From Antitrichia curtipendula (lineage: Eukaryota; Streptophyta; Bryopsida; Hypnales; Leucodontaceae), in NCBI GenBank assembly GCA_951230915.1, contig OX579634.1, forward strand, positions 52,527,570-52,591,569: a stretch of 64,000 nt of DNA, written 5' to 3'. The translations under genes were made by a program, and so were the position numbers. This document shows positions 1 through 64,000 of this stretch, piece after piece. The first letter of the stretch is position 1. Each line of letters starts with the position of its first letter. Under the pieces are notes generated by a model. The model did not search any database, had not been told where the DNA came from, and saw only the letters and a list, made by a program, of their open reading frames with translations.

Positions 1-401
1 AAGTGCCCAAGAAGTTCGTAGGTCGAGTCGTTTGAATAATTGAGGTTATTGAGTTGCATCGATGGTAGATCTCGGATCTTTAAGAGTTGAAGACAATTGT
101 AGCAATTGGAAGAAATATAGACGAGAAGCCAAAAAAATGTTTTGGATAACCTATGAGAAACAGAGAAAGTGAGCGTATTTTGAAAGTATAGATTCATTGT
201 ATTGATATTGTACTTTGCAATGCATGAATTTTATAAACTATTTTGGTTATCACAAACATTGCAGCCTACCTGTATTTTTTTTGTGTATTTTGTATTTGAT
301 GGGCCTCCTGGAAACCTTGGTGGGGAAATCATGTAAAATACATTCCAGTTACTGGTTCTTTTTAATGCAGTGGGGTCTCCTATTTGTTCCGAATTTTTTT
401 T

Positions 402-435
402 ATACATATATATATATACATATATATATATATAT
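402..435. repeat. (AT/ATAC)n microsatellite
   Basis: This is an alternating TA/TATACA tract of about 34 bases. The flanking bases 1-400 are AT-rich and show no gene or structure I can support, apart from a half-match to the AGGTCGAGTCG dyad at 20-30. Confidence 0.8.
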
Positions 436-469
436 GTTGTAGAACACATAAATTTAATCCACCATTGCC

Positions 470-955
470 CGTCCGCGCCCTCCCACTCACATTCAGGTCC
501 GCGCCGTACCTGAAGAAGTCCGCGCCCTAACGCGCTGAAGTCCGCGCCCTGCCTGAAGGAGTCCGCGCCCTGACGCGTTGAAGTCCGCGCCCTGACTAAA
601 GGAGTCCGCGCCCTGACTGTCACAATGAAGTCCCCGCCCTTCTTGAAGGAGTCCGCGCCCTGACGCGCTGAAGTCCGCGCCCTGACTGTCACACAGAAGT
701 CCCCGCCCTGCTTCGAGGAGTCCACGCCCTACTAGCCGAAGTCCGCGCCCTGCTTGAAGGAGTCCGCGCCCTGACGCTCACACTGAAGTCCCCACCCTGA
801 TTCGATGAGTCCGGGCCCTGAAGCGCTGAAGTCCGTGCCCTGAATGAAGGAGTCCGCGCCCTGACGCTCACACTGATGTCCCCGCCTTGCTTGAAGGAGT
901 CCGCACCCTCACGCGCCGAAGTCCGCGCCCTGACTGAAGAAGTCCCCGCCCCTGG
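470..955. repeat. CpG-rich minisatellite, GTCCGCGCCCTGA core
   Basis: There are about 20 degenerate units of roughly 20-22 bases, alternating between versions ending ...ctgaagga and ...cgcgctgaa. All contain the core agtccgcgccctga. The reading frames of 164 and 168 residues across it are translations of the repeat and are not genes. Its position inside the end of a hAT-like element matches the subterminal arrays of the giant element, although the motif differs. Confidence 0.85.
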
Positions 956-1119
956 ATCCAGCTGTCCAAGCTGACGTGTCATTGAAAAAAATTCCACAAC
1001 TTTGAGAAATTGAGGCCGTCCAGTTGGTCCGGATCGTCCGTCCGTCCGGTCCGGTTTGCCCGTTCGTCCGGGACGTCCGATGACCCTAATTCGCCCGTTA
1101 TGACAACCCTGCTTCAAGG

Positions 1120-1450
1120 CCTGGGCGACCGCAAGTGAGACGACTGCGGGTCCGGGAGGGAGGGAAAATTCAAGTTTCAAATTCACAGAATCCAAGTTAG
1201 GGGCGACCGCAGGTAGGGCGACCTCGGGTCCAGGAAGGAGGGAAACTCAAGTTTCAAATTCCCAGAATCCAAGGTAGGGGCGACCGCGGGTGCGGCGACC
1301 TCTTGTCCAGGAAGGAAGGAAATTCAAGTTTGAAATTCATGGAATCCAAGGCAAGGGCGACCGCGGGTGGGGCGACCTCAAGTCCAGGAAGGAGGAAAAT
1401 TCAAGTTTGAAATTCATGGAATCCAAGGCATGGTGACCACGGGTAGAGAG
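1120..1450. repeat. 77-bp GGCGAC-containing array (gene D upstream array, truncated)
   Basis: This is the counterpart of 45540-45893. Each 77-bp unit carries a GGCGACC-CGGGT core and a stretch resembling aattcaagtttgaaattc. Only a handful of substitutions separate the two copies. In the left copy the gene D promoter and coding region have been separated from this array by the insertion ending at 1111. Confidence 0.85.
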
Positions 1451-2261
1451 ATCAAAATCTTTCACTTCCTAAATCTGATTTTGGAAGCTCATGGTACACT
1501 TTGAAATGAATTTTGAGAAAAACATGTCAACTACCACAATTAAAAATTTAGTAAGGTTCTACAAGACCACTAAGATTTTTCATCACCAAAATGTGGAAGA
1601 TAGGCCATGTGGGGTCTAATGGATGGAGGTTTAGTAAATCCATTCCTCATTTTATTACTTTCTCCTCCACCATTCATTTTAGTCATGTACCATTTACTTC
1701 ATTTTATTCAAAATTACATATAAAGGGAAAGGCTGTTGAATTGAAAAAAATTCACAATGAAAAATAAAACATGGATGTCACTTCTATATATTTAGGTGAC
1801 TTCTTCATAAAGAAGCAAAAGAAGTGGGATTACATAACTCTAGGCATGGCATACAAAATTAATAAACTTGGTATTAGGGTCTAGGGTCTAGGGTCTAGGG
1901 TTTGAGAAGCCCTTTTACATTGCACCAAATTATAATTCACTATTGACATTGTATTACTTTGCTATTCACTTGTACATGCCTTAGGCCTTTCAATTAGGTG
2001 TTTAATGGACAATTGTTTTTTAGGGATTTATGCTATCATTTTGGAATGCAATTTCAACAAATCGACTTTAGGGATTTATGCTATCATTTTGGAATGCAAT
2101 TTCAACAAATTGACTTGTCAAAGGATTTAATTTTGTTGTTACAATTATTTTACAATTGGATTATTGTATTTTGATTTCATCTTTGAGCTATTATGATTTA
2201 TATTTAATCTTGAGTCATTCTTTTGTCTTGGTCTCAAAATTGGTCGAATGTTGTGTTGAAG
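1451..2261. other. AT-rich spacer with a telomere-like tract and a 48-bp duplication
   Basis: No gene is seen. At 1876-1905 there are three copies of gggtcta followed by gggttt, a variant of the plant telomere repeat. At about 2018-2115 a 48-bp unit (tttagggatttatgctatca...) is present twice; the right copy has it three times (44851-44995). Confidence 0.6.
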
Positions 2262-2690
2262 GAGCGATTTTGGGTCGAGGCGACCGCAGGTAGAGGGCGA
2301 CCTCTTGTCCTAGGCGACCTCGGGTGGGTGTGGGTTTAGTTCATGTCTCAAAATTGGTCGAATGTTGTGTTGAAGGAGCGATTTCGGGTCTAGGCGACCT
2401 CTTAGAGCGCCCTTTTGCCTTGGGCGACCTCTTGTCTTGAAAGAGCTCGGGTGGGTGTGGGAGCCATTGAAAGAATGGAGGAGACTTCGGGTCTTGGGTG
2501 ACCTCGGGTGGGGATAGACCCTTTCTTCCTTCCCAAATGGGGGATCATTGGAGAACTCGGATCATTGCAGAACTTGAGTAGGGAGAGTCCTTTTCTGCCC
2601 AAATGAAGGAATGTAGGAGACTTTGGGTTTGGGGCGCCCGTGGGATTGGGGCGACCTCGTCTTGGTTGACCGCGGGTAGGGAACGGAAGT
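2262..2690. repeat. 114-bp tandem units with GGCGAC core (two copies), orphan array
   Basis: Two 114-bp units contain ggagcgatttcgggtc, aggcgacctc and the AT-rich piece aaaattggtcgaatgttgtg, followed by more GGCGACC-type motifs. The right copy has three units (44461-44715). No open gene starts next to it, unlike the other GGCGAC arrays. Confidence 0.75.
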
Positions 2691-4089
2691 TCAATTTGGA
2701 AAAGATGATTAGGAACAAGTAAAGAGACTTTCTGAATATGTGACACATGGAAGAAATGCACAATCAAATACAATAATCCTATTAACAACCTCGTTGAGCC
2801 ATACAAAGAATTTTGTAGCAAGGTGGATCATAATTGGTATTTTTTAGTAAGCGTAAATAAAATTGCATTTTTCCTAATTGGTGTGTAACATACTAAATTT
2901 GTGTTTTCAACAATAAAATTGCCTTTTCTATAAATTTTTTATTTTATACTCATGGATTTATATTTATAATTCAATAAAGTCATTGTTGTTGAAATATTTT
3001 AATTTGGTTGTGGACATATGTAGGAATCATTTGATTTATATCTTCCCCTCAATGAGTACTTCTTGCTGTTCTTGGAAAGTTTTACAATTCTTCATGCAAA
3101 GATTTCTATATTGGGGAGGTAGGGGCGATGTCAAAGTTTGTAAAATAGGTATTTCTTTATCATGCTAAGATTGTTATACTTGGCCCTCATAAGGTAAATA
3201 ATTTTATAGATTTCAACAAGACAATACAATTATGGATTTATGTTGGCAAAATCTAGTTAATCAACATAGAGATATGTATTTCACAAAGTTTAGTCATATG
3301 GCACCTCACATTGCACCCTTTGTATGTCATATAATTGTTACTGTAGGGAGTCATTTTTTAATATGGAAGATGTGCGTATGCATATTCTGTACATATGTTT
3401 GAAATCAAATTAAAATATTGCAACGACAATATTTTTTGATACAATTTTATGTAAGTCCATGGGATTTGAATTTAATCCAAAGGATCAAAGGCCATTTTTT
3501 CCTCAAGAAGCAAGAAGAATGCCATTTTTTAGCCATGAATTGTAAACTTTATAAATTTCTGGCATTTTTGGCTATAGACTATTGTAATAGACTAGTATAA
3601 TAATGTGTAGAAGAAATTTCAAAACCCTTTATCACGTAGATTGGAAGATATTTGAATTTGAAGTGAAGAAATCATTTGTTTGGGGATCTTCATTAACTAA
3701 ATTTGTTTGAATCTTCTTAATTTAATATTTTGCCACCACCAATTTTTGTTTCTAAATTTTTTATAATGAAGTCGTGGATTGAGAATTTAGGAACTAAAAT
3801 TCAACTTAAAAACATTTGGTTTTCACTTTTTGAAAGTAATTGTTACATACAAGTAGGGTCAAGATGGAAGGCAAAACTAAAATTTGAAGAGTTCTAAGAT
3901 GGAAATGGAAAACAATAATCGCAAGATTGTTCTAGCAAGATTCATGAACTATGTCTATGTATTTTTTAGTATAAATTGTGATCTTTGCATTCAAACATGA
4001 ATTTAATTAGTTTCTTTTTCAAGAATGGTGGAAGTTCACCAAAATAGAAAGATTGTCCATAACTTCTTGAGTACTAATTCAAAACAACG
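2691..4089. other. AT-rich spacer of the giant element
   Basis: I see no gene. It contains pieces (ggcattttt/ccattttttagcc, agactattgtaatagactagtataa, gattgttctagcaagattcat) that recur in degenerate form at 10.1-10.9 kb and 54.0-54.5 kb, so it looks like a duplicated spacer module. It matches 42761-44160 in the right copy. Confidence 0.5.
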
Positions 4090-4440
4090 AGACGGGGAGA
4101 AAACCCGCGGTCGCCCAAGACCCGCGGTCGCCTGCACCCGCAGTCGCCCAAGTTCCGCGGTCGGCGAGGACCCACGGTCGCCTAAAGTTCTGCGGTCGCC
4201 TTGGTTCCGCGGTCGCCCTTTCTTGGAACCCGCAGTCACCCCAGGGGGACTGCGAATACTTAAGAAGTCGCCCCAACCCGCATTCTCCACTCCTGGCCTT
4301 GCGCACTACCTTTCATCCGCCTCAAAGTGGCTGAATGCGTGCTCGTGGGCCAGGGGGTGTGAGTTGGTAGAGGGGGGGAGTTTTTGCTTCTTTCAACTAC
4401 AAACTTGAAGAAAGCAACGTGAGTATTTTTTCCGACCACA
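4090..4440 (+). promoter_or_regulatory. Gene A upstream array and core promoter
   Basis: 4098-4245 holds about nine units of 16-18 bases of the type cccgcggtcgcc. The right copy has one more unit (17 bp). A degenerate TATA position (tacttaag, 4257-4264) is followed by a leader, cattctccactcctggccttgcgcac...catccgcctcaaagtggctgaatgc. That leader is clearly homologous to the ones before genes B and D. The coding start at 4441 lies about 175 bases downstream of the TATA position. Confidence 0.7.
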
Positions 4441-6024
4441 ATGGCTAATCCACAGAAAGGCAGCAATTCAACATGGAAATCCATTTTTGATTTAGATGAT
4501 GCGGCATTGTTTGCTCTGCAGATACCTGTTAGTGAGGCAACAGGGAGTGAAGGGCAAACGAAGAGGAAGAAGAAAATCATAACGGCACATGACAAGGATT
4601 CAACCTATCCTCCTTCCAATTATGCAAACTATGCATTTGAGGGTTGCCTGTCTTGGTATGCGGGAAAAACTACACAGTTCTTGAAGGCCAATTACCTAAG
4701 GGACCCATCCCACGGCATCTTCAAATTGACTGCTGATTTGGAGGCAAGAATTTTAAGCAAGTGTAGAGCATCGCAAGATTTTGGAGACGTGGAGGAGACG
4801 TATTTTTTCCAATACGAATTGTGGATTGAGAACACTGTAAAGACATGCATATTCAACACCAAGGAAATAATGCTACAGATGCGACCGGAAGTGCCGGGAT
4901 TTGCAGGAGATGATGAAGCCAAAGAATTCCATGAAAAGATGGCGTGGTGGCATGAAGTTGTGAAGAAACTTTTGAAGAATCATGTGAGGGGTATGAAGTG
5001 GAAAACGGACGGATTGAAGGCGGGTTTTGCACGAGAGGCTGGCTCCACTGTCACATGGATCTCTCCTCAGGCAAAAGTAATTGCCCTCACTGGATTTGAC
5101 CGTCAAGGTGGGTATGGAATGGTGCGCAAGGTGCGCACTGAAGGGATGCAAACAATCCCGCCATACGTTGCTTTTGCTGGGAAAGTGCCAAAGTCAAAGA
5201 ACATGCGTGAAGCAAGGGAGCAACGATCCGTAGAGGCCTTGGCATGCCCCGTAAACCATCCTGGCATTATTAAGTTTTTTGGTATTCATGCCAAAACTAT
5301 GGAAGCGTACACATTGTGGTGGAATGGCGGTACATGGCTTGAAATGCGAACATTGGATGAGAAGGTGTCAGAGAGCGTTGACTGGCATGAAATGAAGCGG
5401 GTGTGGAAACTTATAGAGGACAATCAAAAACATCTTAGCTTGTTCCGAAGGCACAAGGCGAAGTTGGCATGGGCTTTAGTGTATGTGACACATCTCATGC
5501 ACGAGTCTTTGGTGCTACACAATGACCTAAACCCTCAAAACATACTGCTGCATTTCCCCGATTATTCGGATGAAGTAATCAACATCGGGATTTGTGATTT
5601 CGGAATTTCAAGTCGTTTTGATGAAGGAGTTCCTTCACATTATGGATATGATTCTGAGGAGAAGAAGCAGCAATCCTTACGAAGCCGTTGGTGGGTGGCT
5701 CCAAAGTTGTTATATACGTTTGGGCCACGAAATTCCAGTACGAGCCTAGAGATTATGCAATCACAATATAAATATACAGTGCAATCAGACTCGTATTCTA
5801 TTGGAAAGTTGACCAAATGGATGAATCTTCTTAATATGGTCAAATACGATACGGACTTATTCAAGAGGCGCAAGGGATCCATGTACTTTGCCATCAAGTT
5901 GGGTGAACTCACTAACCCTGATCCAAAGAAGAGACCAACATGTACTAAGGTTACAAAGTTGCTCATGGATAAACCGTGGTACATGAAGCCCCCGGAAGTA
6001 GTTTTCCGTGACTCAATTTTGTAA
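4441..6024 (+). CDS. Gene A: protein-kinase-like cargo protein (527 aa), left copy
   Basis: The ATG at 4441 is the first in frame and follows the shared leader. Residues 1-210 match nothing I recognise. Residues about 215-520 look like a eukaryotic protein kinase fold: a glycine loop GGYGMV near 224, a candidate ATP lysine in AFAGK near 247, the catalytic loop HNDLNPQN near 360, CDFG near 385 and a degenerate APE (VAPK). HND replaces HRD, so this is a non-RD type; the catalytic Asp, Asn and DFG Asp are present. The substrate is unknown. It reads in the same direction as gene B and has its own array and promoter. The right copy differs at one residue (Asp for Asn in NPDPKK). Activity is inferred from residues only. 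Confidence 0.8.
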   Translation: MANPQKGSNSTWKSIFDLDDAALFALQIPVSEATGSEGQTKRKKKIITAHDKDSTYPPSNYANYAFEGCLSWYAGKTTQFLKANYLRDPSHGIFKLTADLEARILSKCRASQDFGDVEETYFFQYELWIENTVKTCIFNTKEIMLQMRPEVPGFAGDDEAKEFHEKMAWWHEVVKKLLKNHVRGMKWKTDGLKAGFAREAGSTVTWISPQAKVIALTGFDRQGGYGMVRKVRTEGMQTIPPYVAFAGKVPKSKNMREAREQRSVEALACPVNHPGIIKFFGIHAKTMEAYTLWWNGGTWLEMRTLDEKVSESVDWHEMKRVWKLIEDNQKHLSLFRRHKAKLAWALVYVTHLMHESLVLHNDLNPQNILLHFPDYSDEVINIGICDFGISSRFDEGVPSHYGYDSEEKKQQSLRSRWWVAPKLLYTFGPRNSSTSLEIMQSQYKYTVQSDSYSIGKLTKWMNLLNMVKYDTDLFKRRKGSMYFAIKLGELTNPDPKKRPTCTKVTKLLMDKPWYMKPPEVVFRDSIL

Positions 6025-6984
6025 TAGGACTATAGGAACTGATGTTATCAAGTCGGCTTCAAATTGTTGGCCATATTGTGCGCCTTTCATTTTGTAATAG
6101 CAATGTCAATATACAAAAAGTTTTTATACCATGCGTAATGTCTTCCAAAAAAACAAGTATGTTGAATGCAGACCACCCCGTTCCGTTACTTCCATATATT
6201 GAATGTTGAATTTGGATTTTGGTATTCAAACTTCATAGAATTGTTGGTTCAGATGTACTTGGCCACGTTTGCTTCCAAACTATTGTGCCATAGAGTTTAG
6301 GAAACAGAAACTAAATTTGAGGCTCAAAAGATTTTCATCCAAAAGATGCCTTCTCGTAATGTCTTTTATAAATAATCGGACTTTACCCTATGACCCCTAA
6401 AGTTTCGGAAGTCCCCTTGGGGGACTCTTGAAAGTTTGGGCAAGCTTCTATGAGCTCAATTTTTGGTGAAACTTTTTGAAATTGTCTCATAAGATAGAGC
6501 AACTTATTATCTCTATGGAAATATAATTTTTACTTCAATTGGTGCCCGGGAGCAAAAGTTATGCTATAATAACCTTAAATCAGGCAAGACCGAGTAGCCC
6601 ACAAAAATCTACAAAAAGTTGAAATCAATTTTTTTTTTCTTATACATTATATGTTTGTCTAAATGGGAATCTTTGATTCATTTCATTTAGATTACTGATG
6701 TGAAAGTTCTGGAGCTTCTTTTTTTTTCAAGACAATGAAAGCATTTTCTTGAAAAAAAAATTTTCTTTGACCTTGAATGCTAATAACCTTCAAATCTTCA
6801 ATCCATAAGGTCAAAAATCACAAAATTTTTACTACATGATGTGAAATAAGTGTAGTAGAAGATCCTACGTTTGGATTCTAAAAAGATATATTTTTCCTAC
6901 TTCTTTAAGTAAATGCAATAGAAATGGCAGTTTCAAGCAAATTTTGATGGAAAAAAGTTGTTGAGACTTTAAGGTTAAACAAGG
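6025..6984. other. AT-rich spacer with conserved CCCCTTGGGGGAC / GGTGCCCGGGAGC block
   Basis: No gene is seen. At 6395-6560 lies a block containing cccctaaagt, a ccccttggggg hairpin and attggtgcccgggagcaaaa. The same pieces in reverse order occur at 11085-11245 and, more diverged, at 54735-54895. This is a repeated spacer module of the element. Confidence 0.55.
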
Positions 6985-7259
6985 GGCCACTGCGGTCGCC
7001 CTGGACACGCGGTCGCCTGGTACCCGCAGTCGCCCTCCCCTGCCTTCGGACCCGTAGTCGCCCTCCGTACACGCTCCCAGGCGACATCGGGTATATAAGA
7101 GGTCGCCCATCACCCGCGTTCTCCACTCCTGGCTTTGCGCATTGTCTCTCATCCGCCTTGAAGTGGCTGAGTGCTTGCTCGTGAGCTAGGGGTCGGAGTT
7201 TTGGAGGGCGTATTTTGATCATATTGGCATCAGGGGAAGGAATATTCCTGTGTATTGCG
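6985..7259 (+). promoter_or_regulatory. Gene B upstream array, TATA box and shared leader
   Basis: Five to six GGCGACC-type units (6985-7090) lead into gggtatataagagg (TATATAA at 7092-7098). The downstream leader, ttctccactcctggctttgcgc...catccgccttgaagtggctga, is nearly the same as that of gene A (4280-4345) and recognisably that of gene D (46040-46110). This is the best-preserved copy of the cassette. Confidence 0.8.
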
Positions 7260-8701
7260 ATGGAAGAGGAGGCCCAACCTTTGCCGCCTGCTGTACCGAG
7301 ATTAGAAGCTGGGAAAGAGTCCAAGGCGCTTCGAGGCAAGGATCGAAAAAAGAAAGGAAAAATCCACAAGAAGCGCAAGGCCATCTTGATCCATCCGAAG
7401 ATTAAGGCTTTCAAGGGTTGGAGAGATGAACCTGCGCCTTGGACTTATAAGACGGTTCAGAAATATGTGGACTGGTGCCACATCGACAAGTTATTTCCGT
7501 TGTATCGTCACAAGTTCCACTTGAAGTCGAACAAGGTAAATCTTGCATATTGCAAGAACAAAGCCTTCCAAGAAAGATGCTGCGAGGTGTGGAAGGAACT
7601 CTATAAAGGCCTACAAACGTATCGAAACGACAATTTTTCTTTCTTTCTTGCAAGAATGGTGTATGTTGAAGTTGTATTGAAGGAGGTGGATTGGTCAAGC
7701 ATTAAGGATCTTTCGATCGGGACCCATCCAGGAGAATCAAGTATTCCTTGGGCAGATGTAGCGCCGGATGTGAAGGAATCGGTGACATCGGCAAAGCCTG
7801 GGAAGTTTTTCATTTCTGATGAAAATGTAGTGTGGTCGGCGACTTCTAGCGAAGATGAACACACCCATGAATACGATGGATATTCTTTCCACAGTGACGA
7901 TGACGACCTTCTCATGGAAGTCATGAACAAGGCTTTGGGTTTGGAAATGGATAGGAAGGGAAAAATGAAGGTTGACGAGCCCATCACAGAATCCCACGTT
8001 GATGTGCAAGGCATGGAAGATGCAGGGCCTATGGAAGTGGAACATGTTGTTCTAGAGCGGAACCGCAGCGTTGATGGAAGCGATTTGGAAGACGACATAG
8101 AGTTGTTGAGTGTCAGGGCGGCAAGTGTAAGATCTGCTTTGCGTGAGAAGATGAACGAACTCCGTCAATTAAATGAGAATGAACTCTCAGTACAAGTGGG
8201 TCCCATTGTCGTAGATGATTTGAAGAAGCAGTTGGAGGGAGTAACGAAAAGCATCCAAGAAAATGACAAGTACTTGAAGGATTTGAAAAAAATCGCAATT
8301 TTTATTTCAGGCAGCGTGAAAGTGGAAGGGTGCACTACATGGACGAGTATGTGGTATGGCAATCAAAGCGCGATCTCCTGGAACGTGAACGTTGGATTTA
8401 CGAGAATGAAAGGCGAGACTTGGATGTAGCAATAAAGAAAAAAAAAAAAGAATATTGCATCGCCGCTGTTGAATATGAGCCAAGTACCAATGCTGAAGAA
8501 GTGGCAAGGCTTTGTTCATTGGTGAAGCTACACTCCATGAATGCAATGGCGGTACAAGAATCGCTACGCCATTTGGAATCTGAATTTCGTTTTCACAAGG
8601 CATGGCGGAAGTTTCAGATGAGTACCATAGGAAAATCAGAGACAAAGGTGGACGCAATGGGGTCGGGTTCCATTGAAAGTGACTTTTTTTTTAGCACTTA
8701 G
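7260..8701 (+). CDS. Gene B: WCHI-domain coiled-coil protein with a -1 frameshift, left copy
   Basis: The ATG at 7260 (MEEEAQP) is the first after the TATA box; the open frame extends upstream only through non-ATG codons. Residues about 22-160 are the WCHI domain shared with genes C and D: a basic KKKGKIHKKR stretch, AFKGW, PWT, DWCHIDKLFP, then spaced His/Cys residues and a VDWSSIKD end. An acidic linker and a coiled coil follow. At A7 (8286-8292) the frame breaks. Reading on in the frame one base back restores a coiled coil ending in HKAWRKF, which gene D also has, and stops at 8699-8701. One missing A explains this; a 70-nt intron ending tttcag at 8310 is the alternative. Both element copies share it. 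Confidence 0.7.
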
Positions 8702-11700
8702 TGGTACTCATAGGAGCAGAGTGGGAATTTTACATTTTGCCCACCCTTGTTTGGAATGTTAGACTATCAGTTACCTTGAGTAAATAAATAAATATAATAA
8801 TTTCTCATTCAAAAGTGTTTATATTTCTTTTTTATGGCGTGTATATGAAAACTTCTTAATTGGCATGTTGCCCCATATGGGGGTGAAGACATTTTATGAG
8901 AAGTGTAGAGCTCTAAATTTCAAAGGATCTATGAAACTTGAGTTGTAATGTTTGTGTTAAAAAAGAATTTTGATAACAAAATGAAGATAACTTTTATAGA
9001 TATGAATTGTAATCCTTGAAGGACTGTGGAGTTTAGTTTGGTATTTCTGATAATTCTTTCATGCTCCATTGATACAATAATTTGAAATTTTGGCATGAAT
9101 ATTATAGGAATGATGGCACCGCACCCCCCATAATGTAGTTGTGAAAGCTTGTTTCATGTCTCCAAAAATATTGTAGACGTTAGAGCAGATTTTCAAAGAT
9201 TTGCTGTGAAATTGGAGAGCGAATAAAAAAATTACCAAAAAAAATTAATTATTTTCTTTAGATTGTTTACATTAATAGCTTGGTACGGATTACCGAAAAT
9301 TTGAACTGCAGAATTCCAAATGACACCGATGAAAGTTAAAATAAGGAGTTTTATTTTGCAGACCTTGAAGGAAGGAAAAGCTTATGAATTGGTCTAACTT
9401 GTCTTTTGCTCTTTTATTTGAAAATTTCCAAATTAAAAAATAAAGAATGATAACCCATAAAAGAACGTTTAGTCTCTTGATGGATAAAAAGGATTTTGTG
9501 CAAAACTCCAAATACATGTGCCATTAATTTTGTAAATATATCTTGGAACTTTCTTGAAGAATATCTGAACATATCATCTTCTTAGGAATATATATTTTTA
9601 ATTTGAATAAGTCCTAAAGAAGTAAGACTTATGCCAAAGAGTTTAAAAACCAATGAGACTAGACACTAATAAAGTAATAGATATAATTGACCTAAATTTT
9701 CTTTCTTGTTTCAAATAGATTTTCTCATACATTATATTCTTTGCTACATGAAAAGTTTTGATTAATTCTATTTTGATATTAAATGATGTGAAAGATATGG
9801 AGGATCTTGGTTTTTGGACAATCATTTTTTGGCTTGCTACCTTAGGAATTAGTGAGTTTTAATTCTATCTTGCTAATATAAGTATTAAAAAAAATTTCAA
9901 GCTCGTATGGACTTCAACTTAAAAATAATTTTGAGCATTAAAAAAAAATTGCACAAATTAATTTCATTTTCCTACACGTTGCTCTAAATTCAGTTCTTTA
10001 TTATTTGGATTCAAACCTTATAACTTAGTATTGCTAGAAAACTTAAGTTAACCGCTGAAGTCCGAAGGCCTTATTTTCAAAAAGACCACTCAAAAGTACC
10101 ACTTCTATTGCAAGGTGGCGAAGGTGTTGACAACTTTAATTTTTTGTTTTGGCATATCTAAGTAATCATACCGTAGGATCTTTTACTAGACTAGTATATA
10201 AATGTGTAGAAGAAATTGAAAAATGTTTTACCATGTTCATTGTAAGATATTTACATTTAAAGTGAAGTAAGCGATTTTTTTTATACCTTGCTTGAATATA
10301 TTTTTTGGCTTTGAATCATCTTAACCCCTAAAGTCCCAAGGCCATTTTCTGGCCAGAAATCACTGAAAACTGTCATTTCTGCTGCGTTCATTCAAGAAAC
10401 CAAAAAAAAATTTAAAAAAAAATTTAACCGTAGGATCTTGTACTTCATTTGTCTAAGATCATGTGATAAAAATTTCATCAAATTTGACCGTACGGATTGG
10501 AAGATATCAGCATTTTGTAGTTGGAAAGTAGTGTTTTTGAATGCTTTTTTTCCAATTTCAGCTGACTTTGGTCGCCATTTGGAACAAAAATTTACTCTAT
10601 GGACTCCAAGTTAAAAAATTTTGTATTGAAGAATTGTGTTGAGAACTTATAAAAAAAATTTCAAAAAATAAACACTCGATTTTCATTCTTTAAAAAATTG
10701 TTAAGTAGATGTAGGTCCAAGATTGAATAAAAAACTAAATCATTAATAGCTCCAAGGTTGTATTGAAACACAATAATTCCAACGGTGAGATTGTTCTAGC
10801 AAGAAAGAACAACCTTATCTAATGTTTGTTTTTTCAAAATTCTAAAAATTGCATTCAATAATGAATCCTAAAAGTTATTTTTCCAAGAAAATGCTTAGAT
10901 TGCCAAAAAAACAGGATTGTCCATAACTATTTCAATACTTGTCCAAATAGAATGAATCAAAGCTTCACACATATATAGAAATTTAATATTTTAGGAAAAA
11001 AAAAAATTAAATTTTTGTTTGACTTCCTGTGATTTTTTTGGTGCTGCCCGACGAGTTTGGTTTGGGGCTTTTTGTGGTATAATTTTTGCTCCCGGGCACC
11101 AATTGAAATAAAAAATTATATTCCCACGAAGATAATCAATTTTTCTTTCTTCAAAAAAAGTTTCAAAAAATCAAAACAAAAATTCAGCCTGTACGTTCCT
11201 GCCCGAAATCCCATTTGTCCCCCAAGGGGACAATGGGACTTTAGGGATTAACTTAGAATTTGGGCAATACTGATTTTGAATCTACTATTTTTTTATGTTG
11301 AAGAATTGAATTCAGAGTTTAGTAAATTAAAAACAAAAACACACTTCATTTTCACTTGTTAAGAAGCTGTTAAGAAGAAGTAAGTTCAAGATTGAAGGAA
11401 GAACTAATGTGTTAAAAGCTCTAAGATGGAATTGAACTATAATAATTTCATTGGTGAGATTGTTCTAGCAAGAGATCTGTGGTTCAATTTTTTTATATGT
11501 ATTGTGAACCCGTTTTCCTACTTATTCATTGAATTGCAGAAGTTACAAGACGTACGTTTTTTTTTCTAGAAATGTTGGACGACATTACTTCACCATCAAT
11601 ACAAGGTAGAGAAGTGTACAATTTCAATTTTAGGCACATTGAACTGGCAATTGGCCAGAATGATGAATCACAAATTTTTGAACAATGTACTTGAATAAGT

Positions 11701-12016
11701 GAAGCAGAAAATAGTTTGGGTTGCATCGGTTTAGAATTAAATATTGATGAAGATTTCCAAATTTTGTATCGATGGCCTCATTTTTAAACAAGAAAGGCAA
11801 GGTAGTATATATTGAAAACCAAAGCAATATAAAATTGCAGTACATAAGTATAAATTATAAAACGAAGCCACAGAAGTGGAATCGAAGAAGAAAAACAAAA
11901 CTTCTAACACTGCTCGCCATTGCTAGTGTAGATATAGTATGACCATATGCTAGGGGCCTTACAACACGTATATTATTACGCAAAAAGATGTTCACGTAAA
12001 CAAAGAACAAAAATGT
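8702..12016. other. 3.3-kb AT-rich spacer between genes B and C
   Basis: This stretch contains no gene I can support. It has several degenerate copies of the spacer module: cccctaaagtcccaaggcc near 10326, ccgtaggatcttgta near 10429, ggtgagattgttctagcaag near 10783 and 11453, and the GGGCACC...CCCCAAGGGGAC block at 11085-11245. Short frames in it are unsupported. Confidence 0.6.
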
Positions 12017-14491
12017 TTAGATGATAACATCTGTGTCGTTTTGAGAACCACTTCCTTCGCCACGTTCGTAGGTGGATGACTCCCCAACACCAAGCTTACG
12101 CTTGGCACGAGTTCGTGAAGCTGGTCCGTCCGCCTTCAAAATGGATTCCAGGACGTTAGAATTCATTAGAGCTTCGAGGGTCTTTGTGGTCTTTGGAGAG
12201 TGTTCTTCCAACAGATAGTCGAGGGCTTGAGTTTGGTAATAAGGCCCGTATACAGAGTCTAAGTAAGACATGCTGTCCAATTCATCCATGGAGGCCGTTG
12301 CATCTTGATTGGCCACCCTCAGTCCTTGAAAATTCCAACGGTGTCGTTGTGGATGAGGACCCCAATTGAAGGTTCCGGAGGTCTTATTGAAATATCCACC
12401 AAGGCACTGGTAGAAGAATGTCCTCCTCCCTTCGCCTTGTGGCCCTTTTTCCATCAACTTGACTCCAACTCTGGCAATTTCTTCCGGATCTGTTTTCCAA
12501 TTCAGTTGGGAACTAACAACTCCCTTTTCCAAATCATGGTTTCCTTGTCTCCAGCTCCAGAGCAAGTCTCGTCCCCACATTCTGGTGTCTTCTGTGGTAT
12601 CACTGCTGTGTTCCCAAGAAGGAGGCATGTAAGTCGTCAAGTTGAACATGGTGTACAAACGATCATGGAATGGTGCTGAACACAAAACGCAACGACGTTT
12701 AATCAAACAGTGCGTGATGAGACACTAAGGATGGTACACATGTGTACATGATCCAAGTGCCCAGCCACCTTCAGGACCAAATTGCTCTAGACATATGGAA
12801 CATTTGGTGTGGTCCAAAACAAAGGGTGCAGGATGTGGCCACAGTAGCATTTTTTCCTGCACTTCAATATGGCTGGACATTTGTTTTTTGTGGTCCCAAC
12901 CATTTTCTGTCCAATCAGTGTCGGTCTTTTCCGCCAAGTCCATGTTAGTGGGGAACATGTCCTCCATCAATGCCCATGATGTGAGACCGCACTCTCGTTT
13001 AGGCTCTTGTGCAACAAAGTTTCGTGAAATTTTCTCCAATTCCTTTGCAACTTGTTGTGCTCTGTCCACTGAGAGGATGCACGCGACCTTCCAATGATAG
13101 TATGTGGCCTCCAACTGTGACAACTGATCTCGAAGCATTCTATTTTCTTTTTCGAGGTCCAATCTCGATTGCGACTGTACGGAATGAGGAATCACAGGAA
13201 ACGAGAGTGAATCTTGGGTCTCCTGGAGATCATTTGTGGTAGTATCTTCCAGAATTCCCGTAAGAAGCGCATTTGGAGTCATTGAAGAATGCTTGGCACG
13301 CTTGGCAACAGGAGAATGGTGAAGCAAATCATCGGTGAGGTCGCCTACAACCTTATCCAAATGATGTGAATCCGGCTCAAGAAAGGCGTCATCCATGTCC
13401 GACAAAGTAAAAGTGTCTTGTACTTTGTCTCTGAGGCGTTGCAGTTCTATAGATTGTTGAGAGAGGAGACAATTTTTGTGTGCACACTGAGATTGCAACT
13501 TCCTGACATTGCTTTGCAGCAAAGCAATGTTAATGTCCTTGGTCTTTAGGAGGTCGAGAGCCTTAGCTAGAGTCATAGCGTTGTCAGTTCGAGTCACTCT
13601 AGATTGAGGGATGGAAGCACGGACAACTGCTTCCATGGGCATGTCATCGCTTGGACCAAATTCGAAGACGTTGTTGGCATCTTGTGCTGACAACGGTGGA
13701 TGCGGACCTGCTGCTAAAGTTGATCTTGGCCCAATTCGCGTGGTTGAACGTCGCACCTTCGGGAGGTTTTTCACTCTTTGACCTTGTGACGCTGAACGGT
13801 CCTTGTCATTTTCAATCTGAACTTTGGCGGGGCCCACAATGTCTTCTTTGTCTTGTCCTATCTTTGGCTTCCGCGTACCGTCAGAATCAGGATCTTCTTT
13901 GGAATCATCACTGTGAACTTCAGTAGCTATTCTGTTTCTAGGAGCACTTCGAATAGGCCCAAGTCCCCCGTCTGGAAAAGCCATAACACCTCTTGGTATT
14001 GATCCGCTTGTTGGACGTGCCACGTATGTAGTTTCCTTGACTGTGCTCCAATCGACCTCCTTTTGTAGGGCCACCTCAGCATATGCTCCTCTAGCGATGA
14101 AGAGAGGTACTTCATTCCTGTCTACGTTGGGGGTTTTATAAATAGCCTGCCACAATTCTATACACCTTTGAGTGAAGTCTGCATTTTCACAATGCTTCAG
14201 ATTTGCCTTGTTAGTGTGACGGTTGTGATAATGGCGCCACGTCGGAAACATCTTGCTGATGTGACACCATTCGATGTAGTCTTTGCAGGTCTGCATTGTC
14301 CATGGCTCTAGCTCCTCGTTCCACCCTTTAAAAGCATAGTGATTTTCACTATTCAATACATGTAACCGCTTCTTATGAATGGTGCCCTTGCGCTTCCGAG
14401 TCCTATTTTTGGCAGCCTTGCTGAGGCAACCAGGAGTGCGCGTTGTCTGAGGGAGAGGAAGTGACCCCTCACTATTGCCTCCGGTAGCCAT
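12017..14491 (-). CDS. Gene C: WCHI-domain RING-finger protein with an in-frame amber codon, left copy
   Basis: The ATG at 14491 (MATGGNSEG) lies about 160 bases after a TATATAT box. The frame is open further upstream, but that part covers the TATA box and leader, so I reject the longer start. Residues about 25-140 are the WCHI domain. Then come an acidic/Ser-rich linker, a coiled coil and, near residue 562, a RING-type pattern CSIC...CTHVYHP...CVLC. A TAG (12727-12725) falls between the CxHxxH and CxxC halves of the RING. The frame stays open for about 235 further codons and completes the finger, with a Trp-rich region and a basic tail after it. RING fingers usually act as E3 ubiquitin ligases; that role is inference. 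The right copy has the same TAG. Confidence 0.75.
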
Positions 14492-15040
14492 GGAATCTTT
14501 GTACGTCGAGAACTTGCGATAACACAAGCTGGGATGAATGAAAAGTAAGAAGTAAACATTCAACACAAGGATCACGCATGCAGCCAATAAAGGATACAAG
14601 ACAGAGAGCCAAAGTGAAGAATGAAGGTGAAGAAGACCGTACGGGCGCATGGATATATAGGTGGGCGAGTACGGGTACGCTTCTTTGAGCATGTCTTCTG
14701 GGCGACTTCGGGTCCAGCTTGGGAGACCGCGGGTCCAGGAGGGGGCAACTTCGAGTCCAGCATGGGCGACTGCGGGTCCAGGAGAGGCGACTTCAGGTCA
14801 AAGAAGGCGACTTCGGGTTCAAGAGGAGGCGATCGCGGGTCCGAGAAGTCGCCTGAGCCGCGGTCTCCCTTATCCGCATTCTCCCTCTCCTACCCGAGGT
14901 CGCCTCCATGCGTGTTCTCCTATCCGCGCTTGCCCTTACACGAAGTCGCCTTACCTGAGGTCGCCCTAACACGAAGTCGCCCCTACCCGCGGTCGCTGTG
15001 TACCCGAAGTCGCCCGTCCATGTCACACTCGCATGCGCCC
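14492..15040 (-). promoter_or_regulatory. Gene C promoter and left-terminal GGCGAC array, left copy
   Basis: Reading on the minus strand, about 18 GGCGAC-core units (15030-14690) are followed by a TATATAT box (14659-14653) and a pyrimidine-rich leader. The array therefore doubles as the subterminal region of the transposon and the upstream region of gene C. Compared with the right copy it has 63 fewer bases and many substitutions, while DNA on the gene side of 14684 is identical. Confidence 0.7.
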
Positions 15041-15191
15041 CTAAAATGTGCCACGCGGACGCCACATGGCATCCACGTAGCTTAGGTAAAAGGGGGTTAA
15101 TTTTTTGAAAAGTCAAAGGTAAATTTGACTTTATGTGACGTCGCGGAGGGTCTACTGGATGTCGCGTGACGTCTGTCTGTCGCGATGTCGC

Positions 15192-15221
15192 CAGGTCGCG
15201 CAGAACAACCTTGTTCGCTGG
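15192..15221. repeat. Terminal inverted repeat of the left giant element and its target-site copy
   Basis: 15213 back to 15192 reads CAAGGTTGTTCTGCGCGACC on the minus strand. 15214-15221 (ttcgctgg) is the expected 8-bp target copy; its partner lies beyond the left edge. The target is coding sequence of the FCP1-like exon, just after its DDSP motif. Confidence 0.75.
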
Positions 15222-15749
15222 GCTGTCATCAACTGCAATTGTATTTTCAAGGTTGAATTTCCCTCGGTATCCCTTGAACAAGGTTCTCATGTTTTTGAGG
15301 AAGAGATCTTTATTTGTGCCCGGTTCACTAAAAGTCTCGATGCACCCGAAATCATCTCTGTACTTTAGTTTCGTGTAGGAGTCCTGTCCGAGAACGAACA
15401 TTGGGTACTCCTGACCCTCAAATAGGTACAAGCAAACCTCTTCTGTGGTGGACTTCTTCATGGAGCTCCAAATCGAAACGAATGCTATGCGTCCTAACTC
15501 ACGGAGGAACTCAGCGCAATTTGGGCGGACCCAGACTGCCTTCGGTCCCACTAACGTCGAAATGGTTGCCAAGTGCAGCTGCGTCGCATCACGGGCGTGA
15601 AAGTACGAGCCCTTCGACTTCGCATCTTCACAGACACACAAAATTCCATTCAGGTCCAGGTCAACGTTGAGCCACTTCTCCGGCACCCTGGACGTCAATG
15701 GAAGGTCTACCTCCATCGATTTTCCTCGATGACATGGAGGATCCGATCC
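15214..15749 (-). pseudogene. FCP1/NIF phosphatase-like exon, truncated by transposon
   Basis: The exon opens after a gctagcag acceptor. WLNVDLDLNGIL resembles the DxDx(T/V) phosphatase signature, with Asn where Thr is usual. VWVRPNCAEFLREL and FVSIWSS match the usual FCP1 core, and NTIAVDDSPANK is the conserved DD motif near the domain end. Family members are HAD-type Asp phosphatases that often act on RNA polymerase II CTD or similar phosphoproteins. The frame then runs into the transposon terminus. It may belong to the upstream ParB-like gene, as the splice phases suggest, or be a separate downstream gene. Confidence 0.7.
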
Positions 15750-18700
15750 CTGCTAGCAAACGTACAAATGTGCAGCCAGTTACTACACTGCACTGACACA
15801 TTTTGACACAATCTGGACATCAAGGAAGAACTCAAGAGGACGACCTACTGTCCAAATAAAAGAACAAAATGAACTTATGAGCACCGTGATATTATAAGCC
15901 ATGAGAACGTAGAATACCTGCTCTTTGGATGAGGTGGGATCCTGAGCGGGCTTGGGATTTGGAATCTCCAAGAGCTCCACGTCCGGAATAGCGGTGTCAT
16001 CACCAAGAGGTCCACGATTGTCCACGGCGGCAGCGCTAGCATGTGGATTTTTGGCAGCAGGGATACGCTCTGGAGATGTTGGTGGAATCAAGACAAGTGC
16101 CACTGCAGTTCAGGAATTGCCAAGAAAGAAATCCGTGAGACATCGGTGTATTTCATCATATCGAAATGAAGTAAGAACAAAATTGATTTTCAAAATGAGA
16201 ACTCAGTGGTTATGTCCACTACTAGTGCTCTGCCAAAAAATGATTGTTCTTCAACCTGAAGATCTACATCCATGTTCATACTATTCTACAAATCAGCTCG
16301 AGTCGAGCTAAAACTATACAATTGACATCGAGCGATATTTACAAATTAACCTGCAGGGGGATCTCGACCGGCCAGTGGAGCACTCTCTTGGTCTACATTG
16401 ACAGCGGTGTGCTCTTGGGCCGTGATATCATCGGGGACGGAAATGGCTGTAGGCTCACTACCAGCAACCTTGCCATGCACTTCCAAGGGATCCATATCCT
16501 CTACAGGTGGTGCTGGTGTCTCCAGGCATGCGAAATGAGGAGGAGGCGGAGCGGGAACCACGAATTCTCCAGTCGAAGGTGCAAGTGGAGGAGGAGGAGG
16601 TGCATCCAAGATTTGTACTCCGGGCTCCATCAATAAACTTGAGGATCCACTGTTATTGGATCCTCCTGCTGGACCTTGGAGGAGCAGCTGCTGACCCCCT
16701 GGCTGCAAGGACGCGAGAGGTTGGATTGCATCCACATGGTGCATGATTCTTTGAAACTGGCTTGCAGACTGCTGTTGTTGCACCATGAACATCCTCCGCA
16801 ACTCCTCCATTTGCCTCGCACTCTCTGCAAACATCTCCAGATTGGACCTGCGGTCGTCTATCCGGTCCTTCCTGAGCTGTTGAATCTCCGCCTCTCTGAT
16901 GTTGTCTTCTTCATTCATCCTCCGCCTCTTCTTCTCCCGGGCTGTGGGCGACGGCGAGGGCGACGGCTGCGTCCCTATGAGCTGTCCGGATGAAGCCGAC
17001 GATCCCCGGATGCTTTGCGAACCAAACACCGTTGGTGTAGTCTGCTCAGTTGGTACGTCATCATCGTCGACATTGTTGTTCAGCTCGTGCTCACTGTCCG
17101 ATGAGATATCTACACTCTCGTTTGCTGCAGGCTGCGACTGCCTGGCTGGTGTCCAACTGGCTTCTGCCACCGCCTTTCCCTTCCTCTTTGACAATGACGG
17201 CATCCCTGACCGATGAGGCCTCCTCGGATGAATGGCCTCGTCAACAAAATAGCCGGATGGTAGGAAGTCGTTCTTGTCAAGAATCTTAGCCGCGCTCCCA
17301 ATCCTTGTCCAGTCGTCGGACTCATCCGAGTCCCCCACCACAAACATTGTGAGCCCGCTCATCTGACGGAACGAAACATACACAGTCAATTGCATAATTA
17401 CCATTCAGATCGGGTCGAGCTGAACGACTGTGACAAGCAGTTTATTTCAGGTTGACTCGACCTGATTGACAAACCGAATATATTACCAATGAACGTGAAT
17501 GGGAGTATTACTTACCATTGCAGCACACGTGAATTTCGACCCGGCAAAGAGTGACAGAACGTTTGCCCCGGGCACGCAAAATTTTCAAAGAATACGGATA
17601 TAGAACTCCATCCGCAACTTTGTGTTGTTGATTCTGAATTCAAGCTCATTGTATAGCCGCGGCTTCGTGTATGTATCTGTATTGGGCGCTTCATACAATG
17701 CCCTGAGGTCGACATAGCTTCTGTTGTTCGGGCTCTGAAGGAATGTGAGATAAATTTTCTCGACCGCCTTCTTATTGGTGACGGAGTAGTCGACCGCCAT
17801 CCTCTCTTGACTTGCTGGCATGTAGTCCGAGAATGTCATCTTGTACTCCTTTAGCACATCATTGGACTCGATGTAGTAGAGAAGTTGCGTGTACTCCGTC
17901 AAGTCCGACACTATCAAAAGCCAATTGCGGACGTCCTCAAGGTGCGGTTGACCTTTCTCCTGGAACGATTTTAAGGCAGTTGTGAAGAACGGGTAAGATG
18001 GCGTGCACTTCTCCTTGTTCAGGACGATAAGTGTGTACCTCACGTTCCATACACCGAATGCCATGTTCTTCAAGTGCTCGGCAGTCATCGTCCCCTTTGG
18101 CCAATCCTGGTGCTCTTCTGAGTTTATGTCATACGGTCGGTAGTGAGCGACTGACATTGGCGGCACGAAGTTATTCCTGCGCTCAAGGAACACCTTGAAG
18201 AATTGGACCGCGTACGGTGACATTTCCTCCACGGATTTGTTCTTGGCTCTTGGCTGCTTGGCTTCGGCCCAGTAATCGTCTCCAGGTTGCTCGAGAAAGA
18301 CGTTCATCGTGGCACTCATGAAGTTTCGGCTTTTCTTGAACTGCCTCCACTTCTCTACGTTCAACTCATCCACGGCGTTCATTAGTCCCAATGTCGTGTC
18401 CACGAGGTGCAGTGCCCACTTCACGAGGTATTTGCGCTTCCGGCGCTCCACCCACTCCTTGCATGTGTAGCAGCTCTCGAGCACCCCCGTGATGAGTTTT
18501 ATTGTCACCTTCGGATACTTCTTGTTCTTTCTTCCTGGCTCCTGGTGCAGGATGTGCTTGGCCAGCTTCGTCAGGTCATACAGCGAGAGATTACCAAACC
18601 ACTTGAAGAATTCATGGGTCAAGTTCCCACTCTTGGACTTCCAGATTGTTCTCGCGTTGAACTTCATGCGGGTGTCTGGGTCCATGAGCTCCCCGTGCGC

Positions 18701-19005
18701 TGCGCTGGAAATCACCTCACTCCAGAGGCTGAAGACATCATCGGGAGCGGTTATAATCTTGAGCTCGTTCACAATCTTCAGTTTCTCTTCTGCGTCTTTT
18801 CCCTTTGCTGCCTTCTGGGCCTTCACAACATCGAGCATGGCGAATCGCTTGTACATTGCCAAGGAGAATTCCTGCATGAGCAAGATGCACCACGGAGCAG
18901 TTAGTAAGCTAGGTTCAGGTCGAGTCGACCATAATTGTACTCCTGCGTAATGATACGAATTGAGTATGTTCTGCAGTTCAGGTCGAGCCGATCTGAAGTG
19001 CTTAC

Positions 19006-20442
19006 CTTGAACATTGTCTTGTTCAGTTTGTTGTCCGCGTTTCGCCTAGCGTTGGACTTCTTTCCAACCGGTGCAACTTTTTTGGGATTTCTGGGTCTCC
19101 CCATAATTTCCCAGACCTTCCTCGCTCCGAGGATGTTTGTGGACCATGACGGCTTCATGGCAACAAAGTGATTCACTCGGTTGTAGTACGCGGAGATGGC
19201 ACGGAGCTTTTCACCATCTAATGACCAGACCACGTAGCACTCCCACTGGCGGAAGTGCTTCACAATCTCTTCGTCTAGTCCCTTTGCGACCATCAGCTTG
19301 CTCGCAGTTACACTGTGTTGGCCGTTGATGATGTAGAACTTGTTGTTCTTCAGGAGTGGCCACTGTTCGGGTGTGGGTTTCTCATTCTGATCCACGGGCA
19401 TCACACATAATGTTTGCTTTGTGGACTTGTCAGGCATCTCCCACAGAAACGTCATGACGTCCTCGGCCAATCTTTGCTCATGGCTCCGTATGTTAAGATG
19501 TGCAGGTGCCTCACTCAGTTGGTCAATGGGTATAGTCTTTTTTTCCTCTCTGTCGAAGACGTATGCGTTTGTGCAATTCTTCTAGTACGCTTTGTACGCA
19601 GCCGTGGAGGCGTCGTAATCATGTTTTCGCTTCGAGCTGTACGCAACAGGTACATCAGTCACCGCAGACACGAAGCTTTGTTCTCCAGCTGCAGATGCGC
19701 TTGCTTCCTTGTCGAATGGGACAATTTCTGACAGCGATGCTAGGCTGCTTTTCCTTCGACCTGAAATAGTTGTGCCCGCTTGCTTGCTCCTTCTTGTACC
19801 ACGACTCTGCTGCGTTCCTGGAGTTCCCATTGACCCCTGCCCTTCTACTGCGCTCGGACTTTCAGTGGAGACCGACCGCGGGGTCATGTTCTTCTGCTTT
19901 GATTGGAGTTTTGCCTTCAATACAGCAAAGTCGACAAAGAGAATCGTGAGCTTAGCACACAAGCTCTTCCTGACGACAGTGCTCCCACTTCCCATCTTGA
20001 AGAAGCCAAGGTCAACTTTCTTCTCGAGTTCCGGGATCTCTGTCTGGTAGTCTGTTGGTTCCAGTGACCAAATGAAGTGTGAGATGTTGAACTCTACCTT
20101 CGAGGAATCTAGAACCAGCGTGAAGTGATACTGGTCTTCTTCTTGTACTCCTGTCTGTGCTGTCTTGCAATGAATTTTAATTATTGGCCCGAGGTCGTGG
20201 ACAATTTCCTTAATTTCTTCTTCGTAGGATATCGGGAAGTACGGCTCAGTTTCCTTGTACTTCACGGCGAAGCAGATGATATTCTTGAACGGAATCATGT
20301 TGAGACTCCAGAACTGAACCCTGTCTGGGTTCTGGAACTCCTAGTACTCCCCTTCCCTGTCGAAGTCATCTCCGTTTTCCTCGACACTGAAGTTTTCGCA
20401 AAGCTTGTAGAATGCCTCCAGCTTCGATATCTGGTCTTCCAT
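19006..20442 (-). other. Exon 1 with ParB/DGQHR-like domain
   Basis: There are 479 codons including two TAG codons. The first third is hydrophilic and of unknown type. The middle carries a Ser/Thr-rich basic linker. Residues about 330-470 contain KFYIINGQHSVTAS, then WECYVVWSLDGEKL, YYNRVNHF and NILGARKVWE. The INGQHS core resembles the [DN]GQHR motif of the ParB/DGQHR fold, used in bacteria for DNA or nucleotide binding. The similarity rests on this motif alone. The exon ends cleanly at AAG|GTAAGC. Confidence 0.5.
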
Positions 20443-20475
20443 CCTGCAGAGCAATGTAGACATTTGCTTGTTACA

Positions 20476-21205
20476 TTCAGGTCAAGTCGAGCTGATTAGC
20501 GCGGGTGGATGACTTTGTCACGACTACACGGCATTCACGCAGTTTCTCTCCTCAATTCTGAGATTATGATTCTTTGTTGGGTGGATTGGCAAGGACAAGC
20601 GTTTTAGCTCGACTCGACCTAAACAGTGTTTGTTCACTGAATTCTGTCAGTGATTTCAGTGGTTTGGTGTTATACTTCGTCCGTTGCTCTTGTTCAAGAT
20701 ACATGTTTGGTCTGTTATTTAATCGTATTCGTTTCACTTCCCGCTTTCTCTATTGGTATAGATTTTTTAGGCCGGCTCAATCTAAAACTTCTTGCTGGGT
20801 TTGTTGTCCTCCTGTCTTAATTGTTCCAGATTAATACCTGTTATTAGGTCGAGTCGATCTAAACCTTGTAGAGCTGTTTTTCTGGTTTTACAATGGTCTT
20901 CAACCTTGTTTTCTGCTGGACTGTTTAGGTCGCGTCGACCTGAATGCTGTATTTCTCTGTTTTTTTTGCCTTGTTCTTCTCTTTCAGGTCGACTCGACCT
21001 AAATTTCTGTTGGTGTGGGTTTTCTTCTTTGTATCTGCGAATATAATTGGTTTCTTCTGTCAAGATTTGGGTTCTGTTTATCACAACTGACGTCTGTTCA
21101 GGTCGGGTTGACCTAAATAACATTACAATTAATTTTGTATTTTTATACATTCCTTAATAATCGACCTGAACTGTCGTCGACCTGAACTGTAATCGATCTG
21201 ACCTG
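20476..21205. promoter_or_regulatory. Cluster of AGGTCGASTCGACCT palindromes upstream of the ParB-like gene
   Basis: At least nine dyads lie at about 20476, 20606, 20769, 20844, 20925, 20984, 21098 and 21161-21205. Most are flanked by TTC/TTT on the left and AA on the right, giving an imperfect 19-21-bp palindrome. They are spaced by 40-160 bases, too irregular for a tandem repeat. Further copies sit in the introns of the gene (16295, 17404, 17448, 18914, 18978). This looks like a set of binding sites for a dimeric protein. Confidence 0.7.
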
Positions 21206-23229
21206 CGTAGGTTTTTTACATTTACTAGTCCCTAATCTGGATTTCTAGAGTTTCACAACCCTAAGACCCTACACTCACGCTAAACCCTAAACCCTAAGCG
21301 ATCAGCAAAACCCTAAACCCTAAGTAAGACCATAAACCCTAAGCAAACAACTAGTGCATATCTGCAATGAAGAAGGCTGTGAAGTCCTTGATGTCCTTGA
21401 CGTTGCGAACTGAAACCTGCACATTCAAAGCAATACAAGCTTTGAGTTCCCGTTATTCACAATGTGTTGTTGCATCGACAAGGAACAACTGAACTGTGTG
21501 CAAGTTTTTATGAAGAAGAAAGAACAATCCATTAATAAAAACCTGTGAACAAATTCAGGTATCCACGGACTACGAGCATAATCAAATTGGACATTGGTTT
21601 AACAAAACTAAAAACACAATGTTCAAAAGACACAACGTTCAAAGTTTTTTCCATTCCACCACCTCCACCGAGAACAATCTGAACCCAAAACTTTGCACCG
21701 AGACCAATCCACCGAGACCAATCTGAACCCAAAACTTTGCACCGAGACCAATCCACCGAGACCAATCTGAACCCAAAACTTTGCACCGAGAAAAATGTAA
21801 ACCCAAAACTGTGCACCGAGACAATCTAAACCAAAAATGTGAATGCAGTCCGCAAGTTCTAAGAAAACACAAAACACATTCGTCACAAGATTTAGGATAA
21901 GCCAAAACCCGTGAATACAAAATCAAAAACTGAAAAATCGAGAGCAAGTATATGACAACAGAATACAACGTTCCAAAAATAGAAACTCACAAGAAACCCA
22001 AGGAATGAGATGCAATACCTGGCTTCTCTTGCGAATTCGAAGTCGAATTCCGCCGAAATCAAATGCTCCTCTTCCGCTCCTGATGAAGTCCGAGAATCGC
22101 AACGCCCGACGCACGCGCTCTTCCGCAACACCACTCTTCCGCAAACCTGAAAACGCGCCCTCTTCTGCAAAAATCTCACGCAAGACGGTGTCCCTCCTCC
22201 ACACTCTTCCGCAAAACTTGAAGGTGCACACCCTAAACCGCAAAATTGAACGGCCGATGCAGTACGTTGTCCCTCCTCCGTCGAATCGCTGTAGCCGCAC
22301 AACGAAGCAGAACCACGAGGAGAAGAGGGGCGACCTTGCAATAGCATGCAGCCGCACCACGAAGCAAGAAGCACGAGAAGGGAAGAAGCACTCCAGGTAG
22401 GGAAGAACCACGAAGAACCACGAGAAAAACCACAATGAATCGCGCAGGAAGAACGACGCCGAATCACGCAGGGAAGAGGGGATTGCCGAAACCCTAGCTC
22501 ACAACCTGTAAGCAAAAACCGTACCCGGGAAGCCAAAGCCTATATCCGAAAGCCAAAGCCTATATCCAAAAGCCAATGCCTATACCCGGGAACAAAAACC
22601 TTACCCGAGAGCCAAAGCCTTACCCGAGCGCTAAAACCTTATCCGGGAGCAAAAAAATTACCCGGCAAAACACACACTTATCCTAAACCCTAAACCTTAC
22701 CGGGGAGCCCAAACCCTTACCGGGGAGCCCAAACCCTTACCGGGAACACAAACCCTTAATACTCGAGAGCAAAAAACCCTTATCCGGGAGCACAAATCCG
22801 TATGTAGGAGCACAAATCCTAAACACTTACCCATTTTATTAGAGCATGTCTTTAACCCTTACACAACGAATATAGATGACTATAGAAATCATCCATTTTC
22901 ATCACCGTCGAAATCAATCATTAGACTCAGGAATACGAGATGCACTCCCCAGTAGTGAAATAGTTGTACCGCATTTACTCTATTCAAAACCAAAGGTTTG
23001 GATCATTTAATTATTGCAGTGTGTACTGCACAAGACATTCTACATTATGCATTTCATTAAGAAGTTAAATTATAAATTAAGAATTAAAAATGTTGAAAGA
23101 ACTATAAAAGAATTAATATATAAAACCATAAAGAAGCTTTACAAAATATTCTTTAAAAGATGACTTTAAAAAATAGTCCATGAACTCAAAGTCCTTGCCC
23201 CAATTTCATCTTGTGCATTTAATGTTCTC
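21206..23229. other. Spacer with telomere-like tracts and short tandem repeats, no supported gene
   Basis: 21255-21345 has several AAACCCTAA runs. 21660-21830 holds a 44-bp unit (ctgaacccaaaactttgcaccgag...) about three times. 22010-22450 is a CpG-rich stretch with long but mutually conflicting frames on both strands. 22500-22860 is a degenerate array of about 18-20 bases on the pattern acccttacccgggagcacaaa, probably derived from CCCTAAA-type DNA. I cannot support a gene here. Confidence 0.55.
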
Positions 23230-24625
23230 AAAACTTTTCCATATGAATCCCATGAATTTTGACTAAAGATGCAAATGATGTTACAATTTGTAATTCTAAT
23301 TAAGAATTATTTAAGGTCATGCGCATTTTGGGGTATTTTAGGTGCAAAATAGAAAAACAAATAAAACCAACCATATCCTGTATTTTAGGGATCCCAAGTC
23401 CAAATTCATGGAATTTTGACGTGAAACCATGGAAGAAAGAATTGTGTAAGTTGCAAATGGAGTTAGGAGTTTGAGTGCATGAAATATTTAAGGTTTTGCG
23501 CATTTTGGGGTATTTGAGGTGCAAAATAGAAAAACAAATTAATAAAACCATATCCTGTACTTCAGGGACCCCGAGTCCAAATTCATGGAATTTTGACGTG
23601 AAACCATGGAAGAAAGAATTGTGTAAGTTGCAAATGGGATTAGTAGTTTGAGTTCATGAAATATTTAAGGTCACGTGCATTTTGGGGTATTTTAGGTGCA
23701 AAATAGAAAAATAAATAAAACCAACCATATCATGTACTTTAGGGATTCCAAGTCCAAATTCATGGAATTTTGACTTGAAACCATGGAAGAAGGAATTGTG
23801 TAAGTTGCAAATGGGTTTAGTAGTTTGAGTTCATGAAATATTTAAGGTCACGCGCATTTTAGGGTATTTTAGATGCAAATTAAATAAATAAATAAAACCA
23901 ACCATATCTTGTACTTTAGGGATCCCAAGTCCAAATTCATGGAATTTTGACGTGAAACCATGGAAGAAGGAATTGTGTAAGTTGCAAATGGGTTTAGTAG
24001 TTTGAGTGCATGAAATATTTAAGGTCACGTGCATTTTAGGGTATTTTAGATGCAAATTAAATAAATAAATAAATAAAACCATATCCTGTACTTTAGGGAC
24101 CCCGAGTCTAAATTCATGGAATTTTGACGTGAAACCATGGAAGAAAGAATTGTGTAAGTTGCAAATGGAGTTAGGAGTTTGAGTGCATGAAATATTTAAG
24201 GTTTTGCGCATTTTGGGGTATTTGAGGTGCAAAATAGAAAAACAAATTAATAAAACCATATCCTGTACTTTAGGGACCCCGAGTCTAAATTCATGGAATT
24301 TTGACGTGAAACCATGGAAGAAAGAATTGTGTAAGTTGCAAATGGGTTTAGTAGTTTGAGTTCATGAAATATTTAAGGTCACGCGCATTTTGGGGTATTT
24401 TAGATGCAAAATAGAAAAACAAATAAAACCAACCATATCCTGTACTTTAGGGATCCCAAGTCCAAATTCATGGAATTTTGACGTGAAACCATGGAAGAAG
24501 GAATTGTGTAAGTTGCAAATGGGTTTAGTAGTTTGAGTTCATGAAATATTTAAGGTCACGCGCATTTTGGGGTATTTGAGGTGCAAAATAGAAAAACAAA
24601 TTAATAAAACCATGTCCTGTACTTT
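23230..24625. repeat. 177-bp satellite array, about eight monomers
   Basis: The marker catgaaatatttaagg begins at 23478, 23655, 23832, 24009, 24186, 24363 and 24540, exactly 177 bases apart each time. A degenerate monomer precedes at 23301. Monomers come in two main types (aggttttgcgc...gtatttgagg and aggtcacgcgc...gtattttagg). The ttttgcgc type recurs at 23478 and 24186, four monomers apart, hinting at higher-order structure. 177 is divisible by three, which creates long spurious frames on the minus strand. Confidence 0.92.
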
Positions 24626-26207
24626 AGGGTATGTTTATGCCATTTCCATAGTAACATGAATATGAGTAATTAATTTTTCATGTATAAAATGTCTTTGCCT
24701 TATTCACAACTTCTACATTTCTTTCTCTCATACATTCGTGTGTGAGTTTCTTGGATTTACAATTGCGGGGCCTAAAGTACAGAATTATTTTCTTTGTTTC
24801 TAATTTGCTCACAACATTTATAATGTGAGCATGATTAACTAAAAATTTAATGAAGTAAGAGTCTTTGCCCCATTCGCAATTTTGAAAATTTATTTCTTTT
24901 ACTTTCACATGTGAACATCATGGGTTTACACTTGATTGTAGGCTTTGAAGACCATGATCCTAATTTTCTTGTGTGCGCAAAGCTTTTCCAAAGCAACATG
25001 ACAATAATCAAACATAATTTCATGAATTCTAAGACTTTGTTTTATTTGCAATTTATAAAATTCTTTTCTCTTAAACTTTTGCTTATGAATTTCATTAGTT
25101 TTTAGGACCCTAAAGCCTAGAAGAAAATTGCTTAAGTAATATTATTTTTCAATTGAAGCATTCCCAGAAACGAGGATGATTCAAAAAATTTCATGAAAGA
25201 AAAGCCTTTGCTCAATTTATAACTTCTGCAATCCCCTCCCCCAACTAATTGGAAAGGATCCAGTAATTGAAAGAAATTTAATTAAGGATGTCTCAAAAGG
25301 TCCAAACCCTAAACCCTAAATCCTAAATTCTAAGTCTGCAAACAAATCAATGTATGAAAAGTTTAAAACTCCAGAGTTTAGGGTGGTGACGAGCGAGGGA
25401 ATCTGTTGACTTTGGCCCTTTAAAAGGCATTTTCCACATTTGATGCTGCTGGAACAAGTCTAAATAAGAATTAAATAATTGACCCCCCTGCCTTTACGTC
25501 GCGTCGTGTTTGTATGACTTCATTTTATAGAGAATGAATCTACAAAACAAGCAGCTACCTAAATTCAGCGGACTACATTAATGCCAGCAACTGTCCGTTT
25601 GTTGTAGTCCGCAAATAGTAGTGCATGCATCTAAGTCCAAGTACATGCCCGCGACTTCATGCATGACGTGTGTGATTTCGAAAAGTCTGTACTCTGCTTC
25701 CCGCCCTCCCATTCCCACCAAGAAGTTATCGGGTGTTGCCCACGTCCGGTTTAGGATATTCTCTTTCACATTCGCTTGACACTGCACCTCCGAGCGCAAG
25801 CTGTCCTTGTTCGTGGGCACTTGTTTCAGCTTTGTTATTGACAGTCATTCAAGTGTTGTGCGTGCAGGGTTTTTGCTTACTCAAAGGTTCATTGCGATCT
25901 AAGGTGCTTGGGTTCTAAGTACGTCTTCGTCGACTCAGTAGTTAATTCGTAGGATTTCCAGTCCATTAGTTATTGTCATGAGGACAACGATGTACGCTTC
26001 CGATCGTGCGCATGACTTGTTCAGTTTAGTAGGTCAATGCACTTGTGTTGCGCGGAGATGGTTGTTAGTAATCGTTGTAGATCGATGATAAGTTCTGTTA
26101 TGCACTGAAGGAGTCGGTGTGAACGTAGTCCCTATTTTACTGCCGTAAAACACGGAATGAGATATAAGTGTCTCGTAATCAAATACACCCGTAATGTTCG
26201 GAGACAT
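24626..26207. other. Spacer with no supported gene
   Basis: The first 700 bases are AT-rich. 25305-25345 contains a short aaaccctaaaccctaaatcc tract. 25560-25900 is less AT-rich but no frame is convincing. Nothing else is recognised. Confidence 0.5.
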
Positions 26208-26888
26208 TCAGGTCGAGCCGACCTGAATAGTATAACTAATAATGTATTCTATCAGTTCATGATCTAGTATGCGGTACTTCTCTTTTCAGGTTGGTCCGAC
26301 CTAAATAGACATGTTACCCCCATCGGAATAACATGATAACCTCATCAATTTAGATTGATTCGATCTGAAACGGGGAACACTGTGTGATTGGTGGATTCGT
26401 TTCGTTTATCGTGAACGCAATTTGTCACATGTTTCGTTCATATGTGCATACAATATTGTATGATTTATTTATTAGGTCGACTCAACCTAAATGGTTTAAA
26501 TTGGAAGAATGTCTGTAGCGTGAATTGAAGCAAACTTAATGAAGTGACTGCCTTGGGTTCATCTAATTTCAGCTTATGAATGTCATTAGCGGGAGATGAA
26601 TTCGCTGTAGGTTATACATTTAGTTTAGGTCGACTTGACCTGATAGTGAAGCTGTTGAGATCTTAGTATTGCTTTGTTATTAAGAGCGTCGTAGTCTTGT
26701 AATTTACTTCGTTACTGGATGGGAGCATTCAGCTCAAGTCGACCTAATTAACCATGGGAAATATGTATTGGATAACTATTTCTGTTGTCTTTCAATATAT
26801 TACGTATGAACTGTACTTGTCACAGTTTTGGTATTTTCCTACTTCAAGGTAGCTGCATATTATGAACCCTATGGTCGACTCGAGCTTA
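26208..26888. promoter_or_regulatory. Second cluster of AGGTCGASTCGACCT palindromes, upstream of the DUF7869-like gene
   Basis: Seven dyads lie at about 26208, 26285, 26349, 26472, 26625, 26728 and 26871, the same motif as in 20476-21205. The cluster ends 80 bases before the ATG of the plus-strand gene. Both clusters therefore lie upstream of divergently oriented genes, which links the two genes into one unit. Confidence 0.7.
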
Positions 26889-26967
26889 CATTTGTCTTGT
26901 CAGTTTTACCTCTTATACTACCAGTAGTTTATCTTGATTACTTTGACTTACCACCTAGAATATTGAT

Positions 26968-29871
26968 ATGTCCTCAGATGCAATGGATTCCTCAGCAGAC
27001 GCAGTGGACATGGTAGATTCATCTGACAATGAGTACTATCCGCGAGAACAGGAAGTCTTATTGTCGGAGTCGTCAGACGATGAATTCCTGAATGCGGATG
27101 GAATGAATGCTGACGTCCCAGATTGTGAAGGTCTTCCGCGTAGGCTCTGGAATACTCGGGTTGTGACTCTGTACAATGAAGCCGGCCTGCTCGTTGGTCA
27201 AGGTACCTGCCACAGTGTGAACTCTGACCTTGTCCTCGATGTCAGTGGTCCTCTTGGAGACACTCACGTCGTAGTGCACATTTCAAAGACATTTTCTGAA
27301 GTTGACTTGCCAAAAGAACGAGAGTGCTTGCTACTTGCTTGGCCTATTTATTTAGTCCATTGCCGTGGAGCCAGTCTACGTGATCATGAGGCTCGAGATA
27401 ATTTCAATTGCCTCCAAGCGGCTCTCCTAAATCCACCATCTTCAACGTCTGCGCGCCCGTATACAAGTATGGTCCGATATCCGCCCCGCGAGACTACTGC
27501 AAGAACAAAGGATCTATTCACTCAAGATTCCATCAACTTGGTGTCTAGCAAAGTATGTTGTTGGCAGAATTGTGTTAAGCCATTCCCCAGGGATAAAATA
27601 CGAGCCTTTCATGAACGCATGTACCAGAATTCAACCTTCAAGCACAGAGCCTTTATGAAAACGGAAGTCCATAGACAAATCCATCTTGACCAACGTGGAA
27701 GAAAAATGGTAACAATTGAAGAGATACCAATGTGCTTGCGAGCATGGATGCATATTTCAGGGGTCCCAGAATCCACCTTCTTCCGCTATCAAATATACAT
27801 GAAGGTCGGACGGGAAGCAATGGAGCACGGCAACAAAGGATTGGTGAAACCAAAAAAGCACACTCAACAAGCTACTGCAATATTGAAGTGCATCCTAGAG
27901 AAAGAGGCGGATCACATGCCACATCGTACGAAGACGTTGAAGTCGGGAGAAAAGGTTGTATCCATGATTCTCTCCTCCACGTTCCAGTGGAAGGGCAAAA
28001 TGAAAGAACTCAACGAAGCAAATGCTGCTTTTGGATTGAAGGAGGTCTCAATTTCAAACTTGAGCAAGATTAGATGTTCAGCGTTTCCAGAGTATGAGGT
28101 GAAGAAACCAGGGGACAATTTTGCACGGTGCGCTACTTGTGACAAATTGCAAGAGCTTAGGAGGCGTGCTCTTGCTGGGTCTGTCACTACTTTGAAGTGG
28201 TCACGGAGGTTGGACAAACATTTAGCAATTGCTCATGCTCATCGAGAATTGTACTATGCAAACCGCTACTGATCACTTACTTCACCGCACGAGTGCCTCA
28301 CAATCATGCATGACAAAATGGACCACGCGAAAACAGCTTGTCCAGTCTTCTCCCACAAGAGTAAAGATGTTGATGGTCTAATGAAGTTGCCTGTGTCTGT
28401 CACAGGCATGATTGCGCATGGTCATGGAGATGTGCGTTACGCACATTATGGCTTGGATCTATTCACACATGATTCGAACTACACCATTGGCTCCATGGCA
28501 AAGTTGTTGCGAGATTTGGAGTTGCCTCCCAAGTCTTCTTCTCGGCAGTTGCTTGTAGGTTTGGGGTCCACCAATTTGTTTCGTGCAGTGTTGAAGGGAG
28601 CTGAGATGTGCGAAAATTCACTTCCTTCACCGCCAATCAACTTAGTTCCAGCAACACCTTTGCCCCCTATTCTCAATGTGCAAATGGACAATGCCACACG
28701 CGACAACAAGAACAGATATGTTTTCTGTTTTTGGTCTCTTTTTGTTGCAAACAAGATCTTTCGAGAAGTGTATGTGAACTTCATGATTGTGGATCATACC
28801 CACGATGATATTGATGCATTGTTTGGAAGATGGAGCATGCTCTTGAAGAAGGAGAACTTCCCAACAATCCCGGCCCTCATGAAGTCCTTCATGGATGTGG
28901 AGTCCATTCCTACTATCCCTCATCTCATAGAAGAGGTGCCCGATTTCAAGGGTTTCATTGTTAGTAAATGGATGGACGGCGATGAGATTCTAATAAGACA
29001 CACAAGACCACAACAAGTGAAGTTCTATCTGGATTCGACGGGTTGTCCAGTCATGAAGTATAAAATGAAGTGTACGGATGAAGATTGGTTGGGCAAGGAT
29101 GGCGGAGGCATTAAGTTGTGCAAAGAAGACGCTGAAGGGCAAAGTCAATAACCGCGCGGTGTACGGCTGTCAGTTCCACAAAAGGCAATGAAAGGCGTGG
29201 AAGACATTGTGAAAGGTGTGTTTGGATTTGTAAAGTATTGGGAGAATCTATGCAATGCAGACGTCATTGGAGAATGTCGTAGACGCTACGAGCCAGTTGT
29301 GCGCTATTGGTATGGTGTGAAGGTTGCTCTGCAGGAGCCACTACCATTGTCCACTGTTTTGAAAGACGGGTTCTGGCCAACTACTCGTGTACAAGCAATA
29401 GAAGCAGATCAATTAGACGAAGATGGCGAGGACCTTGAAGAATATGGTGTGGATGATGCTTATGTTGGACCTTTGAGGGATCGCCCACAACCATCCTTCA
29501 GGGTGGCGCGGGATCTCTACGAAGGGTACTTTGTTGCAGTTCGACCTATGGATGGTGAAAGTCAACTAGTTTGGATTGTTTGGGCTTTGTCCGATCTGAA
29601 TTGTAATCCTAAGAAGCCAAATTGCGTGCTCATTCAATACTTTTGTCCGACATCAAGGAATCAGGATGTTTGAGATTTCTATACAGGATGGGACAGCGAA
29701 AGAGGTCTACGTTGGAAGGTTGATGAAACTGAACCACCTCTTTGGGAGTAAACAAACGCTTTGATGACAGCATGGAAGTCCCAGAACAGAAGAGGTACTC
29801 GCAAATGTAGGATCAAGATTCCTACAGCTCAGATTGAAGTCATCAACCAAAGCTTGGCTTCATATACTTGA
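26968..29871 (+). pseudogene. DUF7869-like transposase-type gene with four in-frame stops
   Basis: One reading frame runs from ATG 26968 to TGA 29869-29871, broken by TGA 28270, TAA 29149, TGA 29671 and TAA 29749; no frameshift is needed. The N-terminus is acidic. The middle has a CxxC pair (FARCATCDKLQEL). The part after the first stop carries LNVQMDNATRDNKNRY and VDHTHDDIDALFGRWS. These are the hallmark QxDN...GHTHxDID segments of DUF7869 proteins, found in many plant and animal genomes and suspected to be RNase-H-like transposases. The C-terminus (GWDSERGLRWKVDE, TAWKS) fits the same family. The two Asp-rich motifs are intact. It is probably the transposase-like partner of the palindrome-bearing unit, now dead. 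Confidence 0.7.
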
Positions 29872-30523
29872 CATTCTAGAATATTATCCTCGAATTAGTT
29901 ATAGTATGTTAATTTTGTATATTGGATATTTACTATTTTTTTGTCTTCATTTTAATTTAAACATATCTACTATTACGTGTTCCTACATTCTCTTTTTGGG
30001 ATATGTTATATTATTTTACTTGCTTAATGTATGTCCAAAATAGATTTGGAAATGAAATGCGATTGAGAAAAAGGGCAGTGGGTATAACCACTCTTTAGCT
30101 TATTAACATGTGAAGCACTTATTACAGTTTTGGATGGAGGGCCCGTTGGTTGTTACAACTTTCTTGCCTGCAAAGCTCACTTAGCATTACCAAGTCATAT
30201 ATCTCTTTTAGTCACTCATACGATTTCAACGGGAATCGAACTCGGACTTCCTGAAGGAGATGAATAGCTTCTCACAACCAAACGTTCAGCTCATGACTTG
30301 GTGTTCAACAATGGTTTTAGAATTCATTTATATGATCTTAAACAATAGTATAACCCAAACTTGATTGTATTTGGAGACAAAACTCTCATTTTAATGGAAA
30401 TTACAATGGTACAACTAATAAATGTGGTGATTCTCAACCTGAATTGTCAACATTTAATATTTGAATTTTGAACATGTAAGTGGACAATATTATTTTGAGA
30501 GGTTCCCACCCTCTCAAAATAAT
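29872..30523. other. Spacer ending in a perfect 14-bp hairpin
   Basis: No gene is seen in 29872-30488. At 30489-30502 and 30510-30523 a perfect 14-bp inverted repeat (attattttgagagg) surrounds a 7-base loop. It abuts the point where copia homology begins, so it may mark the breakpoint that removed the copia 5' half. Confidence 0.6.
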
Positions 30524-30524
30524 G

Positions 30525-31558
30525 AATATAACGTTCTTGAAGACATGGTGGGCGGCATGCAAGTGAAGAAGGCCACTTGCGATTTGACGTGTGAGGCTTG
30601 CATTGAAGGCAAGCAAGCGAGGAAGCCTTTTCCAAGCGATGGGGCACTGAGGGCGGCCAAGGTGTTGGAGATCGTGCACTCCGATGTGTGCGGCCCCATG
30701 AAGACCACTTCCATGGGTGGTGCAAGGTATTTCCTCACCTTCATTGATGACTTTTCGAGGAAGGTGTGGGTGTTGGTACTCAAATGCAAGAGTGAGGTGT
30801 TTGAGAGGTTCAAGGCATAGAAGGCACTTGTAGAGAATGAGAGCGGCCACAAGGTCAAGGTGTTGAGGTCGGACAACGGTGGGGAGTACACATCCAAGGC
30901 TTTTGAGGCCTTTATGAGAGAGCACGGCATTGCACATCAAACCTCAGTGCCATACACTCCGCAACAAAATGGTGTGGCAGAGCGTGCCAATCGTATGCTT
31001 GTGGAGATGGTTCGAGCCATGTTGCATGCCCAAGGCCTCAAGTACGAGTTTTGGACGGAGGCGGTATCAAATGCGGTCTACATTCGCAATCGGTGTCCCA
31101 CGAGTGCGGTTGCATCGATGACACCGCAAGAGGCATGGAGTGGAAGGAGGCCCAACATTGGCCACATCCGCATCTTTGGATGTGTGGCGTATGCATTGGA
31201 TTTGAGCCCCCAACACTCCAAGCTTGATGCCAAGGGAACCAAGTGCTTGTTTTTAGGCTATTGGGAGGGCTCTAAGGCGTATAGACTCATGTGCTTGGAT
31301 ACAAAGAAGATTCTCAAGAGTCGAGATGTCATTTTCATTGAAGACAAGAAGGTGGATGGTGAACGTTTGGAGATAGGTCCAAGTGGGAGCAATGGAGGCT
31401 TTGAGGTGGACCAATCTCCAAGTGGCCAAGAAGTGGCCAAAGAAGAAGAAGAGGAGCCTCTCACCGCGCCAACACCAAAGAAGAAAGTGGTTGTGGCTCC
31501 ACATGAAGATGGTGGTGTAGGAGAGGCGGCCAAGGAGTCAAGATATCCCACCAAGGAG
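30525..31558 (+). mobile_element. Ty1/copia fragment: GAG-pre-integrase and integrase (5' truncated, dead)
   Basis: The frame begins inside a GAG-pre-integrase segment (CEACIEGKQ). It covers an integrase core with the three acidic positions in HSDVCGP, RSDNGGEY and QNGVAERANR, then the linker up to SRYPTKE. A TAG at 30818-30820 interrupts it, where Gln is expected. Gag, protease and the 5' LTR are missing. The frame is cut at 31558 by the giant element and continues at 59770. Confidence 0.88.
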
Positions 31559-31571
31559 CAGGGTTGTTTTG
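31551..31571. repeat. Target-site copy and left terminal inverted repeat, right element
   Basis: 31551-31558 is the target copy ccaaggag. 31559-31571 is the TIR CAGGGTTGTTTTG, followed by GCGACCTGGCGACATCGCGA, which already carries the GGCGAC core. Confidence 0.88.
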
Positions 31572-31764
31572 CGCGACCTGGCGACATCGCGACAAACAGA
31601 CGTCACGCGACATCCAGTAGACCCTTCGCGACGTCACATAAAGTCAAATTTACCTTTGATTTTTTAAAAAACTACCCCCCTTTTACCTAAGCCACGTGGA
31701 TGCCATGTGGCATCCGCGTGGCACATTTTAGGGCACATGCAGGTGTGACGTGGACGGGCGACTT

Positions 31765-32343
31765 CGATTTATGGTGACCTCAGATAGGGCGAATTCGTGT
31801 TAGGGCGACCTCAGGTAGGGCGACCTCAGGTAGGGCGACCTCAGGTAGGGCGACTTCGTGTAAGGGCGACTTTGTGTAAGGGCAAGCGCGGATAGGAGAA
31901 TGCGGGTGTAGGTGACCGCGGGTAGGAGAACACATGTATGGGAGAATGCGGGTAAGGGAGACCGCGGCTGAGGCGACCTCGGGTGAATGCTCGGACCCGC
32001 GGTTGCCTTCTCTTGGACCCGAAGTCGCCCTCTTCGACCTGAAGTCGCCTCTCCTGGACCCGCAGTCGCCCATATTGGACCCGAAGTCGCCCCCTCTTGG
32101 ACCCGCGGCCTCTCAAGCTGGACCCGAAGTCGCCCAGAAGACATGCACAAAGAAGCGTACCCGTACTCGCCCACCTATATATCCATGCGCCCGTACGGTC
32201 TTCTTCACCTTCATTCTTCACTTTGGCTCTCTGTCTTGTATCCTTTATTGGCTGCATGCGTGATCCTTGTGTTGAATGTTTACTTCTTACTTTTCATTCA
32301 TCCCAGCTTGTGTTATCGCAAGTTCTCGACGTACAAAGATTCC
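31765..32343 (+). promoter_or_regulatory. Left-terminal GGCGAC array and gene C promoter, right copy
   Basis: There are about 20 units of 16-20 bases with GGCGAC cores (31765-32140), several in exact tandem (gacctcaggtagggc, four times). A TATATAT box at 32176-32182 and a pyrimidine-rich leader to ATG 32344 follow. Array differences from the left copy end at 32151. Confidence 0.7.
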
Positions 32344-34818
32344 ATGGCTACCGGAGGCAATAGTGAGGGGTCACTTCCTCTCCCTCAGACAACGCGCACT
32401 CCTGGTTGCCTCAGCAAGGCTGCCAAAAATAGGACTCGGAAGCGCAAGGGCACCATTCATAAGAAGCGGTTACATGTATTGAATAGTGAAAATCACTATG
32501 CTTTTAAAGGGTGGAACGAGGAGCTAGAGCCATGGACAATGCAGACCTGCAAAGACTACATCGAATGGTGTCACATCAGCAAGATGTTTCCGACGTGGCG
32601 CCATTATCACAACCGTCACACTAACAAGGCAAATCTGAAGCATTGTGAAAATGCAGACTTCACTCAAAGGTGTATAGAATTGTGGCAGGCTATTTATAAA
32701 ACCCCCAACGTAGACAGGAATGAAGTACCTCTCTTCATCGCTAGAGGAGCATATGCTGAGGTGGCCCTACAAAAGGAGGTCGATTGGAGCACAGTCAAGG
32801 AAACTACATACGTGGCACGTCCAACAAGCGGATCAATACCAAGAGGTGTTATGGCTTTTCCAGACGGGGGACTTGGGCCTATTCGAAGTGCTCCTAGAAA
32901 CAGAATAGCTACTGAAGTTCACAGTGATGATTCCAAAGAAGATCCTGATTCTGACGGTACGCGGAAGCCAAAGATAGGACAAGACAAAGAAGACATTGTG
33001 GGCCCCGCCAAAGTTCAGATTGAAAATGACAAGGACCGTTCAGCGTCACAAGGTCAAAGAGTGAAAAACCTCCCGAAGGTGCGACGTTCAACCACGCGAA
33101 TTGGGCCAAGATCAACTTTAGCAGCAGGTCCGCATCCACCGTTGTCAGCACAAGATGCCAACAACGTCTTCGAATTTGGTCCAAGCGATGACATGCCCAT
33201 GGAAGCAGTTGTCCGTGCTTCCATCCCTCAATCTAGAGTGACTCGAACTGACAACGCTATGACTCTAGCTAAGGCTCTCGACCTCCTAAAGACCAAGGAC
33301 ATTAACATTGCTTTGCTGCAAAGCAATGTCAGGAAGTTGCAATCTCAGTGTGCACACAAAAATTGTCTCCTCTCTCAACAATCTATAGAACTGCAACGCC
33401 TCAGAGACAAAGTACAAGACACTTTTACTTTGTCGGACATGGATGACGCCTTTCTTGAGCCGGATTCACATCATTTGGATAAGGTTGTAGGCGACCTCAC
33501 CGATGATTTGCTTCACCATTCTCCTGTTGCCAAGCGTGCCAAGCATTCTTCAATGACTCCAAATGCGCTTCTTACGGGAATTCTGGAAGATACTACCACA
33601 AATGATCTCCAGGAGACCCAAGATTCACTCTCGTTTCCTGTGATTCCTCATTCCGTACAGTCGCAATCGAGATTGGACCTCGAAAAAGAAAATAGAATGC
33701 TTCGAGATCAGTTGTCACAGTTGGAGGCCACATACTATCATTGGAAGGTCGCGTGCATCCTCTCAGTGGACAGAGCACAACAAGTTGCAAAGGAATTGGA
33801 GAAAATTTCACGAAACTTTGTTGCACAAGAGCCTAAACGAGAGTGCGGTCTCACATCATGGGCATTGATGGAGGACATGTTCCCCACTAACATGGACTTG
33901 GCGGAAAAGACCGACACTGATTGGACAGAAAATGGTTGGGACCACAAAAAACAAATGTCCAGCCATATTGAAGTGCAGGAAAAAATGCTACTGTGGCCAC
34001 ATCCTGCACCCTTTGTTTTGGACCACACCAAATGTTCCATATGTCTAGAGCAATTTGGTCCTGAAGGTGGCTGGGCACTTGGATCATGTACACATGTGTA
34101 CCATCCTTAGTGTCTCATCACGCACTGTTTGATTAAACGTCGTTGCGTTTTGTGTTCAGCACCATTCCATGATCGTTTGTACACCATGTTCAACTTGACG
34201 ACTTACATGCCTCCTTCTTGGGAACACAGCAGTGATACCACAGAAGACACCAGAATGTGGGGACGAGACTTGCTCTGGAGCTGGAGACAAGGAAACCATG
34301 ATTTGGAAAAGGGAGTTGTTAGTTCCCAACTGAATTGGAAAACAGATCCGGAAGAAATTGCCAGAGTTGGAGTCAAGTTGATGGAAAAAGGGCCACAAGG
34401 CGAAGGGAGGAGGACATTCTTCTACCAGTGCCTTGGTGGATATTTCAATAAGACCTCCGGAACCTTCAATTGGGGTCCTCATCCACAACGACACCGTTGG
34501 AATTTTCAAGGACTGAGGGTGGCCAATCAAGATGCAACGGCCTCCATGGATGAATTGGACAGCATGTCTTACTTAGACTCTGTATACGGGCCTTATTACC
34601 AAACTCAAGCCCTCGACTATCTGTTGGAAGAACACTCTCCAAAGACCACAAAGACCCTCGAAGCTCTAATGAATTCTAACGTCCTGGAATCCATTTTGAA
34701 GGCGGACGGACCAGCTTCACGAACTCGTGCCAAGCGTAAGCTTGGTGTTGGGGAGTCATCCACCTACGAACGTGGCGAAGGAAGTGGTTCTCAAAACGAC
34801 ACAGATGTTATCATCTAA
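32344..34818 (+). CDS. Gene C: WCHI-domain RING-finger protein with in-frame amber codon, right copy
   Basis: It is the same as 12017-14491 (-) in every residue of both open parts. WCHI domain at about residues 25-140, coiled coil near 390-430 and 490-540, RING start (CSIC) near 562. TAG at 34108-34110, then an open frame to TAA 34816-34818. The stop codon lies where Gln or another residue would sit between the second zinc-ligand pair and the last Cys pair. A truncated product would lack a complete RING. Whether the stop is read through, edited or simply fatal cannot be told from DNA. Context after the stop is TGT CTC, not the known strong readthrough CAR YYA. Confidence 0.75.
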
Positions 34819-37800
34819 ACATTTTTGTTCTTTGTTTACGTGAACATCTTTTTGCGTAATAATATACGTGTTGTAAGGCCCCTAGCATATGGTCATACTA
34901 TATCTACACTAGCAATGGCGAGCAGTGTTAGAAGTTTTGTTTTTCTTCTTCGATTCCACTTCTGTGGCTTCGTTTTATAATTTATACTTATGTACTGCAA
35001 TTTTATATTGCTTTGGTTTTCAATATATACTACCTTGCCTTTCTTGTTTAAAAATGAGGCCATCGATACAAAATTTGGAAATCTTCATCAATATTTAATT
35101 CTAAACCGATGCAACCCAAACTATTTTCTGCTTCACTTATTCAAGTACATTGTTCAAAAATTTGTGATTCATCATTCTGGCCAATTGCCAGTTCAATGTG
35201 CCTAAAATTGAAATTGTACACTTCTCTACCTTGTATTGATGGTGAAGTAATGTCGTCCAACATTTCTAGAAAAAAAAACGTACGTCTTGTAACTTCTGCA
35301 ATTCAATGAATAAGTAGGAAAACGGGTTCACAATACATATAAAAAAATTGAACCACAGATCTCTTGCTAGAACAATCTCACCAATGAAATTATTATAGTT
35401 CAATTCCATCTTAGAGCTTTTAACACATTAGTTCTTCCTTCAATCTTGAACTTACTTCTTCTTAACAGCTTCTTAACAAGTGAAAATGAAGTGTGTTTTT
35501 GTTTTTAATTTACTAAACTCTGAATTCAATTCTTCAACATAAAAAAATAGTAGATTCAAAATCAGTATTGCCCAAATTCTAAGTTAATCCCTAAAGTCCC
35601 ATTGTCCCCTTGGGGGACAAATGGGATTTCGGGCAGGAACGTACAGGCTGAATTTTTGTTTTGATTTTTTGAAACTTTTTTTGAAGAAAGAAAAATTGAT
35701 TATCTTCGTGGGAATATAATTTTTTATTTCAATTGGTGCCGGGAGCAAAAATTATACCACAAAAAGCCCCAAACCAAACTCGTCGGGCAGCACCAAAAAA
35801 ATCACAGGAAGTCAAACAAAAATTTAATTTTTTTTTTTCCTAAAATATTAAATTTCTATATATGTGTGAAGCTTTGATTCATTCTATTTGGACAAGTATT
35901 GAAATAGTTATGGACAATCCTGTTTTTTTGGCAATCTAAGCATTTTCTTGGAAAAATAACTTTTAGGATTCATTATTGAATGCAATTTTTAGAATTTTGA
36001 AAAAACAAACATTAGATAAGGTTGTTCTTTCTTGCTAGAACAATCTCACCGTTGGAATTATTGTGTTTCAATACAACCTTGGAGCTATTAATGATTTAGT
36101 TTTTTATTCAATCTTGGACCTACATCTACTTAACAATTTTTTAAAGAATGAAAATCGAGTGTTTATTTTTTGAAATTTTTTTTATAAGTTCTCAACACAA
36201 TTCTTCAATACAAAATTTTTTAACTTGGAGTCCATAGAGTAAATTTTTGTTCCAAATGGCGACCAAAGTCAGCTGAAATTGGAAAAAAAGCATTCAAAAA
36301 CACTACTTTCCAACTACAAAATGCTGATATCTTCCAATCCGTACGGTCAAATTTGATGAAATTTTTATCACATGATCTTAGACAAATGAAGTACAAGATC
36401 CTACGGTTAAATTTTTTTTTAAATTTTTTTTTGGTTTCTTGAATGAACGCAGCAGAAATGACAGTTTTCAGTGATTTCTGGCCAGAAAATGGCCTTGGGA
36501 CTTTAGGGGTTAAGATGATTCAAAGCCAAAAAATATATTCAAGCAAGGTATAAAAAAAATCGCTTACTTCACTTTAAATGTAAATATCTTACAATGAACA
36601 TGGTAAAACATTTTTCAATTTCTTCTACACATTTATATACTAGTCTAGTAAAAGATCCTACGGTATGATTACTTAGATATGCCAAAACAAAAAATTAAAG
36701 TTGTCAACACCTTCGCCACCTTGCAATAGAAGTGGTACTTTTGAGTGGTCTTTTTGAAAATAAGGCCTTCGGACTTCAGCGGTTAACTTAAGTTTTCTAG
36801 CAATACTAAGTTATAAGGTTTGAATCCAAATAATAAAGAACTGAATTTAGAGCAACGTGTAGGAAAATGAAATTAATTTGTGCAATTTTTTTTTAATGCT
36901 CAAAATTATTTTTAAGTTGAAGTCCATACGAGCTTGAAATTTTTTTTAATACTTATATTAGCAAGATAGAATTAAAACTCACTAATTCCTAAGGTAGCAA
37001 GCCAAAAAATGATTGTCCAAAAACCAAGATCCTCCATATCTTTCACATCATTTAATATCAAAATAGAATTAATCAAAACTTTTCATGTAGCAAAGAATAT
37101 AATGTATGAGAAAATCTATTTGAAACAAGAAAGAAAATTTAGGTCAATTATATCTATTACTTTATTAGTGTCTAGTCTCATTGGTTTTTAAACTCTTTGG
37201 CATAAGTCTTACTTCTTTAGGACTTATTCAAATTAAAAATATATATTCCTAAGAAGATGATATGTTCAGATATTCTTCAAGAAAGTTCCAAGATATATTT
37301 ACAAAATTAATGGCACATGTATTTGGAGTTTTGCACAAAATCCTTTTTATCCATCAAGAGACTAAACGTTCTTTTATGGGTTATCATTCTTTATTTTTTA
37401 ATTTGGAAATTTTCAAATAAAAGAGCAAAAGACAAGTTAGACCAATTCATAAGCTTTTCCTTCCTTCAAGGTCTGCAAAATAAAACTCCTTATTTTAACT
37501 TTCATCGGTGTCATTTGGAATTCTGCAGTTCAAATTTTCGGTAATCCGTACCAAGCTATTAATGTAAACAATCTAAAGAAAATAATTAATTTTTTTTGGT
37601 AATTTTTTTATTCGCTCTCCAATTTCACAGCAAATCTTTGAAAATCTGCTCTAACGTCTACAATATTTTTGGAGACATGAAACAAGCTTTCACAACTACA
37701 TTATGGGGGGTGCGGTGCCATCATTCCTATAATATTCATGCCAAAATTTCAAATTATTGTATCAATGGAGCATGAAAGAATTATCAGAAATACCAAACTA

Positions 37801-38132
37801 AACTCCACAGTCCTTCAAGGATTACAATTCATATCTATAAAAGTTATCTTCATTTTGTTATCAAAATTCTTTTTTAACACAAACATTACAACTCAAGTTT
37901 CATAGATCCTTTGAAATTTAGAGCTCTACACTTCTCATAAAATGTCTTCACCCCCATATGGGGCAACATGCCAATTAAGAAGTTTTCATATACACGCCAT
38001 AAAAAAGAAATATAAACACTTTTGAATGAGAAATTATTATATTTATTTATTTACTCAAGGTAACTGATAGTCTAACATTCCAAACAAGGGTGGGCAAAAT
38101 GTAAAATTCCCACTCTGCTCCTATGAGTACCA
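34819..38132. other. AT-rich spacer between genes C and B, right copy
   Basis: It is the reverse complement of 8702-12016, with a 1-bp difference near 35741 (gtgccggg against the left copy's gtgcccggg on the same strand). No gene is seen; it contains the same spacer-module pieces. Confidence 0.65.
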
Positions 38133-39574
38133 CTAAGTGCTAAAAAAAAAGTCACTTTCAATGGAACCCGACCCCATTGCGTCCACCTTTGTCTCTGATT
38201 TTCCTATGGTACTCATCTGAAACTTCCGCCATGCCTTGTGAAAACGAAATTCAGATTCCAAATGGCGTAGCGATTCTTGTACCGCCATTGCATTCATGGA
38301 GTGTAGCTTCACCAATGAACAAAGCCTTGCCACTTCTTCAGCATTGGTACTTGGCTCATATTCAACAGCGGCGATGCAATATTCTTTTTTTTTTTTCTTT
38401 ATTGCTACATCCAAGTCTCGCCTTTCATTCTCGTAAATCCAACGTTCACGTTCCAGGAGATCGCGCTTTGATTGCCATACCACATACTCGTCCATGTAGT
38501 GCACCCTTCCACTTTCACGCTGCCTGAAATAAAAATTGCGATTTTTTTCAAATCCTTCAAGTACTTGTCATTTTCTTGGATGCTTTTCGTTACTCCCTCC
38601 AACTGCTTCTTCAAATCATCTACGACAATGGGACCCACTTGTACTGAGAGTTCATTCTCATTTAATTGACGGAGTTCGTTCATCTTCTCACGCAAAGCAG
38701 ATCTTACACTTGCCGCCCTGACACTCAACAACTCTATGTCGTCTTCCAAATCGCTTCCATCAACGCTGCGGTTCCGCTCTAGAACAACATGTTCCACTTC
38801 CATAGGCCCTGCATCTTCCATGCCTTGCACATCAACGTGGGATTCTGTGATGGGCTCGTCAACCTTCATTTTTCCCTTCCTATCCATTTCCAAACCCAAA
38901 GCCTTGTTCATGACTTCCATGAGAAGGTCGTCATCGTCACTGTGGAAAGAATATCCATCGTATTCATGGGTGTGTTCATCTTCGCTAGAAGTCGCCGACC
39001 ACACTACATTTTCATCAGAAATGAAAAACTTCCCAGGCTTTGCCGATGTCACCGATTCCTTCACATCCGGCGCTACATCTGCCCAAGGAATACTTGATTC
39101 TCCTGGATGGGTCCCGATCGAAAGATCCTTAATGCTTGACCAATCCACCTCCTTCAATACAACTTCAACATACACCATTCTTGCAAGAAAGAAAGAAAAA
39201 TTGTCGTTTCGATACGTTTGTAGGCCTTTATAGAGTTCCTTCCACACCTCGCAGCATCTTTCTTGGAAGGCTTTGTTCTTGCAATATGCAAGATTTACCT
39301 TGTTCGACTTCAAGTGGAACTTGTGACGATACAACGGAAATAACTTGTCGATGTGGCACCAGTCCACATATTTCTGAACCGTCTTATAAGTCCAAGGCGC
39401 AGGTTCATCTCTCCAACCCTTGAAAGCCTTAATCTTCGGATGGATCAAGATGGCCTTGCGCTTCTTGTGGATTTTTCCTTTCTTTTTTCGATCCTTGCCT
39501 CGAAGCGCCTTGGACTCTTTCCCAGCTTCTAATCTCGGTACAGCAGGCGGCAAAGGTTGGGCCTCCTCTTCCAT
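38133..39574 (-). CDS. Gene B: WCHI-domain coiled-coil protein with -1 frameshift, right copy
   Basis: It has the same sequence as 7260-8701, including the A7 tract (T7 on the plus strand) where the frame breaks. Start ATG at 39574. The shared defect means that the frameshift predates the duplication of the element, that the two copies were homogenised, that the gene is spliced, or that expression tolerates slippage at A7. Confidence 0.7.
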
Positions 39575-39850
39575 CGCAATACACAGGAATATTCCTTCCC
39601 CTGATGCCAATATGATCAAAATACGCCCTCCAAAACTCCGACCCCTAGCTCACGAGCAAGCACTCAGCCACTTCAAGGCGGATGAGAGACAATGCGCAAA
39701 GCCAGGAGTGGAGAACGCGGGTGATGGGCGACCTCTTATATACCCGATGTCGCCTGGGAGCGTGTACGGAGGGCGACTACGGGTCCGAAGGCAGGGGAGG
39801 GCGACTGCGGGTACCAGGCGACCGCGTGTCCAGGGCGACCGCAGTGGCCC
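39575..39850 (-). promoter_or_regulatory. Gene B promoter cassette and array, right copy
   Basis: This is the inverse of 6985-7259: TATATAA at 39736-39742 on the minus strand, the shared leader downstream of it and five to six GGCGACC units upstream to 39850. Confidence 0.78.
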
Positions 39851-40809
39851 CTTGTTTAACCTTAAAGTCTCAACAACTTTTTTCCATCAAAATTTGCTTG
39901 AAACTGCCATTTCTATTGCATTTACTTAAAGAAGTAGGAAAAATATATCTTTTTAGAATCCAAACGTAGGATCTTCTACTACACTTATTTCACATCATGT
40001 GGTAAAAATTTTGTGATTTTTGACCTTATGGATTGAAGATTTGAAGGTTATTAGCATTCAAGGTCAAAGAAAATTTTTTTTTCAAGAAAATGCTTTCATT
40101 GTCTTGAAAAAAAAAGAAGCTCCAGAACTTTCACATCAGTAATCTAAATGAAATGAATCAAAGATTCCCATTTAGACAAACATATAATGTATAAGAAAAA
40201 AAAAATTGATTTCAACTTTTTGTAGATTTTTGTGGGCTACTCGGTCTTGCCTGATTTAAGGTTATTATAGCATAACTTTTGCTCCCGGGCACCAATTGAA
40301 GTAAAAATTATATTTCCATAGAGATAATAAGTTGCTCTATCTTATGAGACAATTTCAAAAAGTTTCACCAAAAATTGAGCTCATAGAAGCTTGCCCAAAC
40401 TTTCAAGAGTCCCCCAAGGGGACTTCCGAAACTTTAGGGGTCATAGGGTAAAGTCCGATTATTTATAAAAGACATTACGAGAAGGCATCTTTTGGATGAA
40501 AATCTTTTGAGCCTCAAATTTAGTTTCTGTTTCCTAAACTCTATGGCACAATAGTTTGGAAGCAAACGTGGCCAAGTACATCTGAACCAACAATTCTATG
40601 AAGTTTGAATACCAAAATCCAAATTCAACATTCAATATATGGAAGTAACGGAACGGGGTGGTCTGCATTCAACATACTTGTTTTTTTGGAAGACATTACG
40701 CATGGTATAAAAACTTTTTGTATATTGACATTGCTATTACAAAATGAAAGGCGCACAATATGGCCAACAATTTGAAGCCGACTTGATAACATCAGTTCCT
40801 ATAGTCCTA
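39851..40809. other. AT-rich spacer with conserved block, right copy
   Basis: Inverse of 6025-6984. It carries the GCTCCCGGGCACC...CCCCAAGGGGAC block at about 40280-40440. No gene. Confidence 0.6.
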
Positions 40810-42393
40810 TTACAAAATTGAGTCACGGAAAACTACTTCCGGGGGCTTCATGTACCACGGTTTATCCATGAGCAACTTTGTAACCTTAGTACATGTTGGT
40901 CTCTTCTTTGGATTAGGGTTAGTGAGTTCACCCAACTTGATGGCAAAGTACATGGATCCCTTGCGCCTCTTGAATAAGTCCGTATCGTATTTGACCATAT
41001 TAAGAAGATTCATCCATTTGGTCAACTTTCCAATAGAATACGAGTCTGATTGCACTGTATATTTATATTGTGATTGCATAATCTCTAGGCTCGTACTGGA
41101 ATTTCGTGGCCCAAACGTATATAACAACTTTGGAGCCACCCACCAACGGCTTCGTAAGGATTGCTGCTTCTTCTCCTCAGAATCATATCCATAATGTGAA
41201 GGAACTCCTTCATCAAAACGACTTGAAATTCCGAAATCACAAATCCCGATGTTGATTACTTCATCCGAATAATCGGGGAAATGCAGCAGTATGTTTTGAG
41301 GGTTTAGGTCATTGTGTAGCACCAAAGACTCGTGCATGAGATGTGTCACATACACTAAAGCCCATGCCAACTTCGCCTTGTGCCTTCGGAACAAGCTAAG
41401 ATGTTTTTGATTGTCCTCTATAAGTTTCCACACCCGCTTCATTTCATGCCAGTCAACGCTCTCTGACACCTTCTCATCCAATGTTCGCATTTCAAGCCAT
41501 GTACCGCCATTCCACCACAATGTGTACGCTTCCATAGTTTTGGCATGAATACCAAAAAACTTAATAATGCCAGGATGGTTTACGGGGCATGCCAAGGCCT
41601 CTACGGATCGTTGCTCCCTTGCTTCACGCATGTTCTTTGACTTTGGCACTTTCCCAGCAAAAGCAACGTATGGCGGGATTGTTTGCATCCCTTCAGTGCG
41701 CACCTTGCGCACCATTCCATACCCACCTTGACGGTCAAATCCAGTGAGGGCAATTACTTTTGCCTGAGGAGAGATCCATGTGACAGTGGAGCCAGCCTCT
41801 CGTGCAAAACCCGCCTTCAATCCGTCCGTTTTCCACTTCATACCCCTCACATGATTCTTCAAAAGTTTCTTCACAACTTCATGCCACCACGCCATCTTTT
41901 CATGGAATTCTTTGGCTTCATCATCTCCTGCAAATCCCGGCACTTCCGGTCGCATCTGTAGCATTATTTCCTTGGTGTTGAATATGCATGTCTTTACAGT
42001 GTTCTCAATCCACAATTCGTATTGGAAAAAATACGTCTCCTCCACGTCTCCAAAATCTTGCGATGCTCTACACTTGCTTAAAATTCTTGCCTCCAAATCA
42101 GCAGTCAATTTGAAGATGCCGTGGGATGGGTCCCTTAGGTAATTGGCCTTCAAGAACTGTGTAGTTTTTCCCGCATACCAAGACAGGCAACCCTCAAATG
42201 CATAGTTTGCATAATTGGAAGGAGGATAGGTTGAATCCTTGTCATGTGCCGTTATGATTTTCTTCTTCCTCTTCGTTTGCCCTTCACTCCCTGTTGCCTC
42301 ACTAACAGGTATCTGCAGAGCAAACAATGCCGCATCATCTAAATCAAAAATGGATTTCCATGTTGAATTGCTGCCTTTCTGTGGATTAGCCAT
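40810..42393 (-). CDS. Gene A: protein-kinase-like cargo protein (527 aa), right copy
   Basis: It is identical to 4441-6024 except for one residue near position 494 (Asn here, Asp on the left). Glycine loop, candidate Lys, HND catalytic loop and DFG are all present, and the frame is intact, so this is one of the two best-preserved genes of the element. Function beyond a kinase fold is unknown. Confidence 0.8.
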   Translation of the reverse strand: MANPQKGSNSTWKSIFDLDDAALFALQIPVSEATGSEGQTKRKKKIITAHDKDSTYPPSNYANYAFEGCLSWYAGKTTQFLKANYLRDPSHGIFKLTADLEARILSKCRASQDFGDVEETYFFQYELWIENTVKTCIFNTKEIMLQMRPEVPGFAGDDEAKEFHEKMAWWHEVVKKLLKNHVRGMKWKTDGLKAGFAREAGSTVTWISPQAKVIALTGFDRQGGYGMVRKVRTEGMQTIPPYVAFAGKVPKSKNMREAREQRSVEALACPVNHPGIIKFFGIHAKTMEAYTLWWNGGTWLEMRTLDEKVSESVDWHEMKRVWKLIEDNQKHLSLFRRHKAKLAWALVYVTHLMHESLVLHNDLNPQNILLHFPDYSDEVINIGICDFGISSRFDEGVPSHYGYDSEEKKQQSLRSRWWVAPKLLYTFGPRNSSTSLEIMQSQYKYTVQSDSYSIGKLTKWMNLLNMVKYDTDLFKRRKGSMYFAIKLGELTNPNPKKRPTCTKVTKLLMDKPWYMKPPEVVFRDSIL

Positions 42394-42760
42394 TGTGGTC
42401 GGAAAAAATACTCACGTTGCTTTCTTCAAGTTTGTAGTTGAAAGAAGCAAAAACTCCCCCCCTCTACCAACTCACACCCCCTGGCCCACGAGCACGCATT
42501 CAGCCACTTTGAGGCGGATGAAAGGTAGTGCGCAAGGCCAGGAGTGGAGAATGCGGATTGGGGCGACTTCTTAAGTATTCGCAGTCCCCCTGGGGCGACT
42601 GCGGGTTCCAAGAAAGGGCGACCGCGGAACCAAGGCGACCGCAGAACTTTAGGCGACCGTGGGTCCTCGCCGACCGCGGAACTTAGGCGACTGCGGGTGC
42701 AGGCGACCGCGGAACCTGGCCGACCGCGGGTCTTGGGCGACCGCGGGTTTTCTCCCCGTC
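42394..42760 (-). promoter_or_regulatory. Gene A promoter and GGCGAC array, right copy
   Basis: The shared leader (about 42480-42560) and a degenerate TATA position are followed upstream by about ten cccgcggtcgcc-type units (42590-42755), one 17-bp unit more than in the left copy. Confidence 0.7.
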
Positions 42761-44159
42761 TCGTTGTTTTGAATTAGTACTCAAGAAGTTATGGACAATC
42801 TTTCTATTTTGGTGAACTTCCACCATTCTTGAAAAAGAAACTAATTAAATTCATGTTTGAATGCAAAGATCACAATTTATACTAAAAAATACATAGACAT
42901 AGTTCATGAATCTTGCTAGAACAATCTTGCGATTATTGTTTTCCATTTCCATCTTAGAACTCTTCAAATTTTAGTTTTGCCTTCCATCTTGACCCTACTT
43001 GTATGTAACAATTACTTTCAAAAAGTGAAAACCAAATGTTTTTAAGTTGAATTTTAGTTCCTAAATTCTCAATCCACGACTTCATTATAAAAAATTTAGA
43101 AACAAAAATTGGTGGTGGCAAAATATTAAATTAAGAAGATTCAAACAAATTTAGTTAATGAAGATCCCCAAACAAATGATTTCTTCACTTCAAATTCAAA
43201 TATCTTCCAATCTACGTGATAAAGGGTTTTGAAATTTCTTCTACACATTATTATACTAGTCTATTACAATAGTCTATAGCCAAAAATGCCAGAAATTTAT
43301 AAAGTTTACAATTCATGGCTAAAAAATGGCATTCTTCTTGCTTCTTGAGGAAAAAATGGCCTTTGATCCTTTGGATTAAATTCAAATCCCATGGACTTAC
43401 ATAAAATTGTATCAAAAAATATTGTCGTTGCAATATTTTAATTTGATTTCAAACATATGTACAGAATATGCATACGCACATCTTCCATATTAAAAAATGA
43501 CTCCCTACAGTAACAATTATATGACATACAAAGGGTGCAATGTGAGGTGCCATATGACTAAACTTTGTGAAATACATATCTCTATGTTGATTAACTAGAT
43601 TTTGCCAACATAAATCCATAATTGTATTGTCTTGTTGAAATCTATAAAATTATTTACCTTATGAGGGCCAAGTATAACAATCTTAGCATGATAAAGAAAT
43701 ACCTATTTTACAAACTTTGACATCGCCCCTACCTCCCCAATATAGAAATCTTTGCATGAAGAATTGTAAAACTTTCCAAGAACAGCAAGAAGTACTCATT
43801 GAGGGGAAGATATAAATCAAATGATTCCTACATATGTCCACAACCAAATTAAAATATTTCAACAACAATGACTTTATTGAATTATAAATATAAATCCATG
43901 AGTATAAAATAAAAAATTTATAGAAAAGGCAATTTTATTGTTGAAAACACAAATTTAGTATGTTACACACCAATTAGGAAAAATGCAATTTTATTTACGC
44001 TTACTAAAAAATACCAATTATGATCCACCTTGCTACAAAATTCTTTGTATGGCTCAACGAGGTTGTTAATAGGATTATTGTATTTGATTGTGCATTTCTT
44101 CCATGTGTCACATATTCAGAAAGTCTCTTTACTTGTTCCTAATCATCTTTTCCAAATTG
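42761..44159. other. AT-rich spacer, right copy
   Basis: Inverse of 2691-4089, with no gene supported. Confidence 0.5.
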
Positions 44160-44735
44160 AACTTCCGTTCCCTACCCGCGGTCAACCAAGACGAGGTCGC
44201 CCCAATCCCACGGGCGCCCCAAACCCAAAGTCTCCTACATTCCTTCATTTGGGCAGAAAAGGACTCTCCCTACTCAAGTTCTGCAATGATCCGAGTTCTC
44301 CAATGATCCCCCATTTGGGAAGGAAGAAAGGGTCTATCCCCACCCGAGGTCACCCAAGACCCGAAGTCTCCTCCATTCTTTCAATGGCTCCCACACCCAC
44401 CCGAGCTCTTTCAAGACAAGAGGTCGCCCAAGGCAAAAGGGCGCTCTAAGAGGTCGCCTAGACCCGAAATCGCTCCTTCAACACAACATTCGACCAATTT
44501 TGAGACATGAACTAAACCCACACCCACCCGAGGTCGCCTAGGACAAGAGGTCGCCCTCTACCTGCGGTCGCCTCGACCCAAAATCGCTCCTTCAACACAA
44601 CATTCGACCAATTTTGAGACATGAACTAAACCCACACCCACCCGAGGTCACCCAGGACAAGAAGTCGCCCTCTACATGCGGTCGCCTGGACCCGAAATCG
44701 CTCTTTCAACACAACATTCGACCAATTTTGAGACC
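44160..44735. repeat. Orphan GGCGAC array with three 114-bp units
   Basis: The marker gacccgaaatcg begins at 44461, 44575 (one change) and 44689, exactly 114 bases apart; the left copy has two units. GGCGAC-type motifs extend on the left to about 44165. No gene starts beside it on either strand, so it may be a relic of a lost gene module. Confidence 0.8.
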
Positions 44736-45584
44736 AAGACAAAAGAATGACTCAAGATTAAATATAAATCATAATAGCTCAAAGATGAAATCAAAATACA
44801 ATAATCCAATTGTAAAATAATTGTAACAACAAAATTAAATCCTTTGACAAGTCAATTTGTTGAAATTGCATTCCAAAATGATAGCATAAATCCCTAAAGT
44901 CGATTTGTTGAAATTGCATTCCAAAATGATAGCATAAATCCCTAAAGTCGGTTTGTTGAAATTGCATTCCAAAATGATAGCATAAATCCCTAAAAAACAA
45001 TTGTCCATTAAACACCTAATTGAAAGGCCTAAGGCATGTACAAGTGAATAGCAAAGTAATACAATGTCAATAGTGAATTATAATTTGGTGCAATGTAAAA
45101 GGGCTTCTCAAACCCTAGACCCTAGACCCTAGACCCTAATACCAAGTTTATTAATTTTGTATGCCATGCCTAGAGTTATGTAATCCCACTTCTTTTGCTT
45201 CTTTATGAAGAAGTCACCTAAATATATAGAAGTGACATCCATGTTTTATTTTTCATTGTGAATTTTTTTCAATTCAACAGCCTTTCCCTTTATATGTAAT
45301 TTTGAATAAAATGAAGTAAATGGTACATGACTAAAATGAATGGTGGAGGAGAAAGTAATAAAATGAGGAATGGATTTACTAAACCTCCATCCATTAGACC
45401 CCACATGGCCTATCTTCCACATTTTGGTGATGAAAAATCTTAGTGGTCTTGTAGAACCTTACTAAATTTTTAATTGTGGTAGTTGACATGTTTTTCTCAA
45501 AATTCATTTCAAAGTGTACCATGAGCTTCCAAAATCAGATTTAGGAAGTGAAAGATTTTGATCTTTCTACTTGTGGATACCATG
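44736..45584. other. Spacer with 48-bp triplication and telomere-like tract
   Basis: A 48-bp unit (gtcgatttgttgaaattgca...) begins at 44851, 44899 and 44947; the left copy has two. At 45113-45140 the tract accctagaccctagaccctaga is telomere-like. No gene. Confidence 0.75.
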
Positions 45585-46202
45585 CCTTGGATTCCATGAA
45601 TTTCAAATTTGAATTTTCCTCCTTCCTGGACTTGAGGTCGCCCCACCCGTGGTCGCCTCTGCCTTGGATTCCATGAATTTCAAACTTGAATTTCCTTCCT
45701 TCCTGGACAAGAGGTCGCCGCACCCGCGGTCGCCCCTACCTTGGATTCTGGGAATTTGAAACTTGAATTTCCCTCCTTCCTGGACCCGAGGTCGCCCTAC
45801 CTGCGGTCGCCCCTAACTTGGATTCTGTGAATTTGAAACTTGAATTTTCCCTCCCTCCCGGACCCGCAGTCGTCTCACTCGCGGTCGCCCAGGCCTTGAA
45901 GTCCATGAAATTCAAAACTTGAATTTCTTCTTTCCTGAATCCGCGGTCGACCTGAACGCGCGGTCGCCCCTCTTGCGAACGCGCCCGGATCCGTATTCGC
46001 CCAGCGCGACTTCGGGTACATAAGAGGTCGCCCCCTCCTATTCTCGTCACTTTTGATTCCAGCGCTGCGCACTGTCTTTCATCCGTCTCAGAGCGGCTGA
46101 ATGCGTGCTCGTATTCTAGGATTTTGGGGCTTGTAATTGCTACCAAATGTGCGTCACTAAACTATCATTTTTTTGGTGGAGTTCCCAAGGTTGAAATCAT
46201 CC
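45585..46202 (+). promoter_or_regulatory. Gene D upstream 77-bp array, TATA region and shared leader
   Basis: Four 77-bp units begin at 45585, 45662, 45739 and 45816. Each has two GGCGAC-core motifs flanking ctccttcctgga. More GGCGACC-type motifs (45880-46010) lead to gggtacataagagg (46015-46028), a one-base variant of the gene B TATA context. The leader continues ttgcgcact-type sequence, catccgtctcagagcggctgaatgc, homologous to genes A and B. Confidence 0.75.
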
Positions 46203-49200
46203 ATGATGGATGCTAACACAAAAAAAATTAAGAAGAAAGGAGATAGCCAACATAGAAACCGTCGCATCCTTCTTAATCCAGGGGCTGTGGCATTTCAAGG
46301 TTGGGATCGAATCAACGGAGATTGGACGATGGTGATTTGCAAGAAGTTTGTGGAGTGGTGCCATATTGACAAGCTATTCCCTCTTCATCGACACAAATTG
46401 CATCTAAAGATGAATGCTGCAAATCTACATTACTGCAAGGATGTCGCATTTGTGCAACGTTGTATCGAAGTGCATCGACATTTGTACAACACACGAACAG
46501 TGGTCAGGAGCGAGGTCCCGTTGTTCATTTATCAAATTGTGTATGCAGAGCTAGTCTTGGCGCAAACGGTAGATTGGACTACCGTCAAGGCATCGAAGCT
46601 TATCACCATTCCAAGAGCCAAAGACATTCCGAGGGCGGGTCCCTCCGCTAATCCATGGGACGGGCTAGGAAAGAAGAAGTTGATCCAAACAAGGGTGGCG
46701 GATGAAGAATACGTGTGGTCAACTCATGCGAGTTCAGCTAGCGAAGAAAGCTCGGATGAAGAACATACCTCGGGCGTTCCTATGGATGCAATGGATGTTA
46801 CCCCACTTCAGGTTCATCATCCCGAAAACGATGAAGTATTGCAACATGTGTTTGCATGCATCCAAATAGAAGCACTTGATAGACTGGATGGAGAGATCGA
46901 AACAGAGGAGGAGGAGGTGGTGCCGCCTTTGTTGGCATTGCCTTGGGTGAAAGAAGTACCAGCAATGGAAGAACACGTTGAAGGTTCCTATCGTCGAGAT
47001 ACCACGAAAGCCAAAAAACAGTTTTACAAAGAGAAACTTCAACAACTTCTTGAAGATTTGGCAAGGACAGAGGAAGCATGTCAAAATTACGTTAAGGTCA
47101 GTCCCCGCCGATTCAGGCCTTCTGAAGGCATGGTTAGGTGGCGGAATTAGCCATGCAGGCCGATTCTGCCAAGGGAGGGCCGATTCTGTCATGGGAACTT
47201 CTCCAGGAACGCGGGGAACTGCCCTTAACGCTAGGGAACGATCCGCATGCTGCGGATTCTGCAGCAGCACGCGGCCACAGGTCTCGCCCTCCGGGCTCGC
47301 CCAGTGCCGCTTGCTGCTGCAGAATCCGCAGCATGCGGACCGTTCTCTAGTACAAAAAGAAGACTGTGGAAACTTTTGATGGTGAATATGTGTCCACCCT
47401 CCAAGCAAAAATTGAAAGTGGGCAAACCCGTTTGGCCGTGCAAGCTAGAGAGATAACAGACCTGGAGGCATTTTACCGGGAATTTTCCGGTGGTCCAGAC
47501 GGAGGGCTGTGAGTGTTTTAATCTCCCCCCTTCAGAGGTAAAACGTGCACACGGATTCTAGCGACATGAAAAGTAATTTCTAGGGGAAGAAATTAAACGT
47601 AGTGTTCTTTGGCCTTCCAAGCAATGGACACTTTGTTATGTTGATTTTACCTAATTTAAATGCTTCAAAACACACTAATAGTTAAGAAATAAAGGTTGTT
47701 AAAGGTTGATTAAATGCGATTAAACTTCTAGCTAACTAAAATTCTACCTAATGTAAATCAAAGAATACAATTTGCCCTTTCCGAAATGGTAAAGCAAGCT
47801 GGATTCTGATATTCCTAGCAAACGTTATGCGTGGATGAAATCCGGCCTTAATTCTATCCTAAAAACTTCATCCGTCAATTAAAAATAGCAAAATAATGTA
47901 AAATAAATCTAAATTTCAGAATTAAAAGGTTGATTAAATTAACTAATGGAATTTTGAGAAAAACCTAATTTTAACCTATTTTCGGAATTTTCATCCAAAT
48001 TTAGGTCAAATCTTCATCCACACTTTTATCTTTTCAAATTAAAGTAATTTTAAAAGTAAGAGGTGGATTTGGAATCTTCAAAAGATTCTCTAAAAGATTA
48101 TGGTTTCCAAAGATCCCATAGTTGTTCCTTGAGAATATTCCTAATTGTTCTTTAATTAAGCCTAATTCTAAGTTATTATTCTAAACTTAGTGATTTTCTA
48201 TAGTTTTATGGTTTTTTATGGGTAAAGTGATAAATTACTTCTTATAATGGTAAAAAGTAAGAATTTTGGACTTCTAGGTAAAAACTTATGAATGAATGAA
48301 AATTCCCCTTAGTTGGATGGAATTCGGTTTCAAATAAGTTTTATGTAGAATTTAAGGGATAAATTAGGGTTTAATCTCCCCAATTATTCTAATATTTTCT
48401 AGATTCTTAAATTATGTTAGATTTCTTTTGAAATTCCTTTGGATGAAATTACTATTTCGGTTTCCAAATTCACTCAAAGTTAATCTAATTATTACTTTCA
48501 CGATTATAGTTAAGTTTTTTTAAGGTTTTCCAATGATTTTAAATTTTAACTAGCTATCGGATTTCTAATTTTGTTAATTTTAGTTTTCTAATCTAATTTT
48601 TAAAGAATGAAAGCAAAAGAGAAAACAAAAGAAAAGTTTGGAAATTCATACCTCAGTATCGAGAATGTCGATCGTCCCATCATCGCAAAACACCATCATA
48701 ATCGTCTCCTCGAAATTCTCCATTGCCTTTCATGTATTTGGAAGAAATCTTAGTATTATTGTTTCTAAACCTATCTAAAAAGTCCAAGTTTGTTAGTTTT
48801 GGCAATTTAAAACTAATCCTTTGATTTTAGGAAATTAATAATAAATTTAATTCATTTTTCCCAAGTTTCAATGAATAGTAGTTTATTTGATTGCCAATTG
48901 TTTAATAGTTATTTTGTTAAATATTCCAAGATATTAGTTGGTGTTTGTTTGTATCTATTTGGCTTATTAGGCCTAATAAAACAAAACTCAAACAACAAAA
49001 CAACAACTAATTTGTCTTTGGAATCCTAATTAATAACTAAAATCAACCGAATGAATAGTAATCTAATAAAATAAGCTAAAATAATCAAAACAAATCTATC
49101 GATGAATAATAAAAGGAATTTTGCAATCCAAACAATCCAAACTTCAATAGTAAGATTCTAACGAAAAGAATAGAATAATCAAAACAATCCAAATTTCAGT

Positions 49201-52200
49201 AGTAAGATACTAATGAAAAGAATAGAATAATCAAAACAATCCAACTTTCAATAGTAAGATACTAACGAAAAGAATAGAATAATCAAAACAATTCCAAAAT
49301 TCAATAGTAAGATACTAACCTTAGATCCTTTATTCTTCGTCCTTCCTTGTTAACCTTCTTATGATCTCGCTTTCTTCCACTTCTTATGATGTTGTTGTTT
49401 GAATTCTTGGCGATGGCGGAGAGAGAATTTGAGAGGTTCAAGAACCGAGGCGAATGTTAGTTCAAAATCCTTAGTGTTCAAATTTTCCAAAATTTGCAAA
49501 AAAGTTGGTAACGTGGCAACAACCACCTATGTCTTGGGATTTAGTTTTGAGGTTAAGCCACCAAATAGCTTTTGAATCATGAGTTCATAACAATTCTTAC
49601 TGAAAATTTTGGAAAAAATCCAGAATTGTGCTGGATTGTATTTTCAAACCACCGCTGCCCTGACTCTGAAATTTCGTTACCACAGGAGGTCGTCTCCTTC
49701 CGTTTTCTCCTCCTTGCTGTCAGTTTTCAGCCCCTGTCTGGTCCCGTCAGGTCGGGATCTCGAGCAGGGTCATTGGGGTCTCGTCCCGTCTCCTTTGTTG
49801 TCGTGTCGTCCGTGTCCGCCGTCAGGTCGTCAGGTCGGGGTCTCGGCAGGGTCGTTGGGGTCTCGTCCCGTCCTGCTGCTAGTCGAAACGTTCCCAGTCT
49901 TTGGCCCCCAGCGTTCCCTTGCTCTCGTCTCCACAGGCCCTTACTGATCCTTACTAAAACTGAAATTTCGACACCCTTAATCAAACTGAAATTGACTTTT
50001 AAAGAACAAAAATCAATCTCTTCCTTTTAAAAAAACAACAACAACACTAGAATATAATCAAGAATTGTTAATTGTAAAACACAAAACAAGGATAAGCTTA
50101 ATTTTTGTGAACAATATCTAAAACTTAAATGAATGATAATCAAAATAACCAACTTGGGAGTAACATAAGCAATAAATGACAAATTGGAAGCAAAATACCT
50201 CCACCACGTGTCCAAAACAAAGGGGAAATGAAACAACAAACTTTGAACTTTAAATAAGGTTCAAAAGAACCTTATTTTGTGATTCCAAATTAAAGCTTCG
50301 CCGTACGAGGTAAATATGAGTTTTAAATGGCAAATCTTAACTTTCAAAAAGTCAAAGCTTCGCCGTGCGGGGGCAACCCCAGGTCAAATCGAACAATTTT
50401 AAGTTTCAAGTATCCGTTTCCAGGGTTCAAAAAGTCAAAGCTTTGCCGTGCGGGAGCAACCCCAGGACAAATGGAGCTTTTTAAGCCAATTTAAGTATTT
50501 CGAAAGTTAGATTCTAAAGGAGGTACACATGAAAGTGTTTAACCGAACATTAGAAACGAATCTTCCGAAATTTCAAGTCAAAGTCAATCAATTAACTGCT
50601 AAAGGAGGTACACATGAAAGTGTTTAACCGAACATTAGCAATTAAACCTCAAATTCCGTTATACAACGAACTTTGAGTAGGAAATTAGTCTAAAATACTT
50701 TTGGCAAGGTCAAGCCCCGCCGCTTTAAGTATTTAGTACCAAATGCGTTCACGTGCTACAATGGATTAGTATTCAAGTAATCTTAAGCAAAGAATCAAAG
50801 TTTTGGGGCTTTCAACCTCCAAATTCAAAAGAAAGCAATAGGTTTTGAAGGGACCCTCTAGTCCTTCAAAACACAAGAGAATTAGCGGAAAATGCAAAGA
50901 AATAGAAGGAATTAGCCAATTTTTGGCTTAAAGTGCTCCAACAACGTGTTGGTAGCACAACAGAGCAACAATAAGGAAATGGAAATAAGGTTTGGTCTGA
51001 CAACGTGTCAGTACCAAAGAGAAAAGAAAATGAGAGTGAGGGTATAAGAATGAGGGTACCGACAACCTCGAGGGGAGGCCTTTTATACTCGAGCCAAGCC
51101 CTCCCCGGTAAGTTGTCGGTTAAAAAACGTTTAATTAACTATCTAACTAAATTCTAAACTACTATGAGATATTTTGCATGTAATCTTTGTTTAATAGGAA
51201 GGAAGGTCCCTAAGCAAGTTCCTTGAAGGCTTTAATTAGCCTTGAAATCTTGCCTAAATCAAATCCTTGATTGTCCCCAAAGATTTTATGAAAATAACCC
51301 TAACTAACCTAGATATTTTGCAATTTAATCCTAGGTCAAATCCAAATATTCTTAGTTTAATCTAAATTGGCTTTTAAAGGAAAGATTTGACATCTTAACT
51401 AAATCCAATCTTCGATTTTCACCAAGATATTTTGTTAATTAACCTCGAATTACTACAAATTACTCTAAAAAAGTCAAACTAAGAGCTGACCCTATCTATC
51501 TTTTAGGGAAAAACTCCAATTTGAAAACCGATTGCGCCATCGCGTTCAGAAGACCCCAATTAGTCTAGGGGACCCCCTACCTCCTTCTTCCAGGCTGTAA
51601 ATATTTGTAAAAACCACTAACGGTAATTCTAGAGAAAAGTCAAAATCCCAACTAATGGAATTTGAGTTTCCCGAGAAAACTAATTGGCTAGGGTTGCTTG
51701 GAAGGTTCGTGGTAGTAAGAAAACATTCCTTGTTTGCGACATTCGGACACCGCTAGCTCCTGGCTCGCCGGTCAACTCGCCGTCGTTTTGTAAATTCTTG
51801 TTAAATTTGATGTTGATGCCGATTCGGGTACTTTTGACTATCAGAAAGTCTTTAAACTTGACAGGTCGCTCATTTAATACATAAAACTCTAATCTAATTT
51901 TTAGTGAGATTTTACCGCACTCTGGGTAATTTCTAAGAAATTACCATCAGTTTTAAAGGCGGTTGACTTCCCATGGAGTCATCGTGGAGTTTTGTAAAAT
52001 CCCGAAACTTTTGGGCAATCTTTTGGAAAGTGTCCAAAGGCCAAGGGCAAAACCAAACCTCCAATAAGGATGCTAATTTTAGCAATTCCTTAATAATTTC
52101 CGCCCGGGGGGGAAATTATTCTGGTACCGGGGTTGTTGTGGATGATTAGCTCCGCTGTTGATCTCTTGGCATGCTTTTACCCTAAAAGCACCTTTCTGTA

Positions 52201-53002
52201 AGCTCCAATCACCTCGCCTTTCTTCTACTTTGCATTCTGATTCATATTCTTCAACATTTATAGGTCTTCATGTAACTAATCCGTATTCTACATGAATTGG
52301 ATCGAGATACATCTAAACCTTGATATGGACTCTTGTACTTTAGCCAGGATGTCACATGTATTCACATGTCAAGTGTTACATGGACAAGACACTAGAACTG
52401 GCTAACTCTTACTTCATCACATCTCTCTAATACGTTAATATGGACTCTAAGACACTGAACTTAAGACATAAACATAGAAAAGCATAGTATTTTGTGCTTT
52501 CCATGAATTTAGGAAGGTTCCTCACTAATCTGGTAGGGACTTCTACCAAACTCCTCTCAACTACTAATTCATGCTATTTTGCGTGAATTAACACTAAAAA
52601 CTAACAATAAATCGCGAAAAATAAATCCAGAGCTTCAAGTGCTAACTTGAGGGCTCACAAGGGCCTAGCACTGGCGGCAGTGAGGAAGCCAAGGCTCGGC
52701 TTTCCAAAATTATAGAAGATTGCAGGATGGAAGAAGATCGGTACATTACTGCAAAGAGAAGTGTGGAGGAAGGACGGTCAGGGATAATTCACCTGACCCA
52801 AATCGGGGATCGGGCCCCTCTTGATCGTGTCTCCGAATTCAATGCCCAAGATGTTGATAAGCTATATGGGACACCGCAAGCAAAAGTAGCCGACTTGAAG
52901 AAGAAGTTAGCTACTTGTCTCTCGTTGGAAGAGAATTTGCAACGAAGCGTGCATCAGTTGAACCAACACATTGATTTATCCAAATCGTGGAGAAAATTTT
53001 AG
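46203..53002 (+). CDS. Gene D: WCHI-domain coiled-coil protein, split by an intron and a 5.15-kb insertion
   Basis: ATG at 46203 (MMDANTKK); the open frame upstream has only non-ATG starts. Exon 1 is 46203-47096 (298 codons): basic KIKKKGDSQH stretch, AFQGW, EWCHIDKLFP, spaced His/Cys, VDWTTVKA, then an acidic linker and coiled coil. Intron 47097-47350 (AAG|GTCAGT ... CTCTAG|TAC), phase 0. Exon 2 is 47351-47507 continued at 52665-53002 after removing the inserted element and its AGGGC duplicate; together they give 165 codons with no stop. The C-terminus ends SKSWRKF, matching the HKAWRKF motif of gene B. Length would be 462 residues. As present in the window the gene is interrupted. Confidence 0.72.
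47236..47345. repeat. 32-bp hairpin inside the gene D intron
   Basis: Arms 47236-47267 and 47314-47345 pair at 31 of 32 positions around a 46-base loop. They include gaacg-tccgcatgctgcgg and attctgcagcag. The right arm ends four bases before the splice acceptor. The intron is much more GC-rich than the spacers. It could be a small foldback element that supplied the intron, or a structured intron. Confidence 0.8.
49149..49320. repeat. 52-bp tandem repeat inside the TG...CA element
   Basis: The marker agtaagat begins at 49149, 49201, 49253 and 49306. The unit includes gaaaagaatagaataatcaa. Confidence 0.85.
50280..50645. repeat. Dispersed duplications inside the TG...CA element
   Basis: aaagcttcgccgt(a/g)cg occurs near 50293, 50347 and 50437, the last two followed by g-gcaaccccagg. 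A second unit, ctaaaggaggtacacatgaa, occurs near 50513 and 50598. Related aaagctttgccgt sequence appears on the minus strand at 62580-62900. Confidence 0.7.
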
Positions 53003-55129
53003 AGGCAAGGTTACTTTAAGAGCTTCGGGCAACGTAACATCTCATGTCTGAAGAGGGTAGAGTACGAGGTGATGGTCGAGGTGGAATCCGAGAAAAAGAA
53101 AAGAGAAGAGAAAGACAAGAAGGATATTGCATGATTTTGATTAGTTGCAATTGTTGTAGGACTATATGCTTTTGTAAACATGTATATATACCCGCGGATT
53201 ATGTATTTGATATTCAAGATTTAATGCAAATTTGTCCATTTCAAATCTTGATTCTCTATTGTTGAGGGCTCTTGGATATAAGGCTCTAGGAAATAGGGCT
53301 CTTGTACATTAGAGGTTGGAAAAAAATCACATCAGAATTTAAATTACAAAATTTGTGGACTACAATTTCATTACACATAAATTGATTGTGGTTCAACATG
53401 TTATGCCATTTAAAACCGACCATCTTTAAAGAGGCCACTTCTTCAAGTAGAACACGGGAAAAAAAAATTAAAAGATATCAAATTGGTTTAAAATTTGAAC
53501 ATGGTTATGATCAAACATTGTAATCTTCCAACTCATAAGTGATGTTGTTATGTTTTGTTTTGCCCTTACACGTGGAGCATGTATCTTTCTTTTTAGAATT
53601 TGAAATTACTATGCATTTTTTAGGAAATAATGAAGAAATTCCATATCTCATACAGAATATACTCAAAATATCTTACATTTTCACCATAGAATTATATTAT
53701 GATTAATAACATCATTATGTACACCGAAGTTGACGTGCCATGCTAAAATGGGAGACATAACAAACAATTCTTATAGGCCCAAAGTTCATATTGCTATAAA
53801 ATAGTAAAAATTAGCATTATTTCAAATATTCCAATTGGAATAAAAAATGTATGTAACAAGCGTGCCAAGCATTAGGTAGACTCAAGATTAAGAAATGCCA
53901 TTTGAATTCATGAAATTCACAGCAGTAAAAAACTACAAGAAATGCCCAAAATTCACTTTAAGGGTGATTTGTGGATTAACCCCTAAAGCCCCGAGGTCTT
54001 TTTTCCATCAAAACACACTTAAAACTGCCACTTCTATTGCAAAGAGCAAAAAACTATAAAAATTGTTTTTTTTTGCATATCTAACCGTAGGATCTTATAC
54101 TAGACTAGTATAAAAATGTATGCAAGAAATTTCAGAAACTTTGACCACATAGATTGCAAGATATTTGCATTCAAAGTGAAGAAAACAAGTTTTTTTGCAC
54201 CTTACTTGACTAGATTTATGGGCTTTGAACCTATTTAACTTAAATTTTTTGTATTGCTGATTTTGATTTTCTAAGATTATATATTGAATAATTCAGTTGA
54301 GAATCTAGGAAAAAAAATTCAAGAAAAAAACACTAAATTTTCACTCATTAAAAAATTGTTAAATAGAAGTAGGTTCAAGATTGAAGGAATAACTAAATCG
54401 TTAATAGCTCGAAGGCAAAATTGAAATACGATAATTCGAACGGTGAGATTGTTCTAGCATGCAAATTCAACTTTGTCTAACAATTTTTTTCTGAAAATGG
54501 AAAAAAATTCCATTAAAAAATGAATCCTAAAAGTTATTTTTTCAAGAAGATGCTTAGATTGCCCGAAAAACTAAGATTGTCCATAACTTTTTCATTTTTA
54601 GTCCAAATAGAATGAATCAAAGCTTCAAATGTACACAAAAAGACATAGATTTTGGAAAAAATATTTAAAAAATTTATTTTGACTTTTTGTGATTTTTTTG
54701 TGTTGCCCGCCAAACTCTATTTTTGGCATAACTTTTTCTCTCGGGCACCATTTGAAATAAAAATTATATATCCACAAAGCTCTTGCAGAACTGCACAACC
54801 TCAAGAAATCCCAAAAACATTCTTTACAAATTGAGGTCACAAGAACCTACCCGGACCCAAATTGTCCCCCAAGGGGACAAACGATCCTTTAGGGTTTAAG
54901 CATCTTCTTCCCTAGAAAGGTCAATAGCACCATATTGTAGTAAGTTGCAATACTATTTATCACAAATATACTAAAGTGGCCTCCAAAAAAATGAATTAGA
55001 TCAATAAACATTTTTTCCATCCTACATTGATAGGTGAAGTCATCCAGTGGACACCTAACGTCCACAAGCGGCCCTAAAAAGAAAAAAAAATTGCACACAT
55101 GCTTACCCATGGACCATGGTCGCATTATA
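53003..55129. other. AT-rich spacer between gene D and the transposase
   Basis: No gene is seen. 53970-54900 is a diverged copy of the spacer module at 10.0-11.25 kb: cccctaaagccccgagg, ccgtaggatcttata, ggtgagattgttctagca, tctcgggcaccatttgaaat and gtcccccaaggggac follow in the same order. This ties the transposase half of the element to its cargo half. Confidence 0.6.
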
Positions 55130-55532
55130 CTGGAGTCGCGGTCGCCCCAGAAAAGGACGTGCAGTCGCCTGGCGGGCACCCGAAGTCGCCCTTTATGGGA
55201 CCCGCAGTCGCCCTACTGGACCCACGGTCGTCCCCTCAGCCTGTACCCGAGGTCGCCTCTGTACCCGAGGTCGCCCTCACCCACAACCCCTCTTGGACTA
55301 TAAAGCCTGAAGGGCAGCCATTGCCTCTCATCTTGCTCCGGTGATAAAGCTCTTGTCTTGAATCCTCTAAAGAGGCTTCCTACGGATGTTTAGGTTCTTT
55401 GGAGGGCAACAATCTAGCTTTGAGAGGTTCATAGGACCACTCTTGGCGGGTGGCTTTGTCATTACTTCTTTTGATTGGTCCGGTTTTTTCGATAAAGTAA
55501 TTTTTCTGTGAGACCCATTGCGGATCTGCAAG
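55130..55532 (+). promoter_or_regulatory. Transposase upstream array and TATA box
   Basis: Eight or so GGCGAC-core units (gtcgccc, cccgaggtcgcc) lie at 55135-55280, followed by TATAAA at 55299-55304 and a leader of about 230 bases to the ATG at 55533. The leader does not clearly match the A/B/D cassette beyond a short gcctctcatcttgc. Confidence 0.7.
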
Positions 55533-58500
55533 ATGGCTGGCCGAGGTGGTGGGAGGACGACGCCTGCTAGCGATACACATAGGGCCACAAAGGAGTGGGA
55601 CCCTTGACTCATAATATGCACTGAAGGTGATGCCTCCTTGTATCCGAAGAAATGCAGATTCTATGGGTGGAGCACAGTATTTGTACGGAAGAGGGCATTG
55701 ACTCACTTTGGATTTGGCGCCACGCGTAGACATGATCTCTGTCAACGTATCCCTCCAAACATATTGGAAAAGTTTAGGAACTGTATGGGGGTTGTTCCAA
55801 AATTCATGAGCTACGAAGAAATGTACGATGCGCCGATTGCACTCAATGCAGATGATGGTGTTGTTGGGCCCCTTGTTGGGCCTGAAGTGGAGGTGGATTT
55901 TGAAGGGTCCAGGGACCCTAGTCGTATGAATGAACCATTGACTCCTAATCCAGACTCAGTAGATTCTACTCCAGCGATAGTGAAGAGAAGGAGGAATGTG
56001 CCTTTCATTTCCCGTCAAAGAAGTATGGATGAAGCATTACAATTGGCCCTCCGACAGAAGTTAGATAAAATGTGGGCTTCCTTTTTTTATGAAGCCAACA
56101 TAGCCTTTAACGTCGTGCAACATCCTGTGTTTATAAATGCAGTGAAGGAAACCGTTATAGCTGGATTTGTGTATCAATCGCCATCATACAATGCAGTGCG
56201 CATGAAAATGATAGATGTGAAAAAGGCAGCTGTAGGAACATGGTCTCCCAGCAGACGAGGAACTCTATTGACCAGTATGGAGCGACTATTTGTTTAGATG
56301 GATGGTCTGATACCAACACTCGTCCTTTGTTGAATATGATGCTTGTATGTCCTGCTGGGGATGTTTTTTTGGGCTCGGTGGATAGCACAGGGGTGAGGAA
56401 GGACATTGCCTACACCACAGATATTATGGCTCAATACATAGACCAGGTTGGACCAGCAAACATTGTTCAACTATGTACGGACAATGCCGCAGTAATGACA
56501 GGGGCCATGACAAGGTTGCAAGAAATGTACCCTCACATGTATAAACAAGGGTGTGCAGCACACATTTTGGATTTATTTTTGGAAGACTGGAGAAAGGAAA
56601 GGAAAGTGACTGAATTGGTGGAGGACTGTAGGAAAATTTGCACGTTCATCAAAAAATATCAGCTCACTTTGACTCTGTTTTGGAAATATTCACCGCACAA
56701 GGTGTTGAGACTCCCTGCCTTAATGCGGTTTGTTTGCAACTTCCTCATGGTAGATTGTCTCGTGGATTGCAAGCAAGCATTGCACAACGTGATTTATGAT
56801 GAGATGTATGCGCCTTTTGAGATGAGTTTGTTTCAGCAGAAGAATGGATACATAGTTCAAGGACGAGCCGTGCGTGCAAGACAAAACATTCTTTCAAAAG
56901 CGTTCTGGGTGAAATGTGAGAATTTTCTGCACATGGTACAGCCTGTGCTCGTTGCTCTTCGAGTGTTTGATGGAAAGATCCCGGCAATGCCCAAAGCTTT
57001 GATGGTGATGCAGAGCTTGAAAGAGCACGTGTACTCGTTGAGGAATGAGCCTTTTTTTTTAGACCCCGCAATTGCAGACAAGTACAAGAAGCAGTTTGAC
57101 GCTCGTTGGAAATTGATGCTCACAGATTTGCACTATGCAGGTGCACTATTGAACCCATATTTTCTTGATATAGCAACCATTCAAAACAATGGCGAGGCCA
57201 AATCTGCCTTGAATCGAGTCATACGAAAACTCAGCGAGCCATTGGGAGTGTCACCCATGGAGGCAATGAGTGAGCTTGTGGAATTCAAAGAAAAGACAGG
57301 TCCATTTGACCCTTTGATGGAGGCTCCTGATATCACTCAAGGTACACTACTACCCCATCAGTGGTGGAACCATGTGGGTGGTAATGCTCTCCCGAAAATT
57401 GCAAAGAGAATTCTATCTTTGACATGCTCAATATCTTCATGTGAAAGGAATTGGAGCATGTATTCGTTTGTACACAGTAAAGTGCGAAATTGCCTGGCCA
57501 CATCTAAGGCGGAGGCATTGGTGTATATTTACGCCAACAACAAGCTCAAACGTGAGAAACGTGGACACAATCCTGCCCTTTTTTACGATAAGTACCTAAT
57601 GGATGGAGATATTGAAGAAGAGAACGAGGAGGCATTGTCTTCGGGTGACGAAGATGACGTGGTTTCTAGAGTTAGTTGGGCTGCCGATAATCGTATGGAG
57701 GTAGAAGAGCGCTTGCATGAAAATCCTTGGATTGGAATGATGCTTGCTGCTGTTGACCTCCCCCCAAGACGACGTTACGTCCACACTTTTACGGATGGTA
57801 ATGATGAGAACAATTCTGGTGAAGAGGAGCCCCTACGTACACCAGAACGGAATCGCGTCTTTACATGGGATGAAGCTGCAACCGCATATTCACCGCTACC
57901 GAGGGAAAGAACTTTTCATGACAACAACGAAGGCGTACAAAATCCAGTGCTTGCACTAGAAGAGCTTGCAAGATCTCCAGTACTAGCACATCTGTCTTCA
58001 AGCATGCCAATAAATCTTCGGAGCGCTGCACGAGTTATTGTGGAAAGTGAAAGAGAAGAAGAGGCAGTACACATTGATGAGGTTGTACGTGAGGGGTGCC
58101 CAATTCCTGTAGTAGTGAATGCGCGTACCACCCGAATAACAGAAACGGTGGAGTACGATTCAGATGTGCCTCTACAAGCTATTCTGAATTTGAATCATAA
58201 TGCATCTTTAAATCGAGGAGCAAGTCAGAGCGTGGCTACGGTCACAAGGTCTATTCCAACCCATCTGCCAAGGCCGCCGGTGCATCGAGGTCCACCACGG
58301 ACCATTGATGAGGAAGTCCATGCCTCAGCTTCGCAACCCACTCAACCTTCATCAACGTTAGCCCCAGGGGCATCATCATTGGGCACGCGTAGACACAACA
58401 GTGGAGGAAAGAAGCATATTAGGAGGGTTCACGAGGTGGTCCATAGAAATCCTAAACGTCAAAATCAAGTTGTCCAACAGTTCAGCATGGGGGCGGAATG

Positions 58501-58807
58501 TTCCAATCAAAATGTCGGTCAATCAAGTGGAGGAGGGCGACACCGTACACCCAACACTGATGGAACCACGGACGTGTTGAGGTGCACGAAATGTTTGGTG
58601 CAAACAGAGGGCGTTGCCGGTGTAGATACTGAAGTGCGGAATCTGAATTTAGAGGTAGAACAAGAGGTACGAAACATACCAGTGCCAAGAGAAGAAGACG
58701 AGAACAAGAGCTCGACCGACAACAAGAATAGGGACGAGTCGCATGAAGATACAGACCCCAACGCCGATGAAGTGTCAAATGATGACGACTTTGATCCTGG
58801 TGAATAG
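55533..58807 (+). pseudogene. hAT transposase (BED, DUF659, hAT-C), decayed
   Basis: Start MAGRGGGRTT at 55533. TGA at 55605-55607 interrupts the N-terminus. The BED-type finger reads KKCRFYGW, with Tyr where the second zinc Cys is expected, then ALTHFGFG. The frame shifts by one near 56215-56240 (a missing base, possibly in the A5 tract). From 56240 the frame is open for 855 codons: CLDGWSD (first catalytic Asp), LCTDNAAVM (second Asp), CAAHILDLFLEDW, and the hAT-C dimerisation segment with SSCERNWSMYSFVHSKVRN (catalytic Glu). A long acidic and Ser/Pro-rich tail follows. Catalytic residues are intact, so decay is confined to the first 235 residues. The element is the expected substrate. Confidence 0.85.
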
Positions 58808-59289
58808 ATGTGGAGATAGTACAGTACTATTGTAAGGATTCAACATACGTTTTTTTGTATCGAAAATTTGTAGATGAAGATTATAATAGATTAATAGTTT
58901 ATGTGTGACTTTTTTGTACATCCTCATATTAAAGTATGTGAGGCTGAGAAACATATAGGAAGGTTTGAATTTTTTTGGAGTGTATAGATTTTCACAAGCA
59001 TTAGAATGGTGACCATAACAAAGTAGTAGGAAGTGCAATGCAATTACAACTTCATTTGTATATCCCGGACCTGACCCATATATATATGAGTTATTAATAT
59101 AATTATAATAATTATTGTGGACTTGTATTGGATTTTGTGCATTCATTCAAATGAGAGGAATTGAATTCTACATTTCCTGAGGTATATTATTCAAAATTGC
59201 AAATTGTATAAGCCGTTATGAATAAGCGGCCAATGTAATGCTTTTTAAGCATGTAATTTTAAGAAGATTTTAATAGATGTCATGTTCAA
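58808..59289. other. AT-rich 3' flank of the transposase
   Basis: It contains a short palindromic tatatatatgag tract near 59079 and nothing else that I recognise. Confidence 0.5.
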
Positions 59290-59580
59290 TTACAGCAGAG
59301 GCCACCCGCGGTCGCCGCCTGAATCCCTCCAACCGCTGTCGCCTTTGGACCCGTAGTCGCCCTAGACACGCAGCCGCAGTCGTTCAGACACTGGGGACCC
59401 GAAGTCGCCCAACCCATCCCCCACCGCGGTCGCCCATAGACATTGGACCCGAAGTCGCCATGCAGACCCGAAGTCGCCCCACTTATAGAAGCCGCAGTCG
59501 CCTTGGTTCTTGGACCCGCGGTCGCCCTACCCAGATCCGCACTCGCCCTAACCCGCAGTCGCCCAAGCTGACGTGGTTCT
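59290..59580. repeat. Right-terminal GGCGAC array
   Basis: Fourteen or so units of the type cccg(a/c)(a/g)gtcgcc lie 180-470 bases inside the right terminus. The orientation is inverted relative to the left-terminal array, as expected if the motif is a transposase-binding or end-recognition site. No gene lies downstream in this element. Confidence 0.8.
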
Positions 59581-59748
59581 GTCTTTCCACGTCACTGCGG
59601 ACAACCAGACACGTAGGACAAATCCATTTACCATGGGATAAAAAACTTCAAAACCCTAAAGTTTTTTGCGACGCATTTGTCGCCTATATTCGACACATGT
59701 CATATACAACGCGTCTAATACGTCACCGAAACCCGAAAACCCGTCCGA

Positions 59749-59769
59749 CAAGACAACCCTGCGAAGGAG
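59749..59769. repeat. Right terminal inverted repeat and target-site copy
   Basis: 59749-59761 is the inverse of CAGGGTTGTCTTG. 59762-59769 (cgaaggag) is the target copy, one base different from ccaaggag at 31551-31558. Confidence 0.85.
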
Positions 59770-60283
59770 CGACGGGCACCTGGAGAGTGGTGGATGAACC
59801 ACATCTTGCCTTAAGACCAAGTGAAGCGTACAAACGTGGCGTTTGCGAGAGACCCAAGCACCATGGAGGAGGCCATGAGGAGCGCGGATGCAAGCAAGTG
59901 GGAGCTAGCCATGCAAGCGGAGTTCGCCTCGCTTATGAACAAAGGTACATAGGAGCTTGCTCCCCTTCCTACCGATCGCAAGAGTGTTGGGTGCAAATGG
60001 GTGTTTTGCACCAAGAGAGATGCATCGGGGAGCATTGTGTGCTACAAGGCAAGATTGGTAGCCAAGGGCTACTCCCAAGTGAAGCGGGTGGACTTCAATG
60101 AGACGTTTGCACCAGTGGCCAAGTTTTGTACTATTCGATGCATGGAGGCCATCGGGGCAGCCATGGACTTGGAGATGCACCAAATGGATGTGATCACGGC
60201 GTTTCTCAATCCACAGTTGGAGGAGGTGATCTTCATGGATCAACCCAAGGGTTTTGTTGCGGAGGGGCGGGAGCAACTCAAAT
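59762..60283 (+). mobile_element. Ty1/copia fragment: start of reverse transcriptase (dead)
   Basis: Directly after the target copy the copia frame resumes (RRAPGEWWMNHILP). It continues through KWELAMQAEFASLMNKGT and KWVFCTKRDASG to the RT core start (ARLVAKGYSQ, FAPVAKF, HQMDVITAFLN) and breaks off at EGREQLK. In-frame stops are TAA near 59812 and TAG near 59947 (where Trp is expected). It is cut at 60284 by another hAT-like terminus. Confidence 0.88.
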
Positions 60284-60500
60284 CAGGGTTGTCACATTTT
60301 AACGTCCAGGGCAAAATCACGTCCAAAATCCGGACGTCCGGACGCAGCAGACGGCGTCCGGCGGTCGGCAGCCACTGGGCATCGGTCGGTCGGTCGGTCG
60401 GGTGCCCTGCGTCGGTCGGTCTCTCCGACGGCTAGTCGGACGCGTATTATGTCGGACGCTTTTTCGGTCGGACGGGACCGTCAGCAGACATGCGATTATA
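60284..60500 (+). mobile_element. Left end of another hAT-like element inserted in copia
   Basis: It starts CAGGGTTGTCACATTTTAACG, like the element ending at 1111 (CAGGGTTGTCATAACGGGCG on its own strand), and has subterminal CGGACG and cggtcggtcgg motifs. The expected 8-bp target copy is actcaaat (60276-60283). The right end is not found in the window. Confidence 0.6.
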
Positions 60501-61000
60501 ATGGAGTTTTTTTTGGGTGCTGACTGGTGAGAGCTAGTTAACTTCTGCAAATGAGTTTTAGGGTTAGGAAGATCTGGTTTTTAAACCTCTTCAATTGCAA
60601 TTGTCATTGAAAAATGTGGAAATGACACTCAATGTAAGCGTTCTTTTTATTTTCAAAATGCACAGAACTTAAACGACTTTGAAGGCAATATTGTTGCATT
60701 GTACAATTACATTTTAGAATGTCATGCTCTATTTACAATAAAATGCACAGAATCAAATTTTATTGAATTTGTCCTTTATATTGGAAACCCAAAAACCTTA
60801 ATGGTATTCCAAACATCAGTTTACTACAATGAAGCGGCAATAAACAATCGATTGCCACATAGTGCCATCTATGTATCTGTGAGCTCCCAATTTGTCACTT
60901 GGGACTCGTAGAATTATTTTTTTGGAAATTTGCAATTTAAAGTTAAGAAAAATATACAAAAAGCCATAAAAAGAGTGTAGAATCAAAATAGGGTTGTAAC
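60501..61000. other. AT-rich DNA, no gene seen
   Basis: This is probably the interior of the hAT-like element that starts at 60284. No coding motif is recognised. Confidence 0.4.
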
Positions 61001-64000
61001 ATACCCATTATAGTATTTGGTCTAGATTTGTGTTTAGACTTAGAATTCCACCAAACTGGGTCCATAAATAGGTAGAAAGAACGAAACGGGTGGATTTGTA
61101 GGGTCTAAGTCACATAGGCCCAAAAGGGCTAAATTCCACCATGAATGTGGCAATTCATGGCTAAGTCGGTCCGAGGGATCCACAACGAGGCTACTAGGTC
61201 GGGTCCTAGAGTTAGGTTTAGAAATACACCAAAAACCCGATTGTTAGTATGTAGGAGCCACTAACGCAAGACCGGGCCCGTGGAGGAATCCACAGCCCAA
61301 GGATGGTGTCCTAGGGTAAATCCCATGCCAGGAGTCCAACGACGAAATTGATTCGCCAAGATTCCTCTATCTGCAAAAGATTCCCGCACCATCGATAAAC
61401 TCAAGGAGATGACCAATTCATCTCCACTAACCAATTGTGCCAGGTACGGAAACGCACCTGCACATCTTTCATGTGACCCCATGAGAGGTCTTGTGGAAAA
61501 TCCCATCATCTTCCGACTTGCAGAAGAACCTTTTGCGGGTGGTCAACCCTGGTAACCTCCAACGGGAATTTCATGGAAATTACCCAGGTTGCCAGAAAAT
61601 CTCACTAAAAATTAGACTAGCTTGTTTCATGTTAATAATACGCTCCGTGAAGTTTCGCGACATTCCGATAGCGGCAAGTACCCGAATCGGCGAGATTCCT
61701 CGAGAATTAATCACGTGGCGGGGTCCCCACCACGTTGACCAGCATTCCGGGACCATACGACGGCGGAACAAAGTCAACCAAGAGTCCTTTCCGACTCCCT
61801 CACACCTACCGGAGACCCTAAGCTATTTACATTTCTCAAAATAGGAGACCCCCAATATCTAGGATTTTACCACGGTTTAGCTTTTAAAACTAAATTAGCC
61901 TACGATGGTTTTTTGTCCTCGGTACGGGCGGTAGGGGGTTCTTGGACTAAACACGGCAATCTAGAGCCAATGGCGCAATCCGTTTGACGATTGGAGTAAT
62001 TCTCCAAAAGTTAGGAGGTTGGTCCAGCGTAGATAGGTAAAAGTAGTTTTTTAGGGATTAGGATGAAAATCTTTGAAGATGAGGATGAAAATCCAAGTTG
62101 ATAAGGTTACTTTAGAACTCTTGAGGGGAAGGTGGGGCCTTGGAAACCTATTTAAGGTCCCCATTTTTCTCTCAAGAACACCCCCAAATCTTGTTTTGGG
62201 TCCGTGGGTCCAACTTATGTTGGGATCTTTGGCATTTTAGCCAAGAAACCTCTACGGTGTTTTTGGAGCACTTTTGGCTCCCCTTGTTGCTCTATTTCAA
62301 GCTTCCTTTGGAGGTCCTTTTGGGTCCTTCTACCTTACCTTGCCTTGCATCCTTGTTGTGAGTGAACGGGTCTCCCCTATACTTGTGTGACTTCTTATGC
62401 CTTGTACTAATCCTAAAGTCACCCCCCACCGTACCTTGGCGATGCCGCTTTGGGGGGCCTTTAGTGTATGAGAGTTTTCCCGTTATCATTGACCTTGTGT
62501 GCATGTGTGCTCCCGTATTGAGTCCTAACCAAAGTTGTCCTTTTTTTTGTTGTTGGTTGTAAGTGGGCCCACCCCCCGGGGAACGGCAAAGCTTTGAACC
62601 TGTGACCAGTCCCAGTCCTAAAGTATGTGGTAAACACGTGCATGTGTGCCCCCGTATTGAGTCCTAACCAAAGTTGTCCTTTTTGTTGTTGGTTGTAAGT
62701 AGGCCCACCCCCCGGGGAACGGCAAAGCTTTGAACCTGTGACCAGTCCCAGTCCTAAAGTATGTGATAAACACGTGCATGTGTGCCCCCGTATTGAGTCC
62801 TAACCAAAGTTGTCCTTTTTGTTGTTGGTTGTAAGTGGGCCCACCCCCCGGGGAATGGCGAAGCTTTGAACCTGTGACCAGCCTTAGTCCTAAAGTGCGT
62901 GTTAAGAAACAAGCCTTAGACGGCGGAGCTTTGAACACAAGGGTATCATAAGTCCTAAAGTTGGTGTTAAAACCAATTCTACAGCGGAGCTTTGAACCCT
63001 TATGTACTCTCGTTCCAAAGTCTAGAGTCCGAGACGTTCTCGGAAAAGTTCAAGGTTTAGCGTCCAAGATTAAGTCTAAGTTAAGAGTCCCCCCACCCCT
63101 TGTGAGCCGGCGTCCGTAAAACAGGAAACCACACCAAAAATCGGGGAAAATTAACCAAAAATCCGATTTAGATTTGCTTAGGTGGGTTCCCTTAAGGAAC
63201 CCAAAAAAGTCGGGTTGAGTCCCTGGGGGATCTGGTCCAGTTGCAAGGAAGTCGGGGTGAGTCTCTGGGGAGTCGGGGTGAGTCAAGGGAGCTGGTCCAG
63301 TGCTGGGGAGTCGGGGTGAGTCCTTGGGGAGTCGGGAAGGTCGCTGGTCCAGTGCTGGGGAGTCGGGGTGAGTCCTTGGGGAGTCGGGAAGGTCGCTGGG
63401 GTGGTTTGGCAGGTCGCTGGGGTGGTCGAGCAGGTCGCTGGGTGGTCTGGCAGGTCGCTGGGGTGGTTTAGCAGGTCGCTGGGGTGATCTGGGCAGGTCG
63501 CTGGGGGTCTGAGCAGGTCGCTGGAGTGGTCCAGGGAGTCCAGGGAGTCCAGGGCTGGAGAGAGAGAGAGAGAGAGGAAAAAGAAAACAAAGAGAAAGGT
63601 TGGGATTAGTGGGAGAAAGGTTGGGATTAGTGGGGGTTAGGAGAAGGCTAACGGGGTTGAAATCAAGGGAAAGAAAACAACCACAAAAGGGAGGAAAATA
63701 GGGGAAGTAGAAAGAAGGAATAAGTCGCACCTCCATACCTGCATCAACCAACTCTCAACTCTCACCAAAATCACAACTATACGCAATGGAGGGAGGTTAG
63801 TGAGTCATAGAATTAAATAGGAGGAGAGGGAGAGAGACGATAAATAGTGCCCTAGGTTTAGCTAAATAGGTGTTAGAAAGGAAATCTCAAGGATTCATAG
63901 TGACCATTAGGAAGTAGGATTAGGATGACACGAAGACAAGGTTGTGTAAGAGGTTAGGAGGGACATTAAAACTTCTTGGGGTTTGAATCTATAGTTGTAA
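61001..64000 (-). mobile_element. Reverse-oriented relative of the TG...CA element
   Basis: On the minus strand, pieces match 50.2-52.0 kb in the same order: gattgcgccat (about 61985), gccgattcgggtac (about 61690), ctaatttttagtgagatttt (about 61610), ctgggtaatttc (about 61580) and caaagctttgccgt (62590-62880). 63240-63540 is a degenerate minisatellite on ggtcgctggggtggt. Limits are not visible, and the proline-rich frame at 63050-63751 follows the minisatellite. Confidence 0.55.
62503..62900. repeat. Tandem repeat of about 137 bp, three copies
   Basis: catgtgtgc begins at 62503, 62641 and 62777. Each unit contains gtattgagtcctaaccaaag, gttgttggttgtaagt and caccccccggggaa, with over 90% identity by eye. 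Confidence 0.88.

Follow-up and report, generated by a model that had tools for sequence, protein, structure and literature searches.

A giant five-gene hAT transposon family with GTCGCC arrays at its ends and upstream of its genes in Antitrichia curtipendula

hAT elements are generally regarded as small, one-gene transposons. The locus studied here raises the question of whether 28.2 kb holding five genes can be a single hAT element and, if so, what the four genes besides the transposase do in it. We analyzed a window of 64,000 nucleotides of Antitrichia curtipendula (GCA_951230915.1, contig OX579634.1, positions 52,527,570 to 52,591,569, forward strand), in which a preliminary description had recognized a cargo-carrying hAT-like transposon. 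We found that 31559..59761 belongs to a giant hAT family of a 400-Mb genome. In our reading, to which we give a probability of about 0.6, the giant hAT is a self-contained autonomous unit whose five genes are under shared GTCGCC control and in which genes A to D are accessory.

Ends of the element and inserts in the window copy

The element was bounded by the following features.

31551..31558, no strand: left target-site duplication CCAAGGAG, pairing with the right flank at 7/8 bases
31559..31571, plus strand: left terminal inverted repeat (TIR), matching the right TIR at 12/13 bases
59749..59761, minus strand: right TIR, matching the left TIR at 12/13 bases
59762..59769, no strand: right target-site duplication CGAAGGAG, 7/8 identical to CCAAGGAG

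Thus, the base-exact bounds proposed earlier were reproduced from both the TIRs and the 8-bp flanks. The TIRs showed little similarity further in and are short, within the hAT range, quoted as 5-27 bp in the available text of PMC12506042. The flank switched at the position of base 31559 in eight left ends compared, the window's own included. When the flanks were fused with a single copy of the duplication, the interrupted copia frame was restored, as had been claimed; two stops occur further downstream in the copia frame itself.

The shortest copy that was traversed fully is 22.5 kb. The window copy contains three inserts (260, 5152 and 278 bp), each missing at those places in four other full copies, and the window holds a second, partial copy, which went unmentioned in the preliminary description.

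47091..47350, no strand: 260-bp insert in gene D, holding an inverted repeat, missing from the other full copies
47508..52659, no strand: nested element of 5152 bp in gene D, with ends TGTGAG...CTCACA
54783..55060, no strand: 278-bp stretch missing from four other full copies
1112..15214, minus strand: second copy, inverted, left half only, with genes A, B and C

The sequence AGGGC, which flanks the nested element on either side, reads as a 5-bp duplication. Relatives of the nested element were found within the copy at C5:34.5 Mb and at the left end of the copy at C4:30.13 Mb (the latter by eye, from its end). The remainder of the element had no match in window positions 1-1112 or in the adjoining 11 kb to the left.

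The five genes and their coding state

Five genes were located in the window copy, with stops counted by projection on a reference frame, which is blind to frameshifts, and frameshifts taken from the lists of open reading frames (ORFs).

32344..34818, plus strand: gene A, shared N-domain and RING-H2 pattern; one in-frame stop
38133..39574, minus strand: gene B, paralogue of A and D; frame-shifted (ORFs 38405-39649 and 38133-38567)
40810..42393, minus strand: gene C, protein kinase with a helical N-terminal domain; without in-frame stop
46206..53131, plus strand: gene D, paralogue of A and B; one in-frame stop and inserts 47091-47350 and 47508-52659
55533..58807, plus strand: gene E, hAT transposase with DUF659 and a hAT dimerisation domain; frame-shifted between ORFs 55608-56297 and 56111-58807, and one in-frame stop

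Gene E is, judging from its encoded domains, the transposase of the element. Of the BED/DUF659/hAT-C architecture proposed for it, Pfam supported DUF659 (PF04937, E 1.4e-32) and the hAT dimerisation domain (PF05699, E 2.5e-7), whereas no BED zinc finger was called in the N-terminus at E<=1, where a C-x2-C...H...C arrangement is visible by eye only. Together with the 8-bp duplication and the short TIRs, the dimerisation domain places the element among hATs. We found 66 homologues of gene E. Eight carried an organism name, and seven of these were from flowering plants at 26-29% identity; the eighth, at 61% identity, was a 'Bacilli bacterium' metagenome bin that is probably misbinned.

The kinase reported among the cargo genes was confirmed by PF00069 (E 3.3e-13) on the near-identical gene C of the second copy at 4423-6021. 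Further, the AF2 model of gene C (mean pLDDT 77) matched PDB kinases. There were 25 homologues; relatives down to ~30% identity, several of them fragments, kept a YTLWWN motif and the kinase lysine. A search by peptide pattern gave one stretch in viral contigs and 13 in prokaryote genomes, none of which was confirmed as a relative.

The claim that genes A, B and D are paralogous was borne out: the other two are 29% and 22% identical to gene D, and 51 columns are invariant across the three sequences. Their common domain of ~100 aa appears to be novel and is followed in D by predicted helical regions. A Pfam search called no family for this domain, a PDB fold search gave 0 matches at E<=0.001 with a poor AF2 model (pLDDT 54), and a PDB sequence search returned just six weak coiled-coil-like or unrelated matches (E 0.2-0.6), none credible. 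In gene A, the RING-H2 pattern C-x2-C-x14-C-x1-H-x2-H-x2-C-x10-C-x2-C was recognized by eye in another copy, and zf-RING_11 was matched at E 8e-6 with 25.9 bits, below the Pfam cut-off of 27. Gene D was stop-free over 507 aa in two other copies.

Five copies, the window's included, were traversed end to end. None of them had all five frames open, which counts against our reading as regards present activity. Substitutions were counted with copy w2 excluded. Private substitutions, found in a single copy each, look neutral: the 453 nonsynonymous and 203 synonymous changes compare with expectations of 460 and 196. Shared substitutions numbered 63:41 nonsynonymous to synonymous, against 74.7:29.3 expected (p 0.009, changes treated as independent), and this shortfall of nonsynonymous changes gives only moderate support for selection. 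Pairwise dN/dS values of 0.39-0.66 were not accepted as proof of selection, because the private changes look neutral under the context-matched expectation.

GTCGCC arrays and the role of genes A to D

A GTCGCC array lies upstream of every one of the five genes, in the sense orientation for four of them, and at both ends of the element.

About 31770..32140, no strand: left subterminal GTCGCC/GGCGAC array in both orientations, which is also the upstream region of gene A
39727..39839, minus strand: array upstream of gene B, 5 sense sites
42562..42741, minus strand: array upstream of gene C, 8 sense sites
44420..44734, plus strand: internal minisatellite with a unit of ~114 bp containing GTCGCC, variable in copy number
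45637..46032, plus strand: array upstream of gene D, 9 sense sites
55141..55275, plus strand: array upstream of gene E, 6 sense sites
About 59290..59590, plus strand: right subterminal array

Across the five copies, the 900 bp upstream of genes B to E contained 129 sense sites vs 9 antisense, where first-order shuffles predict 0.05-0.23 per gene and strand. Upstream of gene A, in the left end, 26 sense and 35 antisense sites were counted. The neighbouring 16.2 kb of DNA had three sites. In the copy at C6:0.83 Mb, gene C is preceded by one lone motif. Inspection of one copy by eye revealed TATA-like boxes, with a weak one for gene C, and B, C and D have one motif just downstream of the box.

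The occurrence of the motif at both ends and before each of the five genes points to a self-contained mobile gene set, not a chance pile-up. From these arrays we infer co-regulation of the five genes. The gene E transposase would most likely cut at the TIRs and bind the adjoining GTCGCC arrays, much as the Ac transposase does with its AAACGG repeats, and an end-binding protein would probably also set the expression of the whole element. TnpA of En/Spm (CACTA) is an accessory DNA-binding protein that acts on subterminal repeats and on the promoter of the element itself. By analogy, A, B and D would most likely be DNA-binding or regulatory accessory proteins encoded by the element, although En/Spm, with TnpA and TnpD, differs from the giant hAT family in superfamily and ends. 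Kinase C would most likely modify A/B/D or the transposase. Such a motif offers a testable model of gene coordination in a large transposon.

A more specific version of this reading, which we put forward tentatively and with the odds somewhat against it, is an autonomous mobile regulon. Here a new accessory family A/B/D (one member RING-type) and a dedicated kinase would read and control one motif that serves as the dock of the transposase and the promoter switch of every gene. The ~114-bp minisatellite occupies all 10 kb examined in two other copies; arrays grown into such 10-kb satellites could titrate the regulator.

Alternatively, A to D could be host genes captured passively by a giant hAT, which hitch-hike in it while the arrays are promoter repeats spread by duplication. 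Since the core promoters of B, C and D share homology (82% over 96 bp between B and C), their arrays could be alike by descent alone; this alternative is also consistent with the neutral appearance of private substitutions and with the accessory genes known in other giant transposons (available text of PMC12477816). However, the motif also lies at both ends and precedes genes A and E, and it was retained in two short members that lack the genes. Outside the motif, the only blastn match between the promoters of A and E and those of B-D was one of 17 bp. Further, all five genes were present in 5/5 copies examined end to end, each gene reads as a single long ORF, and the kinase relatives conserve the positions described above. 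We consider passive capture unlikely. The preliminary description had spoken of a multi-gene cargo. Four non-transposase genes do travel with the element, but we prefer to call them accessory genes, because a motif array is common to the ends and to all five upstream regions.

Copies in the genome and known systems

Genome-wide pattern scans located 174 left ends and 242 right ends, with 0 in controls. Both ends were examined at 13 independent sites, and an 8-bp duplication was present at 12 (8 exact, 4 at 7/8) and absent at one. With equal base use assumed, the chance of a duplication of at least 7/8 at 12/13 sites is ~1e-40. The copy at C4:30.13 Mb was omitted from this tally because an insert had removed its left TIR. 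Since 12 independent duplications bracket the same end pair, the giant hAT is mobile as a single unit of 22-28 kb.

The other four full copies measured 22.5, 24.0, 24.5 and 26.4 kb; in all five traversed copies the same five genes were colinear and in the same order, and open frames add up to roughly half of the unit. The four other copies exceed 20 kb and have extra coding capacity, as giant transposons do, the >20 kb threshold having been set for the internal coding region in the available text of PMC6431247. It had been proposed that further full-length copies with these genes and distinct 8-bp duplications would confirm the element, and that cargo and transposase ending independently would refute it; such copies were found, with the same ends, and in the five traversed the cargo and transposase never ended independently. 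The idea of a giant hAT with a multi-gene load thus held.

Using the first 100 left and the first 100 right ends listed, we joined each end to its closest partner at a distance of up to 60 kb. Of 57 such pairs, 21 were spaced at 22-30 kb and 24 at <20 kb, with 17/57 at 2.9-5.8 kb; under this rule the 30-60 kb class includes at least one mispair (C6:829542). One shortened member is 8.55 kb, and the copy at C5:28.74 Mb retains the left 7.5 kb only, with a 200-base assembly gap within its 30-kb stretch.

Elements of 2.9-5.8 kb with the same ends, together with the three inserts in the window copy, would suit a chance nest of smaller elements that resembles one unit. We rejected this for the family as very improbable, given the end pair duplicated at 12/13 sites, five of them traversed and colinear. 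Further, two short elements examined in full are gene-free (no ORF >151 aa), and in four more, 133-408 of 601 bases taken from the middle match these two. Both fully examined elements have 8/8 duplications and 56 and 52 motif sites; these short members have moved. They would be mobilised in trans by a putative outside source of transposase.

Copying by segmental duplication or assembly repeats instead of transposition accounts for C10:23.78 and C6:34.13 Mb, whose common flank and duplication mark one locus duplicated along with host sequence (counted jointly above), and the window's two copies have a near-identical 13-kb inverted tract in common, but for the family as a whole we rejected it as scarcely tenable, since the remaining ends had differing flanks starting at the TIR and differing 8-bp duplications.

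We found no giant hAT in the open-licence literature searched, among the matches listed. The suggested likeness to cargo-rich giants of other superfamilies is apt. The giant KDZ, EnSpm and Sola-1 elements of Ectocarpus are 10-30 kb DNA transposons that occur in high copy number, carry accessory genes and nested inserts, and have non-autonomous members, and giant KDZ and EnSpm also occur in green and red algae (available text of PMC12477816). These giants belong to transposase superfamilies other than hAT, which in the same text is a table entry of 0.05% of the Ectocarpus genome and is unnamed among the giants. ToxhAT of wheat-pathogen fungi is also a large class II transposon with cargo that was originally filed as hAT, but it is 14 kb, with TA duplications found and 74-bp TIRs cited, and is probably Tc1/Mariner according to its authors (available text of PMC12506042). 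Starships are likewise giant eukaryotic elements with cargo. Their captain is a tyrosine recombinase (PMC12506042, same text), and Pfam called no such domain (DUF3435) in the five genes; we rejected membership. Pack-TYPE membership was rejected as well, as the element has long open frames and encodes a transposase instead of carrying captured gene fragments. With a kinase, a RING-type protein and two more paralogues in a mobile unit of >20 kb, such a high-copy hAT would extend giant size and accessory genes beyond KDZ, CACTA, Sola, Starship and virus-like elements.

A close parallel is Ac/Ds of maize, a hAT system that likewise has short TIRs and duplications of 8 bp, encodes a hAT transposase, carries subterminal hexamer arrays and includes shorter relatives with the same ends, and whose Ac transposase binds AAACGG repeats (available text of PMC3260210). 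In contrast to Ac, which is 4.6 kb with one transcript, the giant hAT family has 22-28 kb and five genes, with a motif array before every gene. Like Ds relative to Ac, the short gene-free members retain the element ends and GTCGCC arrays (2/2 examined in full) and could serve as natural reporters.

Ends and movement of the giant element

The giant hAT copy at 31559-59761 is bounded by terminal inverted repeats (TIRs) that match at 12/13 bases and are flanked by CCAAGGAG and CGAAGGAG. When these flanks were joined with a single copy of the target-site duplication, the frame of a copia retrotransposon was regained; the interrupted copia frame has two stops of its own further downstream. Both the ends and the restored copia frame agreed with the preliminary description, in which this stretch was read from the sequence as one cargo-carrying 28-kb hAT-like transposon, with several smaller elements as the alternative.

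A genome search with the element ends revealed many further copies. The left-end query (first 842 bases) gave at least 43 matches in the 40 places scored of 387 first-look candidates, and the right-end query (last 492 bases) gave at least 40 in the 40 scored of 357 candidates. A genome-wide pattern scan, allowing up to three mismatches, identified 174 left ends and 242 right ends (reversed control, 0). In eight left ends, including that of the window, the flanks differed and the common sequence started at the TIR. Nearest ends were paired among the first 100 left and first 100 right places listed. Of the 57 pairs obtained, 17 spanned 2.9-5.8 kb, 7 spanned 6-20 kb, 21 spanned 22-30 kb, and 12 spanned 30-60 kb; at least one pair in the longest class is a mispair.

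For six further copies we sampled 30 kb each; for another six, a 10-kb stretch at the expected right end. Eight of these 12 left ends had a right end with an 8-bp duplication matching at 7/8 or 8/8 bases. At C8:6.72 Mb (chromosome and position), an insert, CACTA-like by eye, was met before the right end. Two left ends, both on C3, ran into satellite sequence, and for one of them a right end lay 39.5 kb away with no duplication (4/8). At C5:28.74 Mb, the left 7.5 kb alone was kept; other repeats come next, and this stretch contains an assembly gap of 200 bases. Coordinates led to three extra pairs, whose duplications matched at 7/8, 8/8, and 8/8 bases.

The copies at C6:34.13 Mb and C10:23.78 Mb were tallied as a single site because their flanks and duplications were identical (C10:23782899, 22.0 kb; C6:34136193, 8.55 kb). 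In this pair, host DNA was duplicated along with the element and one version was internally shortened.

Counting the window copy, both ends are known for 13 independent sites, and a target-site duplication is present at 12 of them (8 exact, 4 at 7/8); the probability of this by chance is approximately 1e-40, assuming equal base use. Further, five genes were colinear in five copies. These results support the earlier single-element interpretation, and we concluded that the giant element moves as a single unit.

Gene content and condition of the copies

Five copies were read through, namely the window copy and four others (22.5, 24.5, 24.0, and 26.4 kb), and all shared genes A (+), B (-), C (-), D (+), and E (+) in constant order and orientation. 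The gene set noted at the outset was thus found in four full-length copies besides that of the window. In a sixth copy (C5:34.5 Mb; 33.9 kb including inserts), A-D and the right end were present in the parts read.

Gene E encodes DUF659 and the hAT dimerisation domain (Pfam) and is the transposase. Among its 66 homologues, seven with plant names were 26-29% identical to it, and one that bears a bacterial metagenome-bin label was 61% identical. Gene C encodes a protein kinase whose N-terminal domain is helical. It had 25 homologues in a search of 5.8 billion proteins; YTLWWN and the kinase lysine were unchanged over 26 gene C-type sequences, several of which were fragments. The paralogues A, B, and D share a domain of approximately 100 residues in which conserved W, C, and H are frequent, with at least five homologues among the best 7993 candidates scored. 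Outside this domain, gene D is predicted to be helical; gene A has a RING-H2 pattern, with a zf-RING score slightly below the Pfam cut-off. Searches of Pfam, PDB sequences, and PDB folds gave no credible match for the common domain; because the structure model used was poor, a distant fold may exist.

Each of the five copies had at least one gene with an in-frame stop, and some had frameshifts as well; gene B of the window copy is frameshifted. Private substitutions appeared neutral (nonsynonymous ratio 0.95 after matching sequence context), and shared substitutions showed a nonsynonymous deficit (ratio 0.60, p 0.009). This pattern fits, with moderate confidence, genes that would have been maintained during element activity and decayed after insertion.

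GTCGCC arrays, related elements, and comparison with giant transposons

In a 7-mer count of one full copy, GTCGCCC and GGTCGCC exceeded base-composition expectation more than 40-fold. In the 900 bp before each start codon of genes B-E, GTCGCC occurred 129 times in sense versus 9 in antisense orientation across five copies (expectation, 0.05-0.23 per gene and strand). Upstream of gene A the counts were 26 and 35, because the left end is itself the gene A upstream region. Gene C of the C6:0.83-Mb copy had a single upstream site, and the adjoining 16.2 kb of the window had three. Arrays of the same kind occupied both element ends. In one copy, each gene had by eye a TATA-like box on the gene side of the array (weak in C); in B, C, and D, whose core promoters were mutually homologous, the last motif lay directly downstream of this box. 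In Ac, the transposase binds subterminal hexamers (PMC3260210). By analogy, we infer that one protein could control all five promoters. More boldly, layout and precedent suggest that the element may be a regulon that moves together with accessory regulators of its own.

A minisatellite at 44420-44734, with a unit of approximately 114 bp, also bears the motif, and it fills the whole 10 kb examined inside two other copies on C3, L030 and L032 (periods 114/228/342).

Duplications of 8/8 flanked two short elements, of 3586 and 3430 bp, that were read from end to end. Their outermost 209-438 bases were 88-93% identical to the giant element's ends, and their interiors contained motif arrays related to its minisatellite and the adjacent non-coding stretch, partly inverted. 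The two elements had 56 and 52 motif sites and a longest ORF of at most 151 aa. These are non-autonomous family members. Four elements of 4.75-5.8 kb were compared at their middles: 133-408 of 601 bases matched the two short elements, with no other match to the giant element. Four elements of 9-10 kb (L054-L057, on C3, C1, C2, and C6) had the giant element's terminal sequences and a different interior: their middles had no match to the giant element, resembled one another and the C5:28.74-Mb copy, and contained the motif in 3/4 interior pieces read. No transposase-only element was seen among the few elements read.

Published giant transposons include KDZ, EnSpm, and Sola-1 elements of Ectocarpus, many carrying additional genes, a KDZ of 31.7 kb from Chlamydomonas, and EnSpm elements from red algae (PMC12477816). 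ToxhAT, of 14 kb, shows TA duplications and was judged a probable Tc1/Mariner element (PMC12506042). In the main text of a review of giant transposons, a term search did not find hAT as a whole word (PMC6431247), and no giant hAT was present among the matches listed from open-licence papers. From its tested features, we classify the element as a hAT; set against those matches, its size, gene set, and motif layout make it a new form.

Other features in the window

1112-15214, inverted: second copy, left half only
15215-15752: open frame encoding an NLI-interacting-factor phosphatase domain (PF03031), abutted by the inverted copy
16346-20340, minus strand: long open frames
23304-24629: tandem repeat, 177-bp spacing
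26959-29673: three successive open frames with stops between, the middle one with DUF7869 (PF25273, E 2.8e-42)
47508-52659: nested element, TGTGAG...CTCACA ends, apparent 5-bp duplication

When 31559-45900 was compared with 1112-15214, 50 of 534 aligned positions differed in the outer 600 bp; the next approximately 13 kb had only 5 differences and some indels, followed by renewed divergence. The sharp edges of this near-identical tract suggest either an assembly effect or recent gene conversion between the two inverted copies, which are separated by 16 kb. The inverted copy appears to interrupt the PF03031 frame. In the minus-strand frames, 17588-19045, 18904-19581, and 19585-20340 matched no Pfam family at E<=0.1.

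The two ends of the nested element did not match each other in the window self-comparison. The C5:34.5-Mb copy contains a relative of it, and what seems to be the end of such an element lies at the left end of the C4:30.13-Mb copy.
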